Source of the DNA: Plumapathes pennacea
Lineage: Eukaryota; Cnidaria; Anthozoa; Antipatharia; Myriopathidae
Direction of reading: 5' to 3'
DNA: 64,000 bases
Assembly (NCBI GenBank): GCA_964036295.1
Contig: OZ038471.1
Span: 627,501 to 691,500 of the forward strand
Positions 1 through 64,000 of the stretch are shown here, piece by piece (the stretch's first letter is position 1; each line of letters opens with the position of its first letter). The position numbers and the translations under genes were made by a program. The notes under the pieces were generated by a model, which had not been told where the DNA came from, did no database searches, and saw nothing but the letters and a program-made list of their open reading frames with translations.

Positions 1-103
1 TGTAGTTTTAATCTACATCAGCAGAGATAATTAACAATAATTGTTATTATTATTCGCCGAAGTGGAGGTGAATAGCGGTGGATATTTACCGAGCCGTTTC
101 GGC

Positions 104-134
<31 letters not shown>

Positions 135-348
135 TGAGGCGAATAATTGTTTTAGTATATACCACACAAGTTTAATAGCCAACTCCCAAATAGCTATTTT
201 ATTTCGGACAAAACTGGGCAAAAATTGGGTTCGCGCCATTTTGTTTTACCAGAAACCACCGGGAGGTGAATAGTACTTGATATTCCGAGATTGGGGAACC
301 AATCAGAGCACGCGAAAAGCACTATTCACTTGTGTGGTATATACTAAA
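1..348. repeat. Fold-back (palindromic) element
   Basis: Two nested or adjacent inverted repeats are visible. Bases about 49-150 form a long hairpin whose two arms both contain GGTGAATAG / CTATTCACC and the AAATATCCACC core, with a GC-rich loop near 95. Bases 151-170 (TTTAGTATATACCACACAAG) are exactly inverted at 329-348. No coding capacity is seen. The layout of two palindromes side by side resembles the elements at 1.35 kb, 37.8 kb and 61.9 kb. Confidence 0.7.
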
Positions 349-501
349 TCCTGATATTTTAACCTTAGGGTGGGTGTGCATAAGCTTAATGCCATAAGAG
401 GTTTTAAGCTGATGTTTCAAGCATTAGCTTCATCAGAGCTAATCTCTTACTTAAAGGTTGACCTGTCACACATCAAAACTAAAACTGCCTGATTGACTTA
501 C

Positions 502-2161
502 CAAAATCAGCTCAAACAGTGTTCCCTGGTCCACTTTAAGGAACTCCTGGTCCCAAGGATCAATGTCATCTGTTCTCTTCTCTTTGTTTTCATCATCCTC
601 TGGTGGAGGAGGATCATCTTTGTGGTGTGTCGCCCACTGAATCACCTGGCAACAAATCAAATGTAATGTTATACAAAATAAATCACCTGGCAACAAATCA
701 AATGTAATGTTATACAAAATAAATCATCTGGCAACAAATCAAATGTAATGTTATACAAAATAAATCACCTGGCAACTAATCAAATGTAATGTTATACAAA
801 ATAAATCACCTGGCAACTAATCAAATGTAGTGTTATACAAAATAAATCACCTGGCACCAAATCAAGTCCAGTGTTAACCAATATAAACAATAAACCTGGT
901 AGAATTTTTTAACAGCTTGCTCAGAAGAAGCTGTTTAACTATCTGGACATGAGTCATGGCTACAGCCTGCACTTGAGAAAGCTGCTAAAGATATTTCATT
1001 AAAACAAATAATGTTACTATACAGTGGTGATTTTCTGTGTATTTTTTCTAGGTCTGCAGGTGTAAACAGTCTCATGTACCTTTTTAAGTATTGCAGCGTT
1101 AACATTTGGAAGAGGGACGGGTTCATCATCATCTTCATCCATACCAAGATCTTAGAAAAGTTCAATAAGTTTGTAAATAAAGTAGGACAATACTGTACAT
1201 GTATGTTTATCATAGACCAAAGCCACACATTACATCACATGTACTATACACAAAAAGTGCTGCTGAGAACACAATAAAAAGATTAATTCAGATTATTGTA
1301 ATATACTGTACTAACACACAACACAAGCAGAATGTTATACACTTTATTATATAGACATGAGTGTTTTACTGGAAAATATACCGTGCGTAAAATCCATACA
1401 AAACTACATCCGGGACCCAAGTGGCGTATTTTCCATATCCTCACTAGTGAGGATATCGCTGGCATCATTTCTCGCTTTTGCACGGTTGTTTGTGCAATTT
1501 CTCCGTAAAACACTCGTGTCTAATATAATAAAAAGAAAATTACACAGCGGCTTGAAGATATGGATTTTATTTTCTCGTGGTAAAAACAATATTTTACTCA
1601 CTCGCGAAGCGCTCATTCGTAAAATATTGTTTTTACCACTCGAAAATAAAATTCGTATCTTCGCGCCGCCGTGTATTATCCTCTATATACAAAGTTTGCC
1701 TTTCACTTTAGTCTCAAATATGACATTTACATTAGTACACAACCTTGTAAAACTAAATAATCAAGAGTCAACTTGCACTGCAGATTCAGGCTTCTTATAC
1801 AAAACTGGAGCAGAAAGCAGCCAACATCAAATAATTTGTTTTCACACAAGAAGTTTCAGTTTTCTATGCCAGTTATGAACTAAAGTTACAATGATTTTAT
1901 ATGTTCCCCGTAGTCATAAATAATTAATGTAATAATACAATACATTTTGTGTCAGTCATAACTGAAGTGGGGGAACACAGAGCTGACTGCTTGAAAATAC
2001 TTTAGATAACATTACGGCCAAGGCAGCATTTCACAGCACTATTCTGGTTGAAATCAGACAATACCTTCCAACATAGTCTTGATTGTGACAGAAGCTTTGG
2101 CTATTTCTACATCTACCTCAAAGATTTCCCCATCTGAGCTTTGCAGTTTTATATTTGGCAT
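502..2161 (-). CDS. SKP1: SKP1, SCF ubiquitin-ligase adaptor (3' end outside window)
   Basis: SKP1 links F-box proteins to cullin-1 in SCF E3 ubiquitin ligases. Three coding exons are visible: 2065-2161 (starts [20 protein letters not shown]), 1080-1150 (encodes [20 protein letters not shown]) and 502-645 (encodes [20 protein letters not shown] onward to LFELIL). Phases join cleanly (97, 71 and 144 nt; 104 codons) with GT-AG junctions. The acidic loop and [13 protein letters not shown] segment are hallmarks of SKP1 and are almost identical to vertebrate SKP1 as I recall it. The remaining roughly 60 residues (ANYLDIKGLL... helix region that contacts F-box proteins) are not found between 1 and 501, so the last exon(s) must lie beyond the window start. 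The intron upstream of exon 3 carries a 41-bp tandem repeat that copies the exon's splice acceptor (see findings). Confidence 0.95.
641..878. repeat. 41-bp tandem repeat, about 5.5 copies, abutting SKP1 exon 3
   Basis: Units begin at 641, 682, 723, 764, 805 and 846, a constant 41-bp period. The first unit overlaps the true 3' splice site of SKP1 exon 3, and each following unit repeats the acceptor-like string (minus strand TTGCCAG|GTGATT) with few changes (CCAG|ATGATT in the copy at 723). Copies near 805-846 are the most diverged. Confidence 0.9.
1348..1693. repeat. Bipartite fold-back element, copy 1
   Basis: Two palindromes sit end to end. The first (about 1350-1530) begins GACATGAGTGTTTTAC and ends with its inverse GTAAAACACTCGTGTC. 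The second (about 1540-1690) has arms of about 70 bp around the loop CTCACTCGCGAAGCGCTC. A second copy of the whole unit, over 90% similar by eye, lies at 37.8 kb. No protein is encoded. Confidence 0.85.
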
Positions 2162-3922
2162 CTAAAAAGAAGACCAGAACAATATTTTATACTATTATAT
2201 ATTTTATATATTTATTTTATATGTGCAGTATAAACAATAAACCTCAAACCACCATTTTCAGATACAGTATGTCTGCCATAACTAGAGATACTCTAATATG
2301 AAGCCTCCAGTTACAAGCAGGCAGTTATTAGCAGGCAAAGATGTGAAGCTTCACACCAATTTCACAAGTGGATAATTGACAATTGCACATCACACGTGAA
2401 AAATATTTCAACTTGCAAAACATCTCTGCCCTCATTGGCACAAGCGTTATAGACCTTGACAGATTCCACAAGATATATGTGAATACTGGACCAGGGACAT
2501 GCTCAACTTCTTCTGTATACAAGTGGAACCTGAAGCATTTATTAAAACACCCTCGATGTTGAGGACCATGTTGATATCTCTAAAGTCATGGCCATCAAAG
2601 TCATCAGACCGTGTTGACATTTTGACTAAGCATGAGTGACTGCATAAAGACGACGTGCATATACCAGTGGGAAAATAAGAAACAGTATAGAACAGTACAC
2701 CAAATGACTCACTAAAATGAAAGAAAATGTCAGTACATCCAAACACAAAACCCTTCACAGCAGTATCAGATTTTCACTAAAAATTAGCTTGACAAGCAGA
2801 GCAGATAACAACAAGCCCCTGAAAACAAAAGTCTAAAATGTCGCGAAACACAAATCAAATCAAGGTGAAAGCTCTCCAAACTTTATCAGTAAAGCTATGC
2901 CAGAGAAGCATCCTCCAGTTGATAAACGTAATTCTGGGATACTTGGGAGGAACGACTTGTTGAAAAGTTTATAGAGGCTTGAACAACAAATTATTATTCC
3001 TCACAAGACAAAGGCCCACGAAAGCTTACTTACTATGCTTGTTGTTTCGGTAGTCAGCTTCTAACAATAATGTGCAGAAGTATTTAAACGTCTTTTCAAG
3101 TGTTAAACTGTGAATATCTCGTCTTTCAGTTTGCAGCCTTCTCAAAATGGTCGCACATCGAGCAAGTCAACTTCGTCCCAGGGCCGTCCGCGTGATGGGC
3201 TCCTTATATGGCGAGCGTCGTCAACGTCATCAACTCTGCGTGTCCATTTTCACGCCCATGATCCTGTTCGAGACACAGTGTTCGCAAATGGAGTGTGTGT
3301 GAGTGTGTGTCGTGTCGTGTCGGGAATAAAATACGGAAAGTTTACACTCCATATTTTGTTGCCAGGCCCTCCTTTTTCAGTCTGCTGTGATCAATTGTTT
3401 TACTTCGGTCAAGGTACTTCAATCTTCAAACATTATCTGCAGATAATAGAAATTTCTCTATTTTACTTATAATATTGTCTTTCTAGTTTAGTTTGGTGGA
3501 TGTCATGGACAGTTAGCCGTTCGTATATTCCACCTTTATCACTTTAAAATCTATTCAATTCCTCACTGTTCAATTTACATTTATCAGTAATTACTCCACA
3601 TTGTTTATCATGCAACAAAAACCAACAATAGTTTTTCAAGTGGCTGTTGAAAACTGATGATTCAAAACACAACAGTCAAACAGCCAATCATGAGATCAGA
3701 AGGAACCAGCAGATCGCTGAGGACCCTGCTTTGCGGCGGCTAATTGACCTAATCCAGCGTTATAATAGAGACCCACTGTGTCAGAGAGTAAAGCCACAGA
3801 GTCTAATGGAAGGGTAGGGACAAGGAACGGTAGCAATAGCCGAAAATTGTGCATTGTAAATTTCTTTGCAACGCCCACACGGTAGTATCGTATCGTGTAG
3901 AGCCTGGGAAGGAGCATGGGCC
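2162..3922. other. Intergenic region between SKP1 and the P450 gene
   Basis: This stretch should hold the 5' UTR and promoter of SKP1 and the 3' UTR of the P450. No conserved protein is seen; the open frames are short and composition-driven. A GT-rich run (about 3293-3333) is the only simple repeat noted. No convincing TATA box was assigned. Confidence 0.5.
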
Positions 3923-8379
<4,457 letters not shown>

Positions 8380-11300
8380 CAGACGAGCGATGCTGCTTCG
8401 AGGCTCGTATTCCCTGATTATAGTCTCGGAAGTTCCGTTTTGCTTTCTAATCGCCTCGGGTCAAATTACTCCAGCTTATACTGCAGGCGCAGCGATCTAT
8501 CAACGTCACTGTACCCTGCCGAGAAACAAAGAAAAAACCGACTCGTAAAACTGGAAATAGAGCTGCGGTGTTGTGAGATGAAACAATAGAGTTCGCTGAT
8601 GCATACAGTGAAAGTCAACAAAGAAGTAAGGAACAAAGAAGCGAATAGAAAGAGCGGCTATAAATACAAAGACTCCGGTAGCTAAAGTGACCCAAAGCTG
8701 GAATAAGAGACAAGGAATGAATTGAATATAGACTGAGAATGGAAAGGATCCAGGCAGTCGACGAAACAACGAAACGAAAGGAAGAGGACTGATTATGTGG
8801 AGAGGGGAGGAAAACGAGAAAAATTGGAAAACCCATCACTCTTTAGAAAACTTAAAGAAAAAAACTTTACCGAGAACAGGAGACTCCCGAGTAACTGACT
8901 CCGCGCCTCGCCCCACAAGACAGTTCGCCCCTCGCTCGAACTGTCTTTGATTGAGCCAACGGAACCATTCGGAAACTTTTAGCGGAAAACATGCCTGCAA
9001 TCTTTCAGTCGGCACGAACATTAATATTGGCATGTGTCATCATCTGTTGCCCATCCAACTGGGTTTCATCACGTGTATTACTGTTATATGAAGTATATGA
9101 AGTCAACTGTAAGTACAATTTTTCTTTCGTCGTTGTCGTCGTCGTCATCTTTTTCCTCTTCCGTCAGTCTTTTTCTTGCTCTCCCTTGTTCTTGCTCTTC
9201 TGCTTCTTCCAGATGTTCCGGCTATTAGCCTTGAGATCGCAGACAAAGTCGGCTACAGTATTTGAGAAGCAAAAGAGAATTTGCAAAGCGTATAAGAACA
9301 CTGAGATGTTGCACACCATGCACTATATAATTTACAGTTACACGATAAAGTCACACATAAACGATCCATTTGGCATGGTATTAAATGATGTTACAGTTAG
9401 ACACAAATACAAGCAGTTCAATCGTGACGCTCTTTTTTATTTCAAGACTTTCAAATCCGTGGAAAGCTGTAACTGTGAATTCGTTCTGTAATTATAAAGT
9501 TGAATTTGTGCGAGTAATGAGGGGAAAAAATACTTTTTTTTCACCATATGCAAACCCCCCGCATTGCTTCAGTGATTTGTGTTGTGGCCTTGTGGGATGA
9601 TAAAGCGATCCAATTTCGAGTGCGGCGGCTGACTGCTGGTTAGCCTGCGCCTGCGAGAGCGCACGCCTACGGAATGGACTCCGCTCGCAGGCTAACTTTT
9701 CGTATGCTGCAAAGTCTATCGTGAAACATATTTGTGACTGGGTCAGCTGTCGCAGCTGCTTTACGCGTGATTAGTTAATACGTAGTTCAAAGTTGTGTAA
9801 TTATATCTTAATCTCCAGCTGAAGATTGGCAGCTCAATAATAAACCAGAGTTACGTATTTAGCTCGATCAAATTACCGACTGGATGTGGACGGCCGAATT
9901 TCATAGATCAATTCCACGCGAAAAGCGCGCTGGAATTGAGCGGAACGTTGGTACGGCGAGAGGCGGTAAGTGCACTGATTTCTGCTCTGTCACGTACGAG
10001 ATCAAACTGAAGCAAATATATGGCGAGATGGACCACAGCCGGTTGGTAAATCAGTGTCGATAAGTAACAGGATCGAGTTTTAATTTTCGAAAAGCGATTT
10101 GCGCTTAAATGTTGCCCGCTTCTGCCCGCTCGTCTATTAAAACTATCAAACATGTTAGCCTCTAAAAGTGCGCTTAGATTCTCTAAGATCTGTTGAACGA
10201 AGTTTAAAACATCGGAAACGAAGGCGTCATTGTATCATCTCTTCAGACGACTGAATGTCAGAAGTTTCTTCTTGAAATTTAGAAGTCCAAATTCACAGCC
10301 GGATCTTTCTAAAATATGACAATTCTGCCCTCGCCTTAGGTTACTCACAAGAGTCTTTAATGCCGCACTAGGGAGGGGAAATGCTGCTGCGCGGGGTAGA
10401 GGGGAGGGGTTGTGGGGCCTCAAGTGGAACCACAGGCGGCCCAAGCTTAAAGGCTCTCAAGATAAGGGCAGGGAGTGGGGGAGGGAAAAAACGTCGTTCC
10501 AGGTAGGATATGACTGATCTTTTTGTAACCACGCCTTAAACTAAGTAACCGCCCCGAACCTAGCAAGCTGGTCCGTTGTGACTGCATGTGTTGGTTGGTT
10601 TCAGTGTTTTGTTGAATCCCGATGTCAACCGATGCGGTCAGCGCAAGTTTTAGGAGAAGGTAAAGTGTTAAATATTCCGAGACGAATCAGTGATTACTTT
10701 TCGCAAGGCCAAAATAGGGAACCGACCCTAAACCAGTTATCAGCCGACAGCATTTTGATGGGTCGCGCCGCTCCATACGATAAGAAGTGATGATTTTTTT
10801 AGTGCTGTTGGTATCTGCAATGCTTTGAACTTCAATGCTAGTTATCACGAATCATTAAAACCAATAGCAAGGCAAGCAGCATTCTCTCAAACCAAGACAA
10901 ATTACTTAGCAACAGCTCTACTGTTATATATTATTTTTATATACCTACTTGAAAAAAATGTTTGGCAGATCATAAACATATTTTCTCTCGCGCTTGTTTG
11001 CTTGTTTCTCGGAGTCTCCGCCTGGCTGTAGATTTAGATCTTGAGAACGCGAGATTTTTTTGAAAACCTTGACGAGCACAGTACCCTTTTAGCGCGGATA
11101 AGTGGTAATTACAAACTTAAAGAGTTGTTGGTAACATGAAACAGTGGAACGAAGAGATCCCAACTAAAAAAGCTCACGAAGCGAAACTAGCATGCACATA
11201 AAAGACGTGCAAAGATGAAGATCTGATCTTTTTCAATGAGGCATTTGCGACAGTCGACAGCTGGCCAGTGCGCGCGGACTTGGATTAGGCGCGCAGGTGC

Positions 11301-11736
11301 TGTATGCTAATTCAGGCGATTGTGTTGTGCTCGGCATGCTATCCAACAACGTGCGTTTTTTTTCCCGACTTATCCATCGAACTATGTCAATGTTACAAAC
11401 TGTAGAAATAAAAAGAAAGCCGAGCTATCACGCGCGCTGGGCACGTGCGACGGGAGACGGTAGACATTCTGTCTCTGTGGTTCAACCCGATGATCAAAAT
11501 TAATGGTACGAAAACTAAATTTACATAATGCAGGTGTTGAATGATAACACGGCGAGATGTATTTAATGAAAACGGAAGCTGGAAGCAAAACAAACCAACC
11601 TCAAACTGGTGCTAGTTTGTCACTCCGTCTCTCGTGGTTTCACATAAAGCTGTGCCCTCTCAACATCCGTCGGTATTCTACAAAACCCTTTAAAGGGAGA
11701 AGAAGACAGACACGATGAAAGTTGGCACTTGTTTTA
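8380..11736. other. Intergenic region, no recognised gene
   Basis: Between the P450 start and the MITE before the sulfotransferase I find no conserved protein. A short signal-peptide-like frame at 8991-9110 ends at a possible donor (AACT|GTAAGT) but has no recognisable continuation. A small inverted repeat (GTTAGCCTGCG ... CGCAGGCTAAC) spans 9639-9694. Promoters of the P450 and possibly of the sulfotransferase should lie here. Confidence 0.5.
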
Positions 11737-12127
11737 GGCCCTGTTTACATGGAGGGAGGGTAACCCTCCAAGGAGGGACACCCTCCAAGAAGGGTCAGAA
11801 GATAGCCCCCCTTTACATGCCAAGCGTTATCACTAGGGTTATCTCGCCAAGAGTCTGAAAGGAATCGTGCGGTCGCGAAATTTGAGATAGTAACCTGGCA
11901 CCGCTAAACTTAGCCCCCCTGGGAGAGTAACCTCCCTCGAGTGTTTACATGGCCAAAAGTTGTCCCTACTGGGAGGGGTAATCCTAGCGAGAAGATAGAG
12001 TAACCCTCCTCCTAGGGTGACCCTACCGATCATGTAAACGGAACAAGGAATTTCAATAGAGAAGGGTGACCCTTCTAGGAGGGTGTCCCTCCTGGGAGGG
12101 TTACCCTCCTTCCATGTAAACAGGGCC
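11737..12127. mobile_element. PIF/Harbinger-like MITE with GGCCCTGTTTACATGG ends
   Basis: A 391-bp element bounded by GGCCCTGTTTACATGG and its exact inverse, flanked by TTA at 11734-11736 and 12128-12130. The interior is full of AGGGTNACCCT-type palindromic words. It encodes no protein. It ends about 150 bp before the sulfotransferase start codon. A shorter element with related ends is at 36.4 kb. Confidence 0.88.
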
Positions 12128-12277
12128 TTAAACTTGCTTTTATTTTGGCATGGTATTTGAAAGAAAATATTCTCCTATATTCCAGTAAATGTTTCATTGA
12201 ATTGTCCACTGGTTGTGATAGCAAATACAGTTAACTAACTCACACATCTTTTTCACTTCTAGATCGTCAGTTTCAAG

Positions 12278-13468
12278 ATGTGGTTTTTGAAGGCGATTTC
12301 CGCCAGGCGTCTGCCCATCGTCTTTGCAATATTTGTCCTGTTGTGCGGCTTGACTTTCCTTCTCATGCCGTACCGGCCAAGGAAGTGGCCAGGTGGCATA
12401 GCTGCAGGCGCATCCAATAAACGGCTCAACCTCATATTGCTGAGTGAACCTCGTTCTGGTTCATCGTTCACGGGAGAAGTCTTCCAACAACACAACGATG
12501 TGTTCTATCTCTATGAACCACTGTTCCACTTTTCGCCACTGAGAAACAAGGCAAAGGAATCTCCAGAATCTCAGAACCACTACAACGCCGCCATTTCATC
12601 TTTCTTATCCAGTGTTTTCCTTTGCAATTTTAATGACTCTCTTTACATAAAAGAACTGAAAACTTCACGAAACAAAATGCGATGCCCCGACCCTAACCTC
12701 ACACGTACATTTTGGGCGTCGCGTTATTGCAAGGTTCAACTGACACGGCAAACATTTGAAGACGTTTGCAAACGGCGGAAATTGACAGTCGCTAAGCTCC
12801 TGATAACGAGGCTGCCTGGGGTGATTCATCCAGCGACAAAGGAGCTAGCATTTTTCTGCAATTCGAGTTCTGAATTTGAGTGTTTATTCATTTATCTGGT
12901 AAGAGATCCACGAGCGGTGATTTCCTCTCTGTTGAACATTGGGTTCTTCAATGAAAAGATGAAAAACGTGTTAAAAAGCGGTAAATATTCCAAAGAGTAT
13001 TTGTTGCGAATAGTGGAACCCAGAGCAAGGAGAATTTGCCACACGACCTTGGAAAACATTGACTATATTCAAGGATTATCCACTTGGCTTGGGAAAAAAA
13101 TACTTATTCTGCGCTACGAAGACTTGGTAACCGCGCCGCAAAAGGTGGTCGAGGATTTATACAAGTTTGCCGGGCTTCACGTGACCAAAAACATTGCCCA
13201 ATGGTTACGAAAAAGCACAAGTCCAGCAAAAAGGGGAGCTGTGAGGAACAAGGAGAATCCTTACTCCACTGTTCGGAATTCACTGGAGGTACTCAGAAAA
13301 TGGAGAAAGAACGAGCAACTGTATGTTGTCAAGACCGTTGAGGACTCTTGTAAAGAAGCCATGCAGCGCCTTGGGTATGTTCCAATTAAAGGTTTTAAGG
13401 ATCTACAGAAGAACCTCACAATACCTCTCTTCACAAAACTCAACCCATTGTTAGGAGCGCGAAGTTAG
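12278..13468 (+). CDS. Golgi carbohydrate 6-O-sulfotransferase (CHST1/3/5-like)
   Basis: A 396-residue single coding exon. It is a predicted type II membrane protein: a short cytoplasmic tail, an anchor near residues 13-31 (PIVFAIFVLLCGLTFLLMPY), then a lumenal catalytic domain. The 5'-PAPS-binding loop is SEPRSGSSFTGEVF (about residues 57-70) and the 3'-phosphate-binding motif is LVRDPRAVISS (about 208-218), both typical of the GlcNAc/Gal/GalNAc 6-O-sulfotransferase family. The family moves sulfate from PAPS to C6 of a sugar in glycoproteins or proteoglycans. Acceptor specificity cannot be read from sequence. The start ATG follows an intron-like 3' splice site (CACTTCTAG at about 12253-12261), suggesting a non-coding first exon farther upstream, a common layout in this family. 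The stop is TAG at 13466-13468. Confidence 0.93.
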   Translation: MWFLKAISARRLPIVFAIFVLLCGLTFLLMPYRPRKWPGGIAAGASNKRLNLILLSEPRSGSSFTGEVFQQHNDVFYLYEPLFHFSPLRNKAKESPESQNHYNAAISSFLSSVFLCNFNDSLYIKELKTSRNKMRCPDPNLTRTFWASRYCKVQLTRQTFEDVCKRRKLTVAKLLITRLPGVIHPATKELAFFCNSSSEFECLFIYLVRDPRAVISSLLNIGFFNEKMKNVLKSGKYSKEYLLRIVEPRARRICHTTLENIDYIQGLSTWLGKKILILRYEDLVTAPQKVVEDLYKFAGLHVTKNIAQWLRKSTSPAKRGAVRNKENPYSTVRNSLEVLRKWRKNEQLYVVKTVEDSCKEAMQRLGYVPIKGFKDLQKNLTIPLFTKLNPLLGARS

Positions 13469-13689
13469 GTCCAAATCGAAAAAGCCCAATAACGTTTTAC
13501 GCATGTGGTCATCGTGCGTCTTCTTTCACGTCCGTCATTGGACCGCGGCGCAGGCCCGCGTTTTATGGTGCTGACCAATCGCGGCTGCGCAGAGTGTCAT
13601 TTAGCTCTGTCGGCTCAGTCCCCAGCCGTCGATGTTTTGGGCGTTAGGCAATGACGTACGAACAGTTTGATAATTCATTGTTAGCTTTC

Positions 13690-13910
13690 CTTCGGTCGGG
13701 AAAGTCCCGGGTCGTGCAGCTAATCAGACATAACTAAAACATGCTCATAAACAATTTTAAATGTTATATAATAAAATTATTCATTTTCCACCTATTTCCG
13801 TGGGTCTGTTATATAAGCTCCTCGACCGAACATACGAACCAAGCCACATACGGTATAGCTCAAGATCTACCACAACGTTTTGCGCACATAAAACCTGCAG
13901 ATTGCGGCTA
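13690..13910 (+). pseudogene. Decayed duplicate of the promoter and leader of the 14.69-kb gene
   Basis: This stretch matches, in order, the region just upstream of the 14,690 gene: a CGGGAAAGTCCC block at 13697 (compare 14535), a TATA box TATATAAG at 13810-13817 (compare 14595), then a CTACCACAA..GTTTTG leader word near 13870 (compare 14650). The ORF that follows in the intact copy is absent here. The simplest reading is a tandem duplicate whose coding part was lost. Confidence 0.55.
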
Positions 13911-14594
13911 TGAAGCACAAACTTCTCTCATCTTATATAACTGTTGATGCGTTAGCTAATGTGCAAAAATACGGATGACTTCTACAGATGCATGTCGATA
14001 ACGATTTTTCGTGAAAGGGATTTCCCCGGCAGGGTGAGTCAGCAATTTTTGCCTGCTTGTTTTTTCGCCGAAAGAAGTAGGAACGGATCAATTCGGACGG
14101 ACCGACCCACTCGGACCGCTTTCGCTTTTGCTTTCGTGTTGAATCAGTTAACAGTTATCAAATCTTTAAGGTGTACAAGAATTTCAGAATATTCATATAC
14201 ACAAATTGGTCATAGCCAAACAGCTGACATGCATCTTTGCAAAAGGCAAACGTTGTGGGCGAGCTAAGAAAAGAACTGATCATTCTAGTACATGCCTCGA
14301 CTTGTTGAGCTCAGCTGTCGAGTAACGGTATTCTTGGAATGTCTCGCTTTTCTTAGGATTACCGACGAGGGGTTAACCTGCGAAAAGTCAGCCAATCCTT
14401 CCGACGTTCAGCAAACACCAACCTTGCGTTGATACATTTGTAAAGTTTACCATCGCGTCGAAACCAACACTAATTCTATAAATAGGGACTAGCATGCCAT
14501 TGTTTTCTCAGAATTGCTGAGACATGTGGTTCGGCGGGAAAGTCCCCAGTTACGCAGCCAATCACGGGTAAAGTTTGTGCGTTAGCCAGTCAAC

Positions 14595-14601
14595 TATAAA
14601 A
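14595..14601 (+). promoter_or_regulatory. TATA box of the 14,690 gene
   Basis: TATAAAA, about 95 bp upstream of the ATG. Transcription would start near 14625. A CGGGAAAGTCCCC element and a CCAAT motif (AGCCAATCAC) lie about 40-60 bp upstream of it. Confidence 0.6.
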
Positions 14602-14689
14602 GTCCCTTGACCGCACTGGGTGCCAGACGGCACAGCTTACCGAAGACCTACCACAAGTTTTGCCCACAAAACAGTGTACATTGCTAACG

Positions 14690-15118
14690 ATGAGTGGTTG
14701 GTTTGGATCAGGAAGCTCCAGCTCTGGGAACCCAGCTGGATCAACTCGAGCTCACGATATTCACAGCAAGCAAGGTCTTCGGGATTTGTACAACAAAGAC
14801 GTTGTGAAAGTGGAAAGAGTTGAACGGCCCCTCGCAGGCTCCTTGGGTAGTGTTGGGATCAAGCATTCAGGGGTTGTAGTGACCACTCGCGATGGTAACC
14901 GCCAACTTATTCACAAGGGCGACGGATATGGGACACCCCGAGGCGGACAGACAGTCGTGACGGACGCCAGACACATGAGTAACAAGTGGAACGTTACAGA
15001 CACAAAGCAAGTGTCCGGAGCACGAGTTGGAGACTACGTCAAGGCTGGCGGGCATGACTACAACTTTGTCACAGATAACTGTCACGATGCGTCCAAAAGA
15101 ATGAAGGACATCAAGTGA
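14690..15118 (+). CDS. Small cytosolic protein with LRAT/NlpC-P60-like His...Cys arrangement
   Basis: A 142-residue intronless ORF starting MSGWFGSGSSSSGN. I do not recognise a named orthologue. The first roughly 25 residues are Gly/Ser-rich with no signal peptide. The folded part has a histidine in GIKHSGVVVTT (about residue 62) and, about 70 residues later, NCH in TDNCHDASKRM near the C terminus. A central His followed by a later Asn-Cys-His is what permuted papain-fold proteins of the LRAT/HRASLS and NlpC/P60 type show, so a thiol acyltransferase or amidase activity is possible but unproven. A TATA box, a CCAAT motif, a compact leader and an AATAAA at 15264-15269 support a real, possibly inducible, gene. 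An in-frame upstream ATG at 14660 is less likely because the duplicate leader does not keep it. Confidence 0.75.
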   Translation: MSGWFGSGSSSSGNPAGSTRAHDIHSKQGLRDLYNKDVVKVERVERPLAGSLGSVGIKHSGVVVTTRDGNRQLIHKGDGYGTPRGGQTVVTDARHMSNKWNVTDTKQVSGARVGDYVKAGGHDYNFVTDNCHDASKRMKDIK

Positions 15119-16514
15119 CTCGTTCAAACGAAAACCAACAAGGTTCGGTGTTAGCAGTTTCTTATACAAGGAGTTTTTGAGTGTATGGAACTGTGTAGTG
15201 CTTCATTTTAGATCAACATAGTTTCAGCGTGGATTGCTTTCATAATTTACACGTTTCTAGTAAAATAAAAGCTTGTTGTGTTGTGCGCTGGTCTTTCACC
15301 CTTTCAGGTTGCTCGATTGCATTATTTCTACATTTTCTTAAGTTATTTTCATTTTGCTATTTTAACTATCGGTCAGCTGAATTGGATTATTTTTCTTTTC
15401 ACGCCGCAACAAAATTATATAAACTAAGATATCTGCAATTTATGGGGATAAAACAGCTTCTATATGCGTGACACCCGAAAATTGATTTCTGTTCTGATTG
15501 ATTGACGGACTTAACTGACTGATCGACGAGTGTAACTTTGTTGGATGACAACCATTCTCTATACACTCCACAGAAGCAATGCGTCAATGGTAAACTGATA
15601 TAAGTAGTCTTCAGATAATAATACCGCCACTACAATCATAATACTCTCATACTCTACCGATAATCTTTTATTCAAAACACAACACAGCACGAAATGGATA
15701 AAGAAATGATGTCAAATGCAACATTGTGTTTTTACTGTGAAAGTAAATTTTCAGTTTTGATGAAACTTGTGCACTACAATTTCTGAAAGTGATCAGCGTG
15801 TTCTTTCAGTTTTTGAAGTACATCAGGCTGTACAGTTCTCAGAATTTAAACAATGGTGATACAGAATTTGGATGAAAGCAGATTGAACTATAAATTCTCA
15901 CTACATCACTCACTCAGTGTCTACTTGAGTGGTTAGGAGAATCAATAAAGGCTGCATAAACAAACAAACAAACAAAAAACTCACATAAAGCAAATCAGAA
16001 AATAAGCAAGGTGTTTTAAACCTTCCACTCCAGTAGCACTGAACTTATTTCCCATTCTGGTTCCCAGGTTCTTTTCCCTTCCACCCCCCCCCCCCCCCCC
16101 CCCCCCCCCAAGTCTAATGATTTGATCATGGATATCATACAGCAGCTTTCAGAAACCTGTTCAACCTACATATATACCTTGATATATTCTGATAATTGGT
16201 TGGGAGAATCTGCATATACAGTTGAGAGCAAAAGGATTACAGACTTGTAAGTAAACTTATGGTATTCAGTCAAAATATGAGTCACAAAAAAAAAAAAAAC
16301 AAAAAACAAACACAACTGGACTTTCTGTGTGTTACATTCAAACTTTAGTATTCCCACATGCATTTCAGAGGTCTCTGTCCTTTAACTTTGTTGTTTCACA
16401 CTAGCTTTCATGCACCTCACTGCACGTGGTGCTCCAGTTGTTTTATATCCGGTGTGGCCATCTAAACAGCGTCCATTCCTTGGGTAGTGTTGGGATCAAG
16501 GGTTTCCTTGAGTA
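15119..16514. other. Intergenic region with low-complexity tracts and a worn repeat copy
   Basis: It holds the 3' UTR of the 14,690 gene (AATAAA at 15264) and the 3' side of SMNDC1. A diverged copy of the TTAA-bounded MITE family described at 48.5 kb is visible at about 15788-15960. A pure C tract (about 24-26 bases) lies at 16085-16110. No protein-coding gene is seen. Confidence 0.5.
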
Positions 16515-19449
16515 CTATCTCTTGTACACCAGTTTGTCTGGTTGAGTAAACTGCGTCATGGGTTGCCCTCCAATCCCACACGTACCAACACCAACCTGAA
16601 AAATAAACAAACAATGCATGGAGTGCGTCACACACACATAGATATATAGAAGGCAATTTGTTTGTTTATCTAAATGTTTAACACATTAACCATAGATTTT
16701 GACCAAATTAATCTCAACAAATCCATATGTAGCAATTTGAATCATTGTTGTTGTTGTTGTTGCTATTATTATCAGACAAAAGTCTAAAAGTATTTTGTGA
16801 TATTAGAATTAATAAATTTCCACTGGTTTGCCGTGGTGTGGACTCTTATTTACCACGATTTACGTCATTACATGGTCAAAATGTTGTGGACTCGCGAGGC
16901 GCTTCGCCGAGTGAGTCCGCAACTAATTTTGACCATGTGATGACGTAAATCGTGGTAAATAAGAGTCCACACCACGGCAAACCAGTGGAAATTTGTTTTT
17001 CACCACAACATTTAGAAATATACGGGAAACTTTCGTTGTATTTCGCTGCAAAACGTGACATGCTGGCGTCAGCATCGTTGTCTGGACTCTTATTTACCAT
17101 AGTAAATCGACCAATCAGAGAGCGAGAAACTAGTGTGTTGTGGTAAAATGTACTGTACATGCCACAATAGTAATCAAAGTCTTGTATAAGAGGGTGTGAT
17201 GAAACTAAATTTGGTAGCTGGCCCAGGAACAAGCTGTACCTCACATTTTTCAAACAGTTTGTCACTCAGGAAAATCTACAAGTCCAACAGGACAGTCCCC
17301 CGGGTGACGCAGACACAGCTTCCTTGGTGCCCCATATGATCAGTACACACAGTTTGACTTAGAAAACTATAGGCCTACCTTGCCTGAAACTCCTTCTGGA
17401 GAAGCAAAGATGCTCTTTTTAGACATTCCTTTTAACTTGTTAGATTTGGATTTCCCTGAACCAGAACCCTGTAATTCAAAGCACTTGTGTTACTACAAGG
17501 CCTTGCTCTTGGGACATCACTTGTCGCCATGACAACACTCCTACATCAAGATCAGGACATACCTTTGAATTGTTGAAAAAATCAAGCCAGTTGTTTTTCT
17601 CCTTTTCCCTCTGTTCTTCAATTTCCTTTGCATGAACAGGACACAGACGTTAGCAGAGTTTCTCGACAACATGTCACACACAAAATCGAATGTTGAACGT
17701 TGAACGTTGAACTTGAACCAACTAAGATAGCGCACCTTGACTCTTTGCTGCTTTTTTGCCATCTTCTTCCTTTTCTGGTCTTTCACTTTATCCTTTTCGG
17801 CTCTGTAAAGTAATTCAATAGGACTATCATCAAACATGTATGATGCACAAAGAAAACTGACTGTGTCACAGACCTTGACTTCTGACCAGTGCTTGCAGAT
17901 GCTTCTCCAATTTCTGTAAATGTTCTTTTTGTACCAACTCCACCAGAAGCTCTGAGAGATGAAATCTAGACACAGATGAAGGAAACAAGCCAAAGAATAT
18001 TTAGAAGCATTGTATTAACACAAAGTTGTTGTGATATGCTGACAGATAATATGAAAGTTGTCATAGTACCATCAATCCATCAACAGAGACCCAGGGGCAG
18101 ATCCCAGCCTTAGCTGCTTTTTGTTCCCTATAACATGATCTACTCTTGGGTCTGTGAAGATACCACCTACTGTTCCAGATACTTGCCTTAACAATCTCTG
18201 TGTTCCCATAGGTATCAAATGACACAGTACAGGTTGTGAGGTCATCAGAAATCATATCAATGGTGGCATTGTAGTAACTGTAAACAATCAAACAAAGCAG
18301 GATGCCTCAACTTCAAGCCTTGAGATGTTCAAAACAGGTGGCTTGCATTGTTCACTTACTTGCCGTCTTGACTGAAGACTGCTTGACATTTATCTCCGAC
18401 TTTCCATTTTGTACTCTGCTGTTGTACTTGAGTTGTGCTTTTCTGTTGAGTGCATTTTTAATGTAAACTACTCACACATTGTCCTTTTCATAGTGCATAA
18501 CCATTTTTTCTGAACATATTATTGTTTGAAACTAAATTTAGGGAATTTCTTGAACTGATGTGAAAGTGGAGATTTGGGGGTGACATAACAGTTAATAAAG
18601 AAGATATGTTACTAATACACTTGGTATAATTATGTTAATGGTCCAACCTTCTTATAAAAAATGAGTTTGATTTGTATGGAAAAGAACATGCAAATTTTAC
18701 AATTAATGTTTATCAGGAAGGTTTCACACCAGGCCTCGTTTTGAGACAGACACCTTGGTAAAATTTACCTGTCAGCTTTTGACTGGGTAAACTTTCATAT
18801 GCCATTTCCTCTCTTCTCTAGTCTATTATAAATCTGTGGCAAGACTCGGGAGCAAAAATTGCCGATTCTACTGTCCTCATTTGACAGATGGGTATTTAGT
18901 TCAATTCAATTTTATTCATTATAGATGTGTATAGATACATCTCCAAAAAGAGGTAGAATTAAAACGCAAGGAATGAAGAAGAACACCACTCACCTCATTA
19001 ACTTTCAGCAGATCTGAAGTAAGTGTGATCACTTCCTATGTAAAGCAAACAAAGCAGAAAACGGTCTGAAAAATACACACACTTTATAAACGAAGGACGA
19101 AGTGACAAAATTTATGAATTTGACAACCACCGAAACACTCATTCCCACAAAATCCTCGTGTTATCGGAATATAATTGCAGTTAAACCTGATTTTACCTCT
19201 AGATCCTGCTTCAACTTCTTCAGTTCTTCGTTACCTTTGTCGATTGTCAACGCAGCCTCGACCTACATGTCCGGGAAAAACGTCAATTTTCAGTTCGGTA
19301 AAAAATCATTCCGGTTCTTAGGCAGGAGAATAAGGGCGCTAAAGAAATATCTTGTCGACAGCACTGGTTATGGTGTTTTCACAGCGTACCTGCTCGAGCT
19401 GTGCTCGGTACTGACTCAAATTTGTTTGCAACTCTTTGGCGTCCGCCAT
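16515..19449 (-). CDS. SMNDC1: SMNDC1 / SPF30 splicing factor with Tudor domain
   Basis: SPF30 is a spliceosome assembly factor whose Tudor domain binds symmetrically dimethylated arginines on Sm proteins. Ten coding exons: 19390-19449 (MADAKELQTNLSQYRAQLEQ), 19197-19262, 18994-19035, 18360-18442, 18183-18277, 17874-17949, 17736-17802, 17563-17625, 17379-17468 and 16515-16595. They give about 240 residues, against 238 in human. The N terminus is a coiled coil. The Tudor core reads WKVGDKCQAVFSQDG then YYNATIDMISDDL and DTYGNTEIVK. The Lys-rich helix and the C-terminal KKSIFASPEGVSGK and VGVGTCG blocks match the family. The donor of exon 5 is ambiguous: GCAA|GTATCT (18183) or AACA|GTAGGT (18171) both preserve phase with the exon 6 acceptor at 17949. 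Confidence 0.93.
16814..16994. repeat. Near-perfect 181-bp hairpin (fold-back element)
   Basis: Arms of about 85-90 bp, from AAATTTCCACTGG to CCAGTGGAAATTT, with almost no mismatches, around the loop CTCGCGAGGCGCTTCGCC. A diverged partial repeat of the arm (TGGACTCTTATTTACC) recurs at about 17083-17098. It lies in the last intron of SMNDC1. Confidence 0.9.
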
Positions 19450-20126
19450 TTTCTTTTTCGGTGAGCAACTCACAGGAGCGAGGCTTCTAAGCCAAAGTCC
19501 CGGATAAAGGAACAATGAACACGCCAGAGAAACACGGAATCAGACCTCCGGACCAACCCCTTAACTCTAAAGACCTCCATAATTAAATTTATTGCAGAGA
19601 ACTATGCAGGGCAACTCTGCTTAAGTAAAAATCACAAAATAGTAATGGGCTCCTGAATAGGTAGAAAACAAAACATAGAGAAACAAAAGAGGGAACAGGT
19701 TGGTAATCTAAAAGCCATGGGAAGACAAAGTGAACAAAAAAAAAAAAAAAAAAAGGTGGGGGGAGGGGGTGAAGAAAGAATAGAGAAGGAATGGAAATGA
19801 AAGGAAAACAAAGATGGAATGAAGTTTCCAGATGTGAAGCAACAGAAAAATACAATATAATGTTTAATTATGTTTCACACTGGTCAATCCTTGAACATTG
19901 TACATGTCTTGCAGACTTTGTTGTACAGATAAAATTCATTCAGCATGCAAGAAGCACAGACACATTTTTGCTTGGCTGTTTCACTACAATAATCAGTTCC
20001 ATATTATCATTTAGACATACCTTAACCACAAAGTTACGAAAATCACTACAATATTAATAAAATTCCACATTTTGCAATCAGATAACAGGCACCCAGGCTT
20101 AGACACTTACATAACACATACATTAA

Positions 20127-20347
20127 GGGTGCGTTCGATTGGGTCTATTCCGGAATAGGAATAGCTAAAATGATCCAAAGTTTTGCCTGTTCTGGGGGAG
20201 ATTTTGTTCGAAATTATTTTAAAATCCTCACGCTTGCATTTTGAACAGCTCCCGATTCATCCTAAACCCTAATCAACTCCAAACCAAAGAATTTTATCGA
20301 TCAACAGTGCTATTCCTATTCCGGAATAGACCCAATCGAACGCGCCC
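20127..20347. mobile_element. MITE with GGGTGCGTTCGATTGGGTC ends, TAA target duplication
   Basis: A 221-bp element: left GGGTGCGTTCGATTGGGTCT and right end the inverse with one change, flanked by TAA (20124-20126 and 20348-20350). The sub-terminal word CTATTCCGGAATAGG is itself palindromic. A second copy lies at 52.8 kb. Confidence 0.85.
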
Positions 20348-20574
20348 TAATGTTATGTCCTCAAAAATGTCACTAAATGACTATAAAGATGTGTATGTTA
20401 TCATTTATTATTTGCCCTGGTCATTTGCAATTTAATTATTGCTTTATTGCTGGGGGTGGAGGAAATATAAAAAAATCCAAGATGTGGTTGCTGGGCTTGG
20501 CATTCATAATAATTTTGCCTTATCAGAGAAAAAATCACTTTGTTTGAGTTCACACACTACAATATACATGTTAT

Positions 20575-23500
20575 CTAGTAAATTTTCTTCTCTTCTTTGG
20601 ACAGTTGTTCCTCAAGACCAACTCGAACAAAATTTCCCAAAACCAACAACGCCTTCTCGGGCAGGATGCTGTGGAGGAAAATAGCACAAATTAAAGTAAC
20701 TGAGAGCCAATGTTTTTTGCATCAGTGAGTCAACTGGTCAGTATTGCCCCCTACCTCACAAAAAAATTATTTTGGGAAGGACATCAATCTCAAAAAAATG
20801 GTGTCGATATTTGTAGATTACAAGGACTCACTTCTTCATCATAAGCATCAATCCCTGACTTGGAATCCTAAGCACAGCTTGGTCTCTCAACACAGCATCC
20901 ACAGTCAGTTTTGCAACATCATCGGGTTCCAAAATGGGAAACAGCTTTGGGAACCTTTGGGTCAATGAACAAAAAGTAATTTACTTGATTATTGTGACTA
21001 TAGGAGGGAGAGGAGGGGGGGGGGAGGGGGGAGAGAGAGATGGTTGCTTTCATCCCCGAACGAAGTGAGGGAAATACTCACGACACTAATGCAGCAATAT
21101 TATACCGCCTACTTGGGGACTCCAAGCCTGTCGCCATCTCGAAATTTAACGTTGTCTGTCAGTCAGTCAGTCTGTCGTACGACTTTAGGCGCGGTTACCC
21201 CGCTAACCAATAACAAAGGCCGGATCGATCACGTGTGCCCTGTTGTTTTACTCGGAATAACTTAGAGATGAGATTTGAACGAAGCATTTAGATTTGAACG
21301 AAGCAACAATATATTGTAGCTGCGTTCACGAAAATGGAAAACTTAACTGAAAAACTTGAAACACAACAGTCTCGCGAAGCTCGTCTTCAAATGAGAAGGG
21401 AACAGGCACGAGCAAGGCGAAATCGTGAAACGAGCGAACAACAGCGCATGAATGCCGATCGAAAGCGACATGAACAGAAACGGGTAATGCAGACAACTCC
21501 GCAAAGAGAACAGCGCTTGAACGCAAATCGGAAACTTCAGGAGAAAAAGCGGGCCGAAAAGAAGACTCCGCAAATTAAGAGAACAGCGCATGAATGCCGA
21601 CCAAAAGCGACATGAACAGAAGCGGGAAACACAGACAACTCCGCAAAGGGAACAGTGCTTGAAAGCAAATCGGGAGCTTCAGACGCCGTTTTGTGTTAAA
21701 CTCAGATACTTATTTAGAAAGGACAAGCAACAAAGGTTAGTCAGTGGAAATCGAACAATCACCGTGACAAATATATATTTTGTAACTCGATCACTTCAAG
21801 AATGTATTAAAATCTGTATGCTGATCATTTTCCCTCGAAGTATTGTTTTACTACGCTTCTGTCGCCAGTTTCGGCTACCGTATTTGCTCAGAGCAATCGG
21901 AACTTGGAGTCTTGAATAATTTAGTCAGATGTCTTATTTTTCTGTAATCTGACACGCGGTGATTGCAGCGAAAATCGTTCACAAGCCCTTAGAAGTATTA
22001 CTGGGTCTGAAGCCCATGTATAATTTGAAGTAAACTGTTCAAGTTTTGCTTTGATTCTGGGAGAAATTTTGCTGTTTTGAGTGGGTTCAAATACAAAACA
22101 ATTCGAGCCTATTAAATATGCATGCCTGAGTCTGGTGCATGCAGTAGTAAAAACAAATCGCACAGGAAGCCTATTTAATTGTACTGCCTATGAATTCGAA
22201 ATTAGAAAATCAGTGTTCCTTTTTTCCCGTACTACGATGGCCGACCAACTTCAAACTTTGAGTATTAAATTTCGAGAACGTGCTTGGCAGACTGTATGAA
22301 TTAATTTGACGTGCCGACCGTGGGAAATACGTACTTCGTCACGCAATCGATTCTTTTTTCAACGCAAAAGTATAACACACACCATTCTTTTTCTCCTTCC
22401 TTTGCGTGTAGCACTTGAGTTCGAAGAAAAGATTGAGTCAACATTTCGGTAAAACAAAGGTTACTCTTATTGGGAGTTACCAAAAGTAAAAGTCCCATCA
22501 ATGGCAGAGTGAGGGGGTATATGCGATTATCGTATTTCTAGTATATGCTTGGGTATGTGCACCCTAAAGTATAGAATGATGTGCTTTGAATTTGAGGTTT
22601 TTTAGTTTAAAATAAGGCGTAATAGAGTTTGTCTTGTTGGTTTGAGTATAGGGTGTGGCTTTGGGGGTATGCGGTCTGAGAAAGGGCATGGGTTAGGGTG
22701 CTTTGAGAGCCATGTGGCAGCCACACCCAAAATTCTGAAGTCTTAATATCATGTCAGCAAACAAAATAGAAGGATATTTATCAACTCTTGGGATGCCAAC
22801 AAGTCTTGATATTATGTCAGCAAACAAATAAAAGAGATATTTACCTACACTTGGGGTGCCAACAAAGGCCAGTGTTGATGAAGAATGGCTGAATGCATGT
22901 TGTTTTCACTCCATTTATTCCCAAATGTCTGAGCTCAGCCTTCAGGGCCTCAGTAAAACCCACTGCCGCAAATTTGGACGCAGAGTAATCTGTCAAGTAG
23001 TATGTACCAAAACTGCCAGCAAGGGACGCAACTGTAACAATGTGACCACGGTTTTTCTCTATCATGCTGGGAAGAAAAGCTCTTGTGGTCTGAAGCAAAA
23101 TGAAAATTTTCATGAAAAATATTCTTCTCTCTAACATTTTTTTGGCCATCCATCCATCCATTCATTCATTCATTCATTCATTCATCCTTTGTCTGAGCTT
23201 GTACATGTCTATTTATTCTTTGAGCACAATAAATGCCAACATTATTCTAACCCAGAAGTGAGCCATGATGTTAATATCCATTGTCCTTTGCATCTCTTCA
23301 TTCTTCAGCCTCATCAGTTGCTTTCCCACCAGTATTCCAGCATTGTTGACCAGAATGTCAACATCACCAACATCCACTTTCACTTTCTCAGCAACTCTGT
23401 ACACATCCTCCCTCTTGCTGCAATCACACACATATGTATGAACTTGCTTGCCACGTGAGCACAGCAGTGCAGCGGTGTCTTCATTTGTCTCTGTGACAAC

Positions 23501-24586
23501 ACAAACAAATACATAAATCAATAGACAATTTCTTGTAATACCATCATCATGAATGCCTGAAAATTTGTCCAAGTTGGCATCTCAATTTCCATTTCTGAAC
23601 TTTAAAACACAAAACATAGTGTAATATAAGAAATTTATGCTTTTGTTACAAACCTAAAGTTGTGTAATCTACTCTTTTTTTATGCTCTTTCCATTTATGG
23701 CACTTAAAAACTTTTTTCATTCATGTGATCTAATTTACCTAGTGTGGCTGCAAAAGGCCAATTCAAGCAGAACCCGTCCGACCTTGTAAACATGCATTCT
23801 GTCTGTAAATACCTTTGTTGATGTCCCAGAGTACAAATGTTACTGAATACTTGGAAAACTCAAGTGCCAATTGTCTCCCCAGACCACCGCCAGCACCTGA
23901 CAAGTGTCAATCGAGAAGTCAACAAACAAGCATTCAGTAAATTTAGTGAATTTGAATCAAGGATTGATTAGTATTGTATGGCCTGCCACCCTCCACCTCT
24001 GCTTTGATACTGAATGCCCACATTAAGCATAATCAGATATTGTATGCATATGCATGCCTTTCACGCCTTCTCCAATTTGGAATGGCACGACCCAGCTGAC
24101 ACAAACCTGTACGTGATACTCATGTTACCTTCCGGCAAGCCTTTATAACGCACGCATCCAAACAGTCCAAAAGCGCACATTAGTCTGTTTTGTTTCGTGC
24201 ATTTTTGGGATGTGTTTTGAACAAAAATCGGCCATTTTAAAACGCATCACGACAACACCGCCAAAAAAAGAGGATCGTTCTCAAAAACGCTCCAGTTCCC
24301 CTTTTTGTAACGACAGCGAAAACGTATTATCCTTGTAAACGAAGCCAATGCAGCTTTAAAGTCTGCAAAGTGAGCAAAGATCAGCTGAGTTCGCGCGCAG
24401 CTCCCCGGGGCGCGCAGCCATGGCTTGATGCACAAACTTCGTCTGGCTGACTGTTATCAACACTATCTGTCCTCTGATGTCCTTCTTTGGCCCGGGAACG
24501 ATAGCACGGAACATTCCCTCCAAAGTGAAGACAAACATCTTGAAGATGACGACAAAAATTTCGCAAATGAGCCACATCTTCGACAA
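20575..24586 (-). CDS. Short-chain dehydrogenase/reductase, SDR16C (retinol dehydrogenase 10-like) type
   Basis: Six coding exons: about 24451-24586, 23813-23896, 23252-23490, 22845-23089, 20832-20954 and 20575-20668, about 306 residues. The N-terminal hydrophobic helix (IFVVIFKMFVFTLEGMFRAI) predicts membrane anchoring. The Rossmann motif spans the first junction (VLIT then GAGGGLG), NNAG is in ILVNNAGILVG, the active site is YSASK with an upstream catalytic Ser in VASLAG, and PFFINTG follows. This is the arrangement of the SDR16C group (RDH10, DHRS3, SDR16C5), which interconvert retinol and retinal with NAD(P). The exact substrate is not known. The first donor is one G short: the sequence reads ATAACAGTCAGC, while the frame needs ATAACAG before the splice. 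All other junctions are canonical and in phase. A long intron (20955-22844) holds an STPR-repeat ORF on the opposite strand. Confidence 0.92.
21334..21720 (+). pseudogene. Frameshifted STPR-type repeat ORF (remnant)
   Basis: Starting MENLTEKLETQQSREARLQM, the frame encodes Arg/Glu/Gln-rich repeats of about 23 residues with words such as REQRLNANRK, RMNADRKRHEQKR and TPQREQR. This is the look of the score-and-three-peptide repeat (STPR), a DNA-binding repeat often found with Helitron-like and other invertebrate mobile-element proteins. At about 21575-21590 the frame shifts by one base: the repeat goes on (MNADQKRHEQKR, TPQREQCLKANR) in the next frame until about 21685. No helicase or Rep domain is seen nearby. 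It sits inside an intron of the SDR gene on the opposite strand and is most likely a decayed fragment. Confidence 0.6.
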
Positions 24587-25192
24587 CGAGAAACAACCAA
24601 GCTAATGCTCTCTGCTGTGCATAGGGCCTGGGGAGAGTAACGTGACGTTCTTGTGCAGAGACAACGCCCAGCCTCCCTCAGCTCCCTTTCGACCTGGGAA
24701 GATATAGCAAAAAAAAAATAAAATTAATAAAAAAAAAAAAAAAAAAAAAAAACTATCGCACGCTCCAACAACTCGGATTCAAAGTCGTGTACTCTTGAAT
24801 GTACTTTTTTTGTTCTTGTCTAAACTTTACCTAATTAATATGGCGTTCTTTTATAAATCACGCACGTCAGAAAAAAGTCTAGATTGTGCTAAGGGCCTCA
24901 TTTTTGCAGCTCGATAAGATGTATTTCCTAAATTGAAACTCCTGCGAGACATATTCGTGACAAGGGTATCGAAATAGTAAAATCTCTGCTACCACTCTGC
25001 GTTAGGTATTAGGCGTTTCGTGATCAAATTACAAATAAATACGCCACCTCAAACGTCATTGGTTCATTCCCGTGACGGCTGAGTGAAGTGACGCGCAAGC
25101 TCCACATATTTACCAGCAATTGTTCGATGGTAGAGAAGTCGAGATACACAAACTTGTAGAAGGAATCAAGCTTGCAGTGCAAAATCGCGAAA

Positions 25193-27233
25193 ATGCCAAA
25201 GTGCCCGAACTGCCAGAAGGAAGTGTACTTCGGTATGTGGTATCAGTATGTAGTATGACCCGTAAGGCCACCAGAACCTCATAACAGATGAAACGGTGAA
25301 ATGAAAATATCTGCGTTGCCAATATATATAAAATATGGCCACAGCATGAAAATTTCACACGGATTGATATTTGCCTTTGTTTTTCAATATGTTTGTATTC
25401 TTCTCATCCAGCTGAAGCTCTTAGACCTAAAAGTAATCTATAGTATCAACCTCTTGGAGGGTTAGTTGCAAGGAACAGTTTACGTACAGTAAATAGGGAC
25501 AGTGTGCTGTTGTGCAGATTTGAAACAAAACCAAAATTAAGCTCGCATTTTACGCACTGGTCTTAGCGCGATTTCAGAGTTTTAAATTTAATATTTAGAA
25601 TCGATTTCTAACTCTAAAGTAGAAATTCTTCTAGATGCTAATTAACTTGTCTGTTTCAATTTCGTTCGCGCGCGTCCTTTGGGGGGTCAAGTCACAATCA
25701 CGCACTCATATTTTCGAAAACAAGATCCTAAAATTTTAATCGAAATTTCCAGTGCTACTCTAAATCAACAGACGCAGTCTTCATGTTCGGAACGCACCCA
25801 TGTACAACAAGTATTTACTTGAGCATGTTTTCAATAATCATTTTGGGTGGGGCAACTTAATCCCAAAACAAGCCACCGCAAAATGACCAGAATTTTCCCT
25901 GATCTTTGTTGTCGTGACAACAACAACAACAACGAAGGCTGCCCATGGGGTGTTCGTGCAACTTGTGCTTCAAGCTGCTGCTGCAAGTTGGACCTAATTA
26001 TACTGTCTAATGACCAGTGACGAGTGTCTCTTGATTGAAGATGTTCAATATTTATACTGCTTTCTATAGTCCACTGTTAAAATAAAGATTGATTGATTGA
26101 TTGATTGATTTGTTACTGGTTTCAACAGTGTCTTGACTTGTGTGCTTGAACCATTTTAGTATGAAACCTTTGGGCATGACTTGTTTGTGTGTGTGTGTGT
26201 GCGAGAAGAGGGAGTGAGGGGATGGACATGGAGGAGTGAATAAACACCCTCATTTCTTCTCTTTGTAGCTGAAAAGGTGACATCTTTGGGAAAGGACTGG
26301 CACAGACCTTGCCTGAGGTGTGAAAAATGCAAGAAAACTTTGAGTCCTGGTGGCCATTCTGAGGTATTTATACATATCACCATTGCTATCTAGATATTGA
26401 TGCCAGATTTCCCATAATACTGCATGCTTTGCTTGGTAATAAATAAAAATAAATAAATACCGTTTATTTAAAGTCGAAGCATTAGGGAGTGGTTGCCCAT
26501 TCTCCCGAGCCAGAGGCTCATGTTTCAAATGTCCGACCGGTGGAATACCTGTAGAAAGAAGACAGGTTCAGAAGGGAAAAACCGTTGGAGTTGCCTCCTC
26601 GGATGAAAAACCTTCTTACTACTGCCGGCCGTGGGGATTGAACCCACGACCTCCTGGCTTGGAGCTTCATTACGGATTCAGGTCCACCACCCCCAAACCG
26701 CTCGGCCACCAAGTCAGTATCCCACCAAGTCAGTATCCCACCAAGTCAGTATCCCACCAAGTCAGTATCAGTCAGTATTGAAGCAGAGATGCAACTTTCC
26801 TGCATGAGTGCCTTATCTACTGCTCACCTGAGAACTTGTGTTGATCTCAGACTTTGCCACATGTATCTGAAATTTCCCCCACAATCAAGAACATATCATG
26901 TGCAGCAAAAAGTCTTATAAGGAGTGCTAAAAGGCATAATTTTGGCTCACCATGTTGACTGAAGTTCCTTGGCTCTGAAGCAGACTTGGCTCACTTGTCA
27001 GTGCCACACCCTACCCTACCCCACCCCACAGAGCTACACCATTTGACCTAGTGGGCCCCAGACCCCCCAGGCCAAAATCTCCCACCTGAAACATTTTGGG
27101 GGTAGGCTGGAATCTAATGTGGTGTTCTTGTTAACAGCATGGAGGCAAACCTTACTGTAATAAACCTTGTTATTCCGCTCTCTTTGGTCCTGGTGGTTTT
27201 GGCCATGGTGGAACTGAGTCTCACAAGTACTGA
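25193..27233 (+). CDS. CRIP1: Cysteine-rich intestinal protein-like single LIM domain protein (CRIP)
   Basis: Three coding exons: 25193-25232, 26269-26363 and 27138-27233, 77 codons with the stop TGA at 27231-27233. The single LIM domain shows all zinc ligands: CPNC (first pair), WHRPCLRC and CEKCKKTL, and the second finger ending [14 protein letters not shown]. The GPGGFGHGG tail is typical of CRIP1/CRIP2. These are small LIM adaptor proteins of cytoplasm and nucleus; no enzyme activity. Phases (40, 95 and 96 nt) join exactly with GT-AG sites. A poly(A) signal AATAAA lies at 27772-27777, giving a 3' UTR of about 540 bp. Intron 2 contains a tRNA-derived SINE. Confidence 0.93.
26431..26722 (-). 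mobile_element. tRNA-derived SINE
   Basis: Read on the minus strand, the head is tRNA-like: an A-box TGGCCGAGCGG (26699-26709) and a B-box GGGTTCAATCC (26635-26645), spaced as in a long-variable-arm (Ser/Leu-type) tRNA, but the cloverleaf is not intact. A tRNA-unrelated body follows, and the tail ends in ATTTA/AATAAA-type short repeats at 26431-26462, as expected for a SINE mobilised by a LINE. Confidence 0.75.
26703..26777. repeat. 16-bp tandem repeat next to the SINE head
   Basis: Four nearly perfect copies of CCACCAAGTCAGTATC. The unit overlaps the 5' end of the SINE, so it probably arose by expansion of the insertion boundary. Confidence 0.85.
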
Positions 27234-29650
27234 ATCATCATGACTAGACAGCAGTGGTGAGTTTACAGTAGTTGGCTTAGTAAGTCATTGCTATTAGAGC
27301 GGTTTTCGGATGACTGTCGAAAGTAATATTGTGATTGCTTTGGTTTTGCGTTTGCTTCGCTTTCGGATTGGTCCACATGAGTTTGTCAGCATGCTCAGCC
27401 AATCAGGAACAAAACCAAAACCAAAACCAAACACTTCTCACACAAGCAATGGCATGTACTCGCACTGCTGATTGGAAAGTAAAACCAAACGCAAATTACT
27501 TTGGCTTCCAATTGGCTGAACTGTTTTCTCTCAGTCTTTCTCAAAGTCTGCATCCTCTAATTTTGTCTAGGTCAGTGTCTCTGTGAAGGAACTAAATCAA
27601 TGCATTTCTTTTATCTAGGGGTTTGTACCACTGCATCCCCAACTCTTTGTACATGTATTGAAGTCTTAGAAGTTCAGACTTGTTGTAGTTAGAATATTTC
27701 ATAAGTTCTGATGTTGCATGTAGTTGTGTATGTACTTGATTTTAAAATTCTTCATTGTAATGTTACATCAAAATAAACAGTTTCTTGTCACCAGAGTGTG
27801 CCTTCGTTTGTCTGAGACAAATCTAGCGGCAGGAAATAGTCCAAAACTCAAGAGAAAGAGCAGACTTTGGGTATACTGTAGGAAATTTCCAAATTATTCA
27901 TTTTTATCAACATGGTTTAGAGAATATGCAATTTTGACTTGGGAGTGGACTGGACACTACATCATACAACAACAAAGCAAACAACTAAAGATCTGATCAA
28001 GTTTTTTATGATATATTTAATTTCTGAAACATGCTGTATGGTAATAATAATAATACATGGCTGTGGAGATGAGTGAATAAAATAGAAAAAACAAAAAACA
28101 AAAAACAAAAAACAAAAACATGAATATAAATTATACACTAATAAAACTTGTTTGAGGAATTTGGGACTTGACTATTCAGCAACCCCAGAGAGCTAGAGGA
28201 GGTGTTATCAAAGCCTGTCTTACAGGCAGTATGATTTACAGGAGGTCACTTCATGTGAGATTATTTTGCAAATGACTTATTTAGCTCAGCCAGCTCTATT
28301 TCACAGTAATTATTCTGTAGATGTGTACAAACAATAACAAGATAGAAGAGTGTGGCATCTTAAAATTATCAGCTCCACGATAGTATTTTTAAAAGTAAAT
28401 GGACAGACTTCTGTATAAGAAATTGTACCATTCACCAAATTCAATTTGGTTATAAAATACTGTTGTTCAAAGCAGGTTTCAGTGTTGCCATCACTGAATA
28501 TTTAGATCTGAGCAAGTTTAAAAGGAGGGGCAAAAACACTGGTTTTGTTTTTCAACTACTTTTTATCTGTAAGGGTTGCAGAATTAGTGCCTTAAATTTT
28601 CAACAACTTTTGAAGCTCTTCTTGAGAAAAATACTTTACTTCTAATATTTTCACATCATATTATTGTAAAAATGTCAACATTTACAAGCATCTATCAAAA
28701 GATAAAATTAAGTGTGACTTGGAATCAGCCATGGAATAACTGCACTTCTTTACATGTTTAACAATATTTCTATGATCACAATGCCATATTTCAATTTCTG
28801 GATGTTGTGACTCTCCAGAAAATGAGCTATCAAGACATTTTGGGGTTGAACCTTCTCCAACCATAATGCTGTATGCTCATACTTTTATTTTCATTAGGAA
28901 ACTTGTGATTGTCAATGCACCTATGTTTTGATTTGCTGTCACAAAATGAAAAAAGTAGCCTCGGATTGGATCTTCAAATTTCAGTCCCAAAAATAGCAGA
29001 TGTCAGAGCACAAAAGCACGATGGTGGATTTGAGGGAGATGCTCAAAGCTACGGCACAATTGAAGTATTTTACAAATACCTGTAACCATCAGACAACAGG
29101 CTGTACATGCCCTATCTTCTCTACTCTATCCATGTGGTGTTTATCAACTCTTAGCAGATACCAGTCTATCACTACCAACACTGAATCTCCAATCAATGCA
29201 CAACCATCAGCCATAAATGTAGTTTAGCATGGAGACATCTGCTGAATAATCTCGTGTTTGCCATCTGGACCCAGATCTATGCATAAGTGGCTGAAAGACA
29301 CTAGTATAAACTCTGACTACCATATTCACATCTTGGGAGCTAAAATAACATTCACTGTTACTTGCAATCTCTCACCCATACATTAACTAAAAAAATAAAT
29401 AATACTAATATAGTAATAATCATGATCATCAAAGTAGATTTTCTTTCCTAACAAAATTTACACCAGGCCAATAACAAGTTAATAATATTGTGAGACAAAT
29501 CTCCCTCATTTTGACTGGTCTCTACCCTTGTATCTTACTGTACACCAGTCCACAGGAAATATCTCTGATGGGTAGGCAGGGTGTGAATATTCCAGGGATC
29601 CTTGCCTCATGGCCTCCTGATCGACATAATTCTCTTTTTCCTCAGTACAT
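27234..29650. other. 3' UTRs of CRIP and TCF/LEF plus repeats
   Basis: Contains the CRIP 3' UTR to about 27790 and, on the minus strand, probably the long 3' UTR of TCF/LEF. A CCAATC-rich dispersed repeat occupies about 27330-27530 (second copy at 62.5 kb). The remaining frames are short and AT-rich. No additional gene recognised. Confidence 0.5.
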
Positions 29651-32600
29651 TTAACCTGGACTTCCCGGACTGTTTGTACTGACGGTAGACAAGTTGGTGC
29701 TTGTGTTTGTGTCAATATTTTCAATTTCTGATGGTCCTAAGCCTGTTGCCGCACCACAATCTTGCCCGTTGTTTCCTGCTATAAATCGAATGCATTTCTT
29801 TTTCCGCCTTGGAAAAGAAAAGAGAATACTAAATCAGATGATATATTATTATTATTATTATTAGGGGTGGCAAAAATGGTACCTAGAAAATCCCGGGTCT
29901 CTGAAAGCTTTGGTCCACTACACTATCATGAGGTCTTACCGGCACGGCTTGCACCACTCATGCTGTCGATCAAGACCATATCTGGCACGACACTTCTTGG
30001 GATTTGTGATTTCTGTCAGAAGCAGATGGTATACAGTAATATTAGTATAGGCAGACAGAATTTCTTCTGTCTGCATGTTTGGCTCTTTGTCGGTCTCTGT
30101 TTATCTGTCTGTTGTCTTTCCTTTTGGCATTGCTCATGAATCCCAAAAGTAGTCAACTTCAATTTTCTCTTTCAGTTTTTCACCAGAGATATATCATGTA
30201 GTAGGGAGAACTTGGCTTTTCATAACTTACTCAAATAAAAGCTAATTGAACTATCAATTCTCACTCTAACACTTATATATTTTCTTTTAGATGGTTGGGA
30301 GAATCTGTGCATGCATCAGTGTGATATACCTTGGGATTTGTCTCTCTTTCTCTTCTTCTTCTTTCCTTGTTGAGCATAGTTATCTCTGGCACTCCAGCCT
30401 GGATAAAGCTGCATGTGTAGTTGTCTCTCTTTCCTGGCCATTTCATAGTATTTGGCCTGTTCCCCTCTGTCTAGCGCGTGCCACTGAAAAGAAACCAAAC
30501 AAAACCAGCATTTTAGTCAACATACCTTAGTTTGCCAGGAAACAAGATCTTCACAGAGCAACGTGCACACCAACATATCTAATTCACAGTGGAACCCAAA
30601 CCATAACTCTCACCTAACCATAACTCTAAACCTAATCCTAACCATAACTCTAAACCTAATCCTAACCATAACTCTGGCTTAGAGTTAGGATACGAGCTGG
30701 AGCTGGATTTGTTGATTCTGGCTACAAGACCATAGATTATCAATGACCACAAGATTGAGAAATCAGAAAATGAGGGAGTAACTTCAAGACCAATCAGCCA
30801 AACACACACATCTCAAGGCCACTATCACAAAACAGCATCAGACTTCAGAAAACTGTGCTTCAGAACAGTGAAAGGATGCTTTTTTTTGCCACGAGGACCA
30901 AATGAATTTAAAAAAACCATTGCTATGTGGCCATGGTGTTTGGCGTAAAATAATTTTAGTCAAAGAAAACCCCTCGAAAAGCATTCTGAAGACTCGGGAA
31001 GCACACAAAGAAATCCTTCAAACAAGTAATTACCCGTTTTCCAAGTATTTGGTTGATCGCCGCACTTTCTTTTAGGGTGCATTCTGATACAACCTTGGAT
31101 CGCATGTCCTTCATGTAAAGCATGAAGGCATTAAGTGGCTTCTTGACGTGGGATAGTTTGGCTTTATGACCATCTCTGCCACTTACTGCATTTTCCATCC
31201 CTGGCGGTGACGTCATGTGCAGATTTTGTGATGATAACGAACTGAAGGTGAGAGGGAACGATGCCATAATTTGTAAAGTGTTGAAATACAAATGTGACCA
31301 TTCAGATGAAAGCTGTGGAGTGTTACATAAACATGCTCATGGTGCTGCTACATTACCAAATTTTGAAATTAAAGACCAAATTTCCGGACCCAGTTTAGTA
31401 AAAGCCATTACCTTCCGCCCATACAGACAGCTGGTCCTCGATTCATGACAGTTTGATTTGGCGGTGGTGGCGGTGCACAACGCAAAGGTGTCCTTGGATC
31501 AGCGGTCATGTTTGGGTGACTTAGTCTCGGTATTGCAGCTGACGTGGCCGTGACTGGGTTTGGGTAGTTGGGTGGGTATTGCGATGATGGTTGACCCATC
31601 ACAGCTCCACGTGGCGGCCTTAACATGACAGAAGTCCCATAGTTAGATTAATAAAATTATGTCACTCACAAACTAATATACAAGAAAATCTGACCACTTT
31701 TGGGACTAAAAGGGTTAAAACATCCATGGTGTCTAAAACAAAAAAATAAAAAAATAAAAAATATTAATAATAACAATATAACATTAATTTCTTTGGGACT
31801 GTAGATTGCTCTTCAAAAACTGTTCTGGTTCAAACTAGAAAGTCATCGAAGCAAGATTCTAGTAGCTTACCACATGGGAGGGTCGTAGTGGTATCTTTCA
31901 GGTTTGACCCCTGGGTACATGGGGTATTGGTACTGTCCTGGTGTAAAACCCTGGTGTGCAGGATGGAATATTCCTGAAGAGCCATGGCCTCTGTGCACTG
32001 GATGTTTTCGCATCCCGTCTCCTGATTGGTGGTATCCGGAGCGAGTGTTTGAGTTGAGGTGCTCATTATAGCGATCAGGGAATGAAAGCAGTTGAGCAAT
32101 TGGTGCAGAACTTGCATCTGATGAAGATTTGGGGACTTCCTGACCATGGAAAACAGAAGCCTTTAGTAATAAATAGTTTAGACACAATTACTGCACCCTC
32201 TATGTGTCACTGATTTATGGTAGCACGTGGCATGTCTGGCTGAGAGCAGAGATGAATCTGGCTAGTTTGCCCTGCAGTGAATTACAAATGGCAAATGCCT
32301 CCAAGGCAAATTTGAACTCAGCTATTTTCTGAAACCTATCACCTGATGTTATTCTTTCAGAAAAAGGCTGCAGGTACTTGCACCACCCCTCACATCACAT
32401 CACAAAAACGAGTAATTAGGGTACCTCATTAATGCCACTCCCCTCCCCTAAGAAAAAAATAAATTGCTGGAACATACAAAGCTCTCTTTGTAAATGATTA
32501 CAGAAAATTCCTGAAACGACCAAACCACGACACACTCAGTGTTTGGATAACTTGGGAAACTTGTGGCAGTCTTTCCTGCTCTTTAAAAAAGAACAGGAGG

Positions 32601-33867
32601 ACTATCTGATGTAAAGGTACAGTAGACGTATTAAAGACGGCATCATCAAAGTTTCCAACGTTCACAGCTCAATAAACGTTGTGCTATCAAAAACCGGAAG
32701 TTAATTTTTCATGTATTTTTTTAAACATTTTGGCGTACAGAGCGAAATAACGAGAGGAGGTTTTCCCGTGAAGAAAACAGAAAATGGTTCTTCCCTCAGC
32801 CTGGTTTGTTTACATCCCGCAAGCGGTCGGCTGTGCGCGCGGCTCACGATTGAAAAGCACGCATTCACCGAAGCAAAACATAAAAAGATTTTTGCAAGCC
32901 CAGAACTATCATGCATGTTTAGATTTCTTTGTGAGTCTTGTTCAAGAATCAAAGAGGCCAACGACAAGTGACAGAGCTGAATTATAAAATTATCAAAAAC
33001 CTAATTTTTTTTTTGAGAGAGATATTCTCTTGTAACGAGTGCTCCGAGCGAGAGAATGTTTCTGTAGCCGGGTAAACTTTTTGGACTCACTGAACACGAA
33101 GAGAAATCTGATCCAATCATCATGAGCTGTGTTAGGCTGTCAACATTCACCCACGAATTTCTGAACACACTTGCCGCAAGATTTAAAACCTCCGTAATTT
33201 AATTTCAAACCTTCATAAAACCTTTATAAAATTCAGTTTTGGGTTGCAATCTTCGTAAAGACTGTCCCAGGAATTTCCAAGGCCACTCATTCGTCAACCA
33301 GTCGATATCGACACTGATGACTGGCGGTCCCTTTGAGTGTTTATACCGCGAAGCGAGAAAATTTAAAATCGGAGCAAATAAAATGCCACAGCCTACATTC
33401 ACAGACCCCAAACGAAGAAGTTTTAGGCACAGTTTAACATAAGAATCCACAAAACCTGAGGGAACGCTCGTGTGGAAAGGAAGTATATTTTTCTTGGGAA
33501 AATATGAGTTTATTTACTATTTCCCTAAACAATATGATTCCATAAATCAACCGCTTTGAAGGTTGCCGCAACCGCGGGTAAGCAAAAGTATCTAACCGTG
33601 CTGGAGAGCGATTGACAATGCACCACACGGCAAACTATGACACAATGAATTCAACAAATCGACGCAATGAGAGGAGAAAAAAAGGCCGTGCCACAGCACA
33701 CCTACCTCGGAGTTTTCTGTCTCTCTCTTGATCAAATCGCTTTTGATATCATTCACGAGGTCAACCGGACCTCCATTCTCTCCGTCCTCTCCATCTTCTT
33801 GCTTGTATTCCTTCACTTCGTCATCTGCGCCATAATCATCTGTGGAACTATTGGGGAGCTGAGGCAT
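29651..33867 (-). CDS. TCF: TCF/LEF HMG-box transcription factor with C-clamp (Wnt effector)
   Basis: Nuclear effector of Wnt/beta-catenin signalling. Seven coding exons: 33706-33867, 31871-32139, 31412-31618, 31034-31241, 30330-30483, 29940-30012 and 29651-29807; all phases agree, 409 residues. The N terminus [20 protein letters not shown] is the beta-catenin-binding region. The middle is Pro/Tyr/His-rich. The HMG box begins [20 protein letters not shown], continues INQILGKR, and crosses to [20 protein letters not shown], followed by the basic tail [10 protein letters not shown]. The C-clamp, a second DNA-reading domain, is [20 protein letters not shown] then RRKKKCIRF, with its four Cys present. 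This is a C-clamp (E-type) isoform arrangement, normal for the single invertebrate TCF. ATG 33865-33867 was chosen because MPQL is the family's universal start. The stop TAA is at 29651-29653. Confidence 0.95.
30147..30312. mobile_element. Truncated copy of the TTAA-bounded MITE family
   Basis: Shares long stretches (GTCAACTTCAATTTTCTC, CACCAGAGATATATCAT, TTGGGAGAATCTG) with the full-length elements at 48.5 and 55.2 kb, but both termini are worn. It lies in a TCF/LEF intron. Confidence 0.75.
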
Positions 33868-36800
33868 CTTCGCCTCTTTGGCGACGTATAACGTGAGCTT
33901 GGTTGTTTGGTACGAATTTCTCCCGACTTCAATCTGTTGTACTGGTATATGAGATCCACAGACACTGCGGCAACTCAAAGGAAAACTTCAAAGCGAGCCG
34001 CTCAATTGATTGACAGCACTTAATCAGCCGATCATAGATGAAGGCCAATCACAGATGAGTACACGTGCTACGTCACTGTAATTATATTTCCTGCATTCTT
34101 GATGCCAGGCCAGCCTTTGAGTGGAGCGGTTTCTCTTGGCGGTATTTCACACCTCTATTTTACGTTTTGTAGAGTTTTGCTCCAGTGCTGTGCGATATTG
34201 GATATGTCGCCAACACACAGTGATTTCAGTTTCCTTGTTAAACGATTAGCTTGCTATTTCCGAACGAACAGCTTACTGTGTTGTGAGATTATTAAAGGCT
34301 TGATGATACCAGCAATCTACTAATGCCTAAAGAATTCTTTGCAATCACCTCGATCACGTACTGAAAGGGAAAGACAGCCACACACCTCGTCCGTAACACA
34401 GGAAAATGTTTCAAAGGGATAAAAGCAGCTTTCGTGTTTTTTTATTCACGTAATCGCTTAAATTCTCTTTCCGAATGAAAAAACCGGAACACAAAGGGCG
34501 GAATCGAAAAGGATGCTATTGGAACATCGTAAAACCGGAAGTGAAGCTACAGGAAGGACCGAATGGGCTTCCAAGCCTTGCCGCCCCAGCGGAACGCGTG
34601 GACAACACTATCGAATGTACACGTGTATAATCACACGATATCACTGCAGAAATGGACGATTTCGGCAGGCGAGAGAGCGAGAGAAAAGGTGTAGAAGAGT
34701 CACCATGCACCTGTGTAATGTGACTCCAATGAGAATCACAAACAGAGCAAATAACATGGTCAGCCGAAAGACTGTTTTATGCCCACGTGGTAAGGCCAAG
34801 GACATATTAAAATGTATCTGCCTTCAAATTCTGAAATAATGAAGATTTAAAAACGTGAAAGTTCAGGTTCAAAACCAACGCATTCTTTGATTTCCCAAAA
34901 GAAAGACCGAAGCGAAACACTATGTACGATTTGGAGCAATTATAATCAAATTACAAAACCATTTGCCCTGAAAGATAGCTTCTCTTGCCTTAAATACAGA
35001 CGGATTAGTTGTCGCCACTGTCGGCAGGAAAGATACTCTCAGCCGGATTGTCTGCTAGACACAAACAAGTCTCGTCTAGCATCTCAAAAAAGAAAAAAAA
35101 AAACTCTTGAAAATGGCACCCCGTTCGGAGGGCAGTGACCTCGTACGAGTTTGAGTAAAAAGCCTTCACGGTCAGGGTTACTTAGTTCTTATTTCAAAAC
35201 AACTCAGGAAATTGCCATATCAAGCGATCAAAGGTACCGCCACGTTGATTCATATCGCTATTATACCAAGTGTCAAAAAGGCTCGAGAGAAGTGTGCGGC
35301 AAACACAAATCAGCTGACTCAATGAAAAAAGCTGCGATATATTAAAAGCGGTAAAGTCTAATTAAGCTTTATTTTCTTGTTGGCAAAACACTTCTTGTCA
35401 TTGCTGACTAGCCCACTTAATTAAAAGTGTTGGAAGCGATGTAAAAGTTTTTCGATCTTGTTAGACTCTTTGGGGTGTTTTTTTTTTTCAGGTGAACGTC
35501 ACGCAATTCGGGTGGGCTACGTGTCCCTGTCAATATAAGTCTCAGCTTAGAACAGTTGTTTGTTTTTTCGTTCAGCGATGCCCACGCAAATCGGTAACAC
35601 GTGGCTGAGCAAAAAAGAAGGAACAAGAACCACATTTAAAAAAGAAACATGCTCGCTCCCGCATCGCTACTGAAGACGTTTGAATATTGTATTCCACAAG
35701 TTAATATTCATCTGCTCAACTATACTTAAAGTAACCAATATCTTGAGTTTTTTAGTGCCCTTTCACCAATACTTTGATGTTGTCACTTAATAAACATGAC
35801 GACAAATGGTTTGGTTCATTTATTGCTGGCCTGATTGAATCGTTTCTTCGGTTTTGATGTTTTTGCTTCCACTGCAGACGATTTTGAAACAACCAATACG
35901 TGACCAAAATCAGAAAATCGAGGAAAAAACACCCGAAAATATCGAAGATGAAAAACGACGGGAATGTGCCTAAGATATCGACGACTCTGTAATCTTCGGC
36001 TTCGTTTTCTCCGGCAGAATGTACATCGACAGGTAGAACGGGACAAACGAAAAAAGCTTTTAAAATCTTTCAGCTGTGCAGATGACGACGTAACCTGGGC
36101 GTTTATGGGAGATACGCACAACACAAACTACAGCATAGCGAAAGAAAAGTGGCCCAAACAACAACGAAACCATCGCTACAGCACAACAGAAGTAAAAGGA
36201 CACCCTGACACAATACAAACACAACTATACGGTACAATGTAAGTAAAACTACAGGTGTATCACTACAAAACTAAAACCCAATAAAACATGAGGACAATAC
36301 ACTAACATAAACTAGAGTATTCCTATGTGTGTACGATATTATAGCGCGATGAACTGACCCAACATTCAAAAAAGTTTTGCAGTGAAAATGATCAGTAGCA
36401 ACCAGCGAGCAGTTGCGAAGAAAGCAAGGCTTCCTTAAGGCCCTGTTTATAGTGAAAACAAGTTAACCCGGGGACTTGAGCCACCCTTCTCCCCGAGTCA
36501 CCTTGGGCGCGCCAACTATTCATACATTTCTTTAAAAATTGAAGCGAGCGTTTACATGGCAAAGTGATATAAACAGGGCTTAAGTGTGACGACCACTTAC
36601 AACACAACACAACAACGTAAATGACTTGCATGAGCTGAGTGTTTCCATAACACCGCCAAAAATTGAAGTCCAAAGACCGACTTTTCATTAATCCAATCAC
36701 CATACCATATAGACATATAGAAAGCGGCATATTCGTTGCAATCAAGTCGAAGTCAAAACACTAAACGAGAATTCGGTTCTTTTTATTATCATCACCGGCT

Positions 36801-37797
36801 ATGTATTTCACGCATTCGGATCTCACAATGATCTCACGTTTAATCATCAAGATAAGAAGACTAAACGACGAATTCGCAAAATAATAATAATAATAATAAA
36901 AAAAAAAAAAAAATTGGGCATTTTAAGCTGGATTGTACCAGTCTTTTCTTACTTTCCGCCACCAGGTGGCATAAAGTCTGAATTAATTACTTCTAGCCAT
37001 TTGGCACATATTAGTTTGGGCTAAATCTGGATTAACTCTAACACGTAAAATGAACTGGCCAAATACTGACTTTCATTCAAAAATGCAGAAAAGAATACAC
37101 TGTCCAGAATACACTTTAATTTCAAACCGTAGCGGAGAGCCAAATTTCTTGCTTTTCACACAAAAAACAAACAGACAAACAAACAGAACAAACAGAACAA
37201 ACAAACAAACAAAAAAAAAGACAGTTGCTCCGACGGAAAGCGAACGCTCAGTCAGCTGTCACCAAATAGTAGGTTGTTTTTATCAACATTACGAGCTGGT
37301 TATCAAATATCGGTGTCTTTGCTACACATGCATGTCGCTACGAAAACTAAACTACAGCACAAATAACCAACAATTAATATGCTCACATAGCTTATCCTTA
37401 GTTCACCACCATAAAAAATTAAACTTAAAGCCGCAAAAAAGGCAAGGAAACTGCTCCACCCACTGCGAAGTTTGGTACGTCCACCCAACCTGACCTGCTA
37501 CAAACCGAAGTAGTTTTCTATGCAAATGTGAGTTTGAACAAAGTCAACACAAGTTGAATCAAGTGGGTGTTCAAATGATAACCTAGTTGAACCCAAGTCA
37601 AAAACTTGGGGGGGTTGACTTGGGAGAATGTTTGACCAGGGACTACGGTATATGTAATCTTTTTTTGGTCAGGGCTTTCGCTACAGATGTCGTCTTATAG
37701 CTTGATTTGTTATTATTTGTTGCATTTCTTTGAAGGTTATGGAAAAGCTAACTCTTTTTTGGAAAGTTCATCCTTCCACACTGATAATACAATTTAT
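33868..37797. other. Intergenic region upstream of TCF/LEF, no recognised gene
   Basis: Should contain the TCF/LEF promoter and 5' UTR. No conserved domain was found in any frame; open frames of 60-147 codons lack familiar motifs. One MITE (36439-36579) is present. A small hairpin of the fold-back type with the loop AACGAGTGCTCCGAGCGAG lies just before this region, at about 33018-33062 inside TCF intron 1. Confidence 0.45.
36439..36579. mobile_element. Short MITE with GGCCCTGTTTAT ends
   Basis: About 141 bp between GGCCCTGTTTATA and TATAAACAGGGC, flanked by TTAA on both sides (TTA or TTAA target duplication). The ends resemble those of the 391-bp element at 11,737, suggesting a shared transposase family. 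Confidence 0.75.
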
Positions 37798-38142
37798 GAT
37801 ATAGGCACGAGTGTTTTACTGGAAAATATACCGTGCGTAAAATCCATACGAAACTACATCCGGGACCCGAGTGGCGTATTTTCCATATCCTCACTAGTGA
37901 GGATATCATTTGCGTCATTTCTCGCTTGTGCACGGTTGTTTGTGCAATTTCTCGTAAAACACTTGTGTCTAATATAATAAAAAGAAATTACACGGCGGCT
38001 TGAAGATATGGATTTTATTTTCTCGTCGTAAAAACAATATTTTACTCACTCGCGAAGCGCTCGTTCGTAAAATATTGTTTTTACCACTCGAAAATAAAAT
38101 TCATATCTTGCACCGCCGTGTAATATCCTCTATATAACATAT
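37798..38142. repeat. Bipartite fold-back element, copy 2
   Basis: Second copy of the element at 1348-1693 in the same orientation. Same order: palindrome 1 (CACGAGTGTTTTAC ... GTAAAACACTTGTGTC) and palindrome 2 with the loop CTCACTCGCGAAGCGCTC. Differences are scattered substitutions and small indels. Confidence 0.88.
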
Positions 38143-38212
38143 CCCTTACTTATATTCTATCTTTTTAAATGTTAATGTCCCACCACCCTGGATACCAGAG
38201 TAATCTTCTTTA

Positions 38213-38406
38213 GTAGAGTGATCAACTTCAATTTTCTCTTTCAATTTCTCACCAGAGATATATCATACAGTAAGGAGAACTTGGCTTTTGATACCTTGCT
38301 CAAATTACAGCAGATTGAACTATTAATTCTCACTACATCACTCATACACTTTCCTCTTAAAAAGTTGGGAGAATCTGCATTTTGATCTTGGAAGTGAAAG
38401 GGTTAA
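38213..38406. mobile_element. TTAA-bounded MITE, left end worn
   Basis: Matches the 48.5-kb and 55.2-kb elements across most of its length. The right end GAAGTGAAAGGGTTAA is intact; the left terminal inverted repeat is degraded. It lies directly downstream of VTI1A. Confidence 0.8.
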
Positions 38407-38468
38407 GACTAAATTATTCAAATTATAATAAAAGGCTATCTAGGTACCTGATACCTTGTCAGTACTGA

Positions 38469-41416
38469 TCACTTGACAGAATAGTAAATTACAAGTCCAA
38501 TGACCCCGAGTATGACCAAGCAGATAATGGCCATAATAATCCTGTTCTGAATTACCCTGCAAGGAGGCAAACAGAAGGTCTGTTGAGTAAAGAAAACTTA
38601 TCTAAAACAGACTTTGCTTGGCTTAGTTGAGCAGAGATGTGGACAGATGACAGTGATGGGCTGTTGAGTAAAGAAAACTTATCTAAACAGACTTTGCTTG
38701 GCTTAGTTGAGCAGGGATGCCGACACGCGACAGTTGTTTAACTATGTATCTTCTTAATACAGAGCTATCATTTGAGAGATCACACTTTTAGGTTTCACGT
38801 GACAGTTCAGGAGTTGGAAGTGAACACCTCGGATAAAATTTACTCATTGAGAGCTTTCATTCGAGTGGTCACACTTTTGGGTTTCATTATATTTTGACAG
38901 TCTAATAAATTTACATGTACTTCAGTGGTTTTTATATGTGAACAGTGAAATGTTTCAAGTACCTGCGCATCATTCCTGTTAAAATTCTTGAACTCTTTGA
39001 AAGGTCCCTATCAGTGCCACGTAGCTGTCATAAGAATCACACAGACATAAAAAAACAATAAACCTTCCAAGCAGCTGTACACCACATAACACCCAAGCAG
39101 CGGTAAAACACATAACAACAGATGGACAGACACTCAAGCAGCAGTAAAATATCCAACAAGACGGACAGACACTCAAGCAGCAGTAAAACACAGAAAAACA
39201 AACAGACAGACACTCACAACAGGTGAAACAGTCATATTTGTGTGTAAGTAGGACTATATAAACTGACTCACTCGATCTCTGGATCTCTCCATGACTTCTC
39301 TGTCCCTCTGTAAGTTATCCATAATGTCCACACCAATTTCCTCTGAGGGAGCAATGTTCCAAAGCACATCATTATCTGGTCATCCTGAAACTATTAATGA
39401 CTTCATTGCCAGGTCTAGAACATTCTTCATTAAGGAGACAAGTGAAAAGGGACTAGCTGGAAACAGCACGTTGATGTCTTGTGTACAGCAAATGTAGAGC
39501 ATTCTTCAGTCTTAAGGAGACAAGTAAAAAGGGAGCTGTAGAAAGTCTGTGTTGCTATTTTATTTCCTCATACATTTATCTGATAGTGGAGGATTCAATG
39601 CCTTCTATATCATCCTTGCATTGAACACTGTGACTGCACAAACAAACGCTTGAGAAATCACACCTGTTTCAACGCACATCCGGTACCCTTCTTCCAGTCG
39701 CCCGCTGGATCGTTCCAGTCTTTCTGTATTGTCTAGCAGCCTTGCTCTCTGAAAGTTGCGTATTGACAATAGGGGTTTAGGTAATAGGAAGTAAACACTG
39801 GTGAGACTGAAAGGGAAGGTCATCAGTCCCTGGAGTTGACATTCTAATGAGACAGAGTGGATTCAACTTCAATGTCTGTTCTTGGTTTAGATGTCTGTTT
39901 GTGGTTTAGGTTATAAACCTGCACAACATCTAACCTGATCTTCTGATGAGATGGAGTCATCGGCCCCAAGCAGTTCATTTCTTCCCTCATGGTCAGAAAA
40001 AGCAATGCGGGCCTTTCTCTGTTAACATCAAACAGAAGTGTATTTTTAAGTATCAATCATGGTAGATGGCGCTCACAGTAGATAAACCACCATTTAGGGC
40101 AGTGTGAACTACATTTCTTGAAATTATCCAGGTTGCAATGAATATTTCCTTGTCACATTGCCTAAGGGCAGCTCAGACAGTTCAAACAGATTTCTTCTGG
40201 GAAAGCTGCAAGGCCCTACAAGAAAGTCTGTTTGCCCCAAACTGGCGGATTTAGCTTGAAGTAATACACATAAGATAATCTCAGATACTTTGGGTTTTGT
40301 ATTCGTACCAGATCCTGTTCAAATTTGGCCATTTCCTTCTTGTAAGACTTTAATCTGTTTCCCAACTTGTTTTTCTCTTCCCCTGTGACTTCTCTGACTT
40401 CAAGATCCATCTGCTCCACCTAATGACAAACAGAATTGGAAAATGGGAAAAATGGTACACTGAGCCAAGGACTGGATGACAGTGTTCTTGTCTCCCTGTT
40501 AGTTGATCAAAGCTAATCTTGGATTAGGTCTAAATTTTGTCAGTTCCATAAGCACTGATTCTGACAACTTTCTCCGCCAGTTCCCTTTGGGGGGGGAGGG
40601 GGGGAGGAGGTGGTCCAAAATTTGGATGTGAATATGTCAACAGCCCCTTTGCCAAACATCATGTTTTTAACCTAAAATATAATAATATAATGTTTCCAAA
40701 TAAAGCTTCTTTCAAGATAAAGCAATCTGTTCAGTTGAACTTTTTTTACACTCCAAATAAAGCTTCTTTCAAGATAAAGCAATCTGTTCAGTTGAACTTT
40801 TTTTACACACAAAATCCAGGATTAGCTTTACTGGGTACTTACTGGGAATGGTAGACATTAGCTTGGTCAATCTTCTTACATTCGAGGTTGCTTACAAAGC
40901 CTTTCATTAATTAAATAACAGATTACCCAAATTTGCTCCCACGTCAGAAGGGAAGTTGGATCAATATGCCAAAAAATATCGAAAGATAGCAGTACTTTAT
41001 GAGTTATCCCTTCACCTTTTCACTTAAAAAAAATATGAATATTCTTCCCCTAGCCTTCCGAATTGAAAGAATAAGGTTTACTAAGCCTGGACATAAATAT
41101 AACCCGTAGATCAATTAATGTGTGCCCGATTGATCGATGCTCACCAGTTCGCGAGCTTCGTCAAGACATCGTTCCACATCACTTCCAGCACTTTTCTTCG
41201 CGCCTTGAAATACAACAGCACGACAAAGATGAAGATTAATGTTAAACAAAACCTAGGGAAAACTCAAAGTAAGATTTTCAAGCAAGAAAGGAAGGCAAAT
41301 ATAAAACAAAAAGCATACGTACTTCCATGAAGGTTTGGTATTTTGCAGATACGCGAGGTGATTTCTGCACTAAGATTCCCGAATTGCTGCTCGTAATGGT
41401 GAAATAACTCACTCAT
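38469..41416 (-). CDS. VTI1A: VTI1A, Qb-SNARE
   Basis: A tail-anchored SNARE for endosome to trans-Golgi and intra-Golgi fusion. Eight coding exons: 41323-41416, 41145-41203, 40309-40419, 39935-40018, 39664-39748, 39272-39342, 38963-39024 and 38469-38556. The sum is 654 nt, i.e. 217 residues plus stop, the same length as human VTI1A. Visible parts: N-terminal Habc helices (MSELFHHYEQQFGNLSAEIT; VEQMDLEVREV), the linker ending ISSEDQ, the SNARE helix from RARLLDNTERLERSSGRLEE through REVMERSRDR and RDLSKSSRILTGMMRR, and a C-terminal membrane anchor (IIMAIICLVILGVIGLVIYY). All junctions are GT-AG and in phase. Its start codon is 238 bp from that of the divergent ABHD gene. Confidence 0.95.
38580..38722. 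repeat. Direct duplication of about 70 bp in a VTI1A intron
   Basis: Two adjacent copies share CTGTTGAGTAAAGAAAACTT, AGACTTTGCTTGGCTTAG and TTGAGCAG, separated by a slightly different spacer. No coding role is apparent. Confidence 0.8.
40689..40808. repeat. Direct duplication of about 58 bp in a VTI1A intron
   Basis: CCAAATAAAGCTTCTTTCAA and TCTGTTCAGTTGAACTTTTT occur twice in exact tandem order. The two copies look identical, so the duplication is probably recent. Confidence 0.85.
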
Positions 41417-41653
41417 CTTCAAAGCAATTCTGTGTCTCTTAAAATACGATCAAAACAGTGTGTTTGACGCGAAAAACCGGCCAAATGTCAAAGACATATG
41501 ATCTCCTCGATAATCACCATGTTCTTTGTTAGTTTCCAGGTTTCCTCAGAAATTTTCCGACAATTTTCCGAGGTTTTTCCGAAGTGGCTTCGGGCTCGTT
41601 TCGCAATAGTTCAAAGTCCACACAACAACCGGGAAAAGTTGTCAGGCATCAAG
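41417..41653. promoter_or_regulatory. Shared bidirectional promoter region of VTI1A and the ABHD gene
   Basis: Only 237 bp separate the two divergent start codons. No TATA box is obvious. An open reading extends upstream of the ABHD ATG but lacks family similarity, so it is treated as 5' UTR. Confidence 0.6.
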
Positions 41654-44600
41654 ATGCCGTCTCTCGGACAACTATTGCATATCCTCTATCAGTGGCAATG
41701 GCTTCCTTTGCTGATGGCCCTTTTTGTCATCTATGTAACATACTATTTGATCTGGGTCGTGAAGAGACCACGGATCGTATGCAAGGAAGGCAACTTTCGT
41801 GCATTTCTTCTTGAGAGCTGCCCGATTTTGACCGAGTCTTATTGGCCAACCATTTGGTGTTTCACTTCTAATGCCCAGACAGTCCTTCGTGCCTTGCTGA
41901 GATCCAAGCCTCAAGTTCCTTTCAGAAGGTATAAATATAGATCAATCTCTCCTTGCCGGGCATGTGTTTGCCCGCGAAATATCTTATTTAATGGCTGGAT
42001 CAACCATGCCCAAAAATCTGCGTAACTTATATTTTGTGATTGCTAACCATGTACACGATTTTGTTCCTTCTATCTTCGGTCGATTGGCATAAAATGAGTC
42101 GTTTTAGCGCAAGCTAACGTGCTGAGTCTATTACAAGCTAATCAAGCTGTACAATCACATATCAGTAAATTATTAAAGCTGGCCAAAATTGGGGGGGGGG
42201 GGGGGGGGGGGGGGGGGCTGTACGGGGGAGACTCTGATTTTTTTTTCCGAGACACACCGGTGCACGCAATGTGTTCATAGAACTCAAGTAATTCAGTAAC
42301 TTAAGCGAGTCCATGATTATTAGAGATTATTATGAATGATGCAATGCATATTTTTTATTCAGGGAGACACTGGAAGCACCAGATGGTGGAATTGTTTGCC
42401 TCGACTGGTTTGACAATGAAAGTAGCTGTTTTTCAGACCCCATTACAAGGCCAACTGTTCTTATTCTGCCGGGACTGACAGGTGAGTAGTTCATGCAGCT
42501 CTGTTGATAGTTGATGCACAACTTACAAAATAATATTCAATTTTCACTCATCCGGCAAAATAATGTTATGTGTAGTAAGTTGTAGCTATGGTTGATCTTT
42601 CAGAATTGCTATTTATCAAGTGTTTATCAAATGGATTTTGTAGGAGGTAGTGAAACAAGCTATTGCCGGCATTTGGTCCTTCATGGAGAGAAGATGGGAT
42701 TCAGGTATGTTTAATTGTTACCCATTAGTAGCTTTCTTGTGGACTCATGCCCAGAAGTTTCTGTTGAAAGTTAACCTCAAATTAAAGTAAAATTGATGTG
42801 CAGCCATTTACTACATAAATGAGTTGGTGTACAAATTATATACAAAATGCTTTTTTTGTGTGTCTACAGAACTATTATTGCCAACCACAGAGGATTCGGG
42901 GAATCTCACCTGAAGGTTAGCTGCTTAGAACCCAGCTATCTTGAATTAAATTATCTAGAACTCCCCACAGAATCTTTCCCTTGGACATGAACTTGGTAGA
43001 AATCTTGCCTTGGTAGACCCTGTTATCTTGATCCCCCACTATCTTGAACTATTTCTTGCTTCCCTTGAGAGTTTGAGAGAGCAACATTCTACTGTATCTG
43101 CAAATCCCATCAAATGTCTATACATTGAGCATGAGGTAACATTATATTATCTAACCTGTAAAACAGGTTTGACCTGTACCATAAGGTCGCACACCATGTG
43201 AGCTTTTGGTTCTTTTTGTGGCCCCTGTCTCCTCTTAGGCCCATTTCTGATAACATAGTATAATTATTTTCTTAGACTCCTCGAACCTTTTGTGCTGCTA
43301 ATACAGAAGACCTGAGGTTTGTGCTTTCGCACATCAACAGCTTGTTCCCTAAATGTCCAGTCCTGGCTGTAGGCATATCCATGGGAGGGTAGGTAAATGA
43401 TAAGTTGATGAGATGTGTTGATTGTTCCCGTTTTTTGGCTCTCTCATTGTTTGCATACAGCTTTTCTTTCTTTTAGTCTATTTAGTCTATTAAAGTAGAA
43501 AAAGATTCAACATAAAAATACTGCAAATGCAAAAAGTAATAACCATGTCAAACATGCACTTGAAAGTTTTTTGAAAATTGAAAATTTACAATGTACATGC
43601 ATATTCTGTCCTTTAATTGTGCAGGATGATTTTGATGAATCTTCTGGGTGAAGTTGGGGACAAGACGAACCTCGTTGGAGGCCTGGCAGTGTCTGTTCCG
43701 TGGAATTGCATGGAATCCTGTGTGTCACTGGAACAACCCGTCAATTGTTATCTTTTCAATCAACACTTGACAAGAAATCTCATTAATATGATTAAAAGGT
43801 ACTGTAATACATATGGTTTCTTTGTTAAAGTATTTCGGCTTAAATCTCCATTGACAGTGCTTGTGCATCATCAGTAGAAAAATTCTGGAACTCCAACTTT
43901 TCTTTCTATTGATTGGCATAGGAACATAGCAGTTTTTGAAAGTCACCTGGGGCAACTCCCATATGACATCAACCATGTTCTTAAGGTATGTGCACCCTAT
44001 TTTAATCTAATTTACTGCAACTAATCAATCGGGATAAAAAAATTAGACTGCGATTACAGCGGTTTCCTGTGGAGCAGCTTTTGAGCATCACATTGGAGAT
44101 GGCTGTACTCACAGACTGGGTAGAATAGAGGTGGTATGTTTTTTTGGCGGATGTTTACAGTTTTACACCATTAATTTTGTAGAATTCAGACACTTTGCAC
44201 AACTTGTTTATTGTATTGGCTTTATTTTGGTGCACTGGTTTACCTTTGATCACCATTTCACTCTTGTCTTCTAGTCTCGCACCATTCGTGAATTTGATGA
44301 AAGGTTTACCTCACCAAGCTTTGGTTACCGAAATTATGAAGAATACTACAGTGCGGCAACACTTCACACCAAGCCCCTGCATGCCATTAAGGTTCCTGTT
44401 CTCTGCCTTAACGCGGCAGATGATCCGTTTTCTCCTCTTCATGGTGAGGCTTAGATTTAATGACTTTTATTTGGACTTGGCCATAAACAGTACAACACAA
44501 ATGAGACTGAGTCCCATGCAAGGTGTCCACCCCTCTGATGAATAACAGACAGAACAGATCACCAAACTGTGGAAATTCTCCTGCATTTTTTGAGAAGCAT

Positions 44601-44944
44601 GTGAGGTCTTTATGGCAAGCTTAGGGGTTCCAGAATCCTTGGACAGAATCTTTGGATCATGCTTATTCATAAGTTTAAATTATTATTTGTCAATTTCTGT
44701 TTTACTGTTTTTGTTTCCTGACAATTCTTTGACCTGTTACTCTTTGCACACAGCTATTCCACTGGAGTCCCTGGAGCAGAATTCCATGGTCGCTATGGCA
44801 CTTACGGCCTGTGGTGGCCATATTGGATTTCTGGAAGGTTTCATGATCCATGAAACAAACTACATGGACAGAATTTTCATTCAGTTTTCAAATGCACTGT
44901 TTGGTCTTGTGAAGGAAAAGAAACTCCACACGCTTGCTAAGTGA
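41654..44944 (+). CDS. ABHD3: Alpha/beta-hydrolase, ABHD1/ABHD3-type phospholipase
   Basis: Nine coding exons: 41654-41928, 42363-42481, 42644-42704, 42870-42915, 43276-43388, 43625-43798, 43922-43985, 44275-44443 and 44754-44944; 1212 nt, 403 residues. Phases are consistent and all junctions GT-AG. A membrane segment near residues 16-34 ([20 protein letters not shown]) predicts a single-pass anchor. Family blocks: [49 protein letters not shown], and [13 protein letters not shown]. The catalytic triad is visible: nucleophile Ser in GISMGG, Asp in [10 protein letters not shown], His in [13 protein letters not shown]3 cleaves medium-chain phosphatidylcholines; ABHD1 and ABHD3 cannot be told apart here, so the symbol is tentative. 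MPSLGQLL was taken as the start because it gives the usual short N terminus; in-frame ATGs upstream lie in the shared promoter. Confidence 0.92.
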
Positions 44945-46920
44945 AAGGATTAATGACATGTATAATACTGCATTTACAATTTACAATATCTTTACCATAA
45001 AAATGCAATGAATATTCTTTGAAATTCCCATCAATTTTTTCATGGGTTCTCAGTTCATGGTGTATTTAGTATCTATAATAATGTTCTATTTTATATGATC
45101 ATTTTATCTATTTTCTTTAGCTTAATATTTCCTGTGTTTTTTGTAACTCTTTGGGACTGTACATTTAGGTATTCATTTTTTCCGTTTTATTTAAATCAAT
45201 AACATATATTATTAAAATATTGTTACCTTTTCTTTTGATCAATATTATTGTAATATTATTATTGAGGTCCACTTTTCAGAAAACAAATATGCTAAAAATG
45301 ATAATCCCCCGTTTCCAGAAGTCTCCACTTTGAAAACCACGCCGCGTTTTTGAAAACATCCGTTTTCAAATCACCGTTTTAGTGTGGACGGAAAGCAAAA
45401 ACGCATAAAAAAAGGAGCGCGTATTCAAATAAAAATTAGTGTCGACGGGGCCTAAGAGTCCGTGCAGTTGTGATTGGCACTGTATTATTTTCAATAGTTA
45501 ATTAATTATAACTAATAATTACTAAGAAAATAAGAAAGTAATTAGATTTACGAAAGTCGATCGAATTGCTAGGTAAGTAAATGTACCGTGAAGGGTCATG
45601 AAAGTGTTAGTATATTTACAAACTAGAATCCTGCGCTGTACAAGGAAACCAATACACCTCATGTGAACCCGATGGTCAAGTACACCGATGGACATCAGTT
45701 CATTAGATGTCTAGTATTTTCAAATGCGCGAGGGCCGAAGGCGCAAGCTTCTAGATGGGTTGGAGACAAGCTCTTCCCTGAAATCTGGCCATCCAAAACA
45801 CCATTTCTGGGTGCTGAGAAATAAATTTCGCAAATATGACCCGTCTGTCGGTATCACGTGGGGTGTATTGGACTCCGGGATTGGACGACCTTTAGCAACT
45901 TGGAGGGACGTTTGAAGGTGCTGCTGTAGACAGCAGTGCGTGAATCTTACATAAAGTGTGAGCCTGAGCAGATATGCAATCTGACTGAAGTACTACTAGT
46001 TAAAATCCCAGAGGATGTTATTATTTTCAAAATGTCATTGGTAACAGCGGGCTTTTTTATTATTATTATTTTGTACAAATTTGACAGATGTGACATTGCA
46101 CCAAACCATAACTTTATTTAAGATCTCTCCACCGATGGCTTACAGATGCCGTTAAATAAATAAAAAAAATATCTGCTTGTGTGTTAAGTACGTATTTCTA
46201 AGTATGTAATGCATAATTTTGCGGATACTGGTTTATCTTGCTTACCAGTAGTTTTCCATTGTCGCAACTGACACGCTCTTCCGTCTGATTGGCTTTTTCC
46301 AGGACGCATGTCAGTGTTCGTTACAATCCTTTCCCAGCCTCGCCTTGTAGTCGGTGTTTTAGCCGCTCTGCACCAGGTTGTAACACAGAAAATCGGAGGT
46401 CAGTAGAACACTTATTATAATGTCAATCCATATTTATATGCGTTGCATCTAAAAATACACTGCCAGAGATCGGTTAAATGGCTCAAATATAAAAGCGATT
46501 GGTAATTACTGATACCTGTTCTGTACTGCGCCCGGATTGAATTTCGTCTTCGCGCCTTGCTGTCCAGTTAGTACAGAACCGCATGTTACGTCCACCACAC
46601 CGAAATATAAATTATGCGTGAATTAATTGATGTTTTTCTTTTCTCGACGGTGGTACAATAAGCACAATGCTCTCTTCAAATTTTGATTCAAATTCCTTCC
46701 CTCGTTCGAAATTTCGCAACAAAGCTTGCAACAGACAGGCCCCAGTCAGCGGAATAAAACGTCACTTCGGAAAGGAAATGAATAACATGTTTATTGTTGT
46801 GACGTGTGTGATGTTCTAGGCAGCTAATACCCTTACAACTGAATAATTATGATTATGATCGATTCCTAGGCTCCTTGACAAGGTATCCATGAGTAACTGT
46901 TCCTTCGACGAAATAGATTT

Positions 46921-46952
<32 letters not shown>

Positions 46953-47039
46953 TTTGCATCTGTGTATGCAGGCCACACCGGTGGCCGTGTTTTTTGTTTG
47001 CACACGCAAAGTTTTTAATGTTTTGGCTATCTTCTGCAG
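44945..47039. other. Intergenic region with probable leader exon of the first CmcI-type gene
   Basis: Contains the ABHD 3' UTR and no recognised protein gene. At 46394-46404 the string CGGAG|GTCAGTAG looks like the end of a non-coding exon with a 5' splice site; the same string occurs at 50391-50401 upstream of the second paralogue. A shared GTAACTGTTCCTTCGACGAA block is at 46893 (and at 51996). Confidence 0.45.
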
Positions 47040-48877
47040 ATGGAACCAATAATTGATATCCAAGATTACAAGGATATCAGCAAAATATTCCAGGAGAATC
47101 TGAAGAAGGTCCATGCAGGTTACGAAGGACGTTTTGTGACCATCGCTGACAGGCGAGACGCGAGTGATCGCCCAATCGACAAGGGCTATTCTAAAGGTAT
47201 TATTAAAGACGCTGCAGTGATTTTTGAGAATTATAGATGCAATGAAATTGTTCGATTGCATTTCTCGTGCGTGTAATGTCGCTGTGAGCTACTGTGATTT
47301 TGAGCGAGCGAGGTTTGCGGAGTAGAGTAGTGAAGTATGAAAAAAATTCGAGGCCCATTTCAAACGTCGATCTTATCAAAAATAGCGTGACTTTTGTGGT
47401 TCATTGATTATATATTTGCATATAAATGCAATTTTTTTTCGAGTACACTCCAGGACGCAATAACGCGCTTGGAGGAGGGATTCGAAATCCTTGGCATAAA
47501 AGGTCCAGGCAATATTTATATTATTTTAGACAAAAACTAATATTTACACTTCATTCAAATATGCAGGCATCTGTCAAACTAATTTGTTAGCTTCGATTGG
47601 TTTGGAACATGTCTTGTACCACCTGACCATTTTATTGATTCCATGTGACTCTATCTCTATTAGGCAAGGCATTCACGCACTGGCGGGGACTGGCACTGAG
47701 GAAATATCCCACAGACTTGATCATCATTCAGCAGTTACTATGGGAACATAAGCCAGCGACTGTGTTCGAGATGGGCACACATGAGGGTGGCAGTGCATTG
47801 TGGATGGCGGACACACTCAAGATGTACGGTTGCCAGTCACACGTCTATACTGTGGATATTAAACCAGAAACCATCAGACCACTGGCAAAGGAAAACAAAA
47901 ACATCACTTTTGTTCAGGGAGATCTGACAAAAGTAGAAGAAGTGCTTCCTGATGAAATGCTAAAGGTTTGGCATTTTTAAACCCTTAAAAGTAGTGCAAG
48001 GAAAATTGATCACACAATCAGTTGGAGCCAGAGTGTATAGTCTTGTATGGTGTCTTTCTGTTATTCTTACATATTTTGTACCATAAAATTCCAGAAATAG
48101 GCTCTGGGCTTATTTATTGGAGCATATTTGTTTTTAAGCAGACTGTTCTTGAGTTTATAATATTATTCATTCCTTTTTGGGGGGGAGGGGGGTGGAATTT
48201 TATGTTATTCTTGGAATTAAAATGTCCTTTTGTTTTTATTCCGAAAGAAACTTCCTCATCCTTGGTTCTTGATTGAAGACAGTCATGTAAATCTTGTGGC
48301 CATTCTGGATCACTTCCACAAACTCCTTCAGCCCGGTGACTACATGTGTATTGAGGACACCTTACCATCCATGCCTGTGATTGAAGATTCCAGTCTAAAG
48401 GAACACAAGGGCCAAGGAACCAGCAAGCTCTCAACTATGCGGCACTGGTTGCAAAAGAACCCAGATAAATATGTGATTGATGAGTTTTACACCGATTTCT
48501 ATGGGTATGTCAATAGTTTCTCAATTTGCAGTTGCGTCTGCAGCTTATTAAGCCTTTCACTCCCAAGAGTGATCAACTTCAATTTTCTCCTTCAGTTTCT
48601 CACCAGAAAGATATCATATAGTAAGGAAAACTTGGCTTTTGATACCTTGCTCAGATGATAGCTGATTAAACTATCAGTTCTTACTACATCACTCGTATAT
48701 TTTCCTCTTAAAAGTTTGGGAGAATTTGCATTTTTGAGCTTGGGAGTGAAAGGGTTAAGGCAGGGTACTTGTAAGACTTCACTTGATTTGAAAGAGTATT
48801 TACGTTACATCTTCAATCTTTTCTTCAGGTACAACATGACAGGCAACTGGAATGGCTTTATCAAGCGGGTGAAGTAA
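47040..48877 (+). CDS. CmcI-family (cephalosporin hydroxylase / rhamnosyl O-methyltransferase-like) protein, copy A
   Basis: Four coding exons: 47040-47196, 47664-47965, 48248-48504 and 48829-48877; 254 residues. The family (Pfam RMNT_CmcI) consists of mainly bacterial SAM-dependent methyltransferase-fold proteins. Seen here: the SAM-binding loop VFEMGTHEGGSALWMADTL with E-x-G-x-x-x-G-G-S, VYTVDIKPE (acidic end of the second strand), FVQGDLTK, LIEDSHVNLVAILDHFHKLL and YMCIEDT (metal/active-site acidic residues), ending in NWNGFIKRVK. No signal peptide or membrane segment, so probably cytosolic. The substrate is unknown; a small-molecule or sugar O-methyltransferase role is inference. The ATG directly follows a 3' splice site (TTCTGCAG), so the first exon is non-coding. 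A poly(A) signal AATAAA is at 48986-48991. It has a close paralogue 5.1 kb downstream with identical exon lengths. Confidence 0.88.
48548..48758. mobile_element. TTAA-bounded MITE (CCTTTCACTCCCAAG ends)
   Basis: A 211-bp element: TTAAGCCTTTCACTCCCAAG at the left and CTTGGGAGTGAAAGGGTTAA at the right. Inverted ends of about 17 bp and TTAA on both sides recall piggyBac-type target sites. It lies in the last intron of copy A. Confidence 0.88.
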
Positions 48878-51800
48878 CCCTGTGTTCTTACTTTGCAATC
48901 AGTTGTAAAAAAGTGACTTTTAAAGAAACAATAGTGATTTTTCATTGAATTAAAGAAATTAATTGATTAGAATGACTGTATATTAAATAAAGTTATTCTT
49001 CATTGGTTGTGCTGTCTTCTTGGTGATACGAGAATATTCCCCTTTTAAATGCACAAAAAATTTGTTATCACCCCTCATTTCCTCCCCCCTTCCCCCTTTT
49101 TTTTCCTGGTTTTTAATGAATGCAGCATCACATAGAATCTTCGCAACGCTTCAATGAGGGCCTAGATGGGGTTTACTGTTAAGTGTTATGGGCCTAAATT
49201 TTTTTACTGTTAAGTTTTATACAGACCCCCCCCAACCCTATCTAGGCCCTTTTCAATTTCACGACTGTGAAAAAATCTCAAAATTAAATCGAAAATTGAA
49301 GTGATTAGAATATAAAATTTTCCGAAATTAGCATGTCGCGAAATTGCAATCCCCAAAATCGCGAAATTAAAGTATTGCAAAAGTTTCGTGTAGTTAGGCC
49401 CATCGCGCTCCGGTGATCACAAACGCTTGACGGCACAAAAGCGTGGACTTCGAACCCAATTTGCCCCATCCAAAAATTACCGAATTCTCACAAATTATTC
49501 AGCACAATGCGCCAAATTTTAACGGGTTTTGTAATTTGGCGGTAGATTTCTTACCGCTGTACACTGAATTTCGCATCTCGCATCAAACTGGCCCAGTTGC
49601 GCAACAAGGCCAATCAGGGAGACAAAATCTCAACATACCCCCAGAAAATCATAGGCGATAAGTATGAATTACCTGTTTGGCTTTATACTTTAAGAGTATT
49701 TTGGTAAAATAGCGATTGCTTCAAGTTAAAACGAGAGAGTAAAATGTACCAAACATTTGCACGCGTTAATCTATAATTTATTGTATTTTATAATCTTTTT
49801 AGTTGGTTGAGGCACCTGTTTGTTAGGGCTCTTTAAGACACTCTCGGTAAATAAGTCTTCGCTTGCTTTACTGTCAATGTCTATCAATTCTATACCCAAC
49901 AAGGACTTTACGCGCCATTACACTTAACGGTGAAGTAATACGGGAACATTTTATTGCAACTTGTCGTGCAACAAAGTTGCGTAGCAAGTTCCGGCCTGTT
50001 GTTGCACGTATTACTACCTACGCACGCAGCTTGTTCTGCAACAGAATTTCGTGTTGTGAGTTGCGGCAACACGAAATTTTGTTGCATGCGTAGGTAGTAA
50101 TACGTGCAACACAGGCCGCAACTTGCTACGCAACTTTGTTGCACGACGAGTTGCAAGAAAATGTTGCCCGTATTACTTCACCTTAAAGCTTTTCCGGCAG
50201 TTTTATAATTAGAATTCTTTATTTTGAATTTTAAATTATTATTTGAATTTCAAATTATATTTGAATTTTGTGACACGTGGGCAAAGGCTGCCAGTAGTTT
50301 TCCGAGAGAACTCGATAAGGTGTGTCGCAGTGGTCAAGAGTTCAGTTATTCCGTACGTAATTTGGAGGTTGGACAGGTTAAAAAAGAAAACGGAGGTCAG
50401 TAGAAGTATGATTTATGATATTGCTAGTCTTTCATAGTCATACAATAGAATGCTGCTACCTGTAAGAACCAAAGTGAAACTGAAGAACGAATCAAACGAC
50501 GTTGATGTGGGAACGGCAAACAAGTGTTAGCAAACGTCTTGCCGGAGCGTTAGCCCTTCGTCGGAGCAAGGTGCTCCCGTGAAGTGATCTCGGGTGTGCC
50601 GAGTTTTGGTGGTGTTTCAGATGCCATCGCCGCCTCGTGCTCGAACCAAGCGAACCAACCACTCGAGTTGGTTCGGTCGGTTTGAATCGAGCACGCGATG
50701 AGCCAGAGGTCTGTGTTCTCAGGCTAGCTGCGTTTAGACGGCGCATTTTCTGATTTGAAGGCGGCGATACATTTCGGCTTCCAATATTGCGCAAAAGGCG
50801 TTCCCAACACGCGGCAGAAAATCACACGTGCAACACTTCTATGTCCCGCTAAGGTTGATCATATATTCACGAAGTTTGTAATTTGCCCGTACATAAAGCA
50901 CAAAAGTACATTATGTACAAAAGTAAATGATATTTTGCGATTTATTCAACCCATGGCAAAACAATATTTCGTGTATTCCCCTCGAAATCGTTTACTATAT
51001 ACACCTCGCTCTTATACGTCATTTATATTTTTTTAGTGAACGAAATTTTGTCATTATCCGCGCGATAAATACGAAATATTGTTCACAGTGCATTTGGCCA
51101 TCGCTTGGCCGAGTTGGCTCAAATTTGGTTGTTTCGCAATCCAAGCCAAGTCGAGCGAAATTAAAGCCAAATTAAACGCAAGGTGATTGGTCAGCCTTTT
51201 GTTATTGCATATGAATTGTTTCTTGCATTTGGCTCGACTTGGGGGTACCAGTTTAGACACCCGAACGGAAGTTCAGCGATTTGTAAACTTGGCTTGAGTT
51301 GGCTCGACTTGGATTAAGTCCGTTTCGCCAGGGATTTATACAGTACACGGTAAACTTATCTGGTTACTTGCTACATCAATATGTAATATATGCATCACTC
51401 TTTCACTTTGAAAACGAAATTTTGCATTATCGCGTTTACTATGCATAATTAATATTACACCGTGAATCTATCTCGTCACTATCCGCGCAGTAATCACGAA
51501 ACGTCGTTTAAATGAGCTCAGTGCCACCCCCTTAAAACATTATTATAAAAAAAACGCTTTTTTGAACCGCTTCTCGGCAACAGGCAGCTGCTTCCCGAGC
51601 CTGTCATGCCTCGCTGTTTGTTTAACAATGAAGTTGAACAATTGTAATCTGCTTGAAATGGCAGTTTGCATAAATTAGAATATTGGACATGTCAACCGTG
51701 AACACTCCATGCTCCCAGTCCGTTCCACACGCTCTTGTGGGCAGTGAAGCGTGGCGAGGGCGATCGGTTGCTAAAATAGACACCTCAGCATTTTCGGAAA

Positions 51801-52189
51801 ACGAACGGCGTTTGGCATTGTTTTCTCGAGGTGCTTATCAACGAATTCGATCCCCGTTTCGCTTGTGAGGCGCGCAGACGTCAGCCTTTACCAACTACCA
51901 CCCCCACCCCCCCCCACCCCGAACTGTATTTGGAACTGCAACTGTTCTTGGTAATCGTTCACTTTCCATCGACTGAACTCCGTTTTTCGTATCCGGTAAC
52001 TGTTCCTTCGACGAAAAGAGCGGTTTTTTGTAGGCTGTGGAGCCAACCGGAGGAGCATTGAACCGTGTTTTACCCGCACGGTGGGGCATTTGAACAAAAA
52101 CATTTTCAAAAGAAAGGGTTTGCTATCAGTGAACCTCGCTATATCAAGTGGTTTTCAGTTTAATCTTCCTACTTTCTGCAGGCATAAAG
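48878..52189. other. Spacer between the two CmcI-type genes
   Basis: No protein gene recognised. It contains a large palindromic element (49924-50186), a probable duplicated non-coding leader exon ending at 50395 (CGGAG|GTCAGT) and the block GTAACTGTTCCTTCGACGAA at 51996. Two short C-rich tracts (about 51899-51918) lie before copy B. Confidence 0.5.
49924..50186. mobile_element. 263-bp palindromic MITE, TTAA-flanked
   Basis: The ends TTAACGGTGAAGTAATACGG and CCCGTATTACTTCACCTTAA are inverted, and the inversion continues inward for about 120 bp with the words GCAACAAAGTTGCGTAGCAA and GTGTTGCACGTATTACTACC. Sub-repeats (TGCAAC/GTTGC) recur many times within the arms. No ORF of interest. Confidence 0.85.
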
Positions 52190-54882
52190 ATGGAACCAAT
52201 AATTGATCCACAAGATTACAAGAATATCAGCAAAATATTCCAGGAGAACCTCAAGAAGGTCCATGCAGGATACGCTGGGCGGTTTCTGAACATCACCGAA
52301 AGAAAAGATGTGAGTGACCGTGCATTGGACAAGGGCTATTCTAAAGGTGAGGCGATGCAGTAATGAAATTTGTGTCTCGCACGTGGATTTGGGTTTCCGC
52401 TGTGATTTTGAGTTAGAAAAAAGAAAGTCGTTTTCCACACTCCCAAAATTGTCGACCTAGAAAAAAATTCGAGCATGGACTAGAAAGTATTTTCAACTCG
52501 ACACTCGGGAAAAAAATTAACTTCAGGGGTTGTTCGCCTGGTGAGACTAAACTGCCAGCAGTCCCTTCTTTTCACTCCTACGTGTTACGGGAGGACCAGT
52601 CACGAGCGCAGAAGAGTACGGCGCGCGGAAAATGGGGCGAGACAGGGAGAGGAGGGACTGCAAACAACTCTCTTCCCATTGGTTCACAGCTTCGCGGTGT
52701 GTAATCAACTGTCAATCACAAATATTCTTTTGTGGAATTGTTGACTTTCCCGGTCTTTGTCCTCTCTTGGGGTGCGTTCGATTGATCGTATTCTGGAATA
52801 AGAATTGCTAAAATTATCCAAAGTTTTGTTTGTTCTGGGGGAAATTGGCCTGACATTTCGAACAGCTCCCGATACATCTCGACATAATTCAGCTTCAAAG
52901 CGAAATATTTTATCAATCAGTATCGCTTTTCCTATTCCGGAATAGACCCAATCGAACGCGCCCCTTGGAGTTTAGCATATAACAAGGAGACCAAATCTTG
53001 TTGGACCTCCAAGTTTTGCTTTTAAGACCCTCACGCATGTCGGAATCAACGGTCAAAAAGCCGCTCGAAATTTCTCTGGATTTGCGCTTGGTTTGCCAGG
53101 CTAAGGTTTGTATACTTTAAAGTTTTTCCTGTCGGTTTTGCTTTGATTCGGGAGGAATAGGCCATTTCCGAGATGCCTGTTGCCTCTGTTTTAAAACGGG
53201 GTCTTGTGCGAAACCTTTCAGTTAAAAATGAAACTCATTTTCATAAGAAAGGTTTCGCACTAGACCTCATTTTGAAACACGCATCTCGGAAATGGCCTAT
53301 TTAGGCCGTTTTGAGGTTTACAAGAGCAATTTGAATCAGTCGCTAAATCACTAAAGCCGTAAACTCATTGAATATGCGTGTGATTGACTGCCGCGTGTTG
53401 GGAACTCTTGAGGCCAAAATTGCGGGACAATGTTTTGAAGAAGCAGTTGCAAACTCGGGAAGTCGTGATGTAGTGATATTCTGACACGAGAGGCCGAAGG
53501 TTATGAACTAGATTAATGGGCGTGACAACTTTGTGACAGCGTGACTACTTTGTGACATTGTGAAGACTTTGTGACAGGGGGCGTATTTTTATACAAATAG
53601 TGCAGCCTAGTTTAGACCTGGTAAGTAAAAAAAAAAGAAAAAAAAAAAAAAAAAAAAAAAAAACAGCGAGTGTTCCCACGCCGTGTTCGTGCATGGAGGA
53701 GGAGATAACTTTTTGTTAGTCAAGTCACATCAAGAGACTCGGAAGTCGATTTGCTCTTTTGTGATTGTATTTTTGTTTTATCAATCTCTGTTAGGCAAGG
53801 CCTTCACGCACTGGCGGGGACTGGCACTGAGGAAATATCCCGTGGACTATGTCATCATTCAGCAGTTGCTATGGGAACTGAAACCAGCGACTGTGTTCGA
53901 GATGGGCACGCACGAGGGCGGCAGTGCATTGTGGATGGCGGACACACTCAAGATGTACGGCTGCCAGTCACACGTCTATACTGTGGATATTGAACCGGAA
54001 ACCATCAGACCGCTGGCAAAGCAAAACGAAAACATCACTTTTATTCAAGGAGATCTGACAAAAGTATCTGGAGTGCTTCCTGATGAAATGCTCAAGGTAC
54101 CCTCAGCCAGTTTGAACTCAAGGAGATCGCCTGCCATTCTATCTACTCTTGACCGACTATACATTTAGGATTTAGAATTGAAAGGAGCATTTTGCTGCTC
54201 AGCTTGCTTTTTGGTGTCTTTTCGTCACTCCTAATTTTACGTTACTCTTGGGACTCATACGTCCTTTTGTTTTTTGTTTTTTGTTTTGTTTTTTGTTTGT
54301 TTTTTTTTTCCGAAAGAAACTTCCTCATCCTTGGTTCTTGGTTGAAGACAGTCACATAAATCTTGTGGTCATTTTGGATCACTTCCACAAGTACCTTCAG
54401 CCTGGTGACTACATGTGCATTGAGGACACCTGGCCCTCGCAGCCCACAGTCGAAGATACCCGTCTGGATGAATCCGACCAAATTGGAGTCGGAAAGATGT
54501 CTGCATTGCGCGAATGGTTGAAAAAGCACCCAGATGAATACGTCGTTGATGTATTTTACTCCGATTTCTATGGGTATGTTAATAGTTCCTCAATTTGCGG
54601 TTTGCATCTATCTGCAGCTAAATAAGGGGATCTGTGAGATTTCACTCCATTTGTTTGAAAAAGGAAGGTTTGATGGTGATGCTAGTGTTAATGAAACTGT
54701 AGTTTAATGTAGTATGTTCGATTTGCTCATTGCATCGGATCATGTTTATTTGATACAAGGCCCACACTGATAGCTGCAGTCTGTACCTATAGAAAATTGT
54801 GAAAGAGTATTTACGCTTCAATCTTCTCTCTAGGTACAACATGACAGCCAACTGGAATGGCTTCCTCAAGAGAGTGAAGTAG
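52190..54882 (+). CDS. CmcI-family protein, copy B (tandem paralogue)
   Basis: Four coding exons: 52190-52346, 53795-54096, 54317-54573 and 54834-54882, with lengths 157, 302, 257 and 49 nt, exactly those of copy A; 254 residues. Motifs are the same: VFEMGTHEGGSALWMADTL, VYTVDIEPE, FIQGDLTK, LVEDSHINLVVILDHFHKYL, YMCIEDTWPS, NWNGFLKRVK. Roughly 80% of residues agree with copy A by eye. Differences cluster in exon 1 (around residues 28-45) and in the stretch after IEDT, which suggests relaxed or divergent selection there while the SAM site is conserved. Both genes have canonical splice sites and open frames, so both appear functional. Poly(A) signal AATAAA at 54952-54957. Confidence 0.88.
52769..52964. 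mobile_element. MITE with GGGTGCGTTCGATTG ends, copy 2
   Basis: Related to the element at 20,127: left GGGTGCGTTCGATTGATCGT, right CGGAATAGACCCAATCGAAC followed by GCGCCCC. The target duplication is unclear (possibly CTTG). It lies in the first coding intron of copy B. Confidence 0.8.
53150..53306. repeat. Inverted-repeat element, about 155 bp
   Basis: AATAGGCCATTTCCGAGATG on the left is inverted as CATCTCGGAAATGGCCTATT on the right, with the inner words GTGCGAAACC / GGTTTCGCAC also inverted. A non-autonomous fold-back element in copy B's first coding intron. Confidence 0.8.
53627..53663. repeat. Poly(A) tract
   Basis: About 35 adenines with one guanine interruption, in the intron before exon 2 of copy B. 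Confidence 0.9.
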
Positions 54883-55197
54883 CCCTGTGTGTAACTCGGT
54901 GCCTGTGTTTTTAGTTCGTAGTGAGCTGTCCAAAATAAATCTAAAAGTAGCAATAAAGGGATTCTTGGTGATACAAGTACAGAGTTGACTTTTGTCTTTG
55001 GCTCAGTGGATAAAGTTTAGGGGGAAGCCATTACAACGCAGAACGGGGAATGAGATCAAACAAAACGACAGAGCTAAAACTTGCAGGGTTACGTTTAGAG
55101 CGAGGTTTATGGTTAGACATCAAAACGACTAATTCTAACTCTACGAGACTTGGTTCTGTCGGCTGGTTTATCTCATTCCCCAATCTCTGTTTTAGTA

Positions 55198-55407
55198 TTA
55201 ACCTCTTCACTCCCAAGAGTGATCAAATTCAATTTTCTCCCTCAGTTTCTCACCAGAGATATATTACACAGTAAGAAGATCTTAGCTTTTGATACCTTAC
55301 TCAGATGGCAGCTGATTAAACTATCAGTTCTCTTTTCGCCACCCATATATTTTCTTCTTAAAAGGTTGAGAGAATCTGCATTTTGATCTTGGGAGTTGAA
55401 GGGTTAA
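55198..55407. mobile_element. TTAA-bounded MITE, second near-complete copy
   Basis: Left TTAACCTCTTCACTCCCAAG, right CTTGGGAGTTGAAGGGTTAA, 210 bp; same family as the element at 48,548. It lies about 300 bp downstream of copy B's stop, whereas the first copy is inside copy A's last intron, so the two insertions are independent of the gene duplication. Confidence 0.87.
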
Positions 55408-55448
55408 GATCCCACATACGGGTCTTACGATTTAATCGTAACAAAGCA

Positions 55449-55733
55449 TTTGGATCACGTACCTTCACAGTATGGATCTCTTCACAATAAGCCGACTTGT
55501 TCCACTGTCGCTCGGTAAAGATGCACGAAGAAACAGGTTAGTGTTTGGATCACGTACCTTCACGGTATGGATCTCTTCACAATAAGCCGACTTGTTCCAC
55601 TGTCGCTCGGTAAAGATGCACGAAGAAACAGGTTAGTGTTTGGATCACGTACCTTCACGGTATGGATCTCTTCACAATAAGCCGACTTGTTCCACTGTCG
55701 CTCGGTAAAGATGCACGAAGAAACAGGTTAGTG
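55449..55733. repeat. 95-bp tandem repeat, three copies
   Basis: Units start at 55449, 55544 and 55639 and are nearly identical. On the minus strand each unit contains a polypyrimidine-like stretch, CAG, a 42-nt open segment (WNKSAYCEEIHTVK) and AAG|GTACGT, i.e. a possible exon with both splice sites. No gene was found to which it would belong. Confidence 0.9.
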
Positions 55734-56537
55734 TTTGTATCATATTTGTATAAACCAATCAAATAGAGATTCACAGTTTGCAGGCGAGTTGAAGACAGAT
55801 AATTGGACGATTGTAAGAAGACCCAGTGAAGACATCGCTCTTTTCATGCGCCGAACTCGATGTAAATTAACTCGAACAATTGGACATTATTTTCTCAGAC
55901 CTTGCGACTCAATTGCCAAAAACCGACTTGCCGAGCTTGATTCCTTGCGTTTCGCCTTTCTTAAGTCGCTCTTGATAAAACAGCTTGTACTTTCTGTAGT
56001 TTGACGTTCCGCATACTCTCACAGTTTATATTAGCGAGAGCAGACCAGACTGTATATTCAGACGGCACACGAATTCACAGCAAAATGAACAATTTTATTG
56101 CATTTTATCACATATTCGGGAATAGTATAATTCTTTATTCACTGAGTGGGCATTTTCGACGAGTGCTGCACTGACATGAGCCTGCGATCACAAGACTGCA
56201 GCGTCAGCGCATGTCAGTAATGCCCACCAACCACCTGACATCTTGAGACTATTGACAAATGAATTTGAATGGAAAACTATCTGAATAAATCCTCTGCTTT
56301 AAACCTCGAGCTTCTCTTCTCGAGTCGCCGCGCCCAGGGCACTACGTTAGCGAGCACCGAGCTCGTCCCAGGGCACTACGTTTGACATTTTAGTTAACAA
56401 AACTTATGAGGTTCTGGTAATATTAAATCACCAGGAAACTGTTTTGCTGTCATTTAGAAATGACAGACAGTAGTTGTAACAGGAACAAGAAACAAAAATA
56501 ATGAAGTGCGGCTTTGGTCAGCGCCCTATCCTGTCTC

Positions 56538-59500
56538 CTACAGGCCTACTTGCTGATCAAGAGTTCCTGGGAATTGGTCCCAGTCCTCTTCCAATGTGAA
56601 CAGAGCAGTGAGATCACCGACAGTGAGGGCCGAGTTTTCTGTGTCACGTGATCCAGTTCTGTTGGAGAAAAAAGGTCTTGAGTGACTTCCAAACGTGACT
56701 TTCACACAATTATATGTTATCGTTTCGTCCGGCCAAAGAATACTACATGCTTGAGGTTTTAGAAGGAAAAGAGCCTGGTAACCATTTTGTTTCAAGGGAT
56801 TGAGGATTATTAACCACTATACCTGACAGCCGCTGAACTCTTGGACTGCAGGAGCGTGAACATCCGGGACTCCACAGTCCCACGTATGATGAACCGATGG
56901 ACTTGAGTGGGCCTGGGGACAATTAAAACAAAATGTGCGCCATGAAAATGAACGAATGAAAAACCACAACAGGAAATCTTCACTTCGCTTTACCTGGTCT
57001 GTCCTATGCGGTGGACTCGTCCGACTGCCTGCAGCTGGTGTGCTGGGTTGAGCGCGGGCTCAACAAGCAGTACGTGCGTGGCCTCCACGATGTTGAGCCC
57101 GTTGGCACCCGTCTGAAGGGGCAGCAGCAGCACGGGAATACTAGGATCGTGTTTGAACTCCTGGAGGTTTTTCTGTCACGTGGGGAAACACTTTATATCA
57201 TTACAGCTGATTGAACCGGCAAACAACAGTTACTTTCTCCACGAAGTAAACTCAGAAATACGATGAACTCTCTCTTAACGGACACCTTTCTAACCTGAAA
57301 GTTCTTACGTCCATTTATATATCTGAAAACGATGTCATTTTCATCCAGTCCTTTTGAAATCACCTCCAAGACATCTTGCCACTGGTAAGAAGAAATGAGA
57401 TCTTCATCAACCACATTAACACATCATCATCATCATCATCATCATCACCATACCATCATGGTCATAATTTTCACCATCAGCACCATCATCACCATTGTTT
57501 TGATGATGTTTTGAATTCAATATACATTTATATCTAAAATATTTTGAGTATTAGCACTAGTCATCTAAAATAACTATAGAGTTACCCAGTTTTACAGACG
57601 GAACAAAAACAAAAACGAAACTGCTTACCGTGGAGAACACCAGACATTTGGCTGAAGCGTCATTCTTCCTGATTGCCAACAAGGTGCGCACAACTGCTTC
57701 AACTTTGGTAGAGTGACTTCCCTGAAACAGTGAATCAGTGCTCCTTCTTCACTATCTAGGCTCTAGGTTGTTCAATGCTCGATTAGTCTTATTCTGAATA
57801 AAAAAACTTCGCTCACAACAAGTTCCCTTGATACATTTTAAGCTAAAACAAGTCTTTTTAGTTGGTGTACGATCAAAACCCTACGGCGGTCGAGATGCAG
57901 AAGTTGAATAACGACCCATTCGTACGAGACTAAATAAGCTAATATTAACTAAGCATCCAGAGTGTTTATTTATTCTTTACCTTTACAGCAATACAGTGAT
58001 TTTCGTCTTCAGACAGCTTCTTTCCCGTGCTCACGTACGAGATTTCCTGAGCGAGAGACGCGATGCGACACATGGGACACTTGACGCGCACGTCTCTGTG
58101 CCTGGGACCAATTCCTGCCTGACGTAACAGCACCCACACGCACTGGCAGCAGAAACAGTGACCACAGCAGAAGACGCTCCACTGGGGACCAAAACAAAGT
58201 CTTAATAAGGGGTCTCGACAATCTCTAGTGAGGACAAGGAGGGAGGGAGAGAGGAGGGGACTGGGGTTCAAGTGACCAATCATGCGTGTACAACTGGTCT
58301 TTCACGACGTGACATGACCCACGTGACCTGACTACGTGAACTGACCCACGTGACCTGACGACGTGAACCGACCCACATGACCTAATGACGTGACTTGACA
58401 ACGTGACTGGCGACGTGAACCAAGTGGGTTACAGAGGCAGTTCGGAAGGAAGCTCATCAGTATCTCAGCGTTCACAGTTTTTTTTTTAAATTCTGTGCAC
58501 ACGATCTCACCTGGACACCGAGTTTCTTGGTACACACGGGGCACGGGTCAGGGTTCTCTCCGCCGAGGCACGACTGGCTCTGGACAAACAAACAAACAAA
58601 CAAACAAACAAACAACAACAACAACAAATAAACAACTGGGGGCTAAGTAGCAGATTAGTTAACATCACGTCTTCCCTACCTTTGCAAGATTGCTCAAATA
58701 CAGCAACTGACCAAGTTTCTTTCGCAACTCAGCTTGCGCTATAATTCGGTCCGACAGGAATTTCAGACGCTGTTGTTCTACCTGGAGAATTGGAGTATAC
58801 GTTAGAATAAATAAGCCACTCTCACAACCATGTACAGTTGGCGAGACTGAGATAATTTGGTGAGCCACCTGATGAGAGTGGAGAACTGACTCTTTGATTC
58901 TTATGAAGAAACAAAATGACGTTCGGTAGAGCGATACACTTGACAAAGTAAACAGTACTATTTGCTATTGCGCTTGATTGTCAACAGGAACGACGAGACA
59001 ACAACGAGGACGAAACAAGAACAACGTGTGTGAAAACAAAAGTGGGAACAATCAAATATAACATCAGTGACAACCACAACAATGTCATGACAAAGGGGCG
59101 AAGCAAAAACAGCAAACTAACCACAAGAAGTTTGTTTTACCAACAAGATAAAATCAATGCAGCAGCAATAAACACAGCAAGGGAAACAGAAATATCGGCG
59201 ACCGAGCGATGATCGAAAAAAAAAAACAGCAGTACGGAAGTAAGTCAAACCGGAACTAAGTCAAACCGGAAGTCAGACCTGAAGCGGGTGCAGGACGTGC
59301 GTGTCATCGGACGGAGTTTCTCCCGGAAGTAACAACCGTAGCCTGGTGGTGCACATGTCCACTTCATCAAGCGCAGACACGCGCTCACGGAGAGCGAACC
59401 AGACGGCACGTAGGAACTACAACCAATAGGAACAAAGGAGTAAGGACACGTGACAGAAAAGATCGACTATGAACCAGACGGCACGTAGGAACTACAACCA

Positions 59501-62500
59501 ATGGGAACAAAGCAGTAAAGCAAGAATGGACGACGTGAGAGCGTAAACTGAAGAACATGAAGTCTGAATAAACATTATCACAAAAGTTGCAACACCAACA
59601 AAAACAACCATATAAAGAAACAAACAAGGAAGCAAAGATATTAAAGATTGAAGAGCAGAGCCGAATTAACAGGAACGTGGAAATGATTTACTCACTTTAA
59701 ACTCTTTGCGGCGAGCTTCGATAAAATTAAGATGATGACGCGCTTCTTGGTAGACCGCTGGACATATTTCTGAGAAAAGTAAAGGACACAGAGAAGATTC
59801 TTAGAAGAGTAGAAGCAGAGACAAACAAAGATACTGACACAGAGGCAGACAGAGGGAACAAAAGATGCAGGTCTCACTGTGTGATTTGATGAACGCGAGT
59901 ATCGCCCTGAGCGCCTTCTCAGTTTCAGACTCCGCTCTCAGTCCTCCCGTGTTACCAAAGCGATGCCAGTCAACCAGCTCTCCACCTGACACGCTGGAAA
60001 AAACAAAACAAAAACAAAAACAAAAACAATACACGCGTGAATAAGGCGAGTTACGAGTATGAAAAGCATAAGTTCTTGACGTCACTTCCGGTGGTCAGCG
60101 GTCGTGGTAAATTTTCACCTCTTGTGTAAGCGCCGAGCTTGACAGTGCTCGACATTAAGGTTTTAGGTTGGTTGCCCTTCGGACTGTAGATTGACTTCAA
60201 GCAATAGAAAGTTTTATAATTTCTGGTTGCCCGGCCCAGAATTTACCTGCCCAACCAAAAGTTTTGGTTGCCCCGGGCAAGCGGGCAAGCGGGCAACCGT
60301 TAATGTCGAGCGCTGCTTGACTACTTGAGTTACACAACAAAATCTGCACAGCGGTTTTGTGTAATGACCGCTGATTCAAAGACCGCGCGACCTTAAAACG
60401 TATTTCCACTGTGTCGTTTTTACAGTGGATTCAAGTTAGTACTTACTCCTGCTCGTCCGCGCCTCTCATTCCTTGATGACCAAACAAGCGAGACTCGTAC
60501 TCCTTGAAAATGTCGTCCACCTCACAAAATCTGCATCTAATGAAGCAAGAAATAACGAACTTGAAACGTAATGCAGGGCGGAAGTTCACCATCTTCTTTG
60601 TACAATGTCATTGTATAAGAGTACTTCGCTATTTATAACGTCACGCCTGTTATAGCAGTTTTACACAGGAAACATCGGAAACTCACGGCCAGATCGTGGG
60701 GCGGCGGGCCGCAAAAAGCGCCGGAGGGGGAGGGTGAGGGGGACAACAGGGGAAGGAGGAAAAGAGCATCAGCTTGTGCACCTTATAATATCAATAGTAA
60801 AGGTCATGTACCTCGCGACGTGAGCATCTTGCACGGGTCTTAAACAACACTCTGCGGCAGTGCGCACCATGTCTGCTGACGGCTCTACACTCAAGGCTTT
60901 CACTGCTCCCTCAAGAGAACTATAAGTAGACTAAAGAACAACAACAGGTTTTACACTCAAGGCTTTTGCTGCTCCCTCAAGAGAACTATAAGTAGATTAA
61001 AGAACAACAACAGGTTTTACACTCAAGGCTTTCACTGCTCCCTCAAGAGAACTATAAGTAGACTAAAGAACAACAAGTTTACACTCGTTTACAAGGGAAG
61101 TAAAAAGAACTTTTTGACATTCATCGCGCATGATTGCGAAAGTAGCTTATACAAACCAAAAATCTATGGTCACAAATTCGCTCAAATTTTCAGACAGGTA
61201 AGCTTGAATAAAATGTGAAAGTGTGAACTTCATCCTTACCTCATTTGTGTCCAGTTTTGTGGTAATGACGTACTCCAATCCACGAATGTCCGCAAAACTA
61301 AAAAAAAAAAAAAAAACGCGGGACACAATTAAATAGACAGCTACAGCAAGCAAACATATGAAACATAATTAGGTTTCATTTTGCCTTCCAATAATCACGC
61401 GTGGAGTGTCCAACCAAATATTTGTTAAATGAAAACCAGTTTTTTTTTTTATGTAAGTGTTCTTCCAATCAAACTAAACAGAACTTCTTGCAACACACTG
61501 TATGAGTTATCCGGCCCACCTGTGAAGCATACTTGCAGGGTTCGGCTGAGTAGTCGAGACTTCATCTCTTACTCTGTGTAGCAACTCATCTTGTGCACCA
61601 GTTGCTAAACTGAGAGCAGTGTGCAGTGCTGTGATCCACCATGGCGAATCAAGATTCAACTGTAAAAAAAGCAAACAACAACAACAACAACAATAAAAAA
61701 CAAGTTTGTGATTATTACTTTCAGAATACCGTAAAACCCTGGTTATAAGCCCCGGGCGTATTCACCTTCATACGGGCTTAACACTTTTTGCCCAAGCTCA
61801 AAACGCAGATTCTCCCAGCCTTTACAGAAGAAAGTGTATGAGTGATGTAGTGAGAATTGATATAATGGCGCGACTATAAAAATATTTTAGGGTTACGGTG
61901 TCTGTCATGAATATTCCTTTATTATATACATACTGAGACATACTCACGAAAAAGCCATATCGTAAAATTTCGTACGCAAATGAGTTCTAGCCAATGAGAG
62001 GCCGCGAACGACGCTTTTCACACGTGAAAAAAATCGTTCGTCCAATCACAAGCTGCGAACGACGATTTTTCACTACTTTTAAAGGGTTTCCCGGTCCCAT
62101 CATAAATGTCTCAGTATGTATATAATAAACAGAAAACATCATGGAAAGTGCTTTGTACAGTTTTTATTCACTCGTTGTTTCGTATCATAAAACTCACTCG
62201 CTCGCAAAGCCTCGCTCGTTCGTTTTATGATACTTCACAACTCGTGAATAAAAACCGTACGCGCGCACTTTCCATGAAGTAATCTCTATATATTTGTCAA
62301 ATTCCTTTACCGAAACCTTGACTCTTCCCGATACCTGACAATCTTGATTGCGATACATTACCTTAGACTGCATTTCCGCTATGCTGATGCGAACTTCGTG
62401 CAAATTTTGTTGCGCGGATTCGACCTGATTAAGAGTCTTGGTCATGTATGTCTTCTTGAGCTCCTCGGCCTGGTACAAAAAAAAAAAACACGACGCTACT

Positions 62501-63948
62501 GTTAAGAAAGAAACTAACCAACGATTTGCGCAGTTAGCGTGTCGTTGCTTTGGTTTTGCGTTTGCTATGTTTTTGGATTGGTCTAAACAAGTCATTGGCA
62601 GCATTCTAAGCCAATCAGGAACAGAAGCAATCTTTTCACGCAAGCAAGTAAACAAGAGGCAATGACGTTTGCTCGCACTTCTGATTGGTTCCTTGTTTAA
62701 AGTAAAACCAAACGTAAATTACTTTGGCTTCTGATTGGTTGAAGTTTCTTACAGCCTCTGTGATTGGTTAAAAGTGTTTCTTACAGCCTCTGTGATTGGT
62801 TAAAAGTGTTTTCTTCAGCCTCTCATAAACCTCACGCTCTTACTTCCTCTCTTACTCTTATTACCTCACACAAGAGTTGATCATCTCTTAAGGTGTGCGA
62901 ACATCCGGGATGTTCCTGGGACAGCACCAGAGCGAGGTTGTGCAACGTATGCAGTTTCTAAACAAAAAGAAAAATTTCAAGAAAATGAGGGGGTGGTGGA
63001 GAGGAAGGACAAAACCTTGCCAAAGGGAACAGAAGTATTTACCTGCAACGCGTCAGTTCTGAATTTGTCTTTGTGTTCTTCCCATGAAGAGATGGTCATC
63101 CTGTATTGTTCAACTGCTGCTGGCCACTGTTAAGACAGAGAAAAAAGTCTCGTGGCGAACTCCGGCCAGCAAAACACCTCTTGTCATCAACTATTGCCTA
63201 ATTGAGTCCCCACGACCGCGTCCCCCGTAATTATGTTCCCACGAACGTGTCCCCGTAATTATGTCCCCACAAACGTGTCCCCGTAATTATGTCCCCACGA
63301 CCGTGTCCCCGTAATTATGTCCCCACGAACGTGTCCCCGTAATTATGTCCCCACGAACGTGTCCCCGTAATTATGTCCCCACAAACGTGTCCTCTTGACC
63401 GTGTCCCCTTGACCGAGTCCCCACGACCATGTCCCCGTAACTATGTCCCCACAAACGTGTCCCTGTGACGTGTCCCCGTGACGTGTCCCCACGACCATGT
63501 AGTCTTGACCGAGTCCCCACAACAGTGTTCCACAACCGTATCCTCAGGATCGTGTCATTCATTAATTCACTCAATACGGCCTCGTGTGACGGGAGAGCTT
63601 TTTTTTTAACACTTTGTGAAATGATAAGAATGCAGAGAAGGAATAAAGTAATCAATAAACTTACGTCCTCGTTGATAATATGGATACCTGCCAGGCCTGA
63701 AGCAAAAAAAAAAAAAAAAAAAAAAAAAGATTATTAAAAGTGTTGGTGACCTGACAAAAGCAATAAGAATGTTTACAAGGAAGTATCGAACAAAAACTCT
63801 GTCATAAATGTGCCTGTTCCCCTGATTTTTGAAACATTGTAATATTTACTTGCCATTAATAGAGAACAAGAGTTTTCTGTGAGCCTCTTCACACTCCAGT
63901 TTAGCTTTTGCGGTCAAGCTCTCGAGCAGCTGGGGCATCGTCAATGTT
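56538..63948 (-). CDS. SHPRH: SHPRH, SNF2-type helicase/RING E3 ubiquitin ligase (5' part outside window)
   Basis: SHPRH is a nuclear SNF2 ATPase with a RING finger that polyubiquitinates PCNA in DNA-damage tolerance. Twenty exons cover about 695 C-terminal residues: 63854-63948, 63665-63696, 63043-63126, 62865-62957, 62362-62469, 61520-61659, 61240-61297, 60812-60930, 60447-60536, 59878-59993, 59696-59769, 59279-59416, 58680-58781, 58511-58579, 57981-58181, 57629-57721, 57295-57381, 56994-57172, 56823-56912 and 56538-56658. Every phase agrees. The RING runs from CPVCTKKLG through CCGHCFCCQC to VKCPMCR. The helicase C-terminal lobe has KCLVFSTWQDVLEVI (motif IV region), LLPLQTGANGLNIVEATHVL (motif V) and LQAVGRVHRIGQT (motif VI). 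The ATP-binding lobe and the N terminus lie beyond 64,000. The first intron seen uses a GC donor. Several introns carry tandem repeats that copy exon edges (see findings). Confidence 0.94.
58305..58430. repeat. Degenerate CGTGAC-rich minisatellite in a SHPRH intron
   Basis: About eight imperfect units of 13-15 bp built from ACGTGACCTGAC / CGTGAACCGACCC. Located between the two RING exons. Confidence 0.75.
59396..59519. repeat. Duplicated splice-acceptor segment (75-bp offset) of a SHPRH exon
   Basis: Bases 59396-59444 recur at 59471-59519 with only two or three differences. The first copy covers the true acceptor of the exon ending at 59416; the second repeats the same exon edge and acceptor farther into the intron. 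Confidence 0.85.
60140..60318. repeat. Inverted-repeat element in a SHPRH intron
   Basis: GTGCTCGACATTAA on the left and TTAATGTCGAGCGC on the right are inverted; GGTTGCCC/GGGCAACC words recur inside. Probably a MITE of about 175 bp; no target duplication could be fixed. Confidence 0.7.
60888..61060. repeat. Triplicated splice-acceptor segment of a SHPRH exon
   Basis: Three head-to-tail copies of about 65 bp, each including CACTCAAGGCTTT, CTCCCTCAAGAGAACTATAA and the acceptor region. The first copy is the real exon edge (exon start 60930). The middle copy has C to T in the acceptor (minus strand TTTAG to TTTAA); the outermost copy keeps an intact TTTAG. Confidence 0.9.
61917..62277. repeat. 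Bipartite fold-back element in a SHPRH intron
   Basis: Palindrome 1 runs from TTATATACATACTGAGACAT (about 61922) to ATGTCTCAGTATGTATATAA (about 62106-62127). Palindrome 2 runs from TCATGGAAAGTGC (62139) to GCACTTTCCATGA (62277) with the loop CTCACTCGCTCGCAAAGCC. This is the same two-palindrome plan as the 1.35- and 37.8-kb elements, with unrelated arms. Confidence 0.85.
62545..62790. repeat. CCAATC-rich dispersed repeat, copy 2
   Basis: Shares GCTTTGGTTTTGCGTTTGCT, AGCCAATCAGGAACA and AAATTACTTTGGCTTC in the same order with 27,335-27,520. The end is extended by tandem TTCTTACAGCCTCTGTGATT units (about 62749-62800). Confidence 0.8.
63205..63525. repeat. 28-bp GTCCCC minisatellite in a SHPRH intron
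   Basis: About ten units made of GTCCCCGTAATTATGTCCCC followed by ACGAACGT, perfect in the centre and degenerate towards 63500. The minus-strand frame across it is a repeat artefact. Confidence 0.92.
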
Positions 63949-64000
63949 CTACAACACAAAATAAAAGATTCAGCTCAGGGAGTTGTTCCAAGTTCAACGG

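Follow-up and report, generated by a model that had tools for sequence, protein, structure and literature searches.

The DNA analysed here, hereafter the window, is a stretch of 64,000 nucleotides from Plumapathes pennacea (C10:627501–691500) within a 290-Mb genome of 24 contigs. Its gene content is that of an animal. Alignment shows near identity between the SKP1 gene at its left end and human SKP1. There is also an HMG-box protein, with a match to PF00505, and on the right a long gene that carries SNF2-related and Helicase_C matches; we call the latter the SHPRH-like gene, a tentative name taken from the human protein. At the cut-off used, neither a RING nor a PHD match was returned for the SHPRH-like gene, and an Rfam search covering the window together with 23 of the 30 loci returned one tRNA only. 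Left of SKP1, at window-relative −19262 to −5512, a single predicted gene resembles three tandem 14-3-3 genes.

Several repeats accompany these genes. An almost pure (ATT)70 microsatellite occupies 6304–6514, where a doubtful open reading frame encodes poly-isoleucine, and a GTCCCC-rich array of 28-bp units lies at 63199–63500, within an intron predicted for the SHPRH-like gene. MITE-like elements at 1–350 and at C2:4004901–4005300 appear related by eye and share CGCCGAAGTGGAGGTGAATA, the C2 copy containing an internal 129-bp duplication. Hairpin-like stretches were also noted by eye near 1430–1680 and 61920–62280.

Duplicated exon boundaries in three genes

A reading of the window from sequence only had described three short duplications, in SKP1 and the SHPRH-like gene, that copy a 3′ splice site together with the start of its exon. 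Our duplication finder recovered duplications of this kind at each of the three, all in minus-strand genes, and Tandem Repeats Finder (TRF) recovered the SKP1 case and the one at 60886–61076. Their description as tandem holds for SKP1 and for 60886–61076, whereas 59396–59518 is a spaced direct duplication.

In SKP1, a tandem array of 5.5 copies of a 41-bp unit (640–865, minus strand; TRF and duplication finder) precedes the exon called by the hidden Markov model (HMM) at 502–645, whose first base after the exon-proximal acceptor is 645, in frame 0; the alignment with human SKP1 runs gap-free across this start, over KK|VIQW. Each unit combines six exon bases (GTGATT) with ~35 bases of intron that include the acceptor, so that TGCCAG|GTGATT recurs in every unit, the copy at 727 having ATGATT instead. 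Decoy acceptors would accordingly begin an exon at 686, 727, 768, 809 and 850; CAG is kept in all five and AG|GT in four. The preceding exon, also an HMM call, lies at 1080–1150 on the minus strand and ends in the donor AAG|GTACAT (score 5.39). Since this donor, at 1079/1080, is outside the 41-bp array, the intron is older than the duplication and was not created by it. No difference separates the two copies nearest the exon; the three that follow show one or two differences each, neighbours sharing some of the variants, and the copy at the intron edge differs at 8 of 41 positions (0–2 for inner copies). Judged from these differences, the copy history appears to be ordinary stepwise minisatellite growth. 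Searched against its own genome, the array found one match, itself, as expected of a local duplication, although such a search can miss repeats.

An acceptor matrix fitted to this genome, starting from an animal consensus, scored the SKP1 decoys at 5.02–6.34 and the real site at 6.34 (median predicted acceptor, 5.7), and all five decoys lead to a stop after five codons. Both properties would suit extra acceptors kept by selection for gene regulation, for example through unproductive splicing that reduces the SKP1 level. We consider such a role very improbable, because the number of boundary duplications equals that expected from random placement (see below), AG|GT has been lost in one SKP1 decoy and the middle copy of the SHPRH-like array at 60.9 kb has lost one AG.

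The same array might instead be a self-correcting row of splice sites, that is, a natural recursive-splicing array. Joining exon 2 to any of the four CAG|GTGATT decoys rebuilds AAG|GTGATT, a donor scoring 6.01 compared with 5.39 for the real exon 2 donor, and re-splicing to an acceptor 82–205 nt downstream would restore the exact message. The shortest predicted introns measure 66–82 nt (the gene finder having a minimum of 55), so re-splicing across at least 82 nt is possible by length, while one 41-nt unit is shorter than any of them. This reading of the motifs is improbable in our judgement. If true, a boundary duplication would be harmless even where its decoys are used, and re-splicing would offer a route for neutralizing such duplications.

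The SHPRH-like gene carries two further cases. The exon at 59279–59416 (minus strand, beginning FLRAVWFALRERVSALDEVDM, phase 0) was placed by hand from its reading frame and an acceptor score of 4.2, as the HMM misread this place. Its start lies within a direct duplication at 59396–59518 on the same strand, in which a 48-bp run containing TTGTAG|TTCCTACGTGCC recurs at a spacing of 75 and places a decoy first exon base at 59491, with a stop after 24 codons. Unrelated sequence separates the two copies, which makes this a spaced direct duplication and not a strict tandem. The second exon (60812–60930, minus strand, containing EGAVKALSVEPSADM) is supported by the HMM call and acceptor scores; its candidate starts, both in phase 0, are 60930, with a score of 6.55, and 60909, with one of 3.54, a start at 60919 being rejected for an immediate stop in the reading frame. 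A tandem array of 2.9 copies of a 66-bp unit (60886–61076, minus strand; TRF and duplication finder) covers this acceptor and the first 24–45 exon bases, and creates decoys at 60975, 61041 and 61062, among others; the first two reach a stop after 14 codons each and the third after 21. The middle copy differs at 3 of 66 positions, and the last 59 bases of the edge copy are the same as in the exon-proximal copy.

A counterpart at a 5′ splice site lies outside the window, 8 kb beyond its right end, in a gene close to human SF1, which we take to encode the branch-point binding protein. The duplication, at window-relative 72134–72258, takes in a donor and the end of the exon before it; this exon encodes NPEYKPPSDYK (human SF1, NPDFKPPADYK). 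The decoy donor GTAAAT is weaker than the real one (4.43 vs 6.02) and the copies differ at 15 of 68 positions. Duplication of an exon boundary is therefore not peculiar to 3′ sites.

Tandem repeats are a frequent site of assembly errors, which is the point in favour of reading these copies as artefacts. The substitutions between copies, at 0–8 of 41 positions in SKP1 and at the positions given above for the middle SHPRH-like copy and SF1, would not arise from simple mis-joining, and we regard an assembly origin as extremely improbable.

Frequency of boundary duplications

The sequence-only reading had judged that three such cases in 64 kb exceed expectation and had suggested, as one of two explanations, a local mutation process at exon edges. 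Frequencies were estimated in 354 kb, comprising 104 kb at the window (window included) and 50 kb from each of contigs C1 to C5, on which a home-made 13-state gene finder, its states covering exons, introns and intergenic sequence on both strands, was trained from genomic sequence alone; its exon calls were corrected by hand. The curated set contained 281 introns, and hence as many predicted acceptors. The duplication finder, which returned no duplications on locally shuffled sequence, listed 47 local duplications; all nine rows from C4, which lie below 12 kb and for the most part represent a 335-bp satellite, were not counted, leaving 38. In C4 a satellite array with a 335-bp unit covers ~8.4 kb, at C4:4002533–4010929. 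For the null distribution, each repeat was reduced to a single unit before a second gene prediction, and units were placed at random, either anywhere or within the same block.

Before curation the 38 duplications fell into acceptor (three), donor (one), both (one), exon (one), intron (30) and intergenic (two) classes, with P of 0.145 and 0.27 for the acceptor count; the single exon-internal case was the duplication at 59396, misread by the gene finder. Four candidates were set aside. An array at 55449–55742 (95-bp unit, 3.1 copies, 98% alike), considered as a fourth acceptor case, lies between two predicted convergent genes, ~800 bp beyond the stop codon predicted for the SHPRH-like gene; it holds only short open stretches without a predicted exon, and each copy carries the donor-like GTGAAG|GTACGTGAT. 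At 21440–21682, scored as acceptor-spanning in the first automatic pass, the exon call is likely false: the plus-strand unit is a repeated Lys/Arg-rich frame, presumably transposon-like. The apparent spanning of tiny exons at C2:4975–5234 reflects false exon calls of 10 bp in a MITE-like element, and an apparent old duplicated exon piece at C1:12572 fell outside the boundary and exon classes once collapsed.

After curation, three duplications spanned an acceptor, one a donor and none lay within an exon, with 32 in introns and two intergenic. Expectations under placement anywhere or within the same block were 1.36 and 1.67 for acceptors (P = 0.15 and 0.23), 1.36 and 1.68 for donors, and 5.25 and 4.70 for exon-internal duplications (P = 0.002 and 0.006); the acceptor and exon-internal values are somewhat too high, false exons having been deleted by hand only at duplications. 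Allowing either copy to span the boundary raised the expectations to 3.41 acceptors and 3.26 donors, with 4.11 exon-internal duplications (P = 0.02 for the observed absence). Assuming 30% false exons lowered the acceptor expectation to 0.95–1.17 (P = 0.07–0.11). At three looser thresholds, 3–4 acceptor cases compared with 3.2–3.5 expected and 0–1 exon-internal cases with 4.9–6.9; the two loosest gave four and one, respectively (expected 3.2–3.5 and 5.9–6.9). Thresholds of 18 and 16 admitted one acceptor match outside the window, an 18-base run at C3:20797, and one exon-internal case.

Site-level counts pointed the same way. A local copy matching at least 23 of 30 bases was first found at 4/280 acceptors, 2/282 donors, 116/9089 intron positions and 0/223 exon middles. 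Two of these acceptors and one of the donors were judged false and the acceptor at 59416 was added by hand; at corrected sites the three acceptors scored 24 (SKP1), 29 and 29–30 of 30. In this sample repeats were no more frequent at acceptors than at intron positions (3 of 281 acceptors vs 3.6 predicted from the intron positions), an outcome that the sequence-only reading had named as refuting its proposal. At a cut of 27, two of the 281 acceptors qualified, with 1.4 expected from 45/9089.

A mutational mechanism directed at exon edges or 3′ splice sites, such as polypyrimidine-tract slippage or end-joining that inserts filler DNA, would predict an excess at acceptors. Such a process could draw on the window alone, where 14 units and 74 acceptors gave three acceptor cases vs 0.82 expected (P = 0.043, a post hoc value, the window having been picked because the cases were seen there), on the ratio of three acceptors to one donor, and on the spaced copy at 59.4 kb, whose unrelated spacer may be a trace of filler end-joining. 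Over the whole 354 kb, however, the count is random-like under either null; duplications are not significantly close to acceptors (7 of 38 within 50 bases vs 5.2 expected, P = 0.26); none of the 207 acceptors outside the window has a duplication at the main threshold; and SF1 provides a donor case. The excess is therefore nominal and confined to the window, and the claim of a mutation hotspot does not hold in this sample; we consider a directed process unlikely. The sample is small, and a modest enrichment at acceptors would be compatible with it.

Probable tolerance of boundary duplications and comparison with known systems

The second suggestion of the sequence-only reading, that such duplications are tolerated because splicing continues to use the copy adjoining the exon body, agrees with both counts: boundary cases are about as frequent as random placement predicts, and none of the 4.70–5.25 expected exon-internal duplications was found. 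It is highly probable, in our assessment, that local duplications arise at random, that exon-internal ones are purged and that boundary ones persist as the exon-adjacent copy stays intact. Small local duplications would originate without preference for site in this genome, and selection would remove those lying wholly within coding exons. Where a duplication straddles a boundary, the copy touching the exon would keep the full splice site and the reading frame and the extra copies would end up in the intron, which would account for its survival; the same tolerance should apply to acceptors and donors. In SKP1 and in the SHPRH-like gene at 60.9 kb, the first duplication would later have grown as a minisatellite. 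Splicing would pick the exon-proximal copy because it alone is then followed by the full exon, and any leakage may be hidden by nonsense-mediated decay. All nine decoys checked in the three duplications add a stop codon, which would make their use unproductive unless the transcript is re-spliced. Boundary duplications may serve as natural experiments on how the spliceosome chooses among near-identical 3′ splice sites, and new exons and introns may be built from them.

Intron gain reportedly can proceed through tandem duplication of AGGT, and the SKP1 unit likewise contains AG|GT. That route requires both intron ends within the copies; in SKP1, the one gene examined in this respect, the copies hold only one. 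A related arrangement is described for the human polyubiquitin gene UBC, whose tandem dual-specific splice sites are variably spliced (PMC10809524). As in UBC, AGGT recurs in SKP1 at regular repeat spacing and could in principle act as donor or acceptor; unlike the 228-nt in-frame coding monomers described there (PMC10809524), the SKP1 unit is mostly intronic and its 41 nt are not divisible by three. In plants and green algae, a survey found tandem repeats enriched in introns near intron–exon junctions (PMC3887541); no significant trend toward acceptors was seen here. In Drosophila, nonsense-mediated decay has been proposed to shelter new introns (PMC2809761), which parallels the sheltering suggested above.

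The closest likeness is to the lancelet ‘mirages’, minisatellite-like duplications of intron–exon boundaries described in globin genes. The published cases comprise Adh3, troponin C, PGBD5 and the globins BflGb6 and BflGb9; the reports give units of 10–160 bp at both 3′ and 5′ boundaries, state that regular splicing is undisturbed and note that in BflGb6 the edge copies are excluded from homogenization (PMC3087553, PMC3902484). Here too the unit lies across the exon–intron boundary, at three acceptors in the window and one donor beside it, and splice signals are kept in many copies, such as CAG in the SKP1 decoys and GTAAAT in the SF1 decoy. A diverged edge copy beside near-uniform inner ones is seen in SKP1 but not in the SHPRH-like array at 60.9 kb, where the middle copy is the one that differs. 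Unlike the mirages, the present cases involve other genes and are known from the sequence of one assembly. On their sequence organization, the duplications reported here appear to be of the same kind as mirages.
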